From assembly GCF_004785795.1 (NCBI RefSeq), contig NZ_SRRO01000001.1, forward strand, positions 4,340,001 through 4,404,000: a stretch of DNA of 64,000 bases, in the 5' to 3' direction. Both the position numbers and the translations under genes were made by a program. Within the stretch, counting starts at the first letter, position 1. Each line of letters begins with the position of its first letter. Origin of the DNA: Nocardioides eburneiflavus (GTDB lineage: Bacteria > Actinomycetota > Actinomycetes > Propionibacteriales > Nocardioidaceae). A model generated the notes under the pieces. The model was not told the DNA's origin. It saw only the letters and a program-made list of their open reading frames with translations, and ran no database searches. Positions 1 through 64,000 of the stretch are shown here, one piece after another.

Positions 1-43
1 AGGAGACGACCTGGACCTGGCGACTGGGCGCGGCCACGGTGGT

Positions 44-1051
44 TCAGTCCTCCTGTGTCCGTGCAGCGGCTGCGGTCTCGTCGTCCATCAGCACGACGAG
101 CCGCCCGGTGACCGTTCCGGCCCGCAGGCGGTCGATGCCGAGGGGCACCTGGTCGAAGGCGAGGTGCTCCACCGTCGGCACGATCTCACCGGCGGCGAGG
201 TAGTCGTAGACCCGGACGATGTCGTTGCGAGTGCCACCCGAGGAGCCGTGGATGTGCGCCTTCCGGTGGATCACGTCGGCGGTGTTGAGGGTGGTCGACA
301 CGGCACCGAGCCCGACCATCACGATGGTGCCGCCGGTGCGGATGGCACCGACGGCGGCCGCCGTCGTGGTGCCGAAGCCCGCGAAGTCGACGACGACGTC
401 GAGGTCCATGCCCACCAGCCCGTCGGCCGAGTCGACCACCGACGCCAGGCCGAGCCGCTCACCGAGGGCGAGCGCGTCCGGGCTGATGTCGGCGCCGTGC
501 ACCTCGGCCCCGCGCAGGACCGCGATCCGGGCGCCGACCTGGCCCAGGCCGCCGAGCCCGATGATCCCGACGCGGTGGCCGGGCCCCACGCCCGCCACCT
601 CCACGACGGCATGGTGGGAGGTCATGCCGGCGTCGGTCCCCAGCGCGGCGAGGTCGAAGGAGAGATGCTCGGGAAGTGGGACGAGGTCCTCGGACGGCGC
701 GAGGGTGAAGGCGGCGTACCCTCCGTCCCGGCCGTAGCCGGGGACCGTGCGCCCCATGGGAAAGACGCCCACCCGGTCCCCGGTGCGTACGTCGCGGGCG
801 TCGGGGCCGACAGCGACCACCTCGCCCGCGATCTCGTGGCCGAGCGTGAGCGGGTTGCGCGTGATGTTCTCGACCCAGCTCGGCTCATCGAGCTCGCCGA
901 CGTCGGAGTGGCACATGCCGGCGGCCCTGACCCGCACCAGCACCTCATCACGCTGGGGCGTGGGCACGGGCACCTCGTTGCGGACGAGCGGGCGCCCCGT
1001 TCCGGTCCACTGCCACGCGGACATCCGCGCGGGGATCGTCGTCCGACTCAT
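44..1051 (-). CDS. Zinc-type (MDR) alcohol dehydrogenase without structural-zinc lobe
   Basis: Medium-chain dehydrogenase of 335 aa, predicted to oxidise an alcohol with NAD(P)+ in the cytoplasm. Visible motifs are the catalytic-zinc Cys in MCHSD, the GHE motif (LGHEIAGEV) and a Rossmann GLGGLG. The usual four-cysteine structural-zinc lobe is missing: between GDRVGV and GGYAAF there is only a short Cys-free loop, unlike the second ADH at 13479-14561, which has all four. The ATG at 1051 is chosen because GGAGG lies five bases before it; an upstream TTG in frame has no such site. It is transcribed divergently from the ABC importer. A TTGACG-17-TACGTT promoter (1087-1115) and a 13-bp operator (1072-1084) lie directly upstream, which places it in the island regulon. 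Substrate unknown. Confidence 0.85.
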   Translation of the reverse strand: MSRTTIPARMSAWQWTGTGRPLVRNEVPVPTPQRDEVLVRVRAAGMCHSDVGELDEPSWVENITRNPLTLGHEIAGEVVAVGPDARDVRTGDRVGVFPMGRTVPGYGRDGGYAAFTLAPSEDLVPLPEHLSFDLAALGTDAGMTSHHAVVEVAGVGPGHRVGIIGLGGLGQVGARIAVLRGAEVHGADISPDALALGERLGLASVVDSADGLVGMDLDVVVDFAGFGTTTAAAVGAIRTGGTIVMVGLGAVSTTLNTADVIHRKAHIHGSSGGTRNDIVRVYDYLAAGEIVPTVEHLAFDQVPLGIDRLRAGTVTGRLVVLMDDETAAAARTQED

Positions 1052-1071
1052 GCTGACCTCCACCAAAGAAT

Positions 1072-1084
1072 TGAACTCAGTTCA
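1072..1084. promoter_or_regulatory. Regulon operator 1 (TGAACTCAGTTCA)
   Basis: Perfect TGAA-N5-TTCA inverted repeat two bases downstream of the -10 of the ADH promoter, so a bound repressor would cover the start of transcription. First of at least sixteen copies in the island. Confidence 0.75.
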
Positions 1085-1086
1085 TG

Positions 1087-1115
1087 AACGTAGGACCCCG
1101 TGCCCGGACCGTCAA
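1087..1115 (-). promoter_or_regulatory. Sigma-70 promoter of the alcohol dehydrogenase
   Basis: On the minus strand the -35 is TTGACG (1115-1110), the spacer is 17 bp and the -10 is TACGTT (1092-1087). Operator 1 follows immediately. The same arrangement recurs at 1179, 7022 and 24109. Confidence 0.65.
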
Positions 1116-1156
1116 GGCGATGTCGTCGAGCCATCGCCGACACCGGGGGGTCGTGA

Positions 1157-1169
1157 TGAACTGATTTCA
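1157..1169. promoter_or_regulatory. Regulon operator 2 (TGAACTGATTTCA)
   Basis: Perfect TGAA-N5-TTCA repeat in the divergent ADH/importer intergenic region, just upstream of the importer -35 box. Together with operators 1 and 3 it gives three sites within 160 bp. Confidence 0.65.
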
Positions 1170-1178
1170 AACCGGTGA

Positions 1179-1207
1179 TTGACGTCACAGGGCAGGAGTC
1201 CTACGCT
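1179..1207 (+). promoter_or_regulatory. Sigma-70 promoter of the ABC importer operon
   Basis: The -35 is TTGACG (1179-1184), the spacer 17 bp and the -10 TACGCT (1202-1207). Operators flank it on both sides (1157-1169 and 1216-1228). Confidence 0.65.
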
Positions 1208-1215
1208 AACTGAAC

Positions 1216-1228
1216 TGAGATCACTTCA
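1216..1228. promoter_or_regulatory. Regulon operator 3 (TGAGATCACTTCA)
   Basis: One mismatch from TGAA-N5-TTCA. A second, overlapping one-mismatch copy (TGAACTGAGATCA) starts five bases earlier at 1211. Lies between the -10 and the ribosome binding site of the importer gene. Confidence 0.6.
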
Positions 1229-1244
1229 ATCTAAGGAGCACGGC

Positions 1245-2288
1245 ATGACCATCAAGAGTCTGCGACTCGGGGCGCTGGTCACCGGTCTCGCATTGACCCT
1301 CGCCGCCTGCGGGGGAAGCAGCGGCGGCACCCCGAGCGGAGCAGTCGACGGCGGCTGGGACGACGTCGTCGCAGCAGCCGAGAAGGAGGGCAGCGTGATG
1401 CTGTACTCCAGCCACAACCCGGTCAACCTCGAGTCCCTCAAGAAGGCCTTCGAGGCCGAGTACCCCGACATCACCATGGAGTACGTGCGTGGCACCGACG
1501 CGGAGCTGAACCCCAAGGTGGAGGTGGAGAACCAGACCGGGCGCGGCACCGCCGACGTCCACATGGTCACGGACACCAACTGGATCAACAGCGCCGCCGA
1601 GAGCGGCACGTACTCGGCCGAGCTCCTCGGCCCCGAGGTCACCGAGTCCGGAAACTACGACGACGACACGAGCCTGATCGCCGACCGGTTCGTGCTCACC
1701 AGCGTCGCCGTCTTCGCCCTCGGCTGGAACACCGACATCCTGCCCGAGGGGCTGGGCGACGTGACGGACGTGATCAAGCCCGAGCTCAAGGGCAAGATCG
1801 GGATCGTCAACCCGACCGGCATCGCGGTCTACAACGACCTCTACCGGTTCCTCGAGAACACCTACGGCGAGGAGTTCATCGAGGACCTGGCCTCGCTCGA
1901 GCCACGCATCTACCCGAGCTCACTCGGTATCGCCCAGGCCCTGACATCGGGGGAGATCGCGGCGGCCCCGATCGTCAACACCCTCGGCACCGAGAAGGCC
2001 TCCGGCGCACCGGTCGACTGGAAGCTCGCGCCCGAGCCGTGGGGCGCTGCCTGGTACACCCACGTCCTGTCCTCCGCAGCGCACCCGAACGCGGGACAGG
2101 TCCTGGCGGACTTCATGGCCTCCGAGGAGGGACAGACCGCCCTCAGCGCCGGTTACGCGGCTACCCTGCCCGGCATCGAGGGCGCCGTGGCCCAGGCCTC
2201 CGACGTGACGCTGGCGGACCCGTCCGACCTGACGGCGGACGACCTCAAGGCGCGTGAGAGCGACTGGGAGTCGCTGTTCCTCAACTAG
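1245..2288 (+). CDS. Ferric-type ABC transporter substrate-binding lipoprotein
   Basis: Periplasmic-binding lipoprotein of 347 aa. The N terminus is a lipoprotein signal with lipobox LAAC and Cys22 as the lipidated residue. The body resembles the Fe(3+)/AfuA-FutA-type binding proteins (SBP-like/ABC-8 fold), with an early LYSSHN segment typical of that group and a PSSLGIAQAL helix near the end. AAGGAG lies six bases before the ATG at 1245; an in-frame start 22 codons earlier would overlap the operator and is rejected. It heads an importer operon with the ATPase and a fused permease. Related binding proteins also carry phosphonates, polyamines and organic acids, so the family name does not prove iron as ligand. 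Its operator and promoter place it in the catabolic regulon, which suggests it imports the pathway substrate; that is an inference. Confidence 0.88.
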   Translation: MTIKSLRLGALVTGLALTLAACGGSSGGTPSGAVDGGWDDVVAAAEKEGSVMLYSSHNPVNLESLKKAFEAEYPDITMEYVRGTDAELNPKVEVENQTGRGTADVHMVTDTNWINSAAESGTYSAELLGPEVTESGNYDDDTSLIADRFVLTSVAVFALGWNTDILPEGLGDVTDVIKPELKGKIGIVNPTGIAVYNDLYRFLENTYGEEFIEDLASLEPRIYPSSLGIAQALTSGEIAAAPIVNTLGTEKASGAPVDWKLAPEPWGAAWYTHVLSSAAHPNAGQVLADFMASEEGQTALSAGYAATLPGIEGAVAQASDVTLADPSDLTADDLKARESDWESLFLN

Positions 2289-2294
2289 GGAGCG

Positions 2295-2332
2295 ACGCTC
2301 CGGGCACCGTGACCACCAGGTGCCCGGGGCGT
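2295..2332. other. Intercistronic stem-loop between binding protein and ATPase genes
   Basis: A 14-bp stem with one G-T-type mismatch (left arm 2295-2308, right arm 2319-2332) and a 10-base loop. No T-run follows. Such hairpins between binding-protein and ATPase genes commonly raise binding-protein mRNA relative to the rest of the operon; that role is inferred here. Confidence 0.55.
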
Positions 2333-2415
2333 TCCGCCGTGTCGGACCCCCGCCGCCCCGGACCCGCCCCGGGCGCCGACCATCGACCACTCCGAGCCCC
2401 CGAAGGACCCCCACC

Positions 2416-3572
<1,157 letters not shown>

Positions 3573-3576
<4 letters not shown>

Positions 3577-5267
3577 CCTCCCTGGTCCAGCGCCCCCTCG
3601 CGCTCGTCATCGCTGTCGGCTGGAAGGCGCGCCTCGGGTACGCCGTCCTGGTCGCCGCACTCATCTACATGGTCGTGCTCCCGCTCTACCGCCTCCAGTC
3701 GCTCGCGTTCGGCGACGGCGCCCGCGGCTACCGGGCCCAGTACGGTCGCGCCGACATCGGCGAGGTGATCTGGACGACGGTGCAGCTGGCCCTCGCGTCC
3801 GTCGTCATCGCCCTGGTCCTCGGCACCCTTCTCGCGTTTGCGACCAGCCGCCTCCCGCAACGATTCTCCTTCCTGCGGATGGTGCCGGTCCTGCCGATCG
3901 TCATGCCGGCTGTCGCCAACATCGTGGGGTGGGCGTTCCTGCTCTCCCCCGGCCCCGGCTACCTGAACGCCGCGATGCGCCAGCTGCCGTGGTGGGACCA
4001 CCTCGACTCCGGACCCGTCGACGTCTACAGCGCCACCTGGATCATCATCCTGACCGGCTTCGGACTGACGTCGTTCGTCTACCTGTTCGTCAGCGCCGGC
4101 ATGGCCGCGATCAGCGCCGAGCACCTCGAGGCCGCACAGACCAGCGGGTCCTCCACCATCGGTGTCTTCTTCCGCGTGGTGCTCCCGCTGCTGCGGCCGT
4201 CCCTCATCTACGGCGCCGGCGTCGCGCTGCTGCTCGGCCTCGGGCAGTTCACCGGACCGCTGCTCCTGGGCGCCAACACCGGCGTCAAGGTGCTGACCAC
4301 CGAGATGTACCGGCGCGTGTCGGAGTCACCCGCCGACTTCGCCGCAGCGGCGGCCGCCGGTTCCCCCCTCGTCGTCCTCGGCCTGCTCGTGGTCCTGGCG
4401 CAGAAGCTACTGCTGGGCGACCAGACCCGCTTCGTCACCCACGGCGGCAAGGCCTTCAAGTCCACCCCGACCCGCTCGTGGTGGGCCGTCACGTTCGTGG
4501 TCGCGTACGGCGTGGTGGCCCTGCTGCTGCCGCTGGTGGGGCTGGTGCTCGTCTCGTTGATGCCCTACTGGTCGGCCTCGCTGAGCCTGGACCTCTTCAG
4601 CCTGGACAACTTCCGAACGCTCTTCGCCACCCCGGACATCATCGACGCCGTGGTGACCAGCATCGTGGCGGCCTCGGTCGCCGTGGTGTTCTGCGTGCCG
4701 ATCGGCTTCGCCATCGCGAACCTGCTCGTGCGGGGGCGTCGCTACCGCGTGCTGCGGATCGTCGCCGACCTGGTCTCGGCGCTGCCGCTGGGCATTCCCG
4801 CGGTGATCTTCGGCGTCGGGTTCCTGCTGACCTACACGCAGCCGCCGATCATCCTGTACGGCACGCGCACCGTCATCATCCTGGTCTACATCGTGCTGAT
4901 GATCCCGTTCGCCACCCGTCTGCAGATGACCGCGATGCTGGCCCTCGGCGAGACCTACATCGAGGCGTCCGCCACCAGCGGTGCGAACCCGTTGACGACC
5001 AACGTGCGCATCGTGTTCCCCCTCATGCGGCCCGCGATCCTGAGTGCCGTCGCCCTCATGTTCATCCTGCTCACCCACGAGTTCGCGGCGTCACTGCTCG
5101 TCCGGTCGCCCACCACCCAGGTCATGGGCACGCGCCTCTTCGACCTCTGGAGCAACGGCTCCTACCCGCTGGTGGCGGCCATGGCGCTCCTGATGACCGT
5201 GGTCACCGGAGTGGGCGTCGCCGTCGCGATGGTCGTCGGCGGACGCAACGTGCTGGACAACCTCTGA
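3573..5267 (+). CDS. Fused double-domain ABC transporter permease, ferric type
   Basis: Integral membrane permease of 564 aa with two tandem binding-protein-dependent permease domains (about residues 60-290 and 330-560), as in FbpB/SfuB-type iron permeases, where one chain replaces a permease dimer. Each half has about six membrane segments and an EAA-like loop: one near EHLEAAQTSGSS in the first half and one near ETYIEASATSGAN in the second. It starts inside the ATPase stop codon and ends just before a strong bidirectional terminator, so the importer operon has three genes. Ligand unknown. Confidence 0.9.
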
Positions 5268-5274
5268 CGTACGA

Positions 5275-5308
5275 CGAAGGGCCCGGTCCTGGCGGACCGG
5301 GCCCTTCG
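5275..5308. terminator. Bidirectional hairpin between convergent genes
   Basis: Perfect 15-bp G/C-rich stem (5275-5289 with 5294-5308) and a 4-base loop TGGC. It sits between the stop of the importer permease and the stop of the convergent beta-propeller gene. No long T-run follows, which is usual in high-GC actinobacteria. Confidence 0.85.
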
Positions 5309-5325
5309 TGCTGCTGGCTGGATGC

Positions 5326-6918
5326 CTACTCGGCCCTCGTGAGCACCACGACCGTGCCGGTCCGGTCGCCGGCGACGTAGACCCGGCCGTCGGGGCCCGC
5401 GTCGATGCCGGCGAACGGCGGGATCGGACCGGGGATCATCTGCGGCAGGCCGTTGAGCACCTCACGGGTGCCTCCTTCGGCTGTGCCGAAGGGCAGGTCC
5501 GTCGCGACCGGAACGAGGTCGCCTCCGTCGAGGGGTACGGCGATCACGCGCGCGCTGCCGACCTCGCACACCAGGACCAGCTCGTCGACGACGGTCACGC
5601 CCTGGGGGGAACGCAGCCCCGACGCGAGGACCGCCCGCGTGCCGTCGGCCCCGATCCGCTCGAGGGTCCCGGCCACCTCGTCGGTGACCACGACCGCGTC
5701 GTCCGGACCGACCGCGACGCCCGCCGGTCGTTGCAGCCCGGCGGCCAGCACCTCGACCGCACCGGGCGCCGTGAGGCACAGCACGCGGCCACCACCGCCG
5801 TCCGTCACGAGGACCCGTCCGTCGGACGTCGAGGCGACGTCGAGCACGGTGTCGCCGAGCCCCTCTGCCCACACCTCGGCCTGCGTCCACGCGCCCGCAG
5901 GGTGCTTGGTCACCGTGCCGAGGTTGTTGGTCACGAGCATCGCGGCGCCGCCGTCGGCCGAGGCGACGGCGCGGGCGTACCCGGGGAACCCGGGGTCGGT
6001 GATCTTGTCGGTACGCGCCAACGTGCCGTCGTACGACAGGAGGGCCGCGCCGAGCCCGTCGGCGATGCAGACGCCGACATCGGTGGCGGCCAGTCCGTAG
6101 GGCGCCATCAGGCCCGGGGCGAGAAGCTGGCGCAGTCCCGTCCCGTCCACCTCGTGGACGGACCCGTCGATGTAGTAGGAGACGAACGTCCGACCGTCCG
6201 GGAGCAGGTCGAGGTTGTCCATCCCGGGACGCCCCGTGCGGTGGACCGTGACGACGTCCCGCGTGGCGGTGTCGATGGCCACCACGTCGCCGGATCCACC
6301 GAGTCCGACGTGGACGAGGCCGTCGGGGCCGGTGCGGCACGAGCACGGAGCGGCCAGGCCATCGACGACGACCTCGACCGGTCCCCCGTCGATGGACACC
6401 CGGACCACCTGCCCGGCGAAGGGAAGGGCGCTGTAGAGGTGACGGTCGGGACCGACGCACATCCCGTTGGGGCCGGCGATCCCGTCGGCCAGGAGCACGC
6501 GTGGGCGGTCGTCGCGGAAGACCTCGTAGATGGACCCGCTCGGGAGGAACTCCGTGACGAAGATCCGGTCCTCGAAGACGGTGATCCCGTTGGCGCCCTC
6601 GACACCGTCCTCGATGACGCGGTAGGCGCCGTCCGCCAGCTCGGTCACCCGGGCGTTCATGCACTCGGCGACGTACAGCCGGCCCTCGCTGTCGAAGTCG
6701 AGGTCGTCCGGGCTCACGATCGCGCTGCCGCGCGGCGAGACGACCATCAGCTCGCCGGTGTCGATGTCGATCCGGGCCACCTCGCTGCCGAAGGCGGACG
6801 CGCAGTAGAGCGCGCCGTCGGGGCCGAAGCGGAGGCCGTTGGCCCCGGCGAGGCTACGGGGCTGGGTCTGGTCGACGAGGCGCCACCCGGTGTGGGCGGT
6901 CGGCTGGTCCGATGTCAT
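5326..6918 (-). CDS. SMP-30/gluconolactonase-like beta-propeller protein
   Basis: Protein of 530 aa built of about a dozen short repeats of the type GPDG-x-LY-V or GPDD-x-V-V, as in SMP-30/gluconolactonase/NHL propellers. At 530 aa it is nearly twice the usual 290-300 aa, which fits two propellers or one large one. No signal peptide or membrane segment is visible. Family members include Ca2+-dependent lactonases and strictosidine-synthase-like proteins, so lactone hydrolysis is a reasonable but unproven guess. It is a single-gene unit with its own promoter (TTGACG-17-TAGTTT) and regulon operator at 6977-6989. Confidence 0.75.
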   Translation of the reverse strand: MTSDQPTAHTGWRLVDQTQPRSLAGANGLRFGPDGALYCASAFGSEVARIDIDTGELMVVSPRGSAIVSPDDLDFDSEGRLYVAECMNARVTELADGAYRVIEDGVEGANGITVFEDRIFVTEFLPSGSIYEVFRDDRPRVLLADGIAGPNGMCVGPDRHLYSALPFAGQVVRVSIDGGPVEVVVDGLAAPCSCRTGPDGLVHVGLGGSGDVVAIDTATRDVVTVHRTGRPGMDNLDLLPDGRTFVSYYIDGSVHEVDGTGLRQLLAPGLMAPYGLAATDVGVCIADGLGAALLSYDGTLARTDKITDPGFPGYARAVASADGGAAMLVTNNLGTVTKHPAGAWTQAEVWAEGLGDTVLDVASTSDGRVLVTDGGGGRVLCLTAPGAVEVLAAGLQRPAGVAVGPDDAVVVTDEVAGTLERIGADGTRAVLASGLRSPQGVTVVDELVLVCEVGSARVIAVPLDGGDLVPVATDLPFGTAEGGTREVLNGLPQMIPGPIPPFAGIDAGPDGRVYVAGDRTGTVVVLTRAE

Positions 6919-6976
6919 CAGGACGCCTTTCAGGAGGAGAGCTGCTCGGGCCCGCGGCCCTGCCTCTCAATTGACA

Positions 6977-6989
6977 TGAAGTCATTTCA
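6977..6989. promoter_or_regulatory. Regulon operator 4 (TGAAGTCATTTCA)
   Basis: Perfect TGAA-N5-TTCA repeat four bases downstream of the -10 of the beta-propeller gene promoter. Confidence 0.75.
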
Positions 6990-6993
6990 GGTG

Positions 6994-7022
6994 AAACTAG
7001 CCACACCGGACGTCGCCGTCAA
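6994..7022 (-). promoter_or_regulatory. Sigma-70 promoter of the beta-propeller gene
   Basis: On the minus strand the -35 is TTGACG (7022-7017), the spacer 17 bp and the -10 TAGTTT (6999-6994), followed by operator 4. It lies between the stop of the crotonase gene and the beta-propeller gene. Confidence 0.65.
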
Positions 7023-7041
7023 CGGCTGGTCCAGGGCAACC

Positions 7042-7794
7042 TCATCCTCGGACGAAGGCACGGACGAGCGTCTGCGCCTCCTCGCCCCGCGCCATCTCAG
7101 AGATCGTCCTGGCTTCCTCGGCCCCGACGTCGACCCGGCTCGACTCCCAGCCTGCCCGCAGCAGCCGGCGCACCTGGCCCAGCGCGCCGGACGGACCGTC
7201 CGCCATCGCTGTCGCGAGCTCCCAGGCCCGCACCTCGGGGTCCGGAGCCAGGTCGGTGACCAGCCCCCACTCCAGCGCCTGGGCGGCCGTCGCGGCGCGG
7301 CCGGACAGCGCGAAGCGCAGGGCCCGCTGCTGGCCGATCGCCCGGGGCAGGAGGAAGGAGACCCCGCAGTCGGGAGTGAGCCCGATCGCGGGATAGGCGA
7401 ACACGAAGGACGTCGCGGGATCTGCCACGACCACGTCGCACGAGAGCATGACGGCGAGCCCGGCGCCGGCCACAGCACCGTGCACGGCGGCAACCACGGG
7501 CTTCTCGACCTCGGAGAGCGCCCGGACAGCGGCATCGGCCTCGCTCGCGAGCTCGTGCAGGTACGCCGCGGGGTCGGCGGCGGCCGCGAAGGACGCCACG
7601 TCCCCGCCCGCGCAGAACCGGCTCCCCGCGCCGCTCACGAGCAGCGCACGGACGGCCGGGTCGGCGCCCGCCTCCTCGACGGCCGACCGCAGGGCGCGCG
7701 CGGTGGGCAGGTCGAGGGAGTTGGCCGCCTCGGGCCGCTCGAGCCGGAGGTGACCCACGCCGGCGGCGACACGGAGGCTGACCGTGGACGCCAC
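7042..7794 (-). CDS. Enoyl-CoA hydratase/isomerase (crotonase family)
   Basis: Crotonase of 250 aa. The oxyanion-hole segments are visible as GSRFCAGGDV and HGAVAGAGLAV. The second active-site region reads GLTPDCGVSFLLPR, close to the PaaG-type isomerases, where Asp replaces the catalytic Glu of true hydratases, so double-bond isomerisation is as likely as hydration. The start is a GTG at 7794, one base after the thiolase stop and seven bases after AGGAGGG; longer frames would run into the thiolase. It forms a two-gene unit with the thiolase upstream and would act in beta-oxidation. Confidence 0.85.
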   Translation of the reverse strand: MASTVSLRVAAGVGHLRLERPEAANSLDLPTARALRSAVEEAGADPAVRALLVSGAGSRFCAGGDVASFAAAADPAAYLHELASEADAAVRALSEVEKPVVAAVHGAVAGAGLAVMLSCDVVVADPATSFVFAYPAIGLTPDCGVSFLLPRAIGQQRALRFALSGRAATAAQALEWGLVTDLAPDPEVRAWELATAMADGPSGALGQVRRLLRAGWESSRVDVGAEEARTISEMARGEEAQTLVRAFVRG

Positions 7795-7795
7795 G

Positions 7796-8968
7796 TCAGA
7801 CCCTCCTGAAGAGGGCGGCGAGTGCCTGGCCGCCGCCGATGCACATCGTGACCACGCCCAGCTCGAGGTCGCGTCGCACCATGTCCTTGGCGACGCGCAG
7901 CGTGAGGATGGCACCGGTGGCCCCGACCGGGTGACCGAGGGCGATCGCTCCGCCGTAGGGGTTGACCCGGTCCGGGTCGAGCCCGGCGTCCCGCACGACG
8001 GCGACGGCCTGCGAGGCGAAGGCCTCGTTGAGCTCGATGGTGCCGATGTCGGACGGTCGGGTTCCGGTCCGCTCGAAGAGCGACCGCAACGCGAGGACCG
8101 GCGCGTAGCCCATCAGCTCGGGCTCCATCGCTGCCGTCGCGACGGCTTCGAGGCAGACGAGGCCGGCGAGCCCGCGCTCGGCCGCTGCGGACTCGCGGGC
8201 GAGCACGAGTGCGGCGGCACCGTCATTGATGCCCGACGCGTTCCCCGCCGTGACCGACCCGTTCCGCTGGAAGGCCGGACGCAGCGCAGCCAGGGTCTCC
8301 ACCGTCGTCTCGGGCTTGGGGTGCTCGTCGCGGTCCGCGGTGAACGGGCGACGCCCTCCCACCTCGACCGGGACGATCTCCTCGGCGAACGCAGCCTGCG
8401 CCGCCGCGGTGGCGGCGCGACGCTGGGACTCGGCGGCGAACTCGTCCTGCTCCGTGCGGGACACGGCGTACCTTTCCGCCACGTTCTCGGCAGTGACACC
8501 CATGTGGATGCCGTGGAAGGGGTCGGTCAGCATCATCACCGTGCCGTCACTGAGCGTACGGTCCCCCAACCGGTAGCCGTTGCGCGCGCCGAAGTCGTAG
8601 AACGGCATCCGGCTCATCGACTCGTCCCCGCCCGCGAGGGTGATGTCGAGGTCGTTCCACCGCATCTCCATCGCGGCCGACCAGACGGCCTGCAGGCCGG
8701 AGCCGCACAGGCGGTTGACCGTGTACGCCGGTACGGCGGCGGGCAGGCCGGCGGCGACCGCGACGCGTCGGGCGTTGTAGGCGTCGGCGCCCACCTGGCC
8801 GATGCAGCCCATGACGACCTCGGAGACGTCCGATCCGCCGACGCCCGCGCGAGCGAGCGCGGCGCGCACGGCTGTGGCGCCCAGCTCGAACCCGGGAACG
8901 TCCGAGAACATCCCGCCGAAGCTGCCCACTGGCGTCCGGGCGCCGTCGACGACGACGATCCTCTCCAT
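7796..8968 (-). CDS. Acetyl-CoA acyltransferase (thiolase)
   Basis: Degradative thiolase of 390 aa that would cleave 3-ketoacyl-CoA. The catalytic triad is intact: nucleophile Cys88 in NRLCGSG, His346 in GHPVGATGA and Cys376 in CIGGGQ. Start ATG 8968 follows GAGGAGC at suitable spacing; an in-frame start seven codons earlier lacks this site. The gene is divergent from an SDR gene, with one regulon operator (8992-9004) between them. A minus-strand promoter TTGTGG-17-TAGCGT can be read at 9040-9012. The crotonase gene follows directly. Confidence 0.92.
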   Translation of the reverse strand: MERIVVVDGARTPVGSFGGMFSDVPGFELGATAVRAALARAGVGGSDVSEVVMGCIGQVGADAYNARRVAVAAGLPAAVPAYTVNRLCGSGLQAVWSAAMEMRWNDLDITLAGGDESMSRMPFYDFGARNGYRLGDRTLSDGTVMMLTDPFHGIHMGVTAENVAERYAVSRTEQDEFAAESQRRAATAAAQAAFAEEIVPVEVGGRRPFTADRDEHPKPETTVETLAALRPAFQRNGSVTAGNASGINDGAAALVLARESAAAERGLAGLVCLEAVATAAMEPELMGYAPVLALRSLFERTGTRPSDIGTIELNEAFASQAVAVVRDAGLDPDRVNPYGGAIALGHPVGATGAILTLRVAKDMVRRDLELGVVTMCIGGGQALAALFRRV

Positions 8969-8991
8969 CTTGGAGCTCCTCGCACTCAACT

Positions 8992-9004
8992 TGAATTCAC
9001 TTCA
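8992..9004. promoter_or_regulatory. Regulon operator 5 (TGAATTCACTTCA)
   Basis: Perfect TGAA-N5-TTCA repeat in the 88-bp divergent region between the thiolase (minus) and SDR (plus) genes. A single site here could control both directions. A TACGCT box for the plus strand lies at 9011-9016, overlapping the minus-strand TAGCGT box. Confidence 0.75.
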
Positions 9005-9056
9005 GACTGTTACGCTACCCGCTGTCCCGACGAGCCACAACCGTCCAGGAGGTTCG

Positions 9057-9812
9057 ATGACCGCGAAGCGCTATGCCGCACGACGGGTGCTGGTGACCGG
9101 TGCCACGGGTGGGCTCGGCGAGGAGATCTGCCGCCGCCTCGCCGAGGAGGGCGCCACGGTCGTGGTGGCGGACCTGGACGGAGCCGACGTCGGAGGTCTC
9201 GCTGCGTCGCTGTCCGGTGGTCCGCACCCGACGACGTACCTCGACGTGGCCGACGAGGACCAGTGGCGCACCCTCGCCGAGCGGGTCCGGTCCGAGCTCG
9301 GCGGGCTCGACGTGCTGGTCAACAACGCCGGCATCGGCAGCCTCGGCACGGTCGAGGACGAGGAGCGCGAGCTCTGGGACCGCGTGCTGGCGGTGGATGC
9401 GACCGGCGTCTGGCTGGGCATGAAGCACCTCGGCCCCGTCATCGAGGCCTCAGGCGGCGGCGCCATCGTCAACGTGGCGTCCATCCTCGGCAGCACCGGC
9501 GGCCTGGGCAACAGCGTGGCCTACCACGCCGCCAAGGGCGCGGTCCGCACGATGACCAAGAACGCAGCGTTGCACTGGGCGACCCGCGGGGTGCGGGTCA
9601 ACTCGCTCCACCCCGGCTTCATCGCGACTGCGCCGCTCCTGCAGAGGTACGAGGGCACCGAGCGCCACCGGGCCATGCTGCACGGCACACCGATGGGCCG
9701 CCTCGGGCGCCCCGAGGAGATCGCCGGGGCCGTGGCCTTCCTCGGCAGCGACGACGCGGGCTTCATGACCGGCAGCGAGCTGTACGCCGACGGGGGGTGG
9801 ACCGCCCGCTGA
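9057..9812 (+). CDS. Short-chain dehydrogenase/reductase
   Basis: Classical SDR of 251 aa, predicted to oxidise or reduce a hydroxyl or keto group with NAD(P)(H). Motifs in order are the cofactor loop TGATGGLG, the DLDG acidic end that favours NAD(H), NNAG, the catalytic Ser in NVASI and YHAAK. AGGAGG precedes the ATG. The C terminus (YADGGWTAR) is the usual tetramer-forming end of this family. It is divergent from the thiolase under a shared operator. Substrate unknown. Confidence 0.9.
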   Translation: MTAKRYAARRVLVTGATGGLGEEICRRLAEEGATVVVADLDGADVGGLAASLSGGPHPTTYLDVADEDQWRTLAERVRSELGGLDVLVNNAGIGSLGTVEDEERELWDRVLAVDATGVWLGMKHLGPVIEASGGGAIVNVASILGSTGGLGNSVAYHAAKGAVRTMTKNAALHWATRGVRVNSLHPGFIATAPLLQRYEGTERHRAMLHGTPMGRLGRPEEIAGAVAFLGSDDAGFMTGSELYADGGWTAR

Positions 9813-9813
9813 G

Positions 9814-9837
9814 GCCGACCACGGACCTGTGGCCGGC
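9814..9837. terminator. Possible short hairpin between convergent genes
   Basis: Nine-base arms (9814-9822 and 9829-9837) with one mismatch and a six-base loop, between the SDR stop and the convergent MBL gene stop. Weak; no T-run. Confidence 0.3.
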
Positions 9838-9844
9838 GTCCCTG

Positions 9845-10873
9845 TCAGCGGCCGGCCGCGACGGCGAAGCGCGCGACCGGGCCGTCGTACGCGACCGAGA
9901 GGAGGCCACGTTCGGCCAGCACGTCCAGGTGGGCCATCGTCTCGCAGGTCGCGATCATCTGGTTGAACGGATCGAGCCCGTCGAAGGGCCGATCACGGCG
10001 CGTCCACCCCAGGCGCCCAGCGACGTCGATCCCGGTGCTCCCGGGCGCTTCGGCCACCGCCGACACGGTCCGTGCGAACCGCTGGTCGTGGTGGGACAGC
10101 AGCTCCCGCACGCGCTGGTGCACGGAGCCGCCGGGAGCCCCGTGGGCCGGGAGCATCACCGCGTCCGCGCGCAGCAGGAGCAGCTCGAGCGACTCCAGGT
10201 AGCGGCCCAGCGGGAGCTCCCAGTCGCCGAGCTCGAAGCCGATCGACGGCGTGATGGTCGGGAGCACGTGGTCGCCGGTGAAGAGGGCGCCCGCGACGAG
10301 GTCGTGGAGGACGACGTGCCCCTTGGTGTGCCCCGGCGTCGGGACCACCTCGACCTCCCGGCCGGCCAGCGCGAGCATGCCCGGCTCCAGCCAGTGGTCG
10401 GGGTCCTCCCAGTCGGAGCCGTTCCACTCCTCCCCCGCCCCCAGGATGCGTACGGCGTCGACGAGGTCGCCCGCCCCGGCTCGCGCGAGCTGCTCGAACG
10501 AGGAGACCGGGTCGTTGCCACCGAGGTCTCGCACGAGGCCGAGCCCCACCGCCTCCCCGGCGCCGAGGTGGACGCGCGTGCCGGCGGCGCGGCGCAGGGC
10601 GGGCGCCAGCGTGTAGTGGTCGCGGTGCACGTGGGTGACCACGACGTCGCGGACCTCGGACAGGTCACGGCTGATCGAGGCGAGCGCCGCGCCGAGCACG
10701 TCGAGGGCGCCGGGGACCCGCCAGCCGGCGTCCACGAGCGCCAGGCCGTCGGGGCCCTCGATCGCATAGACGTTGACCGCCCGCAGTCCGTCCTGCGGCA
10801 TCGGGAGCGGGATGCGGTGGATGCCCGGGAGGACCGGGTGGCACCCCGGCGCGGTCCAGTCGGGGTCGGTCAC
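9845..10873 (-). CDS. MBL-fold metallo-hydrolase
   Basis: Metallo-beta-lactamase-fold hydrolase of 342 aa. The metal-binding motif is HVHRDH (HxHxDH), followed by further ligands in GHTKGH and an HG near LPAHGAPG. The C-terminal 80 or so residues look like the winged-helix domain found in LACTB2-like and related thioesterase/nuclease members. The GTG at 10873 overlaps the stop of the upstream EthD-like gene (GTGA) and gives the family N terminus. Possible roles are lactone or thioester hydrolysis in the pathway; the sequence does not decide. It shares the operator at 11226-11238 with the EthD-like gene. Confidence 0.8.
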   Translation of the reverse strand: MTDPDWTAPGCHPVLPGIHRIPLPMPQDGLRAVNVYAIEGPDGLALVDAGWRVPGALDVLGAALASISRDLSEVRDVVVTHVHRDHYTLAPALRRAAGTRVHLGAGEAVGLGLVRDLGGNDPVSSFEQLARAGAGDLVDAVRILGAGEEWNGSDWEDPDHWLEPGMLALAGREVEVVPTPGHTKGHVVLHDLVAGALFTGDHVLPTITPSIGFELGDWELPLGRYLESLELLLLRADAVMLPAHGAPGGSVHQRVRELLSHHDQRFARTVSAVAEAPGSTGIDVAGRLGWTRRDRPFDGLDPFNQMIATCETMAHLDVLAERGLLSVAYDGPVARFAVAAGR

Positions 10874-11208
10874 GCCTCGACGACCGTCTCGGGGACCATC
10901 ACGCGCTCCTCGCCCATGACGGCGATCCGGCGGCCCTTCATGGTGCCGACGTGGGCCACGGCCGCGGCCCACTCAGGGCTCGCCAGCGCGGCGTCGAGGT
11001 CGGCGCGGGAGTCGAAGCTGAGGATCGAGAGCCCGTCCCAGCCGGCGGAGCGGCGGTCGTCCAACGCGTCGAGGACCTCGGTGTGCTGCCAGCGCCGCAG
11101 CCCGGGCAGGCCGTAGGTCATGTCGGCGTGCTCACCGCGCCACCACTCGATGAACTGGTCGTGGGTCCACTCGTCGGGCTTGGCTGCGAGGAGGACGAGG
11201 TTGTACAT
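10870..11208 (-). CDS. EthD-domain (dimeric alpha-beta barrel) small protein
   Basis: Protein of 112 aa starting MYNLVLLAAK, with the layout of EthD/ferredoxin-like-fold proteins: an N-terminal beta strand, an FIEWWRGEHADM helix and a second strand-helix half. Members are often small companions, isomerases or monooxygenase helpers in catabolic clusters. Start 11208 is preceded by a GGAG; a start five codons earlier is less well placed. First gene of a two-gene operon with the MBL hydrolase. Activity not predictable. Confidence 0.75.
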   Translation of the reverse strand: MYNLVLLAAKPDEWTHDQFIEWWRGEHADMTYGLPGLRRWQHTEVLDALDDRRSAGWDGLSILSFDSRADLDAALASPEWAAAVAHVGTMKGRRIAVMGEERVMVPETVVEA

Positions 11209-11225
11209 GGGAGCTCCGATCAAGA

Positions 11226-11238
11226 CGAATTCAGTTCG
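11226..11238. promoter_or_regulatory. Regulon operator 6 (CGAATTCAGTTCG)
   Basis: A symmetric variant of the repeat in which both ends change together (CGAA and TTCG), so dyad symmetry is kept. Lies just upstream of the EthD-like gene and downstream of the TetR gene stop. Confidence 0.6.
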
Positions 11239-11280
11239 AACAATGGATGACGGATCGGGGACGTCCCGACCGGCGACGGG

Positions 11281-11901
11281 TCAGCGAACGAGCCGTACGC
11301 AGGCCTCGACGACGATGTCGGAGACCTCTTGCAGGGTCTGCGGGCCCTTCGGTCGGTACCAGCGCCACACGCTGTTGACGAGACCGAGGACGAGGCGGAC
11401 CAGCACCCTCTCGTCGCGCTCGGGGAACACACCGGCGTCCATGCCGGCGCGCAGCATCTCGGCCCAGGTGGCCTCGATCTCGCGCACCAGCTCACGCGCG
11501 CGGACGCGCTCTGCCTCCTCGCGCTCGGACGGGCGCGGGGCGACCAGCAGGTCCTGGTGGCTGAGCAGGATGCGGGCCTGGAGGGCCTCGCGCTGGGTGA
11601 CCTCGAACGCGCTGGCCACGGCCTTGCGGAGGACCTCCTCCGGGTCGGAGATGCCCTCGACGGCCACCCGGCTGCGCTGCTGCGCCTGGAGCAGCTCGGC
11701 CGACATGATGGTCAGCAGGCAGTGGGTCTTGGACTCGAAGTAGTGGTAGAGCGCGGTCTGGCCGATCCCCACGTCCTTGGCCACCGTGGCCCACTTGGTG
11801 TGTTCGAAGCCGACCTCGCCGAAATGGTCGACGGCGGCCTCGAGGATCATCCGCCGCTTGGAGCGCGGGCCCTCGAGCTCGTCCGTTGCTGCTGCGGTCA
11901 T
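11281..11901 (-). CDS. TetR-family transcriptional regulator, candidate master regulator of the island
   Basis: Protein of 206 aa with an N-terminal TetR DNA-binding domain: residues about 15-60 include RRMILEAAVDHFGEVGFEHT and the recognition segment VGIGQTALYHYFESK. The C-terminal 130 residues are helical and would bind an inducer, plausibly an acyl-CoA as in KstR/FadR-type TetR proteins. AGGAGG lies seven bases before the ATG. It is the only regulator gene in the island. A degenerate copy of the 13-bp repeat lies 37 bp upstream of its own start (11938-11950), as expected for an autoregulated repressor. Control of the other sites is inferred. Confidence 0.88.
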   Translation of the reverse strand: MTAAATDELEGPRSKRRMILEAAVDHFGEVGFEHTKWATVAKDVGIGQTALYHYFESKTHCLLTIMSAELLQAQQRSRVAVEGISDPEEVLRKAVASAFEVTQREALQARILLSHQDLLVAPRPSEREEAERVRARELVREIEATWAEMLRAGMDAGVFPERDERVLVRLVLGLVNSVWRWYRPKGPQTLQEVSDIVVEACVRLVR

Positions 11902-11937
11902 GGTCGGTCCTCCTGTGCAGATGGGCGACAGGGTAAC

Positions 11938-11950
11938 TGAGGCGACTTCA
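11938..11950. promoter_or_regulatory. Regulon operator 7, degenerate (TGAGGCGACTTCA)
   Basis: One mismatch in the arms and loss of the central T-N-A, upstream of the TetR gene. A weaker site would fit mild autoregulation. Confidence 0.45.
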
Positions 11951-11974
11951 ACTCAGGAAGCACCGACACCCTGT

Positions 11975-13474
11975 TCACTGCACGACGCTCCCGGTCAGAC
12001 GCTCGGCCAGGGTGGTCGCCTCGCCGCGGTTCAGCTTCCCCACGCGGTTCTGGGGCAGGTCGCGGACGACGTGCACGAACTCGGGCCACTTGAACTTCGG
12101 GAAGTCGGCCTCGGCCAGGTGGCGGCGCACGTCGTCGATGTCGAGGTCGCCCGCCCCCATCACGACCAGGGCCGCGGCCCGCTCCCCCAGCAACGGGTCC
12201 GGCACGGGGACGACGCACACCTGGGCGACGCCGGGGATGGCCGCGACGGCGGCCTCGACCTCGTTGATGTCGATGTTCCGACCGCCGCGGATGATCACCT
12301 GCTTCTCACGGCCCAGGATGCTGAGCGTGCCGTCCTCGTTGACGCGCGCCCGGTCACCGGTGGGCAGGAACCCGTCCTCGGTCACGCCGGGCTGCTGGGC
12401 GACGCCGTCGCGGGCATAGCCGACGAACATCGAGGGGCCGCGCACCTGGAGGTGACCGACGCTTCCCTGCGACAGCACGCTGCCCGCGTCGTCGACGACG
12501 CGCACCTCGGTCCCCGGGAACGGCCGGCCGTCGCGGCCCAGACGTACGTCGGCGTCCTCGGCGGGCAGCGGCGTGGTGTGGCCGAGCGCCTCCGACATGC
12601 CGAAGACCCGGAGGAACCGCGTGCCGAGGTGACTCTCGGCGCGCTCGAGGGCGCCGGCGTTCATCGGGCCGCCGCCGACGGTGAGCGCCTTGAGTGACGC
12701 GAGTGCGCCCTCGGAGCCGTCGACCAGCGAGAGCTGCAGGGCCATCGTCGGGACGAGCATCGTCCACGCGACCTGCTCCTCGCGCATCAGCCGGACGGCC
12801 TCGTCGGGCTGCCACTTCTCCAGGCACACCATGGGCGAGCCGAGCATCGCGGGGAGGTGCATGCCGAAGCAGAACGCCGCCACGGAGGACAGCGGGACCA
12901 GTGCCCCGACGGGGTCGCCCGCAGTCAGCCCGACCGCCTCGATGGTCGCGCGGCCGGCATAGCGCAGGGCGTCCTCGGACTGCACGACGCACTTGGGTCG
13001 GCCGGTGGAGCCGGACGTCATCGCGACGACGCACCCTCCCCGCCAGCGAGCCGGCCCCAGGCTCGGACCGCCGGTGGCGACCAGCACGGGCCAGCCGTCG
13101 AGCACGTCGCCGACGTGCTCGAACCCGTCCTGCGCGTCCCAGGTGGCGATCGCGACCGGACCGGCGAGGACCGCGTCGGGACGGAGGTCCTCCAGCGCCA
13201 TCGCGAACTCGGAGCGCGTGGCGTGGGCGCTGACCACCGCGATCGTCCCGCCCCGGAGTCCGACGGCGACGGCCGCGGCCAGGGTGCGCCAGGTGTTGTC
13301 GGCTTGGACCAGCACCGTCGGCGCTCCCCCGGGCCGTTCCTCGAGGATCCCGGCCAGGGCCGTCGCCTCGCGCACGACCGAGCCCAGGGTGTGAACGCCG
13401 GTGCCGTCGACGACCGCGACCTGGTCCGGGGTCGCGGCCGCGCGCTCGGCCATCTCGCGTGCCAGCTTCTGCAT
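11975..13474 (-). CDS. Acyl-CoA synthetase (AMP-forming ligase)
   Basis: Adenylate-forming ligase of 499 aa, predicted to activate the pathway acid with ATP and CoA. Motifs in order are the P-loop MTSGSTGRPK, the A5-type segment FGMSEALGHTT, the TGDRARV motif, the hinge-region GREKQVIIRGGRNI and the C-terminal Lys region QNRVGKLNR. Start ATG 13474 has AGGAGG ten bases upstream; a frame extension of 20 codons would overlap the ADH gene without such a site. It is the last gene of a long minus-strand operon beginning near 21923. Substrate unknown. Confidence 0.9.
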   Translation of the reverse strand: MQKLAREMAERAAATPDQVAVVDGTGVHTLGSVVREATALAGILEERPGGAPTVLVQADNTWRTLAAAVAVGLRGGTIAVVSAHATRSEFAMALEDLRPDAVLAGPVAIATWDAQDGFEHVGDVLDGWPVLVATGGPSLGPARWRGGCVVAMTSGSTGRPKCVVQSEDALRYAGRATIEAVGLTAGDPVGALVPLSSVAAFCFGMHLPAMLGSPMVCLEKWQPDEAVRLMREEQVAWTMLVPTMALQLSLVDGSEGALASLKALTVGGGPMNAGALERAESHLGTRFLRVFGMSEALGHTTPLPAEDADVRLGRDGRPFPGTEVRVVDDAGSVLSQGSVGHLQVRGPSMFVGYARDGVAQQPGVTEDGFLPTGDRARVNEDGTLSILGREKQVIIRGGRNIDINEVEAAVAAIPGVAQVCVVPVPDPLLGERAAALVVMGAGDLDIDDVRRHLAEADFPKFKWPEFVHVVRDLPQNRVGKLNRGEATTLAERLTGSVVQ

Positions 13475-13478
13475 TGCT

Positions 13479-14561
13479 CTACGTCCTCCTGGTGTCGGTG
13501 TGGGTCGGCGGCGCTCCGGGGACGACCACCGCACGACCGCGGACCTGGCCGGCGCGGAGCCGCTCGTAGGCGGTCATCGCGTCCGCGAGGGCGTACGTCT
13601 CGGTCTCGGCGTGCACCCGGCCCGCCCTGCTCAGTGCCACGACCTCGACGAGGTCCGCGCGGGTGCCCCAGAAGGGAGCCGAGACGGTCCACCCGCGGGC
13701 GAGCGTGCCGCCCTTCGCGACGGTCAGGCTGCCACCGCCCGAGCCGACCACGACGGAGCTGCCGCCGGGGGCGAGGAGCAGGTCGGTGGCGCCGAGGGTG
13801 TCGGGCGAGCCCACGAAGTCGAGCACCAGGTCCGCGCCGGCACCCCCGTCGAGGGTCGCCAGGGTGGCGATGGCGGCCTCGGCCGACCCGGCGACGTGCG
13901 TGGCGCCGAGCTCCGCTGCCAGGTCGCGGGCCTCGGGTCGCGGGTCGACCGCGACGAGGGCCGTCGTCCCGGTGTCGTGCAGCAGCTGCAGGGCCAGGTG
14001 GCCGAGTCCGCCGACGCCGATGACCACGACCAGCGCCTCGGCCAGGGCGTCGCGGTGCGGGCTGATCGCGTGGAAGGCGGTGAGGGCCGCGTCGGTCAGC
14101 GGGGCGAGGGCGACCGGGTCGCCGTCGCCGACGGGCACCAGGTGGCGGGGCGAGGGCACGAGCATGTAGTCGGCCAGGCCGCCGTCGCGGCCGATGCCGC
14201 AACCGATCGACCGGGTGAGGGCGGTGCAGTAGTTCTCCCGGCCGCGCCGGCACTGCCGGCACGACCCGCACGCCCAGATCCCGTGCACGGCGAACCTGCC
14301 GGAGACCTCGCCGGCGTCGCTGCCGGTGGCGACGGCGGTGCCGACCACCTCGTGGCCCAGCGTGTACGGCGGTGCGAACGGCACCGCGCCGGCCGCCCCG
14401 TCCATCAGGTGGAGGTCGGAGTGGCACAGGCCGGCCGCCTCGACGCGCAGCAGCACCTGCTCTCCGGTGGGTCGCGGCACCGGCACCTCCTGCAGCACCG
14501 GCGGTGTGCCCCGGTCGAGCAGGCGCCAGGCGCGCATCGTGTCGGGCAGGTCCGTCGTCAT
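13479..14561 (-). CDS. Zinc-dependent alcohol dehydrogenase (MDR)
   Basis: Alcohol dehydrogenase of 360 aa with both zinc sites: the catalytic Cys in LCHSD with LGHEVVG, and the complete structural-zinc lobe CGSCRQCRRGRENYC. The Rossmann motif is GVGGLG. The ATG at 14561 overlaps the stop of the upstream SDR (ATGA) and has GGAGGG upstream; an in-frame GTG four codons earlier is too close to that site. Operon member between the SDR pair and the ligase; it would oxidise an alcohol intermediate in the cytoplasm. Confidence 0.9.
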   Translation of the reverse strand: MTTDLPDTMRAWRLLDRGTPPVLQEVPVPRPTGEQVLLRVEAAGLCHSDLHLMDGAAGAVPFAPPYTLGHEVVGTAVATGSDAGEVSGRFAVHGIWACGSCRQCRRGRENYCTALTRSIGCGIGRDGGLADYMLVPSPRHLVPVGDGDPVALAPLTDAALTAFHAISPHRDALAEALVVVIGVGGLGHLALQLLHDTGTTALVAVDPRPEARDLAAELGATHVAGSAEAAIATLATLDGGAGADLVLDFVGSPDTLGATDLLLAPGGSSVVVGSGGGSLTVAKGGTLARGWTVSAPFWGTRADLVEVVALSRAGRVHAETETYALADAMTAYERLRAGQVRGRAVVVPGAPPTHTDTRRT

Positions 14562-15325
14562 CTCGCTGTCCACCCTCCGTCGACGGTGAGCACGTGGCCG
14601 GTCACATAGCTGGAGGCGTCCGAGGCCAGGAAGAGCAGCGCTCCGTCGACCTCCCCCTCACGGCCACCTCGCCCCAGCATGGTCCCCCGCCGCACCCAGC
14701 CGGCGGACTTCTCGTTGGTGAAGAGACCGGCCGTCATCTCGGTGTCGAACCAGCCCGGCACGATCGCGTTGACGCGTACGCCGCGCCGGCCCCACTGGCC
14801 GGCGAGCTCGCGGGTGGTGCCGATGACGGCGGCCTTCGAGGCGGCGTACCCGGCCCCGCCGATCGGTGCCGTCGACACGAGGCCGACGACCGAGGAGACG
14901 TTGACGATGGAGGCGCCGCGTCCCTCGGGCAGGCCGGAGACGACCGCCACCGAGAGATGGAAGCCGGCCGAGAGGTTCACCCCGAGGATGGCGTCGAACT
15001 CGTCCGCCGACTCGGTCAGGGCGTCCGGGGGGCCGGCCCGGCCGGCGTTGTTGACGAGCACGTCGATCCCGCCGTTGATCTCCGACGCCGCGGCGACCAG
15101 GCGCGCCCGGTCCTCGGCCACGGTCACGTCGCACTCGACCGGGACGAGTCCGGGCACCTCGGCCGCGAGGGAGGTGAGCCGGTCGGCCCGACGGGCCGCG
15201 GCGAACACGGTCGCCCCGGCCGCCGCCAGGGTCCGGGCGAAGCCGTCCCCCAGGCCGGAGGACGCGCCGGTCACGACGGCGACCCGTCCGGTGAGGTCGA
15301 AGGCGCGGGGCAGGTCGGGCGTCAT
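14558..15325 (-). CDS. Short-chain dehydrogenase/reductase
   Basis: Classical SDR of 255 aa: cofactor loop TGASSGLG, NNAG, catalytic Ser in NVSSV and YAASK, ending YVTGHVLTVDGGW. The start overlaps the next SDR stop by ATGA and its own stop overlaps the ADH start, so the three genes are translationally coupled. Likely a 3-hydroxyacyl-CoA or alicyclic alcohol dehydrogenase; the sequence does not decide between them. Confidence 0.9.
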   Translation of the reverse strand: MTPDLPRAFDLTGRVAVVTGASSGLGDGFARTLAAAGATVFAAARRADRLTSLAAEVPGLVPVECDVTVAEDRARLVAAASEINGGIDVLVNNAGRAGPPDALTESADEFDAILGVNLSAGFHLSVAVVSGLPEGRGASIVNVSSVVGLVSTAPIGGAGYAASKAAVIGTTRELAGQWGRRGVRVNAIVPGWFDTEMTAGLFTNEKSAGWVRRGTMLGRGGREGEVDGALLFLASDASSYVTGHVLTVDGGWTAR

Positions 15326-16095
15326 CAGTAGACCGCCGTCCGGCCGCCGTCGACCGGGATGAGGGCACCGGTGGTGTAGCCGGACCGGTCCGAGGCGAGG
15401 TGCACGACGATGTCGGCGAGCTCCCGGGGGTCGCCCAGCCGGCCGGCGGGCAGGCGGTCGACCACGAGGCCGACGAACTCCTCGTCCCAGCCCTGCGCCA
15501 TGTCCGTGGCGAACGCGCCCGGCATCACGCAGTTCACGCGCACGGTGGGGGCGTACTCCTGGGCGAACGCGCGGGTGAGCGCGTTGAGCCCGTTCTTGGT
15601 CGCGGCGTACGTCGCCTCCGGCGGACTGGGTCGTTCCGCCCCGATGCTCGAGATGTTGACGATCGACCCCGAGCCCGCGCGGGACATGTGCCGGCCGGCG
15701 ACGGCCATCAGCCGGAACGGGCCCTTGAGGTTGACGTCGACGGTCTTGTCGAAGAGCGCCTCGCCCACGTCGTACGCGCTGGGCGCGAGCGGCGCGATGC
15801 CGGCGTTGTTGACGAGCACGTCGATCCGGCCGTGGTCGCGCACCACCCGGTCCACTGCTGGCTCGATGGCGTCCCAGTCGCCCACGTGCAGGGCCAGGGG
15901 GAAGGCGCGGACGCCGGTGGCCTCCGTGATCTCCCGGGCCACCTGCTCGCAGGCCTCGGCCTTGCGGCTGGAGACGATCACGGTCGCACCGGCCTCGGCG
16001 AGCGCCTGGGCGATCGCGCGACCGAGTCCTCGCGTGGCTCCGGTGACGAGCGCGACCTTGCCGGCCACCTCGCCCGCCTGACCCGTGCCCGTCAT
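15325..16095 (-). CDS. Short-chain dehydrogenase/reductase
   Basis: Classical SDR of 256 aa: TGATRGLG, NNAG, Ser in NISSI and YAATK, with VDGGRTAVY at the C terminus. It is only distantly similar to the adjacent SDR, so the two probably act on different steps. Coupled by ATGA overlaps to the acyl-CoA dehydrogenase upstream and the SDR downstream. Confidence 0.9.
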   Translation of the reverse strand: MTGTGQAGEVAGKVALVTGATRGLGRAIAQALAEAGATVIVSSRKAEACEQVAREITEATGVRAFPLALHVGDWDAIEPAVDRVVRDHGRIDVLVNNAGIAPLAPSAYDVGEALFDKTVDVNLKGPFRLMAVAGRHMSRAGSGSIVNISSIGAERPSPPEATYAATKNGLNALTRAFAQEYAPTVRVNCVMPGAFATDMAQGWDEEFVGLVVDRLPAGRLGDPRELADIVVHLASDRSGYTTGALIPVDGGRTAVY

Positions 16096-17318
16096 CGGGA
16101 CACCTCCGCCCGCAGGTGCTTGTACGGCGCGAGCTCACGGCGGGCGATCGTGCGCAGGTGCACCTCGTTGGGACCGTCGGCGATCTGGAGGGCGCGGGTG
16201 ATGGCGTGCAACCGGGTGAGGACGGTGTCGCCGCTGACGCCGGCAGCCCCCCAGGTCTGCACGGCCCGGTCGACCACGTCGTGAGCGGTCTCCATCGCGG
16301 CGACCTTGATGGCCGCGGCCTCGGTGCGCGCGGCGGCGTTGCCGCGGGTGTCCATCAGCCAGGCGGCCTTGAGGGTGTAGAGCCGGATCTGGTCGATCTC
16401 CATCCGGCTGCGTGCGATCCACTCGCGCACGACGCCCTGGTCGGCCAGCGGCCCGCCGAAGGCGACCCGGGCCTGCGCGCGCTCGCACATCAGCTGCAGG
16501 GCCCGCTCGGCCATGCCGATCGCCCGCATGGCGTAGTGCATGCGCCCCGGCCCCAGGCGGCCCTGGGCGATGGCGAAGCCGTCACCCTCCTGGCCGAGCA
16601 TGTTGGCGGCCGGGACGCGGACGTCGGTGAACTGGACCTCGCCGTGGCCGAGCCGGTCGCGGAAGCCGAACATCGGCAGGTCGCGCAGGACCTCGATGCC
16701 CGGGGCGTCGGCGGGGACGAGGACCATCGACTGCTGCCGGTAGGTGTCGGCGTCGGGGTCCGACTTGCCCATGAAGATCACGAGCCTGCAGTCCGGGTCG
16801 AGGATGCCGGAGGTGTACCACTTGCGTCCGTTGAGGACGTACTCGTCACCGTCGCGGCGGATGGTGGAGGTGATGTTGGTGGCGTCGGAGCTCGCCACGT
16901 CGGGCTCCGTCATCGCGAAGGCGGAGCGGATCGAGCAGTCGAGCAACGGGTCGAGCCACTGCGCCCGCTGCTCGGCCGTGCCGTACATGGCCAGGATCTC
17001 CATGTTGCCCGTGTCGGGTGCGGAGCAGTTGATGGCCTCGTTGCCGATGATCGACCGCCCCACGATCTCGGCCAGCGGGGCGTACTCGAGGTTCGTCAGG
17101 CCGGCGCCGAGGCCGCCGTGGGTCATGAAGAGGTTCCACAGGCCCTGCTCGCGGGCGATCACCTGGAGCTCGCGCATCACCTGCGGTTGCTCGTGCATGT
17201 CGGCGTTGGCCGCCACCTGGGCGTCGTACACCGCCTCGGCGGGATAGACGTGCTCGTCCATGAAGGCGTGCAGCCGCTCCGCCAGGTCGGCGGTGCGGGC
17301 GGAGTACTCGAAGTCCAC
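16092..17318 (-). CDS. Acyl-CoA dehydrogenase, ACAD10/11-like
   Basis: Flavoprotein of 408 aa. Visible features are the FAD-contacting FAMTEPDVASSDATNI segment, the RQQSMVLVP strand, GPGRMHYAMRAIGMAERAL and the C-terminal GAAGVSGDT/DGPNEVH region typical of the ACAD10/11 and LvaC branch. It is clearly paralogous to the ACAD at 34128-35333. In both places an APH-type kinase gene lies immediately upstream, and in the ACAD10/11 and Lva systems such a pair converts 4-hydroxyacyl-CoA through a phosphorylated intermediate. The start is a GTG. Operon member; 42 bp after the kinase stop. Confidence 0.88.
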   Translation of the reverse strand: MDFEYSARTADLAERLHAFMDEHVYPAEAVYDAQVAANADMHEQPQVMRELQVIAREQGLWNLFMTHGGLGAGLTNLEYAPLAEIVGRSIIGNEAINCSAPDTGNMEILAMYGTAEQRAQWLDPLLDCSIRSAFAMTEPDVASSDATNITSTIRRDGDEYVLNGRKWYTSGILDPDCRLVIFMGKSDPDADTYRQQSMVLVPADAPGIEVLRDLPMFGFRDRLGHGEVQFTDVRVPAANMLGQEGDGFAIAQGRLGPGRMHYAMRAIGMAERALQLMCERAQARVAFGGPLADQGVVREWIARSRMEIDQIRLYTLKAAWLMDTRGNAAARTEAAAIKVAAMETAHDVVDRAVQTWGAAGVSGDTVLTRLHAITRALQIADGPNEVHLRTIARRELAPYKHLRAEVSR

Positions 17319-17360
17319 GGGGCTCTCTCTCGGTGAGTTCTCGGTGGGTTCTCGGGGAGG

Positions 17361-18341
17361 TCAGGACAGGCGGTCGCGGCCGGTGGCGATGAGGCGCTCG
17401 ATGGTGGCCGGGAGCTTCTCCTGGTCCGGGTCGTGGTGGCGGCCCTCGCGGTGGCGTCGCAGGTTGTGGCCCATGATCGCGGCCATCTTGAATCGCCCCA
17501 AGGCGTCGAACCACGCCAGGTCGGGCAGCTCGGTGGGACCTGCGTACAGCCCGACGAGCTCCGCGGTCGAGGGCAGGCCGGGGACCTCGCGACCCACGCC
17601 GGGGAAGTTGGACCCGTCGGCGAACACCAGGAACCAGCCGAGCTCGACCCGCGGGTCGCCGGGGCTCCAGATCTCCCAGTCGATGAGGGCAGCCGGCTCG
17701 GTGCCGGCCGAGATGATGTTGCCGAGGCGGTAGTCGCCGTGGACCAGGACGGGGTCGACAGGGTCCGGGACGTCCGCCGACAGGACCCGGCGCAGGTCGA
17801 CGGCGCCCGGCACGAGCTCCTCGGGGACCGCGTTCATCGTGCGCACCCAACGGGCCAGCTCGTCGAAGGGGTGCAGCGGCTCGGAGTCCACCGGGAGCGA
17901 GTCGAGAGGTACGCCGTGCAGCCGGGGCAGCACCTCGGCCGCCCGGCGCATCCGGGCCGCGGCCAGGTCAGCGGGGACGGCCGGGTCGTCGAGCACCGGC
18001 TCGAGGGCCTCGCCCCGGACCAGGTCCATGGCGAACCACCCCTGGCCCTCGCCGTCGCCGGGGTCCTCGCTGGCGCGGACGGCCGGGACAGGGACGTCGG
18101 TGCCGGCGAGCGCGTCGAGGATCCGGGCCTGGCGGAGCATGTCGTGCCTGCCCACGGCGCGCTGGCCGGGCGGCACGGCCTTGACGACCAGCTCCCGGTC
18201 GCCCACAGCGACCCGATAGGTCAGGCCCGAGTGCCCGCCGGGCAACGGCTCCATCGCCGAGGCCTCGCCGTCGAGACCCGCCTCTCGGAGGGCGGCGACC
18301 ACCCGGGCCGCGAGCACGTCGGTGTCGGCCGGTGTCGTCAT
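17361..18341 (-). CDS. APH-family phosphotransferase paired with acyl-CoA dehydrogenase
   Basis: Kinase-fold protein of 326 aa (aminoglycoside phosphotransferase family). The catalytic loop is VHGDYRLGN and the metal-binding motif is LIDWEIW (Asp), with a nucleotide-loop region near GGHSGLTYRV. It belongs with the ACAD10 N-terminal kinase and LvaA type rather than antibiotic resistance enzymes, given the neighbouring acyl-CoA dehydrogenases on both sides. It would phosphorylate a hydroxyl of a hydroxyacyl-CoA using ATP; inferred. Start ATG 18341 overlaps the upstream ACAD stop (ATGA). Confidence 0.85.
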   Translation of the reverse strand: MTTPADTDVLAARVVAALREAGLDGEASAMEPLPGGHSGLTYRVAVGDRELVVKAVPPGQRAVGRHDMLRQARILDALAGTDVPVPAVRASEDPGDGEGQGWFAMDLVRGEALEPVLDDPAVPADLAAARMRRAAEVLPRLHGVPLDSLPVDSEPLHPFDELARWVRTMNAVPEELVPGAVDLRRVLSADVPDPVDPVLVHGDYRLGNIISAGTEPAALIDWEIWSPGDPRVELGWFLVFADGSNFPGVGREVPGLPSTAELVGLYAGPTELPDLAWFDALGRFKMAAIMGHNLRRHREGRHHDPDQEKLPATIERLIATGRDRLS

Positions 18342-19537
18342 CGTGGCTCCCGGGGAAGGCCGAGCACCCGCTCGGCGAGGATGTTGTGCTGGATCTCGTC
18401 GGTGCCCCCGGCGATCCGGTAGCCCGGTGCACCGAGGACGTGCTCGGTCCATGCCCAGGTGCCCCAGCGACCGTCGTCGGCGGTGAGGGCGGCGCCGAGC
18501 AGCAGCCGCGCGACCTCGGAGGTGCGGGCCATGGTGTCGGTCGCGAGGAGCTTGCCCACCGATGCCTCCGGGCCGGGGTCGTTGCCAGCGACGAGGGAGG
18601 CGGCCACGCGCATGCCGGTCAGGCGCTGGACATAGCTGCGGGTCACGAGATCGGCCACGGCGTCGCGCTCGATCTCGGTCAGAGGTCGGTCGAGGTGGCG
18701 CGCGAGCTCGACTGCGCGGTCGGCGTTCTCCAGGCCGAGCGTGCCGGAGTCGAGCCGCTCCGAGGCGAGCACCGTCAGGGCGACCTTCCAGCCGTCGCCC
18801 ACCGGGCCGAGCCGGTGCGTGTCGTCGAGGACGACCCCGTCGAGGTAGACCTCGTTGAACGAGGTGCCGCCCGTCATCTGCCGGATCGGGCGCACCGTGA
18901 CGCCCGGGGCGCCCATCGGGACAAGGAAGACGGTGAGGCCGGCGTGCTTGGCGGCGTCCGGGTCGGTCCTCGTGACGGCGACGCCGACGTCGGCGACGCG
19001 CGCGCCCGACGTCCAGACCTTGTGCCCGTCGAGACGCCACCGGTCCCCGTCGCGCACCGCCCGGGTGCGCACGGCCGCGAGGTCGGACCCGGCCTCGGTC
19101 TCGGAGAAGAGCTGGCAGGCGATCAGGTCGGTGCGCAGCATCGCGCGGACGTACGTCGCCCGCTGCTCCTCGGTGCCCCACTGGTCGATGGTCGGGGCGA
19201 CCAGCTGCTGGGTGACGGGGAACATCTCGGTGCGCCGCGGCACGTCGAACTCGGCCTCGACCCGACGGAACGCGAGCAGGTAGGAGGTCGGGAGGTCGCT
19301 CCCGCCGTATGCCGCGGGCCAGGTGATCGCTCCGAAGCCGGCGTCGTACCTGGCCTGCTCGTAGGCGCGGATCCGGTCGGTCTCGGCGCGTTCCTCGTCC
19401 TCGGTCCAGTTCTCGAAGACCGAGACGGAGTCGCTGCCGGTGCCCCAGGCGCGCGTCGTCCGACGGTCCGCGACGGTGGCCAGCCACGCGCGCGCATGCT
19501 CCTCGAAGGTCGCGAGGTCGGGTCGGTCGTGGGTCAT
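18338..19537 (-). CDS. Acyl-CoA dehydrogenase
   Basis: Flavoprotein of 399 aa with the three ACAD domains: helical N terminus, beta domain with LFSETEAGSDLAAVRTRA and WRLDGHKVWTSGA, and a helical C-terminal domain ending GGTDEIQHNILAERVLGLPR, which carries the usual FAD/adenine-binding Gly-Thr-Asp-Glu motif. This is the classical type, different from the ACAD10/11-like neighbour. It would introduce the alpha-beta double bond in a CoA ester. Overlaps the kinase (downstream) and the thiolase-like gene (upstream) by ATGA. Confidence 0.92.
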   Translation of the reverse strand: MTHDRPDLATFEEHARAWLATVADRRTTRAWGTGSDSVSVFENWTEDEERAETDRIRAYEQARYDAGFGAITWPAAYGGSDLPTSYLLAFRRVEAEFDVPRRTEMFPVTQQLVAPTIDQWGTEEQRATYVRAMLRTDLIACQLFSETEAGSDLAAVRTRAVRDGDRWRLDGHKVWTSGARVADVGVAVTRTDPDAAKHAGLTVFLVPMGAPGVTVRPIRQMTGGTSFNEVYLDGVVLDDTHRLGPVGDGWKVALTVLASERLDSGTLGLENADRAVELARHLDRPLTEIERDAVADLVTRSYVQRLTGMRVAASLVAGNDPGPEASVGKLLATDTMARTSEVARLLLGAALTADDGRWGTWAWTEHVLGAPGYRIAGGTDEIQHNILAERVLGLPREPR

Positions 19538-20688
19538 CGCACGGCCTCCAGGACGGTGCAGGCGCTGATGCCGGGTGCGCCGTAGACGTGGGTGAATCCG
19601 AGTCGTGGCGCACCCGGCACCTGGCGCTCACCGGCCTCGCCGCGCAGCTGGGTGACGACCTCGTGCACCTGTCGCAGCCCGGACGCCCCGATGGGCTCGC
19701 CGTTGGCGATGCAGCCACCATCGGTGTTGACCGGCAGCCGGCCGCCGAGATCGGTCTCGCCGCGGAGGATCCACTCCTCCTGCTCACCGTGCTCGCAGAA
19801 CCCGCACTCGGCGAGGTGCATGACCTCGGCGCCGGCCTCGGTGTCCTGGAGCTGGGCGACGTCGATGTCGCCAGGGCCCACGCCCGCGCTCTCGAACGCG
19901 GCGCGGGCGGCGTCGGTGCTCACGCTCGACGGCGTCCCGCCGCCCTGGATCGAGGGCGCGAACACCTCGAAGGAGCCGAAGCCGCGCGTGCGGGTGGCGA
20001 CGGAGCGGAGCCGGACCGGCCGGCCGCCGAGGCGCTCGGCGGCGGCCGCGGACGCCACGACGATCGCCGCGCCACCCTCGCCGGGTGAGCAGAACATGTA
20101 CTGGGTGAGGGGGTCGTTGACCATGGGCGCCCCGGCGATCTCCGCCTCCGACAGCGCCTCGCGGCGCCAGGCATTGGGGCTGATCGAGCCGTTGCGGAAG
20201 GACTTCGCGGCCACCCGGGCGAGGGTCCGCTCGGAGATCCCGTGCTCGCGCATGTAGCGGGCGATCTTGATCGCGAAGAACTGGGTGGTGACCATCAGGC
20301 CCGCTTCGCCGTAGCCAGCAGGCAGGCCCCAGTCCTCGGGCCGGGGGTCGAAGGCGCCGCGGGGATGCTTGTCGAACCCGACCGCGAGCGCGACGTCGGC
20401 GGCTCCGGAGCGGATCGCGTTGACCGCGGCGACGAGGGCGCTGCCGCCTGTCGCGCACCCGTTCTTCACGTTGGTGAAGGGGATGCCCGTGAGGCCGAGG
20501 TCGGCGACGAGGGTGTCGGCGAGTCCCGAGCCGTCGCTGCCCCCGAAGGCGACCTGGACGTCGGGCCAGCCGATGCCGGCGTCGGTGAGCGCGGCGTGGA
20601 TCGCGTGCAGCGCCATCTGCCGGCCGGAGACGCCGGGCTGACGGCCGAAGCGGGACAGTCCGGCGCCGATGATCGACACGGAGCTCAT
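19534..20688 (-). CDS. SCP-x/Ltp-type thiolase-fold protein, atypical active site
   Basis: Thiolase-fold protein of 384 aa in the lipid-transfer/SCP-x group. The nucleophile position is kept as Cys78 in KNGCATGGSA and a late Cys377 is present in ISACTVL. The motif that is GHPxGA in thiolases reads NGEPIGASG, so the catalytic His is replaced by Glu331. The gene directly upstream encodes a DUF35 Zn-ribbon/OB protein, the partner type required by Ltp2-like retro-aldolases in steroid side-chain degradation. Carbon-carbon cleavage by aldol chemistry is therefore as likely as thiolysis. ATG 20688 overlaps the DUF35 stop. Confidence 0.85.
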   Translation of the reverse strand: MSSVSIIGAGLSRFGRQPGVSGRQMALHAIHAALTDAGIGWPDVQVAFGGSDGSGLADTLVADLGLTGIPFTNVKNGCATGGSALVAAVNAIRSGAADVALAVGFDKHPRGAFDPRPEDWGLPAGYGEAGLMVTTQFFAIKIARYMREHGISERTLARVAAKSFRNGSISPNAWRREALSEAEIAGAPMVNDPLTQYMFCSPGEGGAAIVVASAAAAERLGGRPVRLRSVATRTRGFGSFEVFAPSIQGGGTPSSVSTDAARAAFESAGVGPGDIDVAQLQDTEAGAEVMHLAECGFCEHGEQEEWILRGETDLGGRLPVNTDGGCIANGEPIGASGLRQVHEVVTQLRGEAGERQVPGAPRLGFTHVYGAPGISACTVLEAVR

Positions 20689-21077
20689 CGAGCCTGCTCC
20701 TGGGGCGAGGGCGCCGACGTGCGATCGAGCCAGGCCGGCGTGGCGAAGCGGGGCACGGGCTCGGTGGCCACGAGGACCACCTCGGCACCCACGAGCTCGG
20801 CCGGGTCGGAGCAGTCGAGCACCGCCTCGACGCGGACGCCCTCCGGCAGCTCGACGTACCCCACGGCGAAGGGCGTGAAGCCCTCCGCCGGGGGGACGTA
20901 GGGAGGTGACTTGGGAGCGAACCGCTGGACCGTGTGCGACCAGACGGTGCCGCGCCCCGTGAGGTCGACGGCTGTCACCTCGGCGCTGCCGCAGCGCTGG
21001 CAGCCGACGGCGACGGGGAACGCGACGTTGTCGCACCCGGCGCACCGGCTTCCCCGCAGGGTCGTCTCGACGCTCAC
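20685..21077 (-). CDS. DUF35 Zn-ribbon/OB-fold partner protein
   Basis: Protein of 130 aa with an N-terminal rubredoxin-like zinc ribbon (Cys12, Cys15, Cys26, Cys29) followed by an OB-fold of about 70 residues. Such proteins bind thiolase-fold enzymes and are required for their activity or stability. It overlaps the thiolase-like gene by ATGA, so a 1:1 complex is likely. The start is a GTG preceded by a GGAGGAG stretch. Follows the crotonase gene by 54 bp in the same operon. Confidence 0.88.
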   Translation of the reverse strand: MSVETTLRGSRCAGCDNVAFPVAVGCQRCGSAEVTAVDLTGRGTVWSHTVQRFAPKSPPYVPPAEGFTPFAVGYVELPEGVRVEAVLDCSDPAELVGAEVVLVATEPVPRFATPAWLDRTSAPSPQEQAR

Positions 21078-21131
21078 TCCATCTCCTCCGTGTGCTCCAG
21101 TTGGGCTGTGACGCAGGGTCGGTCGGCAGCG

Positions 21132-21923
21132 TCAGCGGCCGACCCACACCGGGTCGCGCTTCTCGAGGAAGGCCTGGACGCCTTCCTTGCCATCGGCGGA
21201 CTGCAGCGCGTTGCCGACGGCGAGGTGCTCCATGATCATCAGCGAGCGGACGTCCGCATCGAGGCCCTGGTTGATGGCCATCTTGGTCAGCTTCATCATG
21301 TAGGGGCTCTTGTCGGTGAGCGTGGAGATGAAGTCCTCCACGCGCTTGTCGAGCTCCTCGGCGGGCGCCGAGTCGTTGATGAGGTCGAAGTCCTTGGCCT
21401 CCTGGCCCGACAGGAGCTTGCCGGTGAGCATGAGCTCCTTGGTCTTGCGCAGGCCGATCATCCGCGGGAGGCGGTAGATCGGGCCGGCACCGCCGAAGAG
21501 GGCGCGCCGGATGTGGAAGTCACCGATCTTGGCGTCGTCGTCGGCGATGGCGAAGTCGCAGGAGATCATCAGCTCGAAGCCACCCGCGGTGACGTAACCC
21601 TCGAGGACCGCGACCGACGGCGTGTTCATCTGGTAGAGCCGGTCGCACACCTGGGCCGACAGGACCGCGACGTCCATGGCGGTGGTGGTGCCGATGAAGT
21701 CGGAGAGCAGCTCGTCGAGGTCGAAGCCGGAGCAGAACTGGTTCTGCACGCCGCGCAGGACCAGCACCCTGAGCTCGGGGTCCTCGTCGACCTCCTTGAT
21801 GATCTCGTCCAGGCGGTGGAGCAGCTCCACCGTGACGGCGTTCTTCTTGTGGGGGCGGTTGAGCCACACCCGGGCGACGTTGCCGTCCTTCTCGAGGATG
21901 ACGTGGTCGGTGTCGATGGCCAT
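21132..21923 (-). CDS. Enoyl-CoA hydratase/isomerase (crotonase family)
   Basis: Crotonase of 263 aa. The oxyanion-hole segments are NQFCSGFDLDEL and EGYVTAGGFELM; the fold continues with CDFAIADDDAKIGD and LPRMIGLRKTKELML. The expected second glutamate region reads FGGAGPIYRLPR, so the catalytic residue is not obvious and the reaction could be hydration, isomerisation or a ring step. First gene of the long minus-strand operon that runs to the ligase at 11975. AAAGGA lies upstream of the ATG, and two tandem operators (21950-21962, 21966-21978) precede it. Confidence 0.87.
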   Translation of the reverse strand: MAIDTDHVILEKDGNVARVWLNRPHKKNAVTVELLHRLDEIIKEVDEDPELRVLVLRGVQNQFCSGFDLDELLSDFIGTTTAMDVAVLSAQVCDRLYQMNTPSVAVLEGYVTAGGFELMISCDFAIADDDAKIGDFHIRRALFGGAGPIYRLPRMIGLRKTKELMLTGKLLSGQEAKDFDLINDSAPAEELDKRVEDFISTLTDKSPYMMKLTKMAINQGLDADVRSLMIMEHLAVGNALQSADGKEGVQAFLEKRDPVWVGR

Positions 21924-21949
21924 TGTGCAGCGTCCTTTCAGAACCGAAC

Positions 21950-21962
21950 TGGATTCAGTTTA
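21950..21962. promoter_or_regulatory. Regulon operator 8, degenerate (TGGATTCAGTTTA)
   Basis: Two mismatches from the consensus, keeping the central T-N-A. It is 16 bp from operator 9, between the promoter and the crotonase start. Confidence 0.45.
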
Positions 21963-21965
21963 GTT

Positions 21966-21978
21966 TGAACTCACTTCA
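21966..21978. promoter_or_regulatory. Regulon operator 9 (TGAACTCACTTCA)
   Basis: Perfect TGAA-N5-TTCA repeat. A minus-strand TTGACA (21990-21985) lies seven bases upstream, so the operator falls in the promoter spacer and a bound repressor would block polymerase from the ten-gene operon. Confidence 0.75.
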
Positions 21979-22030
21979 AGGTGATGTCAAGCACGCCGCG
22001 GACGCAGCCCGGAACGACCCGGATCCCGGC

Positions 22031-23965
22031 TCAGATCTCGGCGCCGACGCGGTAGCCCTCCGCGATCGCGTGGCTGATGCGACGGGGAGTCACGCAGTCC
22101 CCGATGACGCTCACACCCGGACCGGCCGCCAGGCCGAACGGCGCGACGACGACGCGGGGCCGGTGCCACACGGTGAGCGATGCGGGCAGCTCCAGGTCGG
22201 GTCCTCCGAAGACCGGGCGCAGCACAAGTGGCTCGCCGGCGTCCTCCGGGACCACCAGCTCATGCGCGACATGGAGCTGCGCCCCCCCGGCCCCGAGCCG
22301 GCGCAGCAGTGGTGCCGTGCTCTCGTGCGGGACCCGGGAGGCGAGCGCCGTGAGTGGCGTGGCGAAGGTGACCCGCCAGCCCTGCTGCAGGAGGGCCTCG
22401 ACCGCGCTGTACGCCGGCCAGAACCCGTCACCCTCGTCGTAGACGACGGCCCGTCGTCCGGGCACCTCCCGCTGCCGCGCCAACAGCACCTCGTCCACCG
22501 TCGCGGCCGGGCGATCGGCCAGGACCGTTGGTTGCGCCGCCGGGGCAGACCCGGTCGCCAGGACCACGTGGTCCGCCAACGTGCGGATCTCGGCCAGGTC
22601 GTCGGCGTCGATCCCCGCCCCGAGGTTGACCTCGACACGCAGCCGCTTCATCTCGTGGGCGAGATGGTCGACGATGTCGATCAGCGTGGCGCGGTGCGGT
22701 GAGGCCGCGGCGACCCGTACGGCACCGCCGAGCTGGTCGGACTGCTCGAAGACGGTGACCCGATGACCGCGCCCGGCGGCCACACGAGCAGCCTCCAGCC
22801 CCGCCGGCCCGCCACCGATGACGTACACCTCCCGGGGCCTCGCCACGGGCACCCCGACGTTGGCGTGCCGACCCCGGCCCACCTCCGCGTTGACCGCGCA
22901 GTGCAGGTGCGGGTCGAAGGCCCGGCAGTCCTGGTTGACACCCAGGCACCCACGCACCTCGGCGAGCCGACCCTCCCGAGACTTCACCGGCAGGTCCGGG
23001 TCGGCGATGAGGGCGCGAGCCATCCCGACGAGGTCGGCGTGACCGGACTTGACGACGTGCTCGGCCGTCGCGACGTCACGGATCCGCTGGCCCACCAGGA
23101 CCGGCAGTCCCGTGGCCGCACGGACACGCGCGGCCGACGGCACGGCGACCGCGTCCGGGTGCGTGGAGTCCTTGACGTAGGCACCGCGCGTGCCGTGCGT
23201 GATGCTGAAGTAGTCGACCCCGAGGCCGGCGAGGTGCTCGGCGACGCGCACACAGTCTTCGATGCCCATCCCGCCGGGGATCTCCTCCTCCCCGCTGAGG
23301 CGGACGCCGAGGACGAAGCCGGCGGGGGCCTCGGAGCGCATGGCCTCGAGGACCAGGCGCGTGAACCGCAGCCGGTTCCCGAAAGAGCCGCCGAAGCCGT
23401 CGGTGCGCAGGTTGGTGAGCGGTGACATGAACTGGGCAGGGAGGTAGCCATGGGCCGCGTGGACCTCCGCTCCGTCGGCGCCGGCCCTGACGAGGTTCGC
23501 CGTCGAGACCCGCCAGCCCTCGACGATGTCGTCGATCTCGGCGACGGTGAGCTCGTGGGGCGGGTAGGCGTCGCGCACGGTCTTGAGGGCGGACGGCGCG
23601 ACGGGCGGTGCGTCGGACTCGCCTCCGATGAACTCCCGGCCGAGGTGGCACAGCTGGCCGATGAAGCGCGCGCCGTGTCGGTGGATGACCTCGACCTTGG
23701 CCGCGGTCGCGGGGACGAACTCGTCGCGGTAGGCCTCGACGAGCTTGCGCGAGCGCAGCGTCGTGGTCGGGTGCACGACCGTCGCACCACCGATGACGAG
23801 ACCGACGCCGCCTGCTGCGAGCCGTTCGAAGTGCTCGGTGTCGCCACGCGTGGGCACGCCGCGCTCGGCCATGCTGGTGCCGGCCGGGAGGGCGACCAGG
23901 CGGTTGCGCAGGGTGAGCGCTCCCAGCCGGAACGGCGAGAAGACGTGCGGGAAGTCGTCAGTCAC
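22031..23965 (-). CDS. Old-Yellow-type NADH:flavin oxidoreductase (FadH/BaiCD-like), altered Fe-S site
   Basis: Two-part flavoenzyme of 644 aa. Residues 1-335 form an FMN-binding TIM barrel (active-site HAAHGYL at 169-175). Residues 370-640 form an FAD/NAD(P) domain (IGGGPAGLEAA). This is the layout of 2,4-dienoyl-CoA reductase FadH and of the bile-acid enzymes BaiCD/BaiH, which reduce or oxidise conjugated enones. The 4Fe-4S ligand region has Cys340, Cys347 and Cys356, but the second ligand position is Val343, so the normal CxxCxxxC pattern is broken. The start is the GTG at 23965 with GGAG upstream; longer frames would cover the operator at 24036. Single-gene unit. Confidence 0.87.
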   Translation of the reverse strand: MTDDFPHVFSPFRLGALTLRNRLVALPAGTSMAERGVPTRGDTEHFERLAAGGVGLVIGGATVVHPTTTLRSRKLVEAYRDEFVPATAAKVEVIHRHGARFIGQLCHLGREFIGGESDAPPVAPSALKTVRDAYPPHELTVAEIDDIVEGWRVSTANLVRAGADGAEVHAAHGYLPAQFMSPLTNLRTDGFGGSFGNRLRFTRLVLEAMRSEAPAGFVLGVRLSGEEEIPGGMGIEDCVRVAEHLAGLGVDYFSITHGTRGAYVKDSTHPDAVAVPSAARVRAATGLPVLVGQRIRDVATAEHVVKSGHADLVGMARALIADPDLPVKSREGRLAEVRGCLGVNQDCRAFDPHLHCAVNAEVGRGRHANVGVPVARPREVYVIGGGPAGLEAARVAAGRGHRVTVFEQSDQLGGAVRVAAASPHRATLIDIVDHLAHEMKRLRVEVNLGAGIDADDLAEIRTLADHVVLATGSAPAAQPTVLADRPAATVDEVLLARQREVPGRRAVVYDEGDGFWPAYSAVEALLQQGWRVTFATPLTALASRVPHESTAPLLRRLGAGGAQLHVAHELVVPEDAGEPLVLRPVFGGPDLELPASLTVWHRPRVVVAPFGLAAGPGVSVIGDCVTPRRISHAIAEGYRVGAEI

Positions 23966-24035
23966 CGGGACTCCGCGAGCCACTTCTGATCGGCATGGTC
24001 GACCTCCGTCGCGTAGCATCGAAGAACGTGTGAAT

Positions 24036-24048
24036 TGAAGTGAGTTCA
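24036..24048. promoter_or_regulatory. Regulon operator 10 (TGAAGTGAGTTCA)
   Basis: Perfect TGAA-N5-TTCA repeat upstream of the Old-Yellow-type gene, in the divergent region shared with the NTF2-like operon. Confidence 0.75.
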
Positions 24049-24108
24049 TGTCAGCCTAGGAGCCAATGCGCCCGTTGGCAACCCGCCCGTGCCTCCGCAT
24101 TGTGACCC

Positions 24109-24137
24109 TTGACACATGACGTGCCTACTTCTACGTT
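24109..24137 (+). promoter_or_regulatory. Sigma-70 promoter of the NTF2-like/aldehyde dehydrogenase operon
   Basis: The -35 is a consensus TTGACA (24109-24114), the spacer is 17 bp and the -10 is TACGTT (24132-24137). Operator 11 starts on the last base of the -10. Confidence 0.7.
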
Positions 24138-24149
24138 GAACTTGATTCA
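24137..24149. promoter_or_regulatory. Regulon operator 11 (TGAACTTGATTCA)
   Basis: Perfect TGAA and TTCA arms, overlapping the end of the -10 box. The centre differs slightly from the T-N-A pattern. Confidence 0.7.
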
Positions 24150-24153
24150 GCCC

Positions 24154-24166
24154 TGAAGTTAATTCA
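24154..24166. promoter_or_regulatory. Regulon operator 12 (TGAAGTTAATTCA)
   Basis: Perfect repeat 17 bp downstream of operator 11, in the untranslated leader. Tandem spacing close to that of operators 8 and 9. Confidence 0.7.
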
Positions 24167-24212
24167 CTTTGGTCGGCGCGACCGCGCCTACCCTCGCTTC
24201 GGAGGAGCGCTC

Positions 24213-24701
24213 ATGAGCGACCTGCGTGATCTCAAGGCCATCGAGGACATCCACTACCGCTATGCATCGAGCGTCGACTCGGGGCAGATGCACCGCCTGA
24301 GCGAGGTCCTGCACCCCGACCTCTGGGCTCAGTACGGCAATGCTGATCCGGTCCGGGGCGCGGACAACGTCATCTCGTGGATGTCCGATTTCACCAAGTC
24401 CTGCGAATGGCAGCACCACTTGCTGAACGTCTACCACGTCGATGTCGAAGGTGACCGGGCCACGGCGCTCGTCTACCACACCTCCTACGAGAAGTTCGCC
24501 GGGGACGACGAGGTCTGCTTCCTCGTCGCGAGGTACCACAACGAGGTCGTGCGCCACGAAGGGACATGGAAGATCTCCCGCCTGGTCTTCGAGATCCTCT
24601 ACGGCGATCGGCGTCCCGCCGAGACCGACTACCTGGCGGCAGTCGGCGGACGAGGTCCCGCCGTTCCGGGCTGGCCGGCACCGCGCGCGGAAGCCCGCTG
24701 A
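24213..24701 (+). CDS. SnoaL/NTF2-fold protein 1
   Basis: Small cytoplasmic protein of 162 aa with the cone-shaped NTF2/SnoaL layout: an N-terminal helix (LRDLKAIEDIHYRYASSVDSG), LHPDLWAQYG, then beta strands ending WKISRLVFEILYG. The family includes dehydratases, isomerases and cyclases such as BaiE, scytalone dehydratase and ketosteroid isomerase, and His/Asp/Tyr residues near the start of the fold fit an acid-base role. GGAGGAGC precedes the ATG. First of three NTF2-fold genes in a row, followed by an aldehyde dehydrogenase in one operon. Exact reaction unknown. Confidence 0.8.
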   Translation: MSDLRDLKAIEDIHYRYASSVDSGQMHRLSEVLHPDLWAQYGNADPVRGADNVISWMSDFTKSCEWQHHLLNVYHVDVEGDRATALVYHTSYEKFAGDDEVCFLVARYHNEVVRHEGTWKISRLVFEILYGDRRPAETDYLAAVGGRGPAVPGWPAPRAEAR

Positions 24702-24702
24702 G

Positions 24703-25179
24703 ATGAACATCGACGAGCTCCTCGAGATCGAGACGATCAAGGCGCTTCGGATCCGCGGGTCCGCCTACTTGGACGCGGGCCGACTGGATGACCTGGTCGA
24801 CCTCTACCACCCCGATGCCGTGTGCGAGTTCGGCCCGTACGGCAGCTGGACCGATCGATCGCGCTACAAGGAGAGCTTTGCGGCGGCCGAACAGCCCTTC
24901 TACGCAAGTGGCTACTTCTCCAATCTCCACGTGGTCGTGAACCACGTGGTGGACCTGACTGGACCCGACAGCGCGACGGGGCTGGTCTACCTCCTCGACT
25001 TCGTGACCGGCGACCAGATGCGCGAGGGCGGTAACCCTCTCTACTGGCTGGGGGTCTACGAGGAGGAGTACCAGCGCACGGATGGCGACTGGAAGATCCT
25101 GCGCCAGAGCCTCAACTTCGTCTGGCCCCAGCGCATGCTCAACGACGGCTTCCTCGAGCGTCAAGCAGCAACCGACTGA
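24703..25179 (+). CDS. SnoaL/NTF2-fold protein 2
   Basis: Protein of 158 aa with the same fold: LLEIETIKALRIRGSAYLDA, LVDLYHPDAVCEFG and a closing WKILRQSLNFVWP. It starts one base after the preceding stop (TGAGATG), so the two are translated together. Similarity to its neighbours is at the fold level only, which suggests distinct substrates or a hetero-oligomer. Function unknown; a lyase or isomerase role is an inference from family and context. Confidence 0.8.
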   Translation: MNIDELLEIETIKALRIRGSAYLDAGRLDDLVDLYHPDAVCEFGPYGSWTDRSRYKESFAAAEQPFYASGYFSNLHVVVNHVVDLTGPDSATGLVYLLDFVTGDQMREGGNPLYWLGVYEEEYQRTDGDWKILRQSLNFVWPQRMLNDGFLERQAATD

Positions 25180-25207
25180 CATGGACAACCACTCGACAGG
25201 AGACGAA

Positions 25208-25651
25208 ATGACGAGCATGACGACCGACGCAACGACCCGGGCGGCAGACATCGAGGAGATCCGGATGCTGTCCGCGCGCTACGCCAAGGGTCTCGACACC
25301 TTCGACATGGATGCGCTCATGGCTCCCTACACCGCCGACGCGGTGTTCGACGCCGGGCCCATGGGCCTCGAGAGCTACAGCGGGACGGAGGCGATCCGGG
25401 ACTTCTTCGCGCACAACCAGGAGGTCATGGCTGACCAGATGCACCTGTTCAGCAACTTCATCATCGACTTCGACGGCCCGGACCAGGCCTGCGGCAGCAA
25501 CTACCTGCTCCAGGACGGGCACAACAAGGAGGGCGCGACCGTGAAGTGCTTCTGCATGAACGAGGACGTCTACAGACGTACTCCCGATGGTTGGCGCATC
25601 GCCTCCCGCAGGATCAGCCCCCTGATGCCGCCCCAGCTCGAGAACTACTGA
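25208..25651 (+). CDS. SnoaL/NTF2-fold protein 3
   Basis: Protein of 147 aa: IEEIRMLSARYAKGLDTFD, LMAPYTADAVFDAG, SGTEAIRDFFAHN and a closing WRIASRRISPLMP. The ATG at 25208 is chosen because AGGAGA lies just before it; an ATG nine codons earlier and in-frame ATGs after it are possible. Third of the row, 37 bp before the aldehyde dehydrogenase. Function not known beyond the fold. Confidence 0.78.
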   Translation: MTSMTTDATTRAADIEEIRMLSARYAKGLDTFDMDALMAPYTADAVFDAGPMGLESYSGTEAIRDFFAHNQEVMADQMHLFSNFIIDFDGPDQACGSNYLLQDGHNKEGATVKCFCMNEDVYRRTPDGWRIASRRISPLMPPQLENY

Positions 25652-25688
25652 CCCCGGCCTGACTCCCACCCGAGAACGGAGACGACGC

Positions 25689-27248
25689 ATGGCCCTGGAC
25701 CGCACCTACACCGGCTTCTACATCGACGGACAGTGGCGTGAATCGAGATCGAACGACCACTTCGATGTGGTGTCGCCCCGGAACGAGGAGGTGATCGGCA
25801 CGGTCCCTGCCGCCGACCGGGACGACATCGACGCGGCCGTGGCAGCCGCGCGTCGTGCCTTCGACGAGACTGACTGGCCTCGCCTCGCCCCGGCAGAACG
25901 AGCCGGCTACGTACGCAAGCTCGCCACGGCACTGCACGACAGGGCCGGCGAGCTGGCCGAGCTCATCTCGGAGGAGCTCGGCTGCACCCTCTTCCTCTCG
26001 CAGGTGTACGAGGCCGTCTCAGCCACCATGAGCTTCAACTACAACGCCGAGCTGGCAGAGTCCCTGCAGCTGTCGGAGGTCCGTCGGAGTGACCTGACCT
26101 ACCTGTCCGGCGGGTCCAGCGGCGGCAGTGTCATCCCCATGGCTGGCCGCAGCCTGGTCGTGAGGGAGCCCCGCGGCGTGGTCGCCGCCATCCCGGCCTA
26201 CAACTTCGCCCTCCCAGCCGTTGGCCAGAAGGCAGGCCCGGCGCTCATCGCCGGGTGCACGGTCGTCCTGAAAGTGCCTGAGGCGAACCCTCTGGCGATC
26301 TTCGCGGTGGGTGACCTGATGACCGAGGTCGGCATGCCTGCAGGTGTCCTCAACATCGTCGCGGCCAGGGCGGAGATGTCCCACTACCTGGTGACCCACC
26401 CCGGCGTGGACATGGTCAGCTTCACAGGTTCGACCGAAGTCGGTCGAGCCATCGGCCGTGCCTGCGGCGAGCTGGTACGCCCCGTGGTTCTCGAGCTCGG
26501 AGGAAAGTCAGCTGCCATCGTGCTGCCGGACGCGGATCCCGAGCAGGCCGTCCCCGCCATCATGGGTGCCAGCGTGATCGCCAACTCCGGCCAGAGCTGT
26601 GTGGCCCAGACGCGGATCCTCGTGCATCGCGACCAGTACGAGCAGTACGCCGCCGCGTTCGAGCAGGCCTTCGCCTCGCTCAAGGTCGGCGACCCCTTCG
26701 AGGCGGACACGATGATCGCGCCCGTGGTCTCCGAAGCGCACCGCGACCGCATCGAGGAGAGGATCCAGCGGGCGATCGACGAGGGTGCCACCCTCCGGTT
26801 CGGCGGCCGGCGGCCGGCGCATCTCGACAAGGGCTGGTACATCGAGCCGACGCTCTTCACCGACGTCACGAACGACATGACGATCGCACAAGAAGAGGTG
26901 TTCGGACCCGTTGCCGCACTGATCGCGTACGAGGACGAGGACGACGCGGTCCGCATCGCCAACGACAGCAAGTACGGCCTGTCGGGTTCGGTGTTCACCG
27001 CGGACCCCGTCAAGGGTTTCGAGATCGCACACAAGATCAGGACCGGGACGTTCTCGGTGAACGGCTTCGCGGCCGACCTCGGCTCCCCCTTCGGGGGCTA
27101 CAAGCAGTCGGGCTTGGGGCGGGAACATGGAACTGCCGCCATCGAGGAGTACTTCGTCACCAAGACGATCTCCGTCGATCCGACCACCGACCTCCCTGAG
27201 GCAGTGGTCGCCGGAATCCCGTCGGGAGCTGGCCCGGGCATCGCCTGA
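25689..27248 (+). CDS. NAD(P)-dependent aldehyde dehydrogenase
   Basis: Enzyme of 519 aa that would oxidise an aldehyde intermediate to the acid. The general-base Glu269 is in LELGGKS, the nucleophile Cys304 in NSGQSCVAQ, and the cofactor region has FTGSTEVGR and EEVFGPV. The substrate-side motif reads IPAYNFAL in place of the common PWNFP, so it may prefer a bulky substrate. A GGAG-type site precedes the ATG. Last gene of the operator-11/12 operon; a small gap separates it from the convergent SDR. Confidence 0.92.
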   Translation: MALDRTYTGFYIDGQWRESRSNDHFDVVSPRNEEVIGTVPAADRDDIDAAVAAARRAFDETDWPRLAPAERAGYVRKLATALHDRAGELAELISEELGCTLFLSQVYEAVSATMSFNYNAELAESLQLSEVRRSDLTYLSGGSSGGSVIPMAGRSLVVREPRGVVAAIPAYNFALPAVGQKAGPALIAGCTVVLKVPEANPLAIFAVGDLMTEVGMPAGVLNIVAARAEMSHYLVTHPGVDMVSFTGSTEVGRAIGRACGELVRPVVLELGGKSAAIVLPDADPEQAVPAIMGASVIANSGQSCVAQTRILVHRDQYEQYAAAFEQAFASLKVGDPFEADTMIAPVVSEAHRDRIEERIQRAIDEGATLRFGGRRPAHLDKGWYIEPTLFTDVTNDMTIAQEEVFGPVAALIAYEDEDDAVRIANDSKYGLSGSVFTADPVKGFEIAHKIRTGTFSVNGFAADLGSPFGGYKQSGLGREHGTAAIEEYFVTKTISVDPTTDLPEAVVAGIPSGAGPGIA

Positions 27249-27274
27249 CGTGGAACCGGAGGTCTGGTTCGTGA

Positions 27275-28078
27275 TCAGACGGTGAACCGCCCGCCGTTGC
27301 TGAGCAGCACCGCGCCGACGACGTTGGCCGCGCCCGCGGAGGCGAGGTAGCAGACGGTGTCGGCGAGCTGCTCGGGGCTGGCGAACCCGATCGCGCCGGT
27401 CGCGGCCAGCGCGTCCCGCACCGCGCCCGGCGTACGTGCTGCCATGGGGGTGTCGACCGGCCCGGGTGCCACCGTGTTGACCCGGATGCCGTGGGCGATC
27501 GCCTCCTTGGCCACCGACTGGCTGAGCGCGTGCACGCCGGCCTTGGAGGCGGCGTACGCCGGGTAGCCGACGAGGGTGTCGAAGGCGGCGGACGAACCGA
27601 TCGTCACGATGGCCCCGCTGCGCTGGGGTCGCATCGCGCGCACCGCAGCGCGCAGCACGTGGAAGGTGCCGTCGAGGTTCACCGCCACCACGCGACGCCA
27701 GGTCTCCTCCGTCATCCGGCCGATCACGTCGACGGGGTCCCCCGACTCCCGCGCCTCCTGCAGCCAGGCCTTGGCCTGCGGGTCGTCCACGCCTGCGCAG
27801 TGCACCACCACGTCGAGGTGCTCGTCGGCCGCCACCACGTCGGCCACCAGCCGGTCGACCGCGGCTCCGTCGGTCACGTCGACCACGTGGGCGGCACCGC
27901 CGACCTCGACGGCGACCGAGCCGGCCGAGGCCGCGACCACGTCGACGACGTGGACCCGCGCGCCCTCGGCGGAGAGCTGTCGGACGACGGCGGCACCGAT
28001 CCCGGAGCCGCCTCCCGTGACGAGGGCGACCTGGCCCTGGAATCGGCCGGGGGCGACGGAGGTGGTGCTGTGGCTCAT
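27275..28078 (-). CDS. Short-chain dehydrogenase/reductase
   Basis: SDR of 267 aa: TGGGSGIG, catalytic Ser in TIGSSAAF and YAASK. The usual NNAG reads HCAG, a tolerated variant. An insertion of about 15 residues after it (PQAKAWLQEARESGD) suggests a lid specific to its substrate. ATG 28078 overlaps the stop of the transporter gene upstream (ATGA), so the two form an operon under the operator at 29740-29752. A longer upstream frame has no support. Confidence 0.88.
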   Translation of the reverse strand: MSHSTTSVAPGRFQGQVALVTGGGSGIGAAVVRQLSAEGARVHVVDVVAASAGSVAVEVGGAAHVVDVTDGAAVDRLVADVVAADEHLDVVVHCAGVDDPQAKAWLQEARESGDPVDVIGRMTEETWRRVVAVNLDGTFHVLRAAVRAMRPQRSGAIVTIGSSAAFDTLVGYPAYAASKAGVHALSQSVAKEAIAHGIRVNTVAPGPVDTPMAARTPGAVRDALAATGAIGFASPEQLADTVCYLASAGAANVVGAVLLSNGGRFTV

Positions 28079-29715
28079 CTGGGAGATCCTCTCCGGGTCC
28101 GACCACGGTCGGCCCGTCTTCTCGGGTCCCGCGCGGGTGCGGAGGACATCAGGGGGCCGCACACCTCGGTGGCCGCGGCCCGGACAGCGGTGCGCAGGCG
28201 CGCCTCCGGGACAGTGAGCCGGACCGACTCCTGCTCGACGAGGTCATGGCGGCTGAGGACGCGGTAGGTCTCGACGAAGACGTCTGGCTCGTCCGGGTGA
28301 GGGGCGAGCAACCAGTCACGGGCCCCCAGCCGCAGCCGGGACATCCGCAGGCGCCCCATCGCCTCCCCGAACGCGTCCCGGAGCGGGTGCGGCACGGCGT
28401 ACTCGTAGCGAACCTCGAGCTCGCCGTCGCCTGCGGCCGCGAGGCGCCCGTGCAGCACGGCGTCCACGTCGGCCAGGTCGGGCTCGATGCCGACACTCGA
28501 ACCGAGCCCCGCCCTCAGGAGGACCAGCACGGAGAGCACCATGAGCATGGTCGCCGCGAGCAGGGCGCCGGGCAGTCCGGCCAGATCGGCGACGAAGCCC
28601 CAGAGGAGCGCCCCGACCGCCTGTGTCCCCTGGAACAGGAAGAGGAGCAGCGCGATGATGCGCGGTCGCACCCAGTCGGGCATCGCCTGGTGGGCCAGCA
28701 TCATCCAGGTGCTCTGCACGCCGACCCAGGCGACGCCCCCCAGCACCAGCGCGCCGCCGACGAGCACCGGGCTGGTGCTCGTGCCGAGGACCAGCATCGT
28801 CAGGGCGTACGCCGACGAGCCCGCGGCCGCGAACACCGGGACGGGGAGTCGGCGACGCAGCGGCGGGAGGACGAACGTGGCCACCACGGCGCCCGACCCG
28901 AGCAGCGCCATCACCACTCCGAAGCCGCGGGAATCCAGGCCGAGCCGGTCATGGGCGACCAGGGAGACCAATGCCCAGAGCGCACTGGCCGGTAGCCCGA
29001 AGAGCACCATCCGGGCGAGCAGTCGGCGCGTCCAGGGCGAGTACTGCGCGAACCGCAGCGCCTGGACGATGTCGGGCAGGATCGCGCGTCGCGGTTCCCG
29101 CCGCCCGGGGCGCCGCGTCTCCACGACGAGGAAGACCGAGCCGCAGGCCGTGAACGCGCCCGCCACCACGAGGAAGGTGCTGGTGGACCCGGCGAGCCCC
29201 AGCCCGATGCCGGCGACGAGCGGCCCGACGGCACGGGCGACGTTGTAGACGGCGCCGTCGAGGACCGTGGCCGACCCGAGCATCGGGCGGCCGACCAGCT
29301 CGGTGATCAGCGACTGCCACGCGACGCCGACGACGGCGAGGGCGGCGCCCACCACCAGGACGGTGCCGACCAGCAGGGCGGCGTCGTCGATCCCGGCGAC
29401 CCCGAGCAGCGCGCCGACGACGGCCGAGACGGCGGACGCGAGCATCGCGACCGCCTGGAGCCGCTCGCGGGAGGCGAAGCCGACGACCGCACCGACCGGG
29501 AGGGCGAGGAGGAGGAACGGGAGAGCCATGGCCGCGGGCGCCAGCGACACGACGGTCGCGGACTCGCCGCGCTCGGTCAGCATCCACTGCACCGTCACCA
29601 CGTGCGACCACACCGCAGTCGCGTTGACCAGCTGGACGGTGAGGAGCAGCGCGAACAGGCGCCGACGGAGCGCGGCGAACGTGCCCGGAGGGCCCTCGGC
29701 CGACATCGGCACCAC
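28075..29715 (-). CDS. MFS transporter with C-terminal ferredoxin-like domain
   Basis: Membrane protein of 546 aa with about twelve transmembrane segments in the first 410 residues (EntS/MFS_3 group). The last 135 residues are cytoplasmic and resemble the alpha-beta monooxygenase-like tail seen in part of this group (RYEYAVPHPLRDAFGEAMGR onward). Likely exports a product or toxic intermediate, or takes up substrate. Three GTGs and one ATG compete as start; the GTG at 29715 has GGAGG eight bases upstream and is preferred, with modest certainty. Operon with the SDR at 27275. Confidence 0.82.
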   Translation of the reverse strand: MVPMSAEGPPGTFAALRRRLFALLLTVQLVNATAVWSHVVTVQWMLTERGESATVVSLAPAAMALPFLLLALPVGAVVGFASRERLQAVAMLASAVSAVVGALLGVAGIDDAALLVGTVLVVGAALAVVGVAWQSLITELVGRPMLGSATVLDGAVYNVARAVGPLVAGIGLGLAGSTSTFLVVAGAFTACGSVFLVVETRRPGRREPRRAILPDIVQALRFAQYSPWTRRLLARMVLFGLPASALWALVSLVAHDRLGLDSRGFGVVMALLGSGAVVATFVLPPLRRRLPVPVFAAAGSSAYALTMLVLGTSTSPVLVGGALVLGGVAWVGVQSTWMMLAHQAMPDWVRPRIIALLLFLFQGTQAVGALLWGFVADLAGLPGALLAATMLMVLSVLVLLRAGLGSSVGIEPDLADVDAVLHGRLAAAGDGELEVRYEYAVPHPLRDAFGEAMGRLRMSRLRLGARDWLLAPHPDEPDVFVETYRVLSRHDLVEQESVRLTVPEARLRTAVRAAATEVCGPLMSSAPARDPRRRADRGRTRRGSPR

Positions 29716-29739
29716 GTCCCGCACCTCCTTCTGCGTTCC

Positions 29740-29752
29740 TGAAGTGAGTTTG
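29740..29752. promoter_or_regulatory. Regulon operator 13 (TGAAGTGAGTTTG)
   Basis: One perfect arm and a two-mismatch arm, in the 79-bp divergent region between the MFS gene and the flavoprotein gene. Confidence 0.55.
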
Positions 29753-29794
29753 GTTTGGTAGTGTAGCCGCAGTCACACAACGACGGGAGACCCA

Positions 29795-31114
29795 GTGAAC
29801 GACCCGGACCTGATCGTGGTCGGCGCCGGCATGGCCGGCCTCACCGCAGCCGCTCGCGCCACCCGCGCAGGCAGCCGTGTGCTCGTGGTGGAGTCGGCCG
29901 ACGACGTCGGCGGATCCGCCCGCCTTGCCGGCTACGCCTGGACCGCGCCGAGCCGCGAGGTCATCGACGCCGTCGTCCCCGACGGCGACGCCTCGCTGCG
30001 GTACGCGCTGGTCGACCGCTTCGCCGACGGGATCGACTGGATCCGGACTACCGGGGTCGAGGTCCGCGACCCCGTCGCGATCCTGGGGTTCGGCCTCGGC
30101 CACCAGTTCGACACCAACCAGTACGTCGACACCTGCCGCCGCCTCGTCGTGGAGGGCAGCGGCGAGGTCCGTACGCGCACCCGCACACGCCGGCTCCTCG
30201 TCTCGGAGGGCCGCGTCACCGGCGTCGAGCTCGAGGCTCCGGACGGGTCGACGGAGGAGGTGCACGCCGCGTGGACCATGCTGGCCACCGGCGGCTTCCA
30301 GGGCGACCCCGACCTGCTCGCCGAGAAGGTGCACCCTGCTGCCGGCCGGATGCAGCTGCGCTCGAACCCCCACAGCACGGGCGCGGGCTACCGCCTCGCC
30401 ACCGCAGCAGGAGCAGCCACCGGCACCGACGACGCCGGCTTCTACGGCCACCTCGTGCCCACCGGCATCCCCTTCGCCGATCCTGCCGACTTCGTCGACC
30501 TCTCGCTCTACTACAGCGAGCACGCCCTCCTGCTCAACCTGCGCAACGAGCGCTTCGTCGACGAGACCCTCGGCGACCACCTCACGACCATGGCCCTGCT
30601 CGCACAGCCGGAGTCACGCGGCCTGCTCGTGTGCGACGCCCGGACCCACCGGGAGTGGGTCGTGGGCTCGTACGTCGAAGGGGCGGTGGCGGTCGACAAG
30701 TTCGCCGTGGCGACCCGGCGAGGCGGCCGGACCGGACTCGCCGAGTCGCTGGAGGAGCTGCAGTACCTGCCCGAGGAGTGGGGCTACGACGGCGCCGCGG
30801 TCCGTGCCGCGGTCGAGGCCTTCAACGCCGAGGCCGCGGCGGGCTCGCCGGCACCCGGCCGCACGCACGACACCCGGCCACAGGACGAGGGTCCGTGGTA
30901 CGTCGTGGAGTGCGAACCGGCGATCACCTTCCCCTTCCACGGGGTGCTGATCGACGACCGGGCTCGCGTGCTGGGCACCGACGGGCAACCGGTCCCCGGC
31001 CTGCTGTCGGCCGGGGCGGACACCGGTGGCCTCTACCACAGGGCGTACGCCGGAGGGCTCGCCTCGGCGCTCGTCTTCGGCCTCGCTGCTGCCGACACCG
31101 CCGCCAGCAGCTGA
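29795..31114 (+). CDS. FAD-dependent oxidoreductase (fumarate reductase/KstD-like)
   Basis: Flavoprotein of 439 aa. The N-terminal dinucleotide motif is VVGAGMAGLTAA, followed by GGSARLAG, the ATGGFQGD segment and the substrate-side HSTGAGYRLATAAGA. The C-terminal FAD contact is GLLSAGADTGGLYHRAYAGG. It is in the FAD_binding_2 family with 3-ketosteroid dehydrogenases, fumarate and tricarballylate reductases and bile-acid reductases, so it probably adds or removes a double bond next to a carbonyl. It is shorter than KstD (about 560 aa). GTG start with GGGAGA upstream. Divergent from the MFS gene; converges on an ACAD with a 3-bp gap. Confidence 0.87.
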   Translation: MNDPDLIVVGAGMAGLTAAARATRAGSRVLVVESADDVGGSARLAGYAWTAPSREVIDAVVPDGDASLRYALVDRFADGIDWIRTTGVEVRDPVAILGFGLGHQFDTNQYVDTCRRLVVEGSGEVRTRTRTRRLLVSEGRVTGVELEAPDGSTEEVHAAWTMLATGGFQGDPDLLAEKVHPAAGRMQLRSNPHSTGAGYRLATAAGAATGTDDAGFYGHLVPTGIPFADPADFVDLSLYYSEHALLLNLRNERFVDETLGDHLTTMALLAQPESRGLLVCDARTHREWVVGSYVEGAVAVDKFAVATRRGGRTGLAESLEELQYLPEEWGYDGAAVRAAVEAFNAEAAAGSPAPGRTHDTRPQDEGPWYVVECEPAITFPFHGVLIDDRARVLGTDGQPVPGLLSAGADTGGLYHRAYAGGLASALVFGLAAADTAASS

Positions 31115-31117
31115 GCA

Positions 31118-32233
31118 TCAGACCCCGACCAGGTCGGCGATCGCCGCGCGGTGCTCGCGCGAGCTCCCGAAGACTCCCTCGTCGCCCAGCACCCGACGGA
31201 GGTAGTAGTGGGCCCGGTGCTCCCACGTGAAGCCGATGCCGCCGTGCAGCTGGATGGTCTCGTGGGCCGCGCGGAGGGCGGCGTCCTGACAGACAGCGGC
31301 AGCGACCGAGGCGGCCAGGTCCGCCTCGTGGGGGTCAGCGTCGGAATCGAGCAGGGCGGCCGCATAGCGGGCCGCGGAGAGGGCGCGCTCGCGGTCGACG
31401 AGCACGTCTGCCAGCCGGTGCTTGACAGCCTGGAAGGAACCGATGGCCCGGCCGAACTGCTGGCGCTGCACGACGTACTCACACGTCAGGTCGAGCAGGC
31501 GCGCCGCGATCCCGGCGTGCTCGGCCGCGAGAGCCACCAGCGTCAGACGGCGGAGGTCGGCGATCACGACCTCCGCACGCGGGGCGGCCACCAGCTGCGT
31601 TGCGGGGGCGGAGGCCAACGCGACGTCAGCCTGGCGCCGGGTCAGGTCCACGACGCGTCGAGGAGTGACCGAGCAGTGCTCGCGCGCCACGAGGAACAGG
31701 CCCGGACCGGCGTCGGTCCCGGCCACCACCACCACGTGGTCCGACGACTCCGCCTGCAGCACACCTGCGACCGAGCCAGTGAGCAGCCAGGAGTCCTCGC
31801 CGACCTCTGCATCCAGGCCGGCGGCAAGCGAGACGGTCAGCACCGACTCACCGGACAGGGCCGTGGCGCGCAGGTGCGCGACGCCCGCGGCGTCGTCGGC
31901 TGCCGCGAGGGCCCGGCACCCGAGCACCGCCGAGGCAAGCACCGGCTCGGGCAGCAGCGAGGCACCCGCCTCCTCCAGCACGACCGCGATCTCGCGCACC
32001 CCGAAGCCCGCTCCCCCGAGCGCCTCCGGCACCGCGAGGCCGCCGATCTCGAGCTCGCCGTTGAGCCGGCCCCACAGGTCGGCCGACCAGCCGAGCGCGG
32101 AGTCGGCAGAGGTCCGCACCTGCTCGTGGTCGGCGTGCTTGGCCAGCACCTGGCGCACGATCGAGCGCAGCTCGTCGTGCTCCTCGACCGGCGCCAGGAG
32201 GGCCGGGTCGGACTCTGGCCACGGCTGGGACAT
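31118..32233 (-). CDS. Acyl-CoA dehydrogenase, short divergent type
   Basis: ACAD-family protein of 371 aa, with ALGGAGFGVREIAVVLEEAG in the N-terminal helical domain and a C-terminal AHETIQLHGGIGFTWEHRAHYYLRR region. The central beta domain is loosely conserved and lacks the classical FxxTE(P/A)xxGSD segment, as in the partner subunits of heteromeric actinobacterial ACADs (ChsE1/E2 type). It may therefore need another ACAD of the island as partner; inferred. ATG 32233 has GGAAGGA upstream. Operators at 32256-32273 precede it. Confidence 0.82.
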   Translation of the reverse strand: MSQPWPESDPALLAPVEEHDELRSIVRQVLAKHADHEQVRTSADSALGWSADLWGRLNGELEIGGLAVPEALGGAGFGVREIAVVLEEAGASLLPEPVLASAVLGCRALAAADDAAGVAHLRATALSGESVLTVSLAAGLDAEVGEDSWLLTGSVAGVLQAESSDHVVVVAGTDAGPGLFLVAREHCSVTPRRVVDLTRRQADVALASAPATQLVAAPRAEVVIADLRRLTLVALAAEHAGIAARLLDLTCEYVVQRQQFGRAIGSFQAVKHRLADVLVDRERALSAARYAAALLDSDADPHEADLAASVAAAVCQDAALRAAHETIQLHGGIGFTWEHRAHYYLRRVLGDEGVFGSSREHRAAIADLVGV

Positions 32234-32255
32234 CAGCGTTCCTTCCCACACAATT

Positions 32256-32273
32256 TGACATGAGTTCAGTTCA
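32256..32273. promoter_or_regulatory. Regulon operator 14, two overlapping frames
   Basis: TGACATGAGTTCA (32256-32268) and TGAGTTCAGTTCA (32261-32273) overlap with a 5-base shift, each one mismatch from consensus and both with central T-N-A. The same 5-base stagger is seen at 1211/1216. Upstream of the ACAD gene at 32233. Confidence 0.6.
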
Positions 32274-32304
32274 GACTAGGCGCAGCCCACGCAGTCCGCA
32301 AGGC

Positions 32305-32334
32305 TGGACACCGCTCGCCGGATTGAACTAAGTT
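32305..32334 (+). promoter_or_regulatory. Promoter of the second NTF2-like operon, -10 inside the operator
   Basis: The -35-like TGGACA (32305-32310), an 18-bp spacer and the -10 TAAGTT (32329-32334). The -10 lies inside operator 15 and ends six bases before the ATG at 32341, which suggests a leaderless transcript. Confidence 0.5.
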
Positions 32335-32336
32335 CA
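32324..32336. promoter_or_regulatory. Regulon operator 15 (TGAACTAAGTTCA)
   Basis: Perfect inverted repeat, with even the centre symmetric around A/T. It covers the presumed -10 box and ends four bases before the start codon of the NTF2-like gene, so repression by occlusion is likely. Confidence 0.75.
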
Positions 32337-32340
32337 AATC

Positions 32341-32721
32341 ATGCCCGACGCCGTCACCACTCTCGAGCGCTACTACGCCCTGGTCGACTCCGGCGACCTC
32401 GACGCCGCCATGGAGCTGCTGCACCCCAAGGCGTCGTTCGCGATCCTCCTTCCCGGCGGCGGCGTACGGGGAGACAGCCGCGACGGCATCCGCGCCTACC
32501 TCGAGGGCCGCGGCCCCGTCGTACGACGACACGTCCCGCTGCGCAGCTCGACCGACGGCGACCTCGACTTCGTCTACGGCTCCGTGCTCGAGGACGAGAC
32601 GACCACGACCGGGCACTTCCTGGCCGCGGCGCACGTCGTCGACGGCGTCATCACCCGCTACCAGGTCAGCTTCGACCCGGACCTCACCCTGCTGCCCGCC
32701 ACCGAAGGAGCTCCTGCATGA
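32341..32721 (+). CDS. SnoaL/NTF2-fold protein 4
   Basis: Protein of 126 aa: VTTLERYYALVDSGDLDAAM, LLHPKASFAILLPGG, GIRAYLEGRG, then strands with GHFLAAAHVVDGVITRYQ. This is a compact SnoaL-like fold. There is no ribosome binding site: operator 15 ends at 32336 and the ATG is at 32341, which points to leaderless translation. It is first in a plus-strand operon of NTF2-like, NTF2-like, kinase and ACAD genes. Reaction unknown. Confidence 0.75.
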   Translation: MPDAVTTLERYYALVDSGDLDAAMELLHPKASFAILLPGGGVRGDSRDGIRAYLEGRGPVVRRHVPLRSSTDGDLDFVYGSVLEDETTTTGHFLAAAHVVDGVITRYQVSFDPDLTLLPATEGAPA

Positions 32722-33083
32722 GTGCCACGCCTCTGCTGCGCGACTGGTTCGAGATCATGGACTCGGACACCCCCGAGCGCGTGCTCGACATGATCACCGT
32801 CGACTTCGAGCTGTCCATCCTGTTCGCCACGGCCGACGGTGCGGCGGAGTTCCACGGCGACCGCGCCGGGCTGGTCGGCTACCTCGAGCAGCGCGAGAAG
32901 AGCACCCTGACCCACCACCTGCTGTCGGGCGCCGAGGTCGACGGGACCGAGCTCGCCCTCGGCGAGACCCGGCGGGACGGCACCTTCGAGGCCTCGTTCA
33001 ACGCCACCGCCGCCCTCGTGGACGGTCGCCTGGTCCGACGCCTCCTCATCTGCCGCACCCCGCGTGTCTCCTTCAGCTCGTGA
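32718..33083 (+). CDS. SnoaL/NTF2-fold protein 5
   Basis: Protein of 121 aa with a short NTF2-like layout (LRDWFEIMDSDTPERVLDMI, VDFELSILFATADG, then a strand region ending RRLLICRTPRV). It overlaps the previous gene by ATGA and the kinase gene by GTGA, so the three are translated as a unit. Two consecutive small NTF2-fold proteins may form a heteromer. It is a small protein next to a kinase, as LvaB is in the levulinate system, but no homology to LvaB can be claimed from the sequence. Confidence 0.72.
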   Translation: MSATPLLRDWFEIMDSDTPERVLDMITVDFELSILFATADGAAEFHGDRAGLVGYLEQREKSTLTHHLLSGAEVDGTELALGETRRDGTFEASFNATAALVDGRLVRRLLICRTPRVSFSS

Positions 33084-34093
33084 ACGCCGAGCTGGTGCCC
33101 TGGGACCGGCTGGGTCCCGCCCTCGTCGAGGCCACCGGTGACGAGCGCTGGCTCCACGGCCGGCCGGAGCTGATCGCTGGCGGGAAGTCCAACCTGACGT
33201 TCCTGCTCCGCAGCGAGGCCGGGGAGCTGGTCCTGCGCCGGCCTCCGACCGGCGAGCTGCTGCCGAGCGCCCACGACATGGCCCGCGAGGCCCGCGTGCA
33301 ACGCGCCCTCGCGCCGACCGACGTGCCCACCGCGCGCGTGGTGCTGGCCGACGGCGGCGACCTGCTCGGCCTGCCCTGCTACGTGATGGAGAAGGCGGCA
33401 GGTCACGTGGTGCGCGGCACCCTGCCGGCGGGGTACGCGGACGACCCTGCGCAGCGGCACGCGATCGGGGCGGCCTTCGCGGACACGCTCGCGGCGCTCC
33501 ACGCGGTCGACCCGGAGGCAGTCGGCCTGTCCGACTACGGGCGACCGGAGGGCTTCATGGCCCGGCAGGTGCGCCGGTGGACAGGCCAGTGGGAGGCCTC
33601 ACGCAGCCGCGACGTGCCCGAGATCGACGAGCTCGGCCGCCGCCTCGCGGCCACCGTCCCGGCCCAGCAGCGCTCCACGATCGTGCACGGCGACTACCGC
33701 CTCGACAACGTCGTCCTGCACCCTGACGAGCCCGGCCGGATCACTGCCGTCCTCGACTGGGAGCTCTCCACCCTCGGCGACCCCCTGACAGACCTGGCCC
33801 TCCTCCTGCTGTTCTGGCGCGAGGAGGGCGAGCCGGGGCTCAGTCTCATCCCCGGCGTCTCGCACCTGCCGGGCTTCCCCGGTCGGGCCGAGCTGCTCGA
33901 GCGGTACGCCGCCGCGTCCGGGCTGGACGTGTCCGAGATGGACTGGTACCTCGCGTTCGCCCACTTCAAGTTCGCCGTCATCGCCCAGGGCGTCTCGGCC
34001 CGCTCCCGCGCCGGCGCGATGGGCGGGCAGGACTTCGGCGACCTCGACGCCGAGATCCTCGGTCTCGGCCGCCGCGGCCTCGCCCTCGTCTGA
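33080..34093 (+). CDS. APH-family phosphotransferase paired with ACAD10/11-like dehydrogenase
   Basis: Kinase-fold protein of 337 aa. The nucleotide-binding start is AGGKSNLTFLL, the catalytic loop is VHGDYRLDNVV and the metal-binding motif VLDWELSTLGDPLTDLA, which is the ACAD10 kinase-domain and LvaA pattern. It would phosphorylate a hydroxyacyl-CoA. The start is a GTG overlapping the preceding stop; the ACAD10/11-like gene follows after 34 bp. Paralogous in role to 17361-18341 but more typical of the family. Confidence 0.87.
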   Translation: MNAELVPWDRLGPALVEATGDERWLHGRPELIAGGKSNLTFLLRSEAGELVLRRPPTGELLPSAHDMAREARVQRALAPTDVPTARVVLADGGDLLGLPCYVMEKAAGHVVRGTLPAGYADDPAQRHAIGAAFADTLAALHAVDPEAVGLSDYGRPEGFMARQVRRWTGQWEASRSRDVPEIDELGRRLAATVPAQQRSTIVHGDYRLDNVVLHPDEPGRITAVLDWELSTLGDPLTDLALLLLFWREEGEPGLSLIPGVSHLPGFPGRAELLERYAAASGLDVSEMDWYLAFAHFKFAVIAQGVSARSRAGAMGGQDFGDLDAEILGLGRRGLALV

Positions 34094-34127
34094 TCCCCGC
34101 CCCTCGCACGTCCACCAGGAGCACCCC

Positions 34128-35333
34128 ATGGACCTCTCCCTCTCCCCCCGCGCCGCCGAGACCGGCGAGAAGATGTGGGACTTCATGCGCACCCACGTCC
34201 TCCCTGCCGAGCGGGAGTGGACGTCGTACCTCCGCGAGCACGGCCCGCACGAGCACCCACCCGTCATGGAGGAGCTCAAGCGCGAGGCACGCAGCCGGGG
34301 CCTCTGGAACCTCTTCCTGCCGCGCGTCTCGGGACTCAGCAACGTGGAGTACGCGACCGTCGCGGAGATCTCCGGCTGGTCGCCCGTCATCGCCCCTGAG
34401 GCGATCAACTGCCAGGCCCCCGACACCGGCAACATGGAGACGATGGAGCTCTTCGCCACGCCCGCCCAGCGGGCGCAGTGGCTCGAGCCGCTCCTCGCGG
34501 GCGAGATCCGGTCCGCCTTCGCGATGACCGAGCCGGCCGTCGCCTCGTCGGATGCCACGAACATCACGACGACGATCACGCGCGACGGCGACGAGTACGT
34601 CATCAACGGCCGCAAGTGGTTCATCACCGGCGCCGCCGACGAGCGCTGCTCGATCTTCATCGTCATGGGCAAGACCGACCTCGAGGCCGAGACCCACCGC
34701 CAGCAGTCGATGGTGCTCGTCCCGCGCGACACCCCGGGCATGACCATCGAGCGGCACCTGCCGATCTTCGGCTACCAGGACCAGCACGGGCACTCGGAGA
34801 TCGTGCTCGAGGACGTGCGCGTGCCCGTCACCAACCTCCTGGCCGAGGAGGGTGACGGGTTCGTCATCTCGCAGGCGCGCCTCGGGCCCGGCCGCATCCA
34901 CCACGCGATGCGGGCCATCGGCATGGCCGAGCGCGCCCTGGCGCTGATGGTCGACCGGGCGAAGTCCCGCGTCGCCTTCGGCCAGCACCTTGCGGACTTC
35001 GCCAACGTGCAGGACCTCATCGCCCAGTCGCGCATCGACATCGACCAGGCCCGCCTCCATGTGCTGGACGCAGCCTGGAAGATCGACCAGCACGGCGCCA
35101 GGGGCGCGCGAAGCGAGATCGCCGCGATCAAGGTGTCCGCCCCGGCCATGGCCACGCAGGTGATCGACCGTGCCATCGAGGTGTTCGGCGGCGCCGGGGT
35201 CTCCGACGACACCCCGCTCGCCTACTTCTACGCCTGGGCCCGGGTGCTGCGCATCGTGGACGGGCCGGACGCAGTCCACCGGCGGACCATCGCTCGCATG
35301 GAGATGAAGCGGACACCGCCCTACGTCGGCTGA
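34128..35333 (+). CDS. Acyl-CoA dehydrogenase, ACAD10/11-like
   Basis: Flavoprotein of 401 aa. It has FAMTEPAVASSDATNIT, NGRKWFITGAAD, RQQSMVLVPRDTPGM, GPGRIHHAMRAIGMAERAL and FGGAGVSDDTPLAYF/DGPDAVHRR, all close to the ACAD10/11 and LvaC branch. Paralog of 16092-17318. With the kinase before it, the pair could eliminate phosphate from a phosphoacyl-CoA and hand an enoyl-CoA to a hydratase; this chemistry is known for ACAD10/11 and LvaC and is inferred here. A GGAGCACCCC stretch lies before the ATG. Last gene of the operator-15 operon. Confidence 0.9.
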   Translation: MDLSLSPRAAETGEKMWDFMRTHVLPAEREWTSYLREHGPHEHPPVMEELKREARSRGLWNLFLPRVSGLSNVEYATVAEISGWSPVIAPEAINCQAPDTGNMETMELFATPAQRAQWLEPLLAGEIRSAFAMTEPAVASSDATNITTTITRDGDEYVINGRKWFITGAADERCSIFIVMGKTDLEAETHRQQSMVLVPRDTPGMTIERHLPIFGYQDQHGHSEIVLEDVRVPVTNLLAEEGDGFVISQARLGPGRIHHAMRAIGMAERALALMVDRAKSRVAFGQHLADFANVQDLIAQSRIDIDQARLHVLDAAWKIDQHGARGARSEIAAIKVSAPAMATQVIDRAIEVFGGAGVSDDTPLAYFYAWARVLRIVDGPDAVHRRTIARMEMKRTPPYVG

Positions 35334-35371
35334 CCCGTGCCGACGTCGGGCGGTGCCCTCATGGTGAGGAG

Positions 35372-36139
35372 CTAGGCGACGCTCGCCCCGCCGTCGACGT
35401 ACAGCGTCTGGCCGGTGGTGTACGACGCCTCGTCGCTGGCCAGGAAGGTGACGGCCGCCGCGATGTCGTCTGGGACCCCGACGCGCTTGACGGGCACGGC
35501 CTCGGCGTTGAGCCGGCGGAACTCCTCGACGTCGAGGCGCAGCCGGGCGGCGGTCGCATCCGTCATCTCGGTGGCCACGAAGCCGGGCGCCACCGCGTTG
35601 ACGTTGATGCCGAACGGGCCGAGCTCGATGGCGAGGGTGCGCGTCAGTCCCTGGATCCCCATCTTGGCGGCGGAGTAGTTGGCCTGCCCGCGGTTTCCGA
35701 GCGCGGAGATGCTCGACAGGTTGACGACCTTGCCGTACTGCTGGGCGACGAAGTGTCCCTGGACGGCCTTGGTCATGAGGAACGCGCCCTTGAGGTGGAC
35801 GTCCATCACCAGGTCCCAGTCGGTCTCGGTCATCTTGAACAGCAGGTTGTCGCGGGTGATGCCCGCGTTGTTGACGAGGACGTGCACCCCACCGAGCGTC
35901 GTCTCGATCCGGTCGACGGCACCCGCCACCGCTCCGGCGTCCGAGACGTCGGCCCCGACCCCGACCGCCCCGACGCCCGCGACCGACGACACCCGGGCGG
36001 CGGCCTCCGCAGCGGCGCCCTCGTCCAGGTCGACGATCGCCACCGCCGCGCCCTCCTCGGCGAACCTCGTCGCGGTGGCGAACCCGATCCCTCGGGCACC
36101 CCCCGTGACAACGACGACACGTCCCTCGAAACGACCCAT
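35372..36139 (-). CDS. FabG/PhaB-like 3-oxoacyl reductase (SDR)
   Basis: SDR of 255 aa: TGGARGIG, DLDE after strand 2, NNAG, Ser in NLSSIS, YSAAK and the C-terminal TGQTLYVDGGASVA. NNAGITRDNLLFKM is the FabG/PhaB signature region, so interconversion of 3-hydroxyacyl and 3-oxoacyl thioesters is the best guess. ATG 36139 has AGGAGC upstream; a start 14 codons earlier is less likely. Divergent from the MaoC gene with one operator between. Confidence 0.9.
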   Translation of the reverse strand: MGRFEGRVVVVTGGARGIGFATATRFAEEGAAVAIVDLDEGAAAEAAARVSSVAGVGAVGVGADVSDAGAVAGAVDRIETTLGGVHVLVNNAGITRDNLLFKMTETDWDLVMDVHLKGAFLMTKAVQGHFVAQQYGKVVNLSSISALGNRGQANYSAAKMGIQGLTRTLAIELGPFGINVNAVAPGFVATEMTDATAARLRLDVEEFRRLNAEAVPVKRVGVPDDIAAAVTFLASDEASYTTGQTLYVDGGASVA

Positions 36140-36199
36140 GTCCTGCTCCTCTCCATCCGTGGTGGTTGCGGTGGACCGCACCCGTCAGGCATCCTGACC

Positions 36200-36212
36200 T
36201 GAATTCACTTTA
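36200..36212. promoter_or_regulatory. Regulon operator 16 (TGAATTCACTTTA)
   Basis: One mismatch from the consensus, between the divergent FabG-like and MaoC genes and next to the GGAGA ribosome binding site of the latter. Rightmost copy found in the window. Confidence 0.65.
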
Positions 36213-36221
36213 GGAGATTGT

Positions 36222-36680
36222 ATGGCAACGTCGTTCGGCACCCTCGACGAGTTCCGCGCCGCGAGCGGCACCCACCTCGGCGCCGGGCCGTGGATGGCGG
36301 TCGACCAGGAGCGCATCCAGTCGTTCGCCGACGTGACGGAGGACTGGCAGTGGATCCACGTCGACGTGGACCGCGCCGCGAGGAGTGACATGGGCAGCAC
36401 CATCGCCCACGGCTACCTGACCCTGTCGCTGCTCCCCCGGCTCAGCTCGGGGATCTTCGAGTTCACCGGCGCGGGCAAGGTCTTGAACTACGGCCTCGAC
36501 CGCGTGCGCTTCCTCAACCCGGTCCGCGCGGGGGACCGCATCAGGGCGCACGCCGAGCTGGTGGAAGTCACCGACAGCGGGGACGGCGCGCTGGGGCGCG
36601 TCAGGTACACGCTCGAGATCGATGGCCGTGTCCGTCCGGCGTGTGTCGTGGAGGCCCTCATGCTGGCCCTGCCGGCCTGA
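36222..36680 (+). CDS. MaoC-like (R)-specific enoyl-CoA hydratase
   Basis: Single hot-dog-fold hydratase of 152 aa. The hydratase-2 motif is visible as FADVTEDWQWIHVDVDRA with a later GSTIAHGYLTLSLLP (Asp, His and Gly of the active site). This group hydrates trans-2-enoyl-CoA to (R)-3-hydroxyacyl-CoA. Close to the Nodulation/MaoC enzymes found in steroid side-chain and fatty-acid clusters. GGAGA precedes the ATG. Its product would suit the divergent FabG-like reductase. Last member of the regulon. Confidence 0.9.
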   Translation: MATSFGTLDEFRAASGTHLGAGPWMAVDQERIQSFADVTEDWQWIHVDVDRAARSDMGSTIAHGYLTLSLLPRLSSGIFEFTGAGKVLNYGLDRVRFLNPVRAGDRIRAHAELVEVTDSGDGALGRVRYTLEIDGRVRPACVVEALMLALPA

Positions 36681-36773
36681 CCCGTCATCACTCGGGCGGA
36701 CGATCAGTCCCGACGAGCACGCCCCTGCGGGAAGCATCGGGGTGATCAGGTCAGCGCGGCACCTGCCTGCGGA

Positions 36774-36814
36774 AACAGCCCCTGACCTCGCGTCTGCGCA
36801 GGTCAGGGGCTGTT
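36774..36814. terminator. Hairpin terminator between the MaoC and tRNA-Val genes
   Basis: Fifteen-base perfect stem (36774-36788 with 36800-36814) and an 11-base loop, followed on the plus strand by a T-rich stretch TTCTTCT. It lies after the MaoC gene and downstream of the minus-strand tRNA, so it could serve both. Confidence 0.8.
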
Positions 36815-36825
36815 CTTCTGCTCGG

Positions 36826-36897
36826 TGGGCGATACTGGGTTCGAACCAGTGACCTCTTCGGTGTGAACGAAGCGCGCTACCACTGCGCCAATCGCCC
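36826..36897 (-). tRNA. tRNA-Val (CAC)
   Basis: A 72-nt cloverleaf on the minus strand. The acceptor arms are GGGCGAT/ATCGCCC with discriminator A, the D-arm is GGCGCAGTGGTAGCGC, the anticodon stem CTTCG/CGAAG encloses TTCACAC (anticodon CAC at 36865-36863), and the T-arm is CTGGTTCGAACCCAG. No CCA is encoded. It reads GTG codons, which are abundant here. Confidence 0.95.
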
Positions 36898-36945
36898 GAG
36901 CTCGGCAGAACCGTATCCCATGCTCGGGCCCGAACCTGAATCGGG

Positions 36946-37449
36946 TCAGGAATCGGCGCCGACGCCCGGCCGGTCGCCGGTGGAGCGGCCGCCCTTGATG
37001 TCGCGGCGCAGCTCCTCTGCCTTCTCCGGGTGACCGTGGAAGCGACGGTAGCTGTAGATGATGAGGCCGACTGCGATGAACGCCGACGCGACCTGGGTGA
37101 CCCCGGTCCAGATGCCGCCGGGCAGCCACCACGTCTCCGAGACCGGCCACCACTCGGGGGCGGGGGGTTTCATGATCCAGAGCACCCCGCACGCACCCAG
37201 GACCACGGCGCCGAGGCAGGAGGCGATGATCCTCGGCCAGGTCTCGACGCCCTCGGCGGCGCCGAGCATCGCCCGCAGCCGTACGGGCTCGACCCGCTTC
37301 TCCGCCCAGTCGTACTGCTGGGAGAGCAGCGCGAGCCCGGCGAAGATCCCGAGGAGCCCTGGGCCGGGCAGGAAGATCGCGGCGATGCCGAGCAGCAGCA
37401 GGGTCCACCCCAGGATCTCGAGACCGATGCGCTTGGCTGCCCCCGTCAT
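36946..37449 (-). CDS. PGPGW-family transmembrane protein
   Basis: Membrane protein of 167 aa. An N-terminal hydrophobic stretch contains the family hallmark LPGPGLLGIFAGLALLS; further membrane segments are at about residues 75-95 and 110-135. The last 30 residues are charged and cytoplasmic. No function is established for the family. The start ATG is six bases after a TAGGTT -10 box (37461-37456), so the transcript is probably leaderless. Confidence 0.82.
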   Translation of the reverse strand: MTGAAKRIGLEILGWTLLLLGIAAIFLPGPGLLGIFAGLALLSQQYDWAEKRVEPVRLRAMLGAAEGVETWPRIIASCLGAVVLGACGVLWIMKPPAPEWWPVSETWWLPGGIWTGVTQVASAFIAVGLIIYSYRRFHGHPEKAEELRRDIKGGRSTGDRPGVGADS

Positions 37450-37455
37450 GGCTAG

Positions 37456-37461
37456 AACCTA
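37456..37461 (-). promoter_or_regulatory. -10 box of a leaderless promoter (TAGGTT)
   Basis: On the minus strand TAGGTT ends six bases before the ATG of the PGPGW gene. The same TAGNNT-N6/7-start pattern precedes hisD, hisA, the HNH gene and others. Confidence 0.5.
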
Positions 37462-37672
37462 TCGGGCCGCACCAGCGACTTCTCGCCGCCGAGCCCACGA
37501 CAGCCGTAACCCCGGGCATACCGTCAAGTTGAACAAGAGTCAGCCTCAAGATCCGGTCTGGACCGGTTGCGGTGAATTTTTGCCGTTCTGCATCACGCCC
37601 GGCCCCGCATGCCGTCTCATGAGCAACGCAACCCGGGGACCCACCGCCCCGGGCGACCAGAAGGAGCTCTCG

Positions 37673-38107
37673 ATGAATCTGTCCGGAAGCGGGCACACCC
37701 TGTCCGACGTGGCGTTGGACATCACCGTCGAGTGCATGGACGACCGCGGGATCCGCCACGAGATCGACACCGTGCTCAGCTATGTCGGCTCCGACCCCTT
37801 CGCGGTCGCGATGACGTTCGTGACCTCCGACGGCGACCTGGTGTGGACCTTCGGCCGGGACCTGTTGATCCGCGGCACCGAGGCCCCTGCCGGCGACGGT
37901 GACGTGCACGTCTCTCCGGCGATCGGCCTGAGCGGACGTGCGATGGTCGCCATCGAGCTCACCTCCCCCGACGGCCACCTGGTGCTGATGGCCCGTGCCG
38001 GCGACGTCAGCGACTTCATCGCCCGCACCGCCGCGGTGGTCGCTCCCGGCACCGAGTCCGACGCCTTCGACGCGGACCTGCTGATCAGCCGGCTCCTCGC
38101 CTCCTGA
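37673..38107 (+). CDS. SsgA-family sporulation/cell-division regulator
   Basis: Protein of 144 aa of the SsgA-like family, which helps to localise division and peptidoglycan proteins in filamentous or complex actinobacteria. Visible family features are the LSYVGSDPFAVAMTF segment, WTFGRDLLIRG and the C-terminal FIARTAAVVAPGTE. ATG 37673 has AAGGAG upstream. Its presence suggests an actinobacterium related to Nocardioides; its role in non-sporulating species is unclear. It stands alone between two minus-strand units. Confidence 0.85.
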   Translation: MNLSGSGHTLSDVALDITVECMDDRGIRHEIDTVLSYVGSDPFAVAMTFVTSDGDLVWTFGRDLLIRGTEAPAGDGDVHVSPAIGLSGRAMVAIELTSPDGHLVLMARAGDVSDFIARTAAVVAPGTESDAFDADLLISRLLAS

Positions 38108-38124
38108 CGCACCACGCAGCGCCG

Positions 38125-39933
38125 TCAGGCGCGTGAGTGCTGGGACACCCAGCTCGCGTGCAGCCCTGCGTAGACGGTGCCGGCCTGCATGACCAGCTCG
38201 TGGTGCGGACCGCGCTGCACGATGCGCCCCTTGTCGACCACGATCACCTCGTCGGCGCCCTCGGCCGTCGAGAGCCGGTGGGCGATGGTCACCGACGTGC
38301 GTGACTGCATGAGCCGCTCGAGCGCGCGGCCGATCTGCATCTCCAGCGCGGGGTCGACCGCGCTCGTGGCCTCGTCGAGCACCAGGAGGTCGGGATCGGC
38401 CAGGTGCGCGCGCAGCAGCGCGACGAGCTGCCGCTCCCCCGCGGACAACGACTCGCCCCGCTGGCCGACCGGGGTGTGCAGGCCTCGCGGCAGGCCCGCG
38501 AGCCAGTCGTCGATGCCGAGCTCGACCGCCGACGCGCGGATCTCGTCCTCGGTGGCGTCGAGCTTGCCGTAGCGCACGTTGGCCGCGATGGTGTCGTCGA
38601 AGAGGAACCCCTCCTGCGGCACCAGCACGACGCTGCGCCGCAGCGAGCGGGCGTCGATGCGGCGCACGTCGATGCCGTCGAGCAGCACCGACCCCTCGGT
38701 CGGGTCCATCAGGCGCGTGAGCAGCTTGGCGAAGGTCGACTTGCCCGACCCGGTCTCGCCGACGATCGCCACCCGGGTGCCGGCATCGATGGTGAGGTCG
38801 ATGTCGCGCAGCACGGGAGGTCCGGCGGGGTAGGCGAAGGTGACGCGGTCGAAGCGCACGTCGATCGGGCCGCGCGGCAGGGCGTCCCCCTCGGGGCCGG
38901 GGTCGATCAGGTCGGCAGGCGTCTCGAGGATGCCGAGGACCCGCCGCCAGCTCGCGATGGCGTTCTGCGCGTCGGTGAGGATCTGGGTGCCCATCTGGAC
39001 CGGTCCGACGAAGAGCGTGACGAGGAACGCGAAGGCCAGGACCCGTCCCGGGGTCATGTCGGAGGTGAAGCCCAGCAGGATGCCGACGATGATGACGCCG
39101 GCGTTGGCGAGCCCGGCGGAGAGGCCGCCGAGCGAGAACGACGTGACCGTGTAGGTCTGGGCGTGGGTGTAGGCGTCCTGCCAGTGGGTGATCGCGGTGT
39201 CGATGCGGTCCTGCGTGCGCTCCTCGACGCCGTAGGTGCGGACGACGGCGGCGCCGACCACCGGCTCCGAGATGGCGCCGAGCAGCACGCCGACCTGCTG
39301 GCGCACGACGGTGTAGGCGGCCGAGAGCTTCTTCTGGAACCAGCGGATCGACAGGAAGAGCGGGGCGAAGCAGAGCCAGACGACCGCGGCGAGCTCCCAG
39401 CTGTAGACCAGCATCAGCACGGTCGCGACCAGCATCTGCCCGATGCTGACCACGAAGATCAGGCCGCCGAAGACCAGGAACTGGCTCACCTGGTCGACGT
39501 CGGAGGTCACGCGCGAGACCAGCGCCCCGCGACGCTCGGTGTTCTGCGTCAGCAGGGGCAGGTCGTGGACGTGGCGGAAGGCCTTGGTGCGCAGCGTGGC
39601 GAGGCCGTGCTCGGAGGTGGTGAAGAGCCGGCTCGTCATGGCGTAGGACGCGACGCTGGTGACCACGATGGCCAGGGCGGCCAGCACCCCCATCCACGCG
39701 ACGTAGTCGAAGCGCGGGCCGCCGGGCCCGTTGAGTCCCTTGTCGAGGGTCTGCTGGACCGCGATCGGCACCACGATCTGCCCGCACGAGGCGATGACCG
39801 CCAGGGCCAGGGTCCAGCCGAGGCCGTCGCGGAGCTCCGGGGAGTACTTCATGCCGAGCCGGATGGTCGCCCAGGCGCCGATCGCCTCGCCGGAGTCCAT
39901 CTTGGTGCCGGACATGGGTGCGGTGGTGCTCAT
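38125..39933 (-). CDS. ABC exporter subunit B (fused TMD-NBD), catalytic-site half
   Basis: Half-transporter of 602 aa: six transmembrane segments in about residues 30-340 and an ATPase domain in 370-590. Walker A is VGETGSGKST, the signature is an unusual LSAGERQ, Walker B is LLVLDEATSAVD with a normal catalytic Glu, and the switch His is in IAHRLS. Overlaps the upstream half-transporter gene by ATGA. With it, the protein should form a heterodimeric type-IV exporter with one degenerate site, as in TM287/288 or BmrCD. Substrate unknown, probably a lipid or drug. Confidence 0.9.
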   Translation of the reverse strand: MSTTAPMSGTKMDSGEAIGAWATIRLGMKYSPELRDGLGWTLALAVIASCGQIVVPIAVQQTLDKGLNGPGGPRFDYVAWMGVLAALAIVVTSVASYAMTSRLFTTSEHGLATLRTKAFRHVHDLPLLTQNTERRGALVSRVTSDVDQVSQFLVFGGLIFVVSIGQMLVATVLMLVYSWELAAVVWLCFAPLFLSIRWFQKKLSAAYTVVRQQVGVLLGAISEPVVGAAVVRTYGVEERTQDRIDTAITHWQDAYTHAQTYTVTSFSLGGLSAGLANAGVIIVGILLGFTSDMTPGRVLAFAFLVTLFVGPVQMGTQILTDAQNAIASWRRVLGILETPADLIDPGPEGDALPRGPIDVRFDRVTFAYPAGPPVLRDIDLTIDAGTRVAIVGETGSGKSTFAKLLTRLMDPTEGSVLLDGIDVRRIDARSLRRSVVLVPQEGFLFDDTIAANVRYGKLDATEDEIRASAVELGIDDWLAGLPRGLHTPVGQRGESLSAGERQLVALLRAHLADPDLLVLDEATSAVDPALEMQIGRALERLMQSRTSVTIAHRLSTAEGADEVIVVDKGRIVQRGPHHELVMQAGTVYAGLHASWVSQHSRA

Positions 39934-41759
39934 CGTGCGGTCCCCTCTGCACTGACGTCGGCATCGAGGTCGGCGCCGACCTCGGCGTCCACCTCGTAGG
40001 CGTTGACGAGCTGGGCGTAGGCGGGGCTGGTGGCCAGCAGCTCGGCGTGGGTGCCGCGCCCCACGATCCGCCCCTCGTCGAGGTGCACCACCTCGTCGGC
40101 CAGCGAGATCGTGGCCTTGCGGTAGGCCACGACCACCAGCGACGCGGCGGACCCGTCGACGTCGTCGCGCAGCGAGGCCAGGATGCGGGCCTCGACCTCG
40201 GGGTCCACGGCGGACGTGGCGTCGTCGAGGATCAGCAGCCGGGGCTTCCGGACCAGCGCGCGGGCCAGGGAGAGCCGCTGGCGCTGGCCGCCGGAGAGCG
40301 ACGTGCCGCGCTCGCCGAGCAGCGAGTCGAGGCCGTCGGGCAGCGCCGCGACGAAGCCGTCGGCCTGGGCCGTGCGCAGCGCCGCCCACACGTCCTCGTC
40401 GGAGACGTCGGCGCCCAGCGTGACGTTGTCACGCACGGTGTCGTCGAACATGAAGGCGGTCTGCGGCACCAGCGAGACGTTCAGCGAGAGCTGGCCCTTG
40501 CGCAGCTGGGTCACGTCGCGACCGTCGACCCGGATCGTGCCGGAGTCGGGGTCGACCAGGCGCGTCAGGAGGTTGGTCAGGGTGCTCTTGCCCGACGCGG
40601 TCGCGCCGACGACCGCGACGGTGCGGCCGGGGCGTACGTCGAAGTCGACGCCGCGCAGCAGGGGCGTGTCGGCGTCGTAGGAGTAGTGGAGGTCCTCGAC
40701 CTCGAGCAGGGCGCCCGCGTCGGTGCGGGGCAGCTCGGCCTCTCCCCACCGCATCGACCCGTGGGCGTCGAGCACGGCCTTCGCGCGGCGGTAGCCGACG
40801 ACCGAGCGCGGGAACTCGCCGAGCAGCCAGCCGATGGCGCGGATCGGGAAGGAGACGATGGTGAGGAGGTAGGCGACGGTGACGACGTCGCCCGCGTCGG
40901 TCGCACCGCTGGTGACGCGCGAGACGCCGACGGCGAGCACGACCAGGACGCCCAGTCCCGGGAGGCTGGCCAGGGCGGGGTCGAAGACGGCGCGGATGCG
41001 CCCCGCTCGGATGTTGACGTCGCGCAGCTCGCGCGCCTTCGCGCCGAAGCGCTCGGTCTCCTCGACCTCGCGGCCGAGGGTCTTGACCACCATCGCGCCG
41101 TCGAAGGACTCGTGGGCGATCTCGCTGACCTCGGCGCGCAGGCCCTGGGCGCGGGTCATCAGGGGCGAGGAGTAGTGCTGGTAGAGCAGGTTGGCGACGA
41201 CGACGGCCGGGAAGACCAGCAGCCCCACCAGCGCCAGGACGGTGTCGGCGATGAACATCTGGACGACGGCGATGGCCATCATCACGACGGTGCCGAGCGC
41301 CATCGGCAGCGGCATGATCGGCGACCACGCGGCCTCGACGTCGGAGTAGGCGTTGGAGAGCAGCTGGCCGGTCGGGTGGCGCTGGTGCCACTCCATCGGC
41401 AGGGAGAGGTACTGGCGGGTGACTGCGCGCCGCGTGTGGGACTGCATCCGGTAGTACATGATGCCGCCGCCGAGGCGCCGGGCCACGATGCCGACGGCGC
41501 GCAGGATGGCGACGGCCATGAAGAGCGCGAAGACCCAGACCAGCATGTCGGTGCCGATCTCGCCGTTGTCGAAGGCCGGGATCAGGACGTGCTCGGTGGA
41601 CCACCCCAGCACCCACGCGTCGGCGACGGTGAGCACCCCGAAGAGGACCGCCCCCAGGGTCGCGACCGTGAAGACCGTGGGCTCGCGCTTGATGCCGACC
41701 CACAGGACCCGGAAGCCGTCGAGTGTGGTGGTGCCCCTCAGCTCCGCGTCCTCGCTCAC
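39930..41759 (-). CDS. ABC exporter subunit A (fused TMD-NBD), degenerate-site half
   Basis: Half-transporter of 609 aa with six transmembrane segments and a C-terminal ATPase. Walker A is VGATASGKST and the signature is normal (LSGGQRQRLS). Walker B reads LLILDDATSAVD, with Asp in place of the catalytic Glu, and the switch position reads VAYRKAT instead of the usual H-loop His. These changes mark the non-hydrolysing site of a heterodimeric exporter. GTG start with no clear ribosome binding site. It begins the two-gene unit; the 138 bp between it and the next upstream gene's stop holds nothing recognisable. Confidence 0.9.
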   Translation of the reverse strand: MSEDAELRGTTTLDGFRVLWVGIKREPTVFTVATLGAVLFGVLTVADAWVLGWSTEHVLIPAFDNGEIGTDMLVWVFALFMAVAILRAVGIVARRLGGGIMYYRMQSHTRRAVTRQYLSLPMEWHQRHPTGQLLSNAYSDVEAAWSPIMPLPMALGTVVMMAIAVVQMFIADTVLALVGLLVFPAVVVANLLYQHYSSPLMTRAQGLRAEVSEIAHESFDGAMVVKTLGREVEETERFGAKARELRDVNIRAGRIRAVFDPALASLPGLGVLVVLAVGVSRVTSGATDAGDVVTVAYLLTIVSFPIRAIGWLLGEFPRSVVGYRRAKAVLDAHGSMRWGEAELPRTDAGALLEVEDLHYSYDADTPLLRGVDFDVRPGRTVAVVGATASGKSTLTNLLTRLVDPDSGTIRVDGRDVTQLRKGQLSLNVSLVPQTAFMFDDTVRDNVTLGADVSDEDVWAALRTAQADGFVAALPDGLDSLLGERGTSLSGGQRQRLSLARALVRKPRLLILDDATSAVDPEVEARILASLRDDVDGSAASLVVVAYRKATISLADEVVHLDEGRIVGRGTHAELLATSPAYAQLVNAYEVDAEVGADLDADVSAEGTAR

Positions 41760-41897
41760 CGGTGTGGCCCGCCCCCTCGCATCTCAGTCCGTCTCGTCCG
41801 TCGACCCGCTCGTCGGTTGCCGAGCGCAACCAACCGGCCGGGTCAGGCTATTCCTCGGGACCGACAGCGGACGAATCGAATACCTCCCGGGGTGTGC

Positions 41898-42647
41898 TCA
41901 CACCCGGATCCGGGACAGGAACGCGCGGGTGCGCTCCTCCTGCGGGTCGTCGATCACCCGGGCGGGCGGGCCCTGCTCGTGGATGCGGCCGTCGTGGAGG
42001 AAGCACACCTGGTCCGCGACGTCGCGCGCGAAGCCCATCTCGTGGGTGTTGAGCAGCATGGTGACGCCCTCGGCCTTGAGCTCGCCGAGCAGGTCGAGCA
42101 CCTCTCCCACCAGCTCGGGGTCGAGCGCGCTGGTCACCTCGTCGAGCAGCATCAGCCGTGGGTTGGCCACGAGGGCGCGGGCAATGGCCACCCGCTGCTG
42201 CTGGCCCCCGGACAGGTCGTCGGGCCGGGCCCCGGCCTTCTCCGCCAGTCCGACGCGGTCGAGCATCGCCAGCCCCCGCGTACGCGCCTCGTCGGGCTCC
42301 ACGCCGTGGACCAGTCGCAGTGCGAGCGTGACGTTGCCGATGACGTCGAGGTGCGGGAACAGGTTGTAGGCCTGGAAGACCATCCCCATCCGCGCGCGGA
42401 CCTCGTCGCCGTCCACCCGCGGGTCGGTGATGTCACGCCCGTCGAAGGTGATGATGCCGTCGTCGACGACCTCGAGCAGGTTGACGCACCGCAGCAGCGT
42501 CGACTTGCCGGAGCCCGATGCGCCGATGAGCACGACGCACTGGCCGGGTTCGACGGCGAGGTCCACGTCACGCAGCACGACGTTGTCGCCGAAGGACTTG
42601 CGCACGCCCTCGAGGCGCAGCAGCTCGGTGCGTGGGGTGGGGCTCAC
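41898..42647 (-). CDS. Polar amino-acid type ABC transporter ATP-binding protein
   Basis: ATPase of 249 aa: Walker A GASGSGKST, signature LSGGQQQRVAIARA, Walker B LMLLDEVTSALDP and switch His in NTHEMGFA. It matches GlnQ/ArtP-type subunits in length and motifs. GTG start overlapping the permease stop (GTGA). Third gene of a binding protein-permease-ATPase operon. Confidence 0.92.
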   Translation of the reverse strand: MSPTPRTELLRLEGVRKSFGDNVVLRDVDLAVEPGQCVVLIGASGSGKSTLLRCVNLLEVVDDGIITFDGRDITDPRVDGDEVRARMGMVFQAYNLFPHLDVIGNVTLALRLVHGVEPDEARTRGLAMLDRVGLAEKAGARPDDLSGGQQQRVAIARALVANPRLMLLDEVTSALDPELVGEVLDLLGELKAEGVTMLLNTHEMGFARDVADQVCFLHDGRIHEQGPPARVIDDPQEERTRAFLSRIRV

Positions 42648-43513
42648 AGGTGGCCTCCCGCCCCGTGGTAGCCCTTCTTGCGGGCGTAGCGGTCGGTGAG
42701 CCGCGCCATCGGGATGGTCAGGCAGCAGAACAGCACCCCGGCCACGACGTACGGCGTGTAGTTGAAGTCGAGGGCCGTCTCGATCTGGGCCTTGCGGATC
42801 GCGTCGCTCACCCCGAGCACCGCGATCAGGCCGGAGTCCTTCTGGAGCGAGACGAGGTCGTTCATCAGGGGCGGGATCACGCGGCGCCAGGCCTGCGGCA
42901 GCACGACGTGGCGCAGCGTCTGGCCGTAGGAGAGCCCCAGCGAGCGTCCGGCCAGTCGCTGGCTCGGGTGCACGGACTCGATGCCCGCGCGGAACACCTC
43001 CGCGACGTAGGCGGAGTAGGACAGCACCAGCGCGGCACCGCCCCAGAACAGCGGCGACGTCGGCAGTCCCTGGAGGCTCAGCGCCGGACCGCCGAAGCCG
43101 AGCAGGAAGATCACCAGCAGCAGCGGCAGGCCGCGGAAGACGTCGACGTAGGCCGTGCCGAGCATCCGCAGCGGGAAGGCGACGGGTCCGCGGAGCGTAC
43201 GCACGATCGCCACGGTCAGGCTGAGCACCAGGATCAGCAGCCAGCAGACCACCATCACCCGGATGTTGAGCCAGAGCCCGTCGACGACCGCCGGGAACGA
43301 CGAGACGGCCTTGTCCCAGTCGAAGTAGGTCTCGCGCACGCGCTCCCAGCCCGGCGAGCTGACCACCGCGCCGGTGAGGGTGCCCAGCAGGAGCAGGGTG
43401 CTGACGGCGGCGATCGCCGCGCTGCGCACCGTACGGCGGCGTCGCCACTCGTCACGCTCACGCTGGACGTCGGAGGGCTGCCAGTCCGCCTCTGGGGCGA
43501 CCTGGTGGGTCAT
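42644..43513 (-). CDS. Polar amino-acid type ABC transporter permease
   Basis: Membrane permease of 289 aa in the His/Glu/Gln/Arg/opine family. After a charged cytoplasmic N terminus of about 30 residues there are about six transmembrane segments, with the family loop YVDVFRGLPLLLVIF and an EAA-like region around LAGRSLGLSYGQTLRHVVLP. The long N-terminal extension carries one extra hydrophobic segment before the core. Its start overlaps the stop of the binding-protein gene by one base frame (ATGA). Confidence 0.9.
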   Translation of the reverse strand: MTHQVAPEADWQPSDVQRERDEWRRRRTVRSAAIAAVSTLLLLGTLTGAVVSSPGWERVRETYFDWDKAVSSFPAVVDGLWLNIRVMVVCWLLILVLSLTVAIVRTLRGPVAFPLRMLGTAYVDVFRGLPLLLVIFLLGFGGPALSLQGLPTSPLFWGGAALVLSYSAYVAEVFRAGIESVHPSQRLAGRSLGLSYGQTLRHVVLPQAWRRVIPPLMNDLVSLQKDSGLIAVLGVSDAIRKAQIETALDFNYTPYVVAGVLFCCLTIPMARLTDRYARKKGYHGAGGHL

Positions 43514-44430
43514 CAGGACAGCTCGGGCGCGCCCTGCTGGGCCAGCCACTCCTGGCCGATCTGGTCGAGCACGCCGTCCTCGCGGAGCGTGTCGACAGCG
43601 CCGGTGACGCAGTCGGTGAGCGGGCTGTCCTTGCCCAGGACGGCGCCGAACTGCTCGGTCTCGCCCTCCGGGAGCGGCAGCTGGCCGACGATCACGCCGT
43701 CGTCGAGCTGGACGGCGGTCATGAAGTAGGCCGTCGGGAGGTCGACGACGATGCCGTCGATCTGGCCGTTCTTGAGGGCCTGGACCGCCTGGTCGTTGGT
43801 GTCGAAGACGGCCGGCTCCCGCGAGGGCTGGATCTGGTCGGTGATCGCGGTGTAGCTGGTGGTGCCGACCTGGGCGCCGAGCTTGGCGTCGGCGAGGTCG
43901 GCGACGCTGGTCGCGCCGTCGATCGAGCTGCCGGAGTTGGTGATCACGGTCTGCACGACGTCGTAGTAGCCGGAGGAGAAGTCGACCGCCTTGCGCCGGG
44001 CCTCGGTGATGGAGACCTGGTTGATGTCGAAGTCGAAGTCCTTGGGGCCGGGCTGGACGACCTTGTTGAACGGCACCTTGACCCAGGTGACCTGCTCGGC
44101 GGTGTAGCCGAGCTGCTCGGCGATCGCGTAGGCGACGGCGGACTCGTAGCCCTTGCCGTTGGTCGGGTCGTTGTCGACGAACCACGGCTCGTAGGCCGGG
44201 TCGTCGGTCGCGATGGTGAGCGTGCCGTCGGCGACCGTCTCCATCGTGTCGGGCGTGCACTCGTCGGCGGCGGGCGTCTCCGAGGAGGTGTCGCCCTCGG
44301 TGTCGCTGGAGGTGTCGTCGGCGCTGTCGGCCTCGTCGGTCGGGGCGCAGGCGGTGAGCGCGAGCGTGGCGGCCGCGAGGGCGGCGACGGCGAGCTGGCG
44401 CAACGCGTAGCGCCGGGAGGTCTTCAGCAT
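43513..44430 (-). CDS. Polar amino-acid type ABC transporter substrate-binding lipoprotein
   Basis: Lipoprotein of 305 aa. The signal ends in LTAC with lipidated Cys28, followed by an acidic Ser/Thr/Asp/Glu-rich linker of about 30 residues. The body is a family-3 solute-binding fold: TLTIATDDPAYEPWF, then DFDINQVSITEARRKAVDFS, a variant of the usual EITPERA motif. Ligand probably a charged or polar amino acid. No ribosome binding site precedes the ATG; a TACGAT -10 box ends six bases upstream, so the mRNA is probably leaderless. Confidence 0.9.
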   Translation of the reverse strand: MLKTSRRYALRQLAVAALAAATLALTACAPTDEADSADDTSSDTEGDTSSETPAADECTPDTMETVADGTLTIATDDPAYEPWFVDNDPTNGKGYESAVAYAIAEQLGYTAEQVTWVKVPFNKVVQPGPKDFDFDINQVSITEARRKAVDFSSGYYDVVQTVITNSGSSIDGATSVADLADAKLGAQVGTTSYTAITDQIQPSREPAVFDTNDQAVQALKNGQIDGIVVDLPTAYFMTAVQLDDGVIVGQLPLPEGETEQFGAVLGKDSPLTDCVTGAVDTLREDGVLDQIGQEWLAQQGAPELS

Positions 44431-44436
44431 GGAGGA

Positions 44437-44442
44437 ATCGTA
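44437..44442 (-). promoter_or_regulatory. -10 box of a leaderless promoter (TACGAT)
   Basis: TACGAT on the minus strand ends six bases before the ATG of the amino-acid binding-protein gene. No good -35 is seen, the region upstream being the end of hisF. Confidence 0.45.
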
Positions 44443-44456
44443 CGACTCCGCCCACC

Positions 44457-45230
44457 TCAGCGGACGGGGTGACCCGCCGCGGACAGACCGGCCTTGACGT
44501 CGCCGATGCTGAGGGTGCCGAAGTGGAAGACGGTGGCTGCCAGCACGGCGTCGGCCCCTGCTTCCACGGCGGGCGGGAAGTGCTCGACCGCTCCCGCTCC
44601 CCCGCTCGCGATGACCGGGATGCCCACCTCGCGGCGCACCGCCCGGATCAGCTCGAGGTCGAAGCCGTCGGTGGTGCCGTCGGCGTCCATCGCGTTGAGC
44701 AGGATCTCGCCGGCGCCGAGCTCGGCGGCGCGTACGGCCCACTCGATCGCGTCCAGCCCGGCGCTCTTGCGGCCGCCGTGCGTGGTGACCTCGAACCCGC
44801 TGTCGGTGCGCTGCTCGTCGGACCGCGTGCGCCGCGCGTCGACGCTCAGCACGAGCACCTGGTTGCCGAAGCGACCGGCGATCTCGGCGACGAGCTCGGG
44901 GCGGTGGATGGCCGCGGTGTTGACCGCCACCTTGTCGGCGCCGGCGCGCAGCAGCCGGTCGACGTCCTCGACGCTGCTCACCCCGCCGCCGACCGTGAGC
45001 GGGATGAAGACCTCCTCGGCGCACCGGCTCACCACCTCCATCGTGGTGGCGCGGCCCTCGTGCGAGGCGGAGATGTCGAGGAAGGTCAGCTCGTCGGCAC
45101 CCTCGGCGTCGTAGAGCCGCGCGAGCTCGACCGGGTCACCGGCGTCGCGGAGCTCGGTGAAGTTGACGCCCTTGACCACCCGGCCGCCGTCGACGTCGAG
45201 GCAGGGGATGACGCGGATCGCGAGGCTCAT
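44457..45230 (-). CDS. hisF: Imidazole glycerol phosphate synthase cyclase subunit HisF
   Basis: TIM-barrel cyclase of 257 aa that, with HisH, converts PRFAR to imidazole glycerol phosphate and AICAR. The N-terminal catalytic Asp is in [16 protein letters not shown] and the phosphate-binding loops are LTVGGGV and IASGGAG. Full-length for the family. Start ATG 45230 overlaps the Nudix gene stop (ATGA), so it is in an operon with hisA and the Nudix gene. Its partner hisH lies about 9 kb away in the other half of the split locus. Confidence 0.97.
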
Positions 45231-45673
45231 CGCTCCGCCATCCGCTGGCGTCGGGCCGCGAGCGCGACGTCGACGATCTCCACACGCGGCTCGCCCTCGA
45301 GCTCGGCGAGCGGGACCCAGGCGGCGTGGTCGGTCGAGCCGTCGACCTCGGTCGTGCCGAGCTCGCCGCCGGTGATCGACGCCTCGAAGACGAACCGCTG
45401 CGAGCGGTACCAGCCGTCGAAGGTCCGACCCCGCGCGGTGAAGTGGTGCTCGGCGAGGAGCGCACCCGGCTCGACGTGGTAGCCGGTCTCCTCGTAGACC
45501 TCGCGCACCAGCCCGTCGCGGACCGACTCCTCGAACTCGATCCCACCCCCGGGCAGCGTCCAGGCGGGTTCGGCGATCCCCTCGCCGTTCCACCAGGCGA
45601 GCAGTGCGCGCTCCTGCTCGTCGACCAGGAGGACGTAGGCCCCCAGCCGGGTGTGGTACTCGGTGAACTCCAT
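45227..45673 (-). CDS. Nudix hydrolase between hisA and hisF
   Basis: Protein of 148 aa with a complete Nudix box, from [10 protein letters not shown] to [11 protein letters not shown], which binds Mg2+ and hydrolyses nucleoside-diphosphate linkages. The gene fits tightly between hisA (two-base gap) and hisF (ATGA overlap) and so is co-expressed with them. Some actinobacteria have an inositol phosphatase-type gene in this place; a Nudix enzyme could conceivably serve in PR-ATP/PR-AMP handling or house-cleaning, but nothing in the sequence shows it. Confidence 0.88.
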
Positions 45674-45675
45674 GC

Positions 45676-46428
45676 TCAGCTGCTCCTCGGCAGGGTCATC
45701 GCGAGGGCGTCCTCGAGGGTGAAGCGGCCCTCGTAGAGCGCGGTGCCGGCGATCGCACCCTCGACCCCCTCGTCGACGAGGGTCATCAGCGCGCGGATGT
45801 CGTCGAGGGTGGTCACGCCACCGCTGGCGACCACCGGCTTGTCGGTCGCCGCGCAGACGTCGCGGAGGAGCTGGAGGTTGGGGCCCTGGAGCATGCCGTC
45901 CTTGTTGACGTCGGTGACGACGTAGCGCGCGCAGCCCTCGGAGTCGAGGCGGGCGAGGGTCTCGTACAGGTCGCCTCCCTCGCGGGTCCAGCCGCGGGCA
46001 GCGAGGGTGGTGCCGCGCACGTCGAGGCCGACCGCCACCCGGTCGCCGTACGTCGCTATCGCCCTCGCGCACCACTCGGGCTGCTCGAGCGCGGCGGTGC
46101 CGATGTTGACCCGTCGGCAGCCGGTGGCCATGGCGGCCTCGAGGGACTCGTCGTCGCGGATGCCGCCGCTCATCTCGACCTGGATGTCGAGGGTGCCGAC
46201 GATCCTCGCCTGGAGCTCGCGGTTGTGGCCGTGCCCGAAGGCGGCGTCGAGGTCGACGAGGTGGATCCACTCGGCACCGGCGTCCTGCCAGCGCAGCGCG
46301 GCCTCGACGGGGTCGCCGAACCGCTTCTCGGACCCGTCCACGCCCTGCACCAGCTGGACGGCCTGGCCGCCCTTGATGTCGACGGCGGGCAGGAGCTCGA
46401 GATAGGGCTGCTCGGGAGTGCTGGGCAT
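45676..46428 (-). CDS. hisA: Phosphoribosyl isomerase (HisA/PriA)
   Basis: TIM-barrel isomerase of 250 aa. Features are [18 protein letters not shown] with the catalytic Asp, [26 protein letters not shown] with the second Asp and [12 protein letters not shown]. In most actinobacteria this protein also works as TrpF (PriA); whether that holds here is inferred from taxonomy. It begins a short operon hisA-nudix-hisF. The ATG is six bases after a TAGGAT -10 box, so a leaderless promoter probably starts the segment. Confidence 0.95.
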
Positions 46429-46434
46429 GGGTCG

Positions 46435-46440
46435 ATCCTA
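46435..46440 (-). promoter_or_regulatory. -10 box of the hisA leaderless promoter (TAGGAT)
   Basis: TAGGAT-CGACCC-ATG on the minus strand. Nearly identical spacing and sequence to the hisD and HNH promoters (TAGAATCGACGGC-ATG and TAGGATCGAACGC-ATG). Confidence 0.6.
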
Positions 46441-46885
46441 GGAGTGGCGGCCCCGGCGCCCTCCAGGGCGTCGCACCGGCGAGACGGGGGCCACCACTGC
46501 GGGCGGACCTGCCAGCGGCGGCTGCCGTGGTCGGTCGGTGGACCCGTGCGCGCGACGACGGAGCGCATCGGCGAGGACACGATCCTGGAGGCACTGCTCG
46601 AGAGCCTCGACTGCCGGACACGAGCGAGCGGTCCGACGTCCTGCGACTGCCCGACGGAGGTGGCGGCGGCGAGGTTCACCGCGCGACGCCGCCATCCGGG
46701 CATCACGACAGGAGCCGGTCACCACACGAGATCCTCAAGTCGCTCCACCGCCTGCCGTCGGCGGCTCGCGTGCCGCTGGGGTTGCCCACCGTCGTACGCG
46801 TCGACACCACCCTCCTGACCGGGCCGACGCAGTCGGGACGTGCCTCTGACCCCGCCGGGTGTCGTCGGCGGGGTGTGGGGCGTGG
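46441..46885. other. Intergenic region without recognisable gene
   Basis: About 440 bp between the HNH gene stop and the hisA promoter. Open frames exist but have no start site, family motif or consistent codon bias. It may hold decayed DNA left by the insertion that split the his locus. Confidence 0.5.
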
Positions 46886-48358
46886 TCATCGTCGGCGGGG
46901 TCGTGGGACGCCGGGTGGGGCTGCCACATCCGGTGGTTCTGGTGGGTCGAGGTCGGTGGTGCCGGTGTGGTCGCGGCGATAGCGGTGGCCGTGGGGGGAG
47001 GTCCACTCGTACGCCCCGGGCGCGGTCATGGCGTAGCGCCAGGCGGAGTGGGTCTTGAGCCTGTGGTGGAACCGGCACAGGCAGGCGAGGTTGCTCGTGG
47101 TGGTGGGACCGGGTTGCGGTCTGCCCTCGGCCTCGGCATCGTCGTCCCACGGGATTATGTGGTCGACGTCGCAGCGGCGTGCGGGGCGCGAGCAGAACGG
47201 GAAGACACACATGCGATCCCGCAGCTGGACCTGTTCGCGGATGTCGGCGGGGACCTTGTAGCCCTGCGCGGTGAGCTCGCTGTTGAGGTCGATGACGGGC
47301 TTGATGGTGACCTCGGTGCGGGAGTCGGCGCACCACGACCGGATCTGGTCGAGCAGGACCAAACGCCGGCCGTTCTCCATCCGCCCGGTGGGACCGAACA
47401 CCGTGGTGTCGCCGGAGAAGGACGCGTCGAGGTGGGCGTGGATGACGACCTGACGCGCAGCGGGCAGGTTCGGCTCACTCTCATCGGTGGTTGAGGTGCG
47501 AGCGGAGCGAGCCTCGAAACCACTCCACTGGACACCACCGTCCGCGAACGCGAGCTCGAGCGCAGTCTGGGTCCGGGCGAGGTCCCCGAGGGCCTTGGCG
47601 CGTCGGGCGTCGAGCGGCAGCAGGGACCCGAGGGCGGCCTGGGTGGCGGCGTGGTGGGTGACGGCGCGGTCGAGGTCGAGGGCGTCGGCGATGTCGACCT
47701 CGGCCTCGATCCGCATGGTGCCGGCGTAGTGCACGTCGTCGGTGTCGACGGTGACGTGGCGCGGGTCGACGTGCAGGTAGCCGTCCTCCGGGTCCTGCGT
47801 GGGGTCGGTGGTCGCGAGGTCGTAGCGCTTGATCGTCTCCGCGACGAGCCGGTCGAGCTGCGCGGTGCCGATGCGTCCGGCGACGGCGGCGACCTGGGCG
47901 TCGACGAACCCGGCCGCCTCGGGCGTGAGGGGCGGGGTGGAGTGGATGGTGGTGTCCGCGACCGCGCGTGCCCGCCACGCCGGCACCTGCCCGGCTTGCA
48001 CCTGTGCCCACAGGCGGGTAAGGCGGTGACGGAGCTCGAGGGCGTGGCCGATGAGCTTCTTCGCCGCCGTCGACGTGATCCCGAGGACGGTGCCGAGCTC
48101 GGCGCAACAGAACTCCGCCACCAGCGGGGCACCCTCACCCGCGATGGGCTCCTCGTGCTGCGACCCCGGGACGGTGAACGACGCGGCGGCGTGGATCGAC
48201 TCGGGCGGGTGCAGGTCGGCCCACCGGGCCGCGACATCGAGGAGGTCTGCTGCGGCCCGGTCCTCGGCGGACTTCCGGCTTCGAGCGAGCGCGAGCAGCT
48301 CGGCAGCAGAGAGGTCCTCGACCTCACCTGCTCCGGGCGCCAGCAGCTCTTCGCTCAT
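46886..48358 (-). CDS. DUF222/HNH endonuclease-like protein
   Basis: Protein of 490 aa of the actinobacterial DUF222 (REP13E12-like) group. The first 300 residues are the helical DUF222 domain. The C-terminal HNH module has CVFPFCSRPARRCDVDHI, a middle Asn (TSNLACLCRFHH) and a closing His, so the metal-binding catalytic set looks complete. Its role is unknown; it is often multicopy and mobile. A REP-like hairpin is embedded in the frame at 47486-47523 (about residues 279-291). ATG 48358 lies seven bases after TAGGAT, indicating a leaderless promoter. Confidence 0.87.
   Translation of the reverse strand: MSEELLAPGAGEVEDLSAAELLALARSRKSAEDRAAADLLDVAARWADLHPPESIHAAASFTVPGSQHEEPIAGEGAPLVAEFCCAELGTVLGITSTAAKKLIGHALELRHRLTRLWAQVQAGQVPAWRARAVADTTIHSTPPLTPEAAGFVDAQVAAVAGRIGTAQLDRLVAETIKRYDLATTDPTQDPEDGYLHVDPRHVTVDTDDVHYAGTMRIEAEVDIADALDLDRAVTHHAATQAALGSLLPLDARRAKALGDLARTQTALELAFADGGVQWSGFEARSARTSTTDESEPNLPAARQVVIHAHLDASFSGDTTVFGPTGRMENGRRLVLLDQIRSWCADSRTEVTIKPVIDLNSELTAQGYKVPADIREQVQLRDRMCVFPFCSRPARRCDVDHIIPWDDDAEAEGRPQPGPTTTSNLACLCRFHHRLKTHSAWRYAMTAPGAYEWTSPHGHRYRRDHTGTTDLDPPEPPDVAAPPGVPRPRRR
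47486..47523. repeat. REP-like palindrome inside the HNH gene
   Basis: A 38-bp imperfect inverted repeat, GGTGGTTGAGGTGCGAGC ... GCGAGCCTCGAAACCAC, of a type I recall as frequent between genes in Nocardioides and relatives. Here it is in the coding frame and adds about 13 residues (SGFEARSARTSTT) to the protein. Confidence 0.65.
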
Positions 48359-48365
48359 GCGTTCG

Positions 48366-48371
48366 ATCCTA
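48366..48371 (-). promoter_or_regulatory. -10 box of the HNH gene leaderless promoter (TAGGAT)
   Basis: TAGGAT-CGAACGC-ATG on the minus strand; seven bases between the box and the start codon. Confidence 0.55.
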
Positions 48372-49067
48372 GAGATGGGGTACGACAACGGATCGCACCG
48401 CGCACTCGATGCCCGCCCTGTGGAGGGAGCACGGAGGCCGGGCTGAGCGCGTACCTTGCCCTCGTCACCGGGCCTCGGGGGCAATCGGTCCATGGCGGGC
48501 CTCGCAGCACGCGGCGGCGGACGGGGGGTGCCGTCGACCTGCGCCGCGGTGGGCCCTGCGGTCGCACCAAGTTACGCCAAAGCGCTCGTCGCCGTCGACG
48601 TGAACGGTCTGCCAGACGGCCACGCTGGTCGTGCCCGCCTCAACCCATGAGAACCGGGCGAGCGACTGATGCTGGCGCATCTGGACCGGCGGGGCGTGAC
48701 CGAGCGGCTCGAGTTGGTCCCGGTGGACCGTGGAGTTACGGCCGGCGCGTTACGCACCCTCGGTCGCGACCACGACGTCGAGGTCGCTCGACCGCCTCGG
48801 CCGCTTGGCGACGTCGTTCGAGAACACCACCACCTCGGCGACTCGCTAGCTCCAGGTCGCCTGCATCGCCACCACGCTTCGCCACCTGACGCGAGGGCGG
48901 CCACGGCGAGGCGCGTGGGCACTCGCCGCCCCACCGGCCGCCGACGCAAAGCGCGGAATGCGGCAGAAGCCATTAGATCCGGATGTTCGACAGCAGGTGA
49001 CACTCGGTGCATCAGTTGGAGCAATAGGCTGAACGACCTTCGCCTCGACCGACTCGGAGCAGCCGTA
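48372..49067. other. Intergenic region without recognisable gene
   Basis: About 700 bp between the HNH promoter and the lipoprotein gene. Overlapping frames occur on both strands with low-complexity Arg-rich translations and no start sites. No tRNA, repeat or mobile-element end was recognised. Probably decayed sequence of the inserted segment. Confidence 0.5.
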
Positions 49068-49736
49068 ATGCCCCACCCCTCGCAGACCCGACGCAAGCCA
49101 CGCCGTCGGTGTGTTCACTTGAGCCACGGTTCGACGCTGCTCGTCCTAGTCACCGCTCTTGCGGGCTGCTCGGGAGCCTCTCCGAGGGAGGCCGTCACGA
49201 GGAGCTCGGTCCCCGACGCAGTGGGTGATGTGGTGGTGGGCGGGCTGGGCAAAGACCGAGAGACCGTTACTGCCGCTCCTGGAAATACGATCACCGACAT
49301 CATCACTACGACCGTTGACCACGGCGCTGACGTGGTAGCCATCGAGGTCGCCTTCAATGACCTACGCCCCCGCCAATACCTGGACCTGAGTGCCTATGTG
49401 ACGACGGACAGCACCGGGTCCCGCCTCCCGACTCAGGCGACCGCGTTGACTTATCTCGGCGACAGCAGCATCGACATCTACTACGAAGGTGACCCGCCGT
49501 CGCGCTGCACTGATGCAACTGTCGCCATCGACTACGACATCAACACGTTGACCATGTCCATACCTCGCAGATGCCTGGGTGAGCCCCGCTGGATCGAGGC
49601 TGAAGTGCGCGCGGCCACCATGCGCTATGAGGCAACGGGCTCGCGCAGAGATGCGGTGTGGGAGGACGACGCCTATCGGACCGGTCAGGACCAACCAGCG
49701 GGGGGTCAGACCAGCGGCAGGCTCCACCATCCGTAA
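49068..49736 (+). CDS. Putative lipoprotein of unknown function
   Basis: Protein of 222 aa, likely lipidated at Cys34: a basic start (RRKPRRR), a hydrophobic segment and lipobox LAGC. Mature residues 55-200 alternate short strands (ADVVAIEVAFNDL, LDLSAYVTTD, TVAIDYDINTLTMSIPRRCL) and look like a beta-sandwich. The last 20 residues are Gly/Gln-rich. GGAG lies upstream of the ATG. The base composition is visibly lower in G+C than its neighbours (for instance 49260-49320), a sign of transfer. No relatives recognised from memory by name. Confidence 0.7.
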   Translation: MPHPSQTRRKPRRRCVHLSHGSTLLVLVTALAGCSGASPREAVTRSSVPDAVGDVVVGGLGKDRETVTAAPGNTITDIITTTVDHGADVVAIEVAFNDLRPRQYLDLSAYVTTDSTGSRLPTQATALTYLGDSSIDIYYEGDPPSRCTDATVAIDYDINTLTMSIPRRCLGEPRWIEAEVRAATMRYEATGSRRDAVWEDDAYRTGQDQPAGGQTSGRLHHP

Positions 49737-49771
49737 CCCGCCAAGCAGCGCCCACGTCACGAGTCGCGCAG

Positions 49772-50151
49772 ATGAGTGCGTTACCCCTGCAAGGATGTTC
49801 GGATGGATCCCCCGTGCTGCGCGACATCGCCGCGGAGCGCAGCGCCCGTTGGGCGGACGCTGGCCTCGGGTGGGAAGTTGTCGACGGTCGCCGGACGGAC
49901 AAGCCAGCGTCCTGGCTGATCCTCGGCGCGAACGCGGTCCTGGGGCAGGTGACCGTGTGGGTTTCGGGGAGGGCGAGATGGACTGGGGCACCCCAGACGA
50001 CAGCGGCGAACGCCATGACGACATCGACTCTCGTGACGATCTGAACCACGGCGTGGACGACCTCGAGGCTGCACTCAGTGCCCATCTCTGGACGCTCGCG
50101 TCTCGGGTGCTCGTTCCCACCGGTGGGTGTGTGAGCGCGACCGGGAAGTAG
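49772..50151 (+). pseudogene. Likely frameshifted remnant of a small protein gene
   Basis: The first frame, from an ATG at 49772, gives a plausible protein (VLRDIAAERSARWADAGLGW, ending LGQVTVWVSGRA). At about 49960-49975 the plausible reading moves to another frame, which continues GEGEMDWGTPDDSGERHDD to DDLEAALSAHLWTL and stops at 50151. Neither frame alone gives a sensible whole, so a single frameshift is likely. The product resembles small WVSGEA-type proteins seen near such lipoproteins, but the family is not certain. Confidence 0.45.
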
Positions 50152-50296
50152 GACAACCCCAGGTGGTCGTCGGTGCGCGGCATCGGCGCGTCCGGGACAG
50201 GCGGTCGAGGACGTCGACGAGCGCACCCGTGGCGCTGTGATGCTCGCAGGCCGCGACGCGGTAGGCCGGGAGCTGCTCCTCGAGATCCCCGCGAGG

Positions 50297-52006
50297 CTAG
50301 GGTCGCCCGCCCCTCCGCACCGGCAGCTCGTGGGCGGTGCCGTCCATCGGGACCGTCGGCGCGATGCCCATCGCCCGCAGGATCGTCGGCATGATGTCGA
50401 CCGACCGCACCTCGGCACGCAGGTCGTGGTGAGAGGTGCCGGCGCCGGCGAACACGATCGGGACCTGCTGCGACGCGCGCTGGATGCCTCCGTGGTCGCC
50501 GAGGACGGAGTACGTCGTGTCGTCAGGCAGGGTGGCGATCAGGTCGGGCCCGTAGTCGGCGGCCTGGGTGTCGACGAGCTCCTGGGCCTTCGTGGCGAAC
50601 CACCGCTTCTCCGCGCCGTGCATCCGGTCCCACCGGACCGGGGTCACCCGCTGGTAGCGGTCGCCCCGCCGCTGCCACACCGCGGTCACGTCGGGCAGGT
50701 CCGCCATGATGGCCGCCGCGTCGGCGACCGCTGCGGACGACTGGTCGTCGAGCCACACGTTGAGCGAGGAGTCGCTGTAGGAGAGGCCCACGTTGCTGTC
50801 GCCGGTCCCGTCGTCGGTGCCCTCGATGAGCGGGAGCAGGGCCTCCTGCGGGCGCAGGTAGGGCACGTCGTTGGCCGGCGAGCCGTAGTACCAGTTGTAG
50901 TAGCCGTAGTCGTTCTCGGGCTCGAAGTCGCCGTGGAAGTGGCCCTCGGCGGCCGCGACGGAGCCGTGGTCGGCGGTGAGGACGACGAGCGTGTCGTCGA
51001 GCTGGCCGCTCTCCTCGAGCGCCTGCACGATCCGGCCGACCTGCGCGTCGGCGGTCGCGGCGGCGTACTCCATGTGCGTCATCGGGTCGTACCCCGGCGT
51101 CGCGCCCTCCGGGTCGTTGACGCCACCCCACATGTGGGCGGCCTTGTCGACACCCGGGAGGCTCACGAAGATGCCGCTCCAGTCGTCGCCCTCCTGGTCC
51201 ATGATCTCCAGCACCGCGTCGGTGGCCCACACGTCACCGCCCGCCTGGGCCGGGTCGTTGCCCACGACGTAGCGGTGGTCGGTCGCGGGGTAGAGCTGCG
51301 CCGGGAACTGTCCGGTGTCGTAGATGGTGTCGCGGCGGGCCAGCCACCGGGAGCCGCAGGCGGCGGAGAAGTACGCCGGCACGTTGAAGCCGGTCGGCTG
51401 GCGGTAGCGCGTCGTGGTCCCGTCGGGGTTGGGGCAGGTCGGCCCGCTCCCGAAGGTGATCGTCGAGGTGTTCGCCGAGCCGGGACCGCTGAGCCCCCAG
51501 GCGGCGTACCCCTTGGGGCTGACGGTGAACACGGTGCCGGTGTCGTCGAGGTAGTCGGAGAGGTGGGGGTAGCCGGCCGCCTGCTGCAGCGGAGCCATCT
51601 GGGCGCGCCCGAAGTTGCTCGTGATGTAGAGGCCCCCGGGGGCTCCGAGGAGCCCGTCGACGTCGCGGTAGCCCTCGGTGGTCCAGCCCATGTTCTTGGG
51701 CAGGGCGCCCGTCGTGACGACGTTGTGGGTGACGACGGTGACCGATCCGGTGTGGCCGAGGTAGCCGTTCGGCGTGTCGACGCCGTCCTTCATCAGCGCC
51801 TCTACGTTGCGCATGTCGTAGGTGTCGACGATCTCCTTGCTGAGCGCGTCCACGACGATGATCACGACCTTCGTCGGCCGCTCGGCGACCCCTGGGCCGC
51901 GCCGGTCGCGGTCACCGGCCTGGGCGCCGGACTGGGTCCCGGCGACGGTGAGCGCGACCGCGGCGGCGGTGACGACGGCGAGCAGCTGGGCACGGGTCCG
52001 GGGCAT
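50297..52006 (-). CDS. Secreted alkaline-phosphatase-superfamily phosphodiesterase/phosphatase
   Basis: Exported enzyme of 569 aa with a signal peptide ending near residue 30 (SGAQA/GD). The metal sites of the superfamily are visible: VVIIVVDALS near the start, a Thr-nucleophile region GSVTVVTHNVVTTGALP, GVDKAAHMWGG, LTADHGS and LGDHGG. This fits type I phosphodiesterase/nucleotide pyrophosphatase (PF01663-like) and related hydrolases with two metal ions. GGAG precedes the ATG at 52006; a longer frame would overlap the SRPBCC gene. It stands alone in the segment that splits the his locus. Substrate unknown. Confidence 0.85.
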   Translation of the reverse strand: MPRTRAQLLAVVTAAAVALTVAGTQSGAQAGDRDRRGPGVAERPTKVVIIVVDALSKEIVDTYDMRNVEALMKDGVDTPNGYLGHTGSVTVVTHNVVTTGALPKNMGWTTEGYRDVDGLLGAPGGLYITSNFGRAQMAPLQQAAGYPHLSDYLDDTGTVFTVSPKGYAAWGLSGPGSANTSTITFGSGPTCPNPDGTTTRYRQPTGFNVPAYFSAACGSRWLARRDTIYDTGQFPAQLYPATDHRYVVGNDPAQAGGDVWATDAVLEIMDQEGDDWSGIFVSLPGVDKAAHMWGGVNDPEGATPGYDPMTHMEYAAATADAQVGRIVQALEESGQLDDTLVVLTADHGSVAAAEGHFHGDFEPENDYGYYNWYYGSPANDVPYLRPQEALLPLIEGTDDGTGDSNVGLSYSDSSLNVWLDDQSSAAVADAAAIMADLPDVTAVWQRRGDRYQRVTPVRWDRMHGAEKRWFATKAQELVDTQAADYGPDLIATLPDDTTYSVLGDHGGIQRASQQVPIVFAGAGTSHHDLRAEVRSVDIMPTILRAMGIAPTVPMDGTAHELPVRRGGRP

Positions 52007-52107
52007 CACGACTCCCTCCACGCGCGGCGGCGCTGCCGCGGACGTGAGCCGAACGTAGACCCGGCCCGCGGTCGCGGCAATCCCCAGTGATGGGTAGGTC
52101 GCCCGGC

Positions 52108-52113
52108 TAGCGT
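52108..52113 (+). promoter_or_regulatory. -10 box of a leaderless promoter (TAGCGT)
   Basis: TAGCGT ends six bases before the GTG start of the SRPBCC gene, which has no ribosome binding site. Confidence 0.45.
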
Positions 52114-52119
52114 GGCCTC

Positions 52120-52623
52120 GTGATCGGGGACCAGTGGGGTGTGAGCGACGCCGAGGTGCAGCGCCGCTACGGGTGCGACGACCTGGTCCTCGTCCCGACG
52201 CAGGAGGCGTGGCGTGGGGTGACGGTCCACGCCCCACCGGAGGTCGTGTGGGCGCGGCTGCGGCAGGTGCGCGTGGCGCCCTACTCCTACGACCTGGTCG
52301 ACAACCTCGGCGCCCGGTCGCCACGTCGGCTCCTCGACGTGCCGGAGCCGCAGGTCGGTGACCCGTTCACCCGTGCGTTCGGCCGCGACCAGGGCCGGGT
52401 GGTGGCGGTCGACCCCGGGCGGGAGCTGACCGCCCAGATCCTGGGCGCCTGGATGTCGTACGCCGTGCTGCCCCACCCGCGCGGCGCACGGCTGGTGCTC
52501 AAGGTGGTCGCCCGGACGAACCGGTGGCTCGCGCCGGCGCTCTCCGTCGGCGACCTCGTGATGGCGCGCAAGCAGCTGCTGACCCTCAAGGGGCTGGCCG
52601 AGGCCGACGCGGCGAGTCGCTAG
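52120..52623 (+). CDS. SRPBCC (START/PYR-like) family protein
   Basis: Protein of 167 aa with the helix-grip pattern: VTVHAPPEVVWARLRQV, a small middle region, GRELTAQI, then a C-terminal helix ending LVMARKQLLTLKGLAE. The fold binds hydrophobic ligands, but ligand and role are unknown. The GTG at 52120 is six bases after a TAGCGT box and has no ribosome binding site. Its stop codon overlaps that of the convergent hemerythrin-like gene. Confidence 0.72.
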   Translation: MIGDQWGVSDAEVQRRYGCDDLVLVPTQEAWRGVTVHAPPEVVWARLRQVRVAPYSYDLVDNLGARSPRRLLDVPEPQVGDPFTRAFGRDQGRVVAVDPGRELTAQILGAWMSYAVLPHPRGARLVLKVVARTNRWLAPALSVGDLVMARKQLLTLKGLAEADAASR

Positions 52624-53252
52624 CGCCAGACCGGCGCGACCTCGCGGCGGTAGCGGCGCGCCAGCAGGAGCGTCAGGATCGTCACCACCGGACCGGGGAT
52701 CGTGGCCCGCAGCGACGACCGTTCCCGCTCCCCCGCGCCGTCCTGCATCCACGCCAGCGCGTTGGCGGCGTCGACGATGCTGGCCGGGCGCATGCGGCCG
52801 GCGGCCGTCTTCCACTCGGGGTCGTCCTCGAGCTCGCCCATGACGCCCTCAACGTCGGCCTCCTCGTGGGCGAGGTGGCCGTTGATCACCTCGCTCGCAC
52901 GGGCGACCTCGTCGGCGGCTGCCGTGGCCGAGGCCACAGTGGGTGCTGCGACGACCGCGTCGATGGCGGCCGACGACGAGGCCAGGGCGTGCTTCATCGC
53001 GACGTGCTCGGCCTCCATCTCCTCGAGGAGTGCGGTGTCGAAGCCGCGCGAGGCCAGGAACGGCCACGCGATGCTGTCCTCGGCCTCGTGGTGGTGGGTC
53101 AGCTCGCGGACCAGGTTGCGCCAGGCGGTGCGGACCTGCCGGGCGCGTACGACGTCGCCGGCCGGCAGGCCACGGAGCGCCTGCTCGGTGCGGGCCACGT
53201 CGCGACGCACCGCGGCGTGGATGACCTGGTTCATGCTCATCCGATCGCTCAT
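52620..53252 (-). CDS. Hemerythrin HHE-domain protein
   Basis: Helical protein of 210 aa with the metal-ligand pattern of hemerythrin-like domains: His12, a THHHEAED motif at 52-59, the pair Glu82/His83 in AEHVAMKHA and a fourth-helix NGHLAHEEADV. A hydrophobic segment near the C terminus (PGPVVTILTLLLARRY) may anchor it in the membrane. Members sense or hold oxygen, iron or NO; the exact role is unknown. Several in-frame Met codons near the start (1, 5, 7) leave the true start open. Confidence 0.82.
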   Translation of the reverse strand: MSDRMSMNQVIHAAVRRDVARTEQALRGLPAGDVVRARQVRTAWRNLVRELTHHHEAEDSIAWPFLASRGFDTALLEEMEAEHVAMKHALASSSAAIDAVVAAPTVASATAAADEVARASEVINGHLAHEEADVEGVMGELEDDPEWKTAAGRMRPASIVDAANALAWMQDGAGERERSSLRATIPGPVVTILTLLLARRYRREVAPVWR

Positions 53253-53306
53253 GCCCGGGACGCTAGCTTCCGCTGCGGGGCTGTGACGACCCCATTTCGG
53301 TGGACC

Positions 53307-53750
53307 TCAGCCGGTGACCCGACGCCGCAGCAGGTGCCGTACGGCGACCGCCGTGAGTCCTGCCGCGCCGAGCACGGCGAGCAGCAGCCACGGCCGCCTG
53401 CTCCCCCAGAAGGTCTCGACGACCGCGATGCCCACCGTCAGGTAGACCCCGGCCCACAGCAGCGCGCCGAGCAGCAGCGCGGGCAGGTAGTGGCGCAACG
53501 GCATCCGCAGCGTCCCCGCCGCCAGGTTGACCGCGGTCTGGACGCCCACGGTCATGAAGCACAGCGTGACCGCGGGCGCTCCGAAGCGGCGTACGACGTC
53601 CTCGCCCCGCCGCAGCCATGCCGCGTCGAGGCGCCAGCGCCGTCCGGCCGCGCCGCGTGCCACCCGTCCGACGGCGTACGTGGCGCCGGCCCGGCAGAAC
53701 GCGACGACGACGAGGAAGGCGTAGAGCGGCAGGACCGGCCAGTCGGGCAC
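53307..53750 (-). CDS. Small VTT/SNARE-associated membrane protein
   Basis: Membrane protein of 147 aa with three to four hydrophobic segments. The segment around FMTVGVQTAVNLAAGTLRMPLRHYLPALLLG resembles the core of DedA/VTT-domain proteins but is shorter than full DedA (about 200 aa). The GTG at 53750 has GGAGG eight bases upstream; an ATG eight bases before it is out of frame. Follows hisH with 35 bp and is on the same strand, so it may be read through from the his promoter. Function unknown. Confidence 0.7.
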   Translation of the reverse strand: MPDWPVLPLYAFLVVVAFCRAGATYAVGRVARGAAGRRWRLDAAWLRRGEDVVRRFGAPAVTLCFMTVGVQTAVNLAAGTLRMPLRHYLPALLLGALLWAGVYLTVGIAVVETFWGSRRPWLLLAVLGAAGLTAVAVRHLLRRRVTG

Positions 53751-53785
53751 GCGCCCATCCTCCCAGCCCGGACGACCCGGCTGCG

Positions 53786-54424
53786 TCAGGTCAACGAGGA
53801 GACCCAGTTGCGCAGCAGGGCGGCCCCCGCGTCGCCTGACTTCTCGGGATGGAACTGCGTGGCGGAGAGCGGACCGTTCTCGACCGCGGCGACGAAGCGG
53901 TCGCCTCCGTGCTCGGCCCAGGTGACGAGGGGCGCGGCCGTCCGGTCGTTGGTCACCAGGTCCCACGAGCGGGCGGCGTAGGAGTGCACGAAGTAGAACC
54001 GCTCGTCCTCGACGCCCGCGAAGAGGCGCGTCGCCTCGGGCGCCTCGACGGTGTTCCAGCCCATGTGCGGCACCACGTCCGCCTGGAGCCGGGTGACCAG
54101 CCCGGGCCACTCGTCGCAGCCGTCGGTCTCCACGCCGTGCTCGACGCCGCCGGCGAAGAGGACCTGCATCCCGACGCAGATGCCGAGCACGGGTCGGCCG
54201 CCCGCGAGGCGACGGCCGATGATCCGCTCGCCCTTGATCTCGCGCAGGCCGGCCATGCACGCCGCATACGCCCCGACGCCGGGGACGACGAGCCCGTCGG
54301 CGGCCAGCGCGGTGTCGAAGTCGCCGGTCAGCGTCACCGACGCGCCGGCACGCTCGACGGCGCGCACGACGGAACGGAGGTTGCCCGAGCCGTAGTCCAG
54401 GACGACGACGTCAGGAGAGGTCAC
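53786..54424 (-). CDS. hisH: Imidazole glycerol phosphate synthase glutaminase subunit HisH
   Basis: Class-I glutaminase of 212 aa that supplies ammonia to HisF. The nucleophile Cys is in [10 protein letters not shown], and the His-Glu pair in TQFHPEKSG. The start region ([13 protein letters not shown]) is typical. GTG start overlapping the hisB stop (GTGA). Last of four his genes in this half; in most actinobacteria hisA and hisF would follow directly, but here they lie 7.4 kb further on. Confidence 0.96.
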
Positions 54425-55029
54425 AGGCTGCCCTTGGTCGACGGCACGCCCGTCTCGCGGGGGTCGAGCGCGACGGCGTCGCGGAAGGCCCGGGCGAACG
54501 CCTTGAACTGGGTCTCGACGATGTGGTGCGGGTCGCGGCCCGCGAGCACGCGCACGTGCAGGCCGAAGTGCCCGTGCTGGGCGATGGACTCGAAGACGTG
54601 CTGGGTGAGCGAGCCCGCGTAGAGCACGCCGCTGCCGCCGATGGCGGCGTAGACCTGGCCCTCCGGCTCGCCCGTGTGCACGCAGTAGGGGCGTCCGGAG
54701 ACGTCGACGACGGCCTGGACGAGCGCCTCGTCGAGCGGGACGGTCGCGTCGCCGAAGCGGCGGATCCCGGACTTGTCGCCCAGCGCCTCGCGCAGCGCCT
54801 GCCCGAGCACGATCGCGGTGTCCTCCACCGAGTGGTGCGCGTCGATGTGCGTGTCGCCCTCGGTGCGGACGACGAGGTCGACGAGCGAGTGGCGGGCGAA
54901 CGCGTCGAGCATGTGGTCGTAGAACCCGACCCCGGTGGACACCTCGGAGCGGCCGCTGCCGTCGAGGTCGACCTCGACGAGCACCTTCGACTCCTTGGTG
55001 GTGCGCTCGATCCTGGCGGTGCGGCTCAT
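54421..55029 (-). CDS. hisB: Imidazoleglycerol-phosphate dehydratase HisB
   Basis: Enzyme of 202 aa that removes water from imidazole glycerol phosphate. The duplicated half-domain fold shows metal ligands in [10 protein letters not shown] and [16 protein letters not shown]. Length and start ([14 protein letters not shown]) are usual. ATG 55029 overlaps the hisC stop by ATGA and its own stop overlaps the hisH start. Confidence 0.97.
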
Positions 55030-56159
55030 GCCGGCTCCCTCTCGCTCGTCTGCGGCACCGTGTCCACCAGTGCCTGCCTGAATGCTGCCATCTCGTCGGG
55101 CGTGCCGACCGAGACCCGCAGCCACCCGTCGGGGCCGGTCTCCCGGATCAGCACGCCGCGGTCGACCAGACCCTGCCAGACCGCGTGCCGGTCGGCGAAG
55201 CGGCCGAACAGCACGAAGTTGGCGTCGGAGTCGGCGACCTCGAACCCCTGCTCGCGCAGCCACGCCACGGTCGCGTCGCGCTCGGCGCGCAGGTCGTCCA
55301 CCCGGCCGAGCAGCTCCGGCGCGTGGCGCAGCGCGGCGAGCGCGGTCGCCTGGGTGACGGCCGAGAGGTGGTAGGGCAGCCGGACGACGCGGATCGCGTC
55401 ACAGATCGCGGGATCCGCGGCGAGGTAGCCCAGCCGCGCCCCTGCCAGGGCGAACGCCTTGCTCATCGTGCGGGTCACCACGAGGTTGCGGTGACGAGGC
55501 AGCAGCTCCAGCGCGCTCGGCGTGCCGGCGCGACGGAACTCGCCGTACGCCTCGTCGACCACCACCAGCCCGCCGGGCTCGTAGGACGCGGCCGCCTCGC
55601 ACAGCATGGTCACCGCCTCGGGCGGCAGCGCCGTCCCGGTGGGGTTGTTGGGGCTGGGCAGCAGCACCACAGACGGCCGCCGCTCCAGCACGAGCTCCCG
55701 CGCGGTGTCGAGGTCGAGGGAGAAGTCCTCGGCCCGGTGGCCGGCCACCCACTCCGTCATGGTGTCGCGGGCGTACTCGGGATACATCGAGTACGTGGGG
55801 GCGAACGACAGCGCGACGCGCCCCGGCCCGCCGAAGGCCTGGAGCAGCTGGAGCATGACCTCGTTGGACCCGTTGGCGGCCCACACCATCTCCGGGGTGG
55901 TGCCGCTGCCGCCGGAGGTGTCGATGTAGGCCGCGAGCGCGGTCCGCAGCTCGACGAACTCCCGGTCGGGATAGCGGTTGAGCGAGACCGCGGCCTCCCC
56001 GACCGCGCGGGCGATGTCGGCTGCCGCCTCCGGCGAGGGGCCGTAGGGGTTCTCGTTGACGTTGAGCTGGACCGGCGCCTGCTCGCGCGACAGCTGCGGC
56101 GCGCCATAGGGCTCGATCCCCTGCAGCTCGTGGCGCAGAGGTGGGAATCCGGCGCTCAT
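55026..56159 (-). CDS. hisC: Histidinol-phosphate aminotransferase HisC
   Basis: PLP-dependent class-II/I-type aminotransferase of 377 aa. Features are [11 protein letters not shown], the PSPNNPTG stretch, [10 protein letters not shown] with the cofactor-binding Asp and Tyr, the PLP Lys in [15 protein letters not shown] and the C-terminal [12 protein letters not shown] 56159 overlaps the hisD stop. Full-length for the family. Confidence 0.97.
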
Positions 56160-57472
56160 CGCTCGGAGCTGTCCACGAACCGGGAGCTCACGCCGGCGCC
56201 GTGGCCGGGCAGGTCCTCGGCCTCGGCGAGGGTCACGACGTGGTGGGCGACCTCGGCGAGCGCCTCGCGGGTGTACTCGACGTGGTGCACCCGGCGCATG
56301 AACGAGTGCACGCCGAGCCCCGAGGAGTGGCAGGCGCAGCCGGCGGTGGGCAGGACGTGGTTGGAGCCGGCGCAGTAGTCGCCCAGCGCGACCGGCGACC
56401 AGGGGCCGATGAAGACGGCACCGGCGTTGCGGACCCGAGCAGCCACGGCACGCGCGTCGCGGGTGTGGATCTCGGTGTGCTCCGACGCGTAGGCGTTGAC
56501 CACCTCGAGGCCCTGGTCGAGGTCGTCGACCAGCACGATCGCGGACTGGACGCCCCCCAGGGCTGCCGCCACCCGCTCGCTGTGCCGGGTCACCGCCACC
56601 TGCTTGTCCAGCTCGGCCTCGACCTCGTCGGCCAGGCCGACGGAGTCGGTGACGAGCAGCGAGGCCGAGGTGCCGCCGTGCTCGCACTCGGTGAGGAGGT
56701 CCGCGGCGACGAAGGCGGCCTCGGCCGAGTCGTCGGCGAGGACGGCGATCTCGCTGGGACCGGCCTCGGAGTCGATGCCGACGACGCCGCGCAGGAGCCG
56801 CTTGGCCGCGATGACGTAGAGGTTGCCGGGACCGGTGACCAGGTCGACGCGACGGCAGGGTCCGGCACCGTGGGCCAGCATCGCGATCGCCTGCGCGCCA
56901 CCCACGGCGTACACCTCGTCGATCCCGAGCAGGGCGCAGCCGGCGAGGATCGTGGCGTCCGGCAGTCCGGTCTCGCGGGTGGGCGGGGCGGCCACGCACA
57001 GCGACCGCACCCCGGCCACTTGGGCCGGGACGACGTTCATGACGAGGGTGGACACCAGGGGCGCCAGGCCTCCCGGGACGTAGAGCCCGGCCCGGTCGAC
57101 AGGGACGGACTTGTGGGTGATCACCGCTCCGGGCGCCACCTCGACCACCGAGTCGGCCTCGACGTCGGCCTCGCTGGTGGCCCGCAGCCGACGGATCGAC
57201 TCCTCCAGACCGGCTCGCACCGCGGGGTCCAGCGCCGCGAGCGCGTCGGCGAGCGCCGCCGCGGGCACGCGGGGGTCGGGCACGTCGACGCCGTCGTGCT
57301 CGAGCGTGAGCTCGCGGACGGCGTCGAGGCCCCGGGCCCGGACGGCCTCGATGATCGGCCGCACCACGTGCGTCGCCGCCTCGACGTCGAACTCGGCGCG
57401 AGGCACGCTCGCGCGGTAGTCGACGGACGCCGGGTCGGCGCCCCTCAGGTCGATGCGGCGGATGAGGGACAT
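56156..57472 (-). CDS. hisD: Histidinol dehydrogenase HisD
   Basis: NAD-dependent, zinc enzyme of 438 aa that oxidises histidinol to histidine in two steps. Visible are the GPGNLYVIAAKR cofactor motif, EAGPSEIAVLADD and the zinc/active-site region CAGSNHVLPTAG followed by CACHSSGLGVHSF. First gene of the hisDCBH operon. The ATG at 57472 is seven bases after a TAGAAT -10 box, so the mRNA is probably leaderless; frames extending 38 codons upstream have no support. Confidence 0.97.
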   Translation of the reverse strand: MSLIRRIDLRGADPASVDYRASVPRAEFDVEAATHVVRPIIEAVRARGLDAVRELTLEHDGVDVPDPRVPAAALADALAALDPAVRAGLEESIRRLRATSEADVEADSVVEVAPGAVITHKSVPVDRAGLYVPGGLAPLVSTLVMNVVPAQVAGVRSLCVAAPPTRETGLPDATILAGCALLGIDEVYAVGGAQAIAMLAHGAGPCRRVDLVTGPGNLYVIAAKRLLRGVVGIDSEAGPSEIAVLADDSAEAAFVAADLLTECEHGGTSASLLVTDSVGLADEVEAELDKQVAVTRHSERVAAALGGVQSAIVLVDDLDQGLEVVNAYASEHTEIHTRDARAVAARVRNAGAVFIGPWSPVALGDYCAGSNHVLPTAGCACHSSGLGVHSFMRRVHHVEYTREALAEVAHHVVTLAEAEDLPGHGAGVSSRFVDSSER

Positions 57473-57479
57473 GCCGTCG

Positions 57480-57485
57480 ATTCTA
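57480..57485 (-). promoter_or_regulatory. -10 box of the hisD leaderless promoter (TAGAAT)
   Basis: TAGAAT-CGACGGC-ATG on the minus strand. No clear -35. Confidence 0.6.
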
Positions 57486-57538
57486 GGTTCCCCGGCGGGT
57501 CGGGCCGAAGTCGCGGGTGTGGGGTGGACAGCGGCGAC

Positions 57539-57544
57539 TAGTGT
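57539..57544 (+). promoter_or_regulatory. -10 box of a leaderless promoter (TAGTGT)
   Basis: TAGTGT ends seven bases before the GTG of the Lon-N-domain gene, which has no ribosome binding site. It is back-to-back with the hisD promoter. Confidence 0.45.
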
Positions 57545-57551
57545 CGTCGGT

Positions 57552-58220
57552 GTGAGCGACCAGCTGCCGATGTTCCCGCTGAGCACCGTGGTGTTCCCGG
57601 GGATGAGCGTGCCGCTCCACGTGTTCGAGGATCGCTACCGGATGCTCGTACGCCACCTGCTCGAGGTCGACGACCCGGTGCAGCGCGTCTTCGGCACCGT
57701 CGCCATCCGGGAGGGCTACGAGGTCGGCGACCACGGCGCCCAGTCGGTCTACCGGGTGGGGTGCGTGCTCCAGCTCACCGACGTCGAGCGCCGCGACGAC
57801 GGCACCTTCGACATCGTGGCGGTCGCCCGCGAACGGCTCGTGCTGGAGGAGATGCAACGGGGCACCGACTTCCCCCAGGGTGTCGCCGAGGTCCTGGCCG
57901 AGCCGGAGGTCGAGGTGCCCGAGGACGTGCTCGACCGCGCCCGCGCGACCTTCACCGCGTTCCGTGCCGCGATGACCGAGCTGCAGGGCGACGACCCCTA
58001 CAGCGGGACGCTCCCCCGCGACCCCGACTACCTCGCCTGGACGCTGTCCGCCCTCGCTCCCCTGCCGATGGCCGAGCGCCAGTCGCTGCTCGAGGCCGAG
58101 GACGCGACCGAGCGGCTCATCCTCGTCACCCAGCTGCTGACCGACGAGCTGCGCGCCATCAACGTCATCCCGTCGCTGCCCGCCACGCAGGTCGCACGTA
58201 CGGCCTGGTCGCCGAACTGA
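57552..58220 (+). CDS. Lon N-terminal (LON substrate-binding) domain protein
   Basis: Stand-alone LON domain of 222 aa, without ATPase or protease parts. The start MFPLSTVVFPGMSVPLHVFEDRY is the family signature, and a helical C-terminal half ends with an ERLILVTQLLTDELR helix. Such proteins are common in actinobacteria, with no settled role. GTG start at 57552, divergent from hisD. Confidence 0.87.
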   Translation: MSDQLPMFPLSTVVFPGMSVPLHVFEDRYRMLVRHLLEVDDPVQRVFGTVAIREGYEVGDHGAQSVYRVGCVLQLTDVERRDDGTFDIVAVARERLVLEEMQRGTDFPQGVAEVLAEPEVEVPEDVLDRARATFTAFRAAMTELQGDDPYSGTLPRDPDYLAWTLSALAPLPMAERQSLLEAEDATERLILVTQLLTDELRAINVIPSLPATQVARTAWSPN

Positions 58221-58346
58221 GAGCCCGCAGCTGCGGCGAGGTACGAGCCGAAGCGACGGGGGCGAGGATTGAGCAAGCGACGCGACTGAGGCACGAAGTC
58301 GCACGAGCGCGTCGAAATCGACCGCGGAGGATGTGAGGATCGAGCC

Positions 58347-58874
58347 GTGGCAAGACGGACGAGCGGTGGCGGCACCCCGGCCACGGTCGCACTCACGCGA
58401 GCCGGAATCTCCTACGAGGTGCGGGCCTACGAGCACGACCCCCGGAGGACGTCGCCTGCCCTGAGCAGGTCGCGCAGCGACCGTGTCGAAGGGTACGGCC
58501 TGGAGGCGGCCCAGGCGCTGGGCGTCGAGCCGGCCCGGGTGTTCAAGACGCTGCTGGCCTCCCTCGACGGCACCCTGGTGGTCGGCATCGTCCCGGTGTC
58601 CGGCCAGCTCGACCTCAAGGCGCTCGCCCGTGCGCTGGACGGCAGCAAGGCCGTGATGGCCGACGTCGCCGCCGCGGAGCGGGCCACGGGCTACGTCGCG
58701 GGTGGCATCTCACCCGTCGGGCAGAAGCGCCCGCACCGCACGGTGCTCGACGCGTCGGCGCTCGACCACGGCACCATCCTGGTCTCGGGCGGACGGCGCG
58801 GCCTCGACATCGAGCTCGCGCCGCAGGACCTGGTGGCGATCACCGGAGCGGTGATCGCCACCATCCGTCGCTGA
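58347..58874 (+). CDS. YbaK/EbsC-type Cys-tRNA(Pro) deacylase with in-frame REP insertion
   Basis: Protein of 175 aa that would remove mis-attached cysteine from tRNA-Pro. Family features are RVFKTLLASLDG, the KALARALDGSKAVMAD segment and GYVAGGISPVGQKRP with the substrate-binding Gly loop. The common N-terminal pattern EHDP-x-GLEAAQALG is split after residue 36 by about 13 residues (PALSRSRSDRVEG) that come from a REP-like hairpin. The core motifs are intact, so the protein may still fold and work. GTG start with a GGAGG-type stretch just upstream. Confidence 0.88.
   Translation: MARRTSGGGTPATVALTRAGISYEVRAYEHDPRRTSPALSRSRSDRVEGYGLEAAQALGVEPARVFKTLLASLDGTLVVGIVPVSGQLDLKALARALDGSKAVMADVAAAERATGYVAGGISPVGQKRPHRTVLDASALDHGTILVSGGRRGLDIELAPQDLVAITGAVIATIRR
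58459..58493. repeat. REP-like palindrome inside the YbaK-type gene
   Basis: A 35-bp element with outer CCCT...AGGG and inner GGTCGC-GCA-GCGACC stem, ending GTGTCGAAGGG, of a kind common between genes in Nocardioides-type genomes (from memory). Here it lies in the reading frame. Confidence 0.65.
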
Positions 58875-58901
58875 GCGGGTCGCGGGTGTCCGCGCCGACC
58901 G

Positions 58902-60656
58902 TCAGTCGGTCGTGACCTTCATGAGGCCGTGGACGGTCTCGTCGTCGACCCAGGTGCTGAACCCGAACGCGGCCAGCGGCTCGAGGTTCTCGCTCACCTC
59001 GGGCATGTCCTTGGTGAGGCGCACGAGCCAGTCGTCGTCGGCGTTGAAGTTGACGAACAGCACCGACTGGGCCTCGTCGGCGTCCACCACCTCGGAGTAG
59101 GTCGCGCTGTCACCGAGGCTGCCCCCGTCCTCCAGCGCGCTGCGGTAGTCGTCCGCGAGGGCGAGCACGGCGTAGCCGTCGCCCTCGGTGACCTCGAGGT
59201 ACTCGGCGGCCTCGGGCCCGGCCTGGGCGCTGATCTTGTCGAGCACGGCCTGGATCTCGTCGGCGTCGCCCTTGATGCGGATGCCGGCCGGCACCTCGCC
59301 CGGCCCGCCGTTGGCGACGGCGTCGGGGTCGAGCCCGCCGCCCATCGACACGGTCACGCCGTCGCCGAGCAACGTCTCGACGTCCTCGGGGAAGGCCAGT
59401 CCGGTCTCGGACTCGAACTCGGCGATCTGCTCGTCGATGGACTCCGTCTCGTCGGGCGCGAGGGTCTTGACGTAGTCGAGGAGCCCCTGCGCCCAGCCCT
59501 CCTCGAGGGCGAACCCGAACGCCGCGACCGTGTCCTCCGGGAGGCCGGAGATCATCTCGACGCCCTCCTCACTCTCGACGAAGCGGGTGAGGTCCTTGTT
59601 GTAGTTGGACATGGCGTACTCGACCTCGACCGCGCCGTCGTCGAAGCGGACGGTGGCCGCCGCGCCGTCGAAGTCGTTGATCATCTGCTGGAGCTCCTCG
59701 GGGACCTCCTCGGGCTCGCCCGAGGCGGCGTCGTCCGAGGTCTCGAAGCACTCCTCGATGTCCTCCGGGGCGGCGTTCTCGAAGCACTCCGGGTCCATGC
59801 CCATGGCGTCGGGCGCCGGGGCGAACGGCGAGCCGGGCATGCCCAGCATGCCCATGCCGGCGGCGTCCTCGACGTACTTGGTGACGCCCTTGGCGACGTA
59901 CATCGACATGAAGCCGTCGTCGCCCGCCTCGCCGGTCCACTGCGTGAACGAGGAGTCGGCGGCCAGCGACGAGCCGTCCGCGGCGTCGACGACCTGCTGC
60001 GCGATCTCCTCGGTCTCGGCCAGGACGATCCAGTCGCCGTCGACGACCCAGCCGCCGACGCCGTCGCTGCTCTCCTCGCCCCCGTCCCCGCCGCCGCCGT
60101 CGCCCTCGGCGCTGCCGCCGCACGCGTCGACGAGCGTGGCGAGGCCGTCCTCGGCCTTGCCCGCGTCGGTGGTCTGGACGACGCCGACGGCTGCCGGCTC
60201 GTCCTCACCGAGGTCGACGGCGGCCATCGCGGCGCGCGAGCCGAGCCACGGCTCGACGTCGGCCGCGTAGTCGAGGCCCTCGCACTCGCCGGAGGAGGTG
60301 ATCTCCTCGAACAGCCGCTCGCGCAGGTCGTCGTCGGTCTCGAGGTCGACGTTGTCGGCGAACCCGGGGAACTTGCGCAGGGTCTTGATGGCCTCGATCT
60401 TCTGCCCGCCGCTCGGGTCGAGGTCGACGCTGAAGTAGGCGACCGTCGAGTCGGGCAGGGCCTCGGCCGGCTGCGCGCCCGTGGCGAAGAAGCTGGTGGC
60501 GGCCCAGGCACCGCCGGCGACCACGGCGCCGCCGGCGAGGATGGCGCCGAGCGCGACGAGGCGCTTCTTGGTGTCGTTGGTGGGCGCGGTCTCGACCGGA
60601 CCCGACCCGTCGAGGTACTCGGGGCCGTTGGTCGGGCCACCCGGTGTCATGCTCAT
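58902..60656 (-). CDS. DUF3352-family membrane-anchored protein
   Basis: Protein of 584 aa. After about 30 cytoplasmic residues there is one transmembrane segment (VALGAILAGGAVVAGGAWAA), then a long extracytoplasmic part with the DUF3352 start PDSTVAYFSVDLDPSGGQ. A low-complexity Gly/Asp/Ser/Glu insert (EGDGGGGDGGEESSDG) lies near residue 190. Two repeated halves with D-E-x-Q-S-V-L-F-V-N-F-N type strands suggest a duplicated fold. Function unknown. ATG 60656 has GGAG ten bases upstream. It follows the small membrane gene with 69 bp between. Confidence 0.85.
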   Translation of the reverse strand: MSMTPGGPTNGPEYLDGSGPVETAPTNDTKKRLVALGAILAGGAVVAGGAWAATSFFATGAQPAEALPDSTVAYFSVDLDPSGGQKIEAIKTLRKFPGFADNVDLETDDDLRERLFEEITSSGECEGLDYAADVEPWLGSRAAMAAVDLGEDEPAAVGVVQTTDAGKAEDGLATLVDACGGSAEGDGGGGDGGEESSDGVGGWVVDGDWIVLAETEEIAQQVVDAADGSSLAADSSFTQWTGEAGDDGFMSMYVAKGVTKYVEDAAGMGMLGMPGSPFAPAPDAMGMDPECFENAAPEDIEECFETSDDAASGEPEEVPEELQQMINDFDGAAATVRFDDGAVEVEYAMSNYNKDLTRFVESEEGVEMISGLPEDTVAAFGFALEEGWAQGLLDYVKTLAPDETESIDEQIAEFESETGLAFPEDVETLLGDGVTVSMGGGLDPDAVANGGPGEVPAGIRIKGDADEIQAVLDKISAQAGPEAAEYLEVTEGDGYAVLALADDYRSALEDGGSLGDSATYSEVVDADEAQSVLFVNFNADDDWLVRLTKDMPEVSENLEPLAAFGFSTWVDDETVHGLMKVTTD

Positions 60657-60725
60657 CTTGCTCTGCTCCCCCGTTGCACGGTTCCCGGCGGGCGCCGGGA
60701 CTGCCCTGGTGCGGGCGTGCAAAGC

Positions 60726-61265
60726 CTACCCACGTGGACGGCGGACGAACCCCCGACTTCCCAAGAGATAGGTGCCGACCAGACCAGTCATCGCCCCGGC
60801 CGGTAGGGCGACCAGCGCACTGGAGTGCCACGGCACCCGACCCTGGTCAGGAGCGTTGAGTCCGAGGTCCCCGGGAAGGGGGGTGTAGTCGGGCTGGCCG
60901 GCCGCCAGTGCCTGCGGGTCACCCGGGCCGAGCGCGTGGCCCACGGCGTACATCGCGAAGGCGGCGAGGCCCGCACCGACGAGCACGCTCACCAGCGTCG
61001 CGCTCTCGTGGCCGCGCCACATCCCGGCCAGGACCGCGAGCACCAGCCCGAGCGGGAAGGCGATCACGACGAACAGCGCGATCGCCTCGAAGGAGACGTC
61101 CGGTCCGGCCGGCTCGAGGTACCAGGTGCCCTGGTAGGCCAGGCCGGTCGGCGCCTGCCACAACCGCTCCCACAGCACGCCGCCCGCGGCGCCGCCGGCG
61201 ACGAACAGCACCAGCACGGACAGCACCCGCGGCAGCGGCGAGGAGCGTACGGCGGGCTCGCTCAT
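60726..61265 (-). CDS. Small four-helix membrane protein (DUF2567-like)
   Basis: Protein of 179 aa with four hydrophobic segments: about residues 14-35, 58-82, 88-112 and 147-168. The layout is like actinobacterial DUF2567 proteins; assignment is tentative and no function is known. ATG 61265 overlaps the dnaE stop (ATGA), so it is co-translated with dnaE, and the DUF3352 gene follows. Confidence 0.7.
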   Translation of the reverse strand: MSEPAVRSSPLPRVLSVLVLFVAGGAAGGVLWERLWQAPTGLAYQGTWYLEPAGPDVSFEAIALFVVIAFPLGLVLAVLAGMWRGHESATLVSVLVGAGLAAFAMYAVGHALGPGDPQALAAGQPDYTPLPGDLGLNAPDQGRVPWHSSALVALPAGAMTGLVGTYLLGSRGFVRRPRG

Positions 61266-64000
61266 CCCGTCAGGCACCCGGGACCGAGGAGCTGCTTGAG
61301 GTCGGCGAACAGCGCCGGGCTCGGGCTGACCCGCAGGTTGTCGTCGAGGCGCAGCACCTTGGTCGAGCTGCGGGTCAGCAGTCGCAGCTGGACCTCGGTC
61401 ATGCCCGGGTGCGTGCCGAGGACGTCGCGGAGCTGGGCCACGACCGGCGGCGTGCACCGCGTCGAGGGCAGGCTGATCACGACCGGGCCGGCCGGGCCCT
61501 GGGTGAGGTCGGGCGCCGTGACCTCCTGGGCGCGCAGCTCGGGCTGGTCCTTGTCGCGCGAGAGCTGGCCCTTGATGCGGACGATGTTGTCCTCCACGAG
61601 GAGGGTGGAGGCCAGCGTGTAGGCGCTGGGGAACAGCAGCACGTCGATGGCGCCGTCGAGGTCCTCGAGGGTGATCGTCGCCCACGGGTCGCCGCGCTTG
61701 GTGATCTTGCGCGAGACCGAGGTGATGAGTCCGCTGACGGTGAGCGTGGAGTTGTGGGCACGCTCCTCGTCGAGCAGGAGCTGGCCGATGGTGCAGTCGG
61801 TGCCCTGGGACAGCACGTGCTCGAGGCCGAGGAGAGGGTGGTCGGAGACGTAGAGCCCGAGCATCTCCCGCTCGTGGCCGAGCAGGGTCATCTTGTCCCA
61901 GTCGTCGATGTCGGGGATGGTCACGCTGACCCCGAAGCCCGCGTCGTCGTCACCGTCGCCGAGGCCGCCGAAGAGCGAGTCCTGGCCAATGGCCTCGTTC
62001 TTCTTGAGGTCGACGAACTGGTCGACCGCCGTCTCGTGGACCGCGGCGAGCGCGCGCCGCTTGTGCTTCATGTCGTCGAACGCGCCGGCCTTGATCAGCG
62101 ACTCCACGACCCGCTTGTTGCACACGAGCGCGGGGACCTTCTCCATGAAGTCGTTGAAGTCTGCGTAGCGGCCCTTCTCCTCGCGGGCGGCCACGATGCC
62201 GGCGACGACGTTGTGGCCGACGTTGCGCACGGCGGTGAGGCCGAAGCGGATGTCGTTGCCGACCGGGGTGAAGTCGGCGTGGGACTCGTTGACGTCGGGC
62301 GGCAGGACCTGGATCTTCATCCGGCGGCACTCGTTGAGGTAGATCGCCATCTTGTCCTTGTCGTCCTTCACGGACGTGAGGAGCGCCGCCATGTACTCGG
62401 TGCGGTAGTTGGCCTTGAGGTAGGCGGTCCAGTATGTGATGACGCCGTAGGCAGCGGAGTGCGACTTGTTGAACGCGTAGTCGGAGAACGGGAGCAGGAT
62501 CTCCCACAGCTTGTCGATCGCGACCTGCGGGAAGCCCCGCTCGAGCATGCCGGCCTGGAACCCGGCGTACTGCTTGTCGAGCTCCTCCTTCTTCTTCTTG
62601 CCCATCGCGCGGCGCAGGTTGTCGGCGGCACCCAGGGTGAAGCCGGCGAGCACCTGCGCGATCGCCATCACCTGCTCCTGGTAGACGATCAGGCCGTAGG
62701 TCTCCCCCAGGACCGGCTCGAGCGCCTCGGCGAGCGCCGGGTGGATCGGCTCGATCGCCTCGCGGCCGTTCTTGCGGCGGGCGTACTTGTTGTGCGAGTC
62801 GGCGCCCATCGGGCCGGGGCGGTAGAGCGCGCTGACGGCCGTGATGTCGGCGAACGCGTCGGGCTGCAGCGAGCGCAGCAGCGACCGCATGCCCGAGCCG
62901 TCGAGCTGGAAGACGCCGAGGGTGTCACCGCGGCCCATCAGCTCGTAGGTCGCGCGGTCCTCGAAGCCGAGCTCCTCCAGGACGACCTTCTCGCCCCGGT
63001 TGACCTCGATGTTGCTGATCGCGTCGTCGAGGATGCGGAGGTTGGACAGGCCGAGGAAGTCCATCTTGACCAGGCCGAGCGACTCGCACATCGGGTAGTC
63101 GAACTGGGTGATGACTGCGCCGTCCTGCGGCCTGGCCATGATCGGCACGATGTCGATGAGGGGTTCGCTCGACATGATCACGCCCGCGGCGTGCACGCCC
63201 CAGTTGCGGATCTGGCCCTCGAGGCCCACCGCGGTCTCGTAGATCGTGCGGACGTCGGGGTCCTGGCCGTGCAGCGCCCGGAACTCGCCGCCGTCGTTGT
63301 AGCGCTTGTGGTCGGCGTTGAAGATGTCCTTGAGCGCGACGCCCTTGCCCATCACGTCGGCCGGGTAGGCCTTGGTGATCCGGTCGCCGATCGCGAAGCC
63401 GTGGTCGAGGACGCGGGCGGCGTCCTTGATGGCGGCCTTGGCCTTGAGCCGTCCGAACGTCGCGATCTGGGCGACCCGATCGGCGCCGTACTTCTCGCTG
63501 ACGTAGTGGATGACCTCGCCGCGGCGGGCGTCGTCGAAGTCGATGTCGAAGTCGGGCATCGACGGTCGCTCGGGGTTGAGGAACCGCTCGAAGAACAGGC
63601 CGTGCTCGAGGGGGCACAGGTCGGTGATGCGCAGCGCGTAGGCCGCGATGGAGCCCGCACCCGAGCCACGGCCGGGGCCCACGCGGATGCCGTTGTCCTT
63701 GGCCCAGTTGATGAAGTCGGCGACCACCAGGTAGTAGCCGCAGTAGCCCTTCTGGGAGATGATCGCGAGCTCCATCTCGACCCGCTCGCGGACCTCCTCG
63801 GTCGTCCGCTCGCCCGGGTAGCGGGCCTCGATGCCGCGCCACACCTCCTTGCGGAACCACGACTCCTCGGTCTCGCCGGCCGGCACGTCGGCGCGCGCCA
63901 TGTAGCCGCCGGTGGACTCGGTGAACTCGACCTCGCAGCGCTCGGCGATCGCGAGGGTGTTGTCGCAAGCCTCGGGCATCCCGAAGCGGTCGGCCCACAG
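61262..64000 (-). CDS. dnaE: DNA polymerase III alpha subunit (3' part, runs off the right edge)
   Basis: The last 912 codons of the replicative polymerase; the family length is about 1180 aa, so roughly the N-terminal PHP domain (about 265 residues) lies outside the window. Visible are the polymerase core GPGRGSGAGSIAAYALRITD, the catalytic Asp pair in PDFDIDFDD, the fingers region SALYRPGPM, helix-hairpin-helix segments, then an OB fold (LTVSGLITSVSRKITKRG onward). The C-terminal 90 residues lack a clear tau-binding signature. No defect is visible in the part present. Overlaps the following small membrane gene by ATGA. Confidence 0.96.
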   Translation of the reverse strand: MWADRFGMPEACDNTLAIAERCEVEFTESTGGYMARADVPAGETEESWFRKEVWRGIEARYPGERTTEEVRERVEMELAIISQKGYCGYYLVVADFINWAKDNGIRVGPGRGSGAGSIAAYALRITDLCPLEHGLFFERFLNPERPSMPDFDIDFDDARRGEVIHYVSEKYGADRVAQIATFGRLKAKAAIKDAARVLDHGFAIGDRITKAYPADVMGKGVALKDIFNADHKRYNDGGEFRALHGQDPDVRTIYETAVGLEGQIRNWGVHAAGVIMSSEPLIDIVPIMARPQDGAVITQFDYPMCESLGLVKMDFLGLSNLRILDDAISNIEVNRGEKVVLEELGFEDRATYELMGRGDTLGVFQLDGSGMRSLLRSLQPDAFADITAVSALYRPGPMGADSHNKYARRKNGREAIEPIHPALAEALEPVLGETYGLIVYQEQVMAIAQVLAGFTLGAADNLRRAMGKKKKEELDKQYAGFQAGMLERGFPQVAIDKLWEILLPFSDYAFNKSHSAAYGVITYWTAYLKANYRTEYMAALLTSVKDDKDKMAIYLNECRRMKIQVLPPDVNESHADFTPVGNDIRFGLTAVRNVGHNVVAGIVAAREEKGRYADFNDFMEKVPALVCNKRVVESLIKAGAFDDMKHKRRALAAVHETAVDQFVDLKKNEAIGQDSLFGGLGDGDDDAGFGVSVTIPDIDDWDKMTLLGHEREMLGLYVSDHPLLGLEHVLSQGTDCTIGQLLLDEERAHNSTLTVSGLITSVSRKITKRGDPWATITLEDLDGAIDVLLFPSAYTLASTLLVEDNIVRIKGQLSRDKDQPELRAQEVTAPDLTQGPAGPVVISLPSTRCTPPVVAQLRDVLGTHPGMTEVQLRLLTRSSTKVLRLDDNLRVSPSPALFADLKQLLGPGCLTG

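What the first reader, a model, noticed from the sequence alone, without database searches (positions are those of the whole stretch)
1072..36212. Sixteen copies of one 13-bp inverted repeat mark a catabolic regulon
TGAA-N-T-N-A-N-TTCA, or a close variant, occurs at 1072, 1157, 1216, 6977, 8992, 11226, 11938, 21950, 21966, 24036, 24137, 24154, 29740, 32256/32261, 32324 and 36200. Nearly every operon start from 44 to 36680 has at least one, all are intergenic, and I found none to the right of 36212. I do not recognise the motif as that of KstR, KstR2 or another named regulator. The island is likely one inducible pathway whose boundary is set by the motif.
Basis: seen in the sequence. Interest (0 to 1): 0.85.

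Follow-up and report, generated by a model that had tools for sequence, protein, structure and literature searches.

The report
Local TetR regulon with ladder-like operator
A bacterium, by its relatives an actinobacterium, keeps a 36-kb set of breakdown genes under one shared DNA switch sequence, most likely read by the TetR-type repressor inside the set, and the switch and core genes recur together in many other actinobacteria, pointing to a widespread breakdown pathway whose substrate is not yet known.

Summary
All 8 perfect TGAANTNANTTCA sites of the 5.0-Mb genome lie in this window. Sixteen sites in 10 intergenic gaps head 16 gene starts; the 12 internal starts tested have none. The 13-mer is part of a larger operator of TGA/TCA boxes every 5 bp, consensus TRAACTGAACTSAGTTCAGTTYA. 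The likely reader is the TetR at 11281-11901: of 80 named loci retrieved with that protein 77 have a site near its gene, against 0 of 19 distant TetRs; in eight genomes 31 of 33 perfect sites lie within about 42 kb of it; of 35 genus relatives without it two have one site each. The genes include a CoA ligase, two ACAD11/LvaAC-type kinase + dehydrogenase pairs for 4-hydroxyacyl-CoA, and two ACADs matching the two subunits of one known enzyme. Best reading: a self-regulated TetR repressor, binding as one or two offset dimers, controls catabolism of a bulky cyclic acid. Binding, inducer and substrate are inferred. KstR, KstR2 and Lcin1 operators have no match in the window; SRTF1 is not excluded by sequence.

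The parts
1072..1084 (.). operator site, perfect 13-mer, 21 bp upstream of g01 start (1051 -)
1157..1169 (.). operator site, perfect 13-mer, upstream of g02
1211..1228 (.). operator site, perfect 18-mer TGANNTGANNTCANNTCA, just before the RBS of g02
6972..6989 (.). operator site, perfect 18-mer inside a 6-box ladder, upstream of the NHL-repeat gene
8992..9004 (.). operator site between divergent thiolase and SDR genes
11226..11238 (.). operator site (2 mismatches) 18 bp upstream of the EthD gene
11938..11955 (.). operator site upstream of the TetR gene itself
21945..21962 (.). operator site (listed as 21950) upstream of the ECH-headed core operon
21966..21978 (.). operator site, perfect 13-mer, upstream of the ECH-headed core operon; 29 of 30 usable loci have a site before the orthologous gene
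24031..24053 (.). operator site, 5-box ladder, upstream of the OYE gene
24137..24149 (.). operator site (1 mismatch) between OYE and SnoaL genes
24154..24166 (.). operator site, perfect 13-mer, upstream of the SnoaL-SnoaL-ALDH genes
29740..29752 (.). operator site (2 mismatches) between divergent MFS and FAD-dehydrogenase genes
32256..32273 (.). operator site, perfect 18-mer, upstream of ACAD g26
32324..32336 (.). operator site, perfect 13-mer, ends 4 bases before the g27 start codon
36195..36212 (.). operator site between divergent SDR and MaoC genes; abuts the MaoC RBS; right edge of the regulon
11281..11901 (-). TetR-family regulator (TetR_N + TetR_C_24), proposed reader of the sites
11975..13534 (-). 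AMP-forming acyl-CoA ligase (RBS-supported start 13474)
13479..16095 (-). Zn alcohol dehydrogenase and two SDRs of the core operon
16092..17318 (-). g14, ACAD11-type dehydrogenase (R626, R637 and catalytic Asp kept; H634 is Tyr)
17361..18341 (-). g15, APH-fold kinase; best solved hit 3dxp_A, then the kinase domain of ACAD11 (8v3v); motif HGDYRLGN
18338..19537 (-). g16, ACAD; best solved hit is Tcur3483 (6wy9_A, 6wy8_B), one subunit of a two-subunit ACAD
19534..21077 (-). thiolase plus ChsH2-type OB-fold protein
21132..21923 (-). g18, enoyl-CoA hydratase/isomerase, head of the core operon
22031..24019 (-). OYE/BaiCD-like flavoenzyme (below the NCBIfam cut-offs)
24213..27248 (+). two SnoaL-like proteins and an aldehyde dehydrogenase
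27275..29724 (-). SDR and MFS transporter
29795..31114 (+). FAD_binding_2 dehydrogenase/reductase (fumarate-reductase/KstD superfamily)
31118..32251 (-). g26, ACAD; best solved hit is Tcur3481 (6wy8_A), partner subunit of Tcur3483 (RBS-supported start 32233)
32341..35333 (+). SnoaL-like protein, small unknown protein, APH kinase g29 and ACAD11-type g30 (key residues kept)
35372..36181 (-). SDR
36222..36680 (+). MaoC-like hydratase, last gene of the regulon
44..1051 (-). Zn-dependent dehydrogenase, first gene of the regulon
1245..5267 (+). ABC importer: solute-binding protein, ATPase, permease
5326..8989 (-). NHL/SMP-30-like protein (5326-6918), enoyl-CoA hydratase (7042-7914) and thiolase (RBS-supported start 8968)
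9057..9812 (+). SDR
9845..11223 (-). metallo-beta-lactamase-fold hydrolase and EthD protein

Best explanation
The sites are operators of the TetR-family protein at 11281-11901, which represses itself and all operons of a 36-kb catabolic island. One dimer reads TGA-N7-TCA (13 bp, half-sites one DNA turn apart). Many sites carry a second such pair offset by 5 bp (18-mer) or more (23-mer and longer), so a second dimer can sit on the opposite face, as in dimer-of-dimers TetR proteins. The nearest site of each operon head ends about 4 to 55 bp before the start codon, where a bound repressor would block RNA polymerase. A CoA thioester or other intermediate of the pathway probably releases the repressor. 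The genes import a compound, join it to CoA and degrade it by beta-oxidation-like steps, including two kinase + ACAD11-type modules that process 4-hydroxyacyl-CoA and a two-subunit ACAD of a kind recalled to act on bulky ring substrates. Shown: site anatomy, confinement, operon-head placement, conservation with the TetR across genera. Inferred: binding, repression, inducer, substrate.
For: Confinement: 8 of 8 perfect 13-mers and 4 of 4 perfect 18-mers of the genome are in the island. Placement: 16 operon-head starts have a site scoring 19 or more within 220 bp upstream, the 12 internal starts tested score 2.9 or less (the matrix was built from these same window sites, so this contrast is descriptive for the window). 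Test with that matrix on 80 other loci: 77 of 80 have a site above 12 near the TetR gene, 0 of 19 distant TetRs do (best 9.0; 19 of 28 control loci were usable); Markov null 30 of 5,862 segments. Orthologous operon head ECH: 29 of 30; promoters of eight core internal genes (g07, g10, g12-g17): 0 of 495 above 14, 1 of 495 above 10. Twelve other genomes: 31 of 33 perfect sites near the TetR in the eight with matched contigs. Presence/absence: of 58 genomes searched, own one included, only G000 and G025 have a close TetR and only they have clustered sites; 50 have none, 6 have 1 to 3 scattered. Recognition helix IGQTALYHYFESK is the same in 32 of 33 aligned family members (one T-to-P); of four G025 homologs the one with a changed helix (IGEATLYYYYESK) is the one without a site within 400 bp. 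Ladder. Enzymes.
Against: No binding or expression data exist here. Upstream of the TetR itself the site is often weak: 39 of 80 loci exceed score 14 (73 of 80 exceed 10), and 3 of 80 (L073, L149, L151) have none above 12 near the TetR. Placement before accessory genes varies between loci (score above 14): EthD 29 of 67, SBP 15 of 30, SDR g06 12 of 64, OYE 1 of 7, SnoaL4 g20 0 of 2, FAD dehydrogenase 4 of 13, ACAD g26 2 of 4, MaoC 4 of 8; and some genes internal here have sites elsewhere (ZnADH g11 3 of 32, SDR g23 2 of 9, g28 1 of 35). G025 homolog 3 keeps the helix but has only a score-15.4 site. The 80 loci include many close Streptomyces and Nocardia, so they are not 80 independent cases. 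g14 lacks the His of the ACAD11 HCMR motif. No structure model was obtained. Listing the accessory-gene results led me to lower this confidence from 0.85 to 0.82.
Confidence: 0.82

Rival explanations
1. The sites belong to another regulator encoded elsewhere; the TetR merely travels with the cluster and is one of its targets.
For: No binding data; the TetR's own site is weaker than others.
Against: The TetR is the only regulator among the island ORFs scanned and was the bait that retrieved site-bearing loci in 19 genera; genus relatives without a close TetR lack clustered sites; a homolog with an altered recognition helix lacks a site; L098 and L112, where no other window gene was recognised in the flank, still have an 18-mer near the TetR.
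Confidence: 0.09
2. The regulator is an activator, or has both roles, at these sites rather than a repressor.
For: Some promoters carry two or three sites.
Against: The nearest site ends about 4 to 55 bp before the start codons; before g32 it abuts the RBS and before g27 it ends 4 bases from the start. Known TetR proteins of similar catabolic clusters are repressors (FadRSa, PMC6449355, abstract and passages read; KstR and KstR2, PMC7807495, passages read).
Confidence: 0.07
3. The functional unit is just the 13-bp palindrome with one dimer; the 5-bp ladder is a by-product of overlapping or decaying duplicate sites. (This rival concerns the operator only and is compatible with the TetR reading.)
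For: Some perfect 13-mers (8992, 21966) have no further exact box at 5-bp steps on either side; the outer box is present in 31% of readings only.
Against: Outer boxes are enriched (31%, against about 2-8% at most other outside offsets and 13% at the neighbouring one) and the outer arm T-R-A-A is conserved across genera; runs of 4 to 6 exact boxes occur.
Confidence: 0.25

Closest known systems
FadRSa (TetR family, Sulfolobus acidocaldarius; PMC6449355, abstract and passages read)
   Same: One TetR protein binds few genomic sites and represses a 30-kb, 23-ORF cluster with beta-oxidation enzymes; single-dimer and dimer-of-dimers modes depending on operator; released by acyl-CoA.
   Different: Archaeal; different genes; operator letters not compared; here binding and ligand are untested.
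KstR2 / KstR (steroid regulators of actinobacteria)
   Same: TetR family; KstR2 structures 4w1u and 4w97 are among the nearest solved relatives by sequence; catabolic regulons.
   Different: Operators differ: the recalled KstR (TNNAACNNGTTNNA) and KstR2 (ANCAAGNNCTTGNT) patterns have 0 exact matches in the window.
SRTF1 and motif Lcin1 of Nocardioides/Pimelobacter simplex (PMC7062782, PMC7807495, PMC7593942, passages read)
   Same: SRTF1 is a TetR with a 22-bp palindromic site in a steroid-responsive island of a related organism.
   Different: SRTF1 shares a divergent promoter with a ketosteroid-dehydrogenase gene; the P. simplex homolog found here follows a ligase gene on the same strand. Lcin1 (TCCCGGTSACCGGGA) has 0 matches in the window with up to 1 mismatch. 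The SRTF1 site letters and protein sequence were not seen, so its exclusion rests on gene context only.
QacR, CprB, CgmR (dimer-of-dimers TetR proteins; PMC4150764, passages read)
   Same: Two dimers per operator of 22-32 bp; on opposite sides of the DNA in CprB.
   Different: No 5-bp TGA/TCA ladder of up to six boxes is mentioned in the passages read; stoichiometry here unknown.
RolR of Corynebacterium glutamicum (PMC3086911, two passages read)
   Same: TetR of a catabolic cluster; the printed DNA probe holds GTTCAGTTCA and a TGAAC...GTTCA pair.
   Different: Where RolR binds in that probe is not told in the passages read; resorcinol is its inducer; similarity may be chance. A lead, not a match.
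lva operon of Pseudomonas putida and mammalian ACAD10/ACAD11 (PMC11342911, PMC12440821, passages read)
   Same: Kinase + atypical ACAD pair for 4-hydroxyacyl-CoA; g14 and g30 match ACAD11 at E 3e-122 and 4e-125.
   Different: Two pairs, as separate genes, within a much larger island.

Membership tests
TetR family regulator | N-terminal TetR_N HTH domain above cut-off | tested here: met
   PF00440 41.5 bits (cut-off 24), PF17932 71.6 bits (cut-off 26.4)
TetR family regulator | binds operators near its own gene | not testable with these tools
   association only: 77 of 80 loci have a site near the gene
FadR (Bacillus type, NF053878) | NCBIfam equivalog score 200 | tested here: not met
   45.9 bits
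SACE_7040 family regulator (NF050111) | NCBIfam equivalog score 250 | tested here: not met
   47.7 bits
KstR / KstR2 regulon | operator consensus in the island (recalled consensus) | tested here: not met
   0 exact matches in the window
Lcin1 (lithocholate) regulon | operator TCCCGGTSACCGGGA | tested here: not met
   0 matches in the window with up to 1 mismatch
SRTF1 | gene divergent from a ketosteroid dehydrogenase; 22-bp palindrome | tested here: inconclusive
   context differs in L074; SRTF1 sequence and site letters not seen
dimer-of-dimers TetR operators (QacR type) | two dimers bound per operator | not testable with these tools
   two offset TGA-N7-TCA pairs in the 18-mer are compatible
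ACAD10/11-LvaC type dehydrogenase (g30) | catalytic Asp plus R626, H634, R637 | tested here: met
   all four kept in the alignment to 8v3u; residue numbers placed by counting, chain numbering shifted by one
ACAD10/11-LvaC type dehydrogenase (g14) | catalytic Asp plus R626, H634, R637 | tested here: not met
   Asp, R626, R637 kept, H634 is Tyr; overall match to ACAD11 E 3e-122
ACAD10/11-LvaA type kinase | APH fold with catalytic Asp and following Asn (HGDxxxxN) | tested here: met
   g15 HGDYRLGN, g29 HGDYRLDN, Pfam APH; g15 also hits 8v3u/8v3v; g29 was not compared with solved structures
two-subunit ACAD (6wy8 / 4x28 type) | two different subunits, each best matching a different subunit of the known enzyme | tested here: met
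   g16 to Tcur3483 and 4x28_A, g26 to Tcur3481 and 4x28_D; assembly untested
KshA-dependent steroid ring degradation | KshA_C oxygenase in the genome | tested here: not met
   PF19298 0 matches in G000; weak negative, since it rang in 1 of 14 control genomes and above cut-off in none

The most novel reading that the evidence does not exclude
The operator is a true ladder: TGA/TCA boxes every half-turn let two or more TetR dimers stack on alternating faces, setting graded repression by box number, and the regulon marks an undescribed, widely shared actinobacterial pathway, with no oxygenase among the island genes scanned, for a steroid- or terpenoid-like acid that passes through 4-hydroxyacyl-CoA steps.
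Probability: 0.3. Interest if true: 0.65.

Novelty: new member of a known kind. Interest (0 to 1): 0.5.

Why it matters
The 5-bp ladder is a simple handle on how TetR dimers pack on overlapping sites. The gene set joins ACAD11-type 4-hydroxyacyl-CoA modules with a two-subunit ACAD, a combination worth tracing to a substrate. The sensor could serve as a biosensor part once its ligand is known.

Tried and rejected
KstR and KstR2 operators: recalled consensus patterns, no match in the window. Lcin1: no match. SRTF1: compared through papers and gene context only. Chance or ordinary palindrome: rejected by whole-genome counts and controls. Reading the ORF 2281-3459 (-) as a gene: rejected, it is antisense to the ABC ATPase at 2254-3576 (+).

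Reversed, non-complemented sequence as a null for the score matrix: dropped, because it gave many hits (354 above 12 against 641 forward in the 80 loci), probably since reversed real sites still score; replaced by order-2 Markov resampling, 32 above 12. A threshold from random segments of the same loci was also dropped: those loci are full of real sites, so its 99% point was 27.2 and only 12 of 80 family loci passed it. Rows dropped before the counts: matches under 45% identity or under 60% of the query, and starts closer than 230 bases to the locus end; match starts stand in for true start codons.

Literature: motif letters were searched, gene set and regulon, in the open-access library only. 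One search gave one paper, on a herpesvirus by its title. One search found 46 papers holding at least 2 of 5 terms, 10 listed; of these only RolR concerns a TetR regulator of catabolism by its title. No description of this operator or cluster was found in these searches.

So no model and no fold search.

Full report
What is there. The window comes from a 5.0-Mb genome (99.95% complete, two contigs) with 71% G+C in the window; its nearest named relatives by the TetR are Pimelobacter and Nocardioides, so I call it an actinobacterium. The 13-mer TGAANTNANTTCA occurs exactly 8 times in the whole genome, always inside window positions 1072-32336, with 0 matches of the reversed pattern. With one mismatch allowed there are 18 matches, 15 of them in the window, and 2 of the reversed pattern. 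Inside the window 15 matches stand against 0.09 expected. Sixteen distinct sites lie in 10 intergenic gaps.

The true unit. Sites at 1211, 6972, 24036 and 32256 are perfect 18-mers TGANNTGANNTCANNTCA, and these are the only four perfect ones in the genome; with one mismatch 5 of 7 further matches are in the window, with two mismatches 5 of 26; the reversed pattern gives 9 matches with up to two mismatches. Across the 80 related loci plus the window, 163 non-redundant readings (of 242) of the 13-mer with up to one mismatch give the symmetric consensus TRAACTGAACTSAGTTCAGTTYA. A T-x-A box stands at 5 bp outside the 13-mer in 31% of readings, against 2-8% at most other outside offsets and 13% at the next one out (195 readings with a longer flank for redundancy removal). 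In the window exact TGA/TCA runs of three or more start at 16 positions at step 5 and at 0 to 4 positions at the other steps tested; 9 of the 16 sites have such runs, 7 have degenerate boxes. I read this as one dimer per TGA-N7-TCA pair (half-sites one turn apart) and a possible second dimer offset by half a turn; that step is inference.

Placement. Site scores within 220 bp upstream are 19.0 or more for all 16 operon-head starts and 2.9 or less for the 12 internal starts tested; not every internal gene was tested. The matrix was built from the window's own sites, so this is descriptive for the window; the tests below on other genomes do not share those sites. The nearest site of each head ends about 4 to 55 bp before the start codon (from the coordinates).

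Who reads it. The only regulator among the island ORFs scanned is the TetR protein at 11281-11901. Those loci hold 343 matches of the 18-mer and 13-mer patterns with up to one mismatch (overlaps counted in both) against 10 for the reversed patterns. Using the window matrix, 77 of 80 have a site above 12 within about 250 bp of the TetR start or end; 0 of 19 usable control loci (28 fetched) around TetRs of about 30% identity do, best 9.0. In Markov-resampled loci 30 of 5,862 segments exceed 12; one locus of 80, L112, has no site cluster above 14.

Specificity elsewhere. In 12 whole genomes reached through these loci there are 44 perfect 13-mers against 3 of the reversed pattern. In the eight genomes where locus and contig coordinates agree, 31 of 33 lie within about 42 kb of the TetR. 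The other four genomes hold 11: one lies about 22 kb from the TetR in G067 and one does not; two of four in G069 and the one in G066 may lie on the TetR contig (not verified); none of four in G065 lies in its fetched locus. Among 58 genomes (own one included), 50 have no perfect site; G000 has 8, G025 has 4, six others have 1 to 3 scattered ones. G000 and G025 are also the only ones with a close homolog of the TetR; the next best match is 31% identical. Of the 35 other genomes of the genus two have one site each.

Conserved promoters. Before the orthologous ECH gene, head of the core operon, 29 of 30 usable loci have a site above 14. Before g07, g10 and g12-g17 none of 495 promoters does, and 1 of 495 exceeds 10. 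Before the TetR 39 of 80 exceed 14 and 73 of 80 exceed 10; EthD 29 of 67; SBP 15 of 30; SDR g06 12 of 64. Accessory genes vary: MaoC 4 of 8, FAD dehydrogenase 4 of 13, OYE 1 of 7, ACAD g26 2 of 4, g27 3 of 3, ALDH 2 of 2, g20 0 of 2, ZnADH g01 1 of 1; and genes internal here but not always elsewhere, g11 3 of 32, g23 2 of 9, g28 1 of 35, g29 0 of 20, g30 0 of 3. Many loci are close relatives, so these counts overstate independence.

A natural contrast. G025 has four TetR homologs. Three keep the recognition helix IGQTALYHYFESK and have sites scoring 21.6, 16.1 and 15.4 within 400 bp; the fourth reads IGEATLYYYYESK and has none (best 5.1). This is one case, not a statistic.

The pathway. Nine core genes (ECH, thiolase, ACAD g16, APH, ACAD g14, SDR g12, ligase, TetR, EthD) have a match of 45% identity or more in 59 of 80 loci; some loci are cut by contig ends; three have the TetR alone. 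Gene order is similar, with changes, where I read it (output cut in its middle). Three plasmid records hold the TetR; the cluster was read on one, from Rhodococcus qingshengii. g14 and g30 match ACAD11 far better than other ACADs; g15 matches 3dxp and the kinase domain of ACAD11. The residues that PMC12440821 reports as needed (passages read) are all present in g30; g14 has Tyr for the His. g16 and g26, in different operons joined by the motif, best match the two subunits Tcur3483 and Tcur3481 of one solved ACAD and then chains A and D of 4x28. That these come from Thermomonospora curvata and act on steroid-type CoA esters is recalled (one search found no paper). OYE, FAD_binding_2 and ChsH2-type OB-fold genes fit a bulky ring substrate. 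No oxygenase family appeared among the proteins scanned, and KshA_C has no match in the genome (weak negative). The substrate is unknown.

Verdict. The finding is real and well supported as a local regulon of a TetR group that I did not find described in the searches named. In kind it is a familiar arrangement (compare FadRSa), with an operator of unusual regularity. Binding, direction of regulation, inducer and substrate remain to be tested.

Noticed in passing
   Followed up: partly
window 2254-3576 (+): The antisense reading (2281-3459 -) of an ABC ATPase gives matches of 41-55% identity in other genomes; an easy source of false gene calls.
   Followed up: yes
L153 and plasmid hits H1-H3: The TetR occurs on large plasmids of Rhodococcus (H2, H3) and Streptomyces (H1), and the catabolic cluster was read on the Rhodococcus qingshengii one; with a close TetR in 2 of 37 genomes of this genus this suggests horizontal spread.
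   Followed up: no
L098, L106, L112: TetR homologs without any other window gene recognised at 45% identity in the fetched flank (L098 is a short flank); L098 and L112 have an 18-mer site just before the TetR.
   Followed up: partly
window 16092-17318 (-): ACAD11-type g14 has Tyr in place of the His of the HCMR motif that mammalian work found essential, while g30 keeps it.
   Followed up: partly
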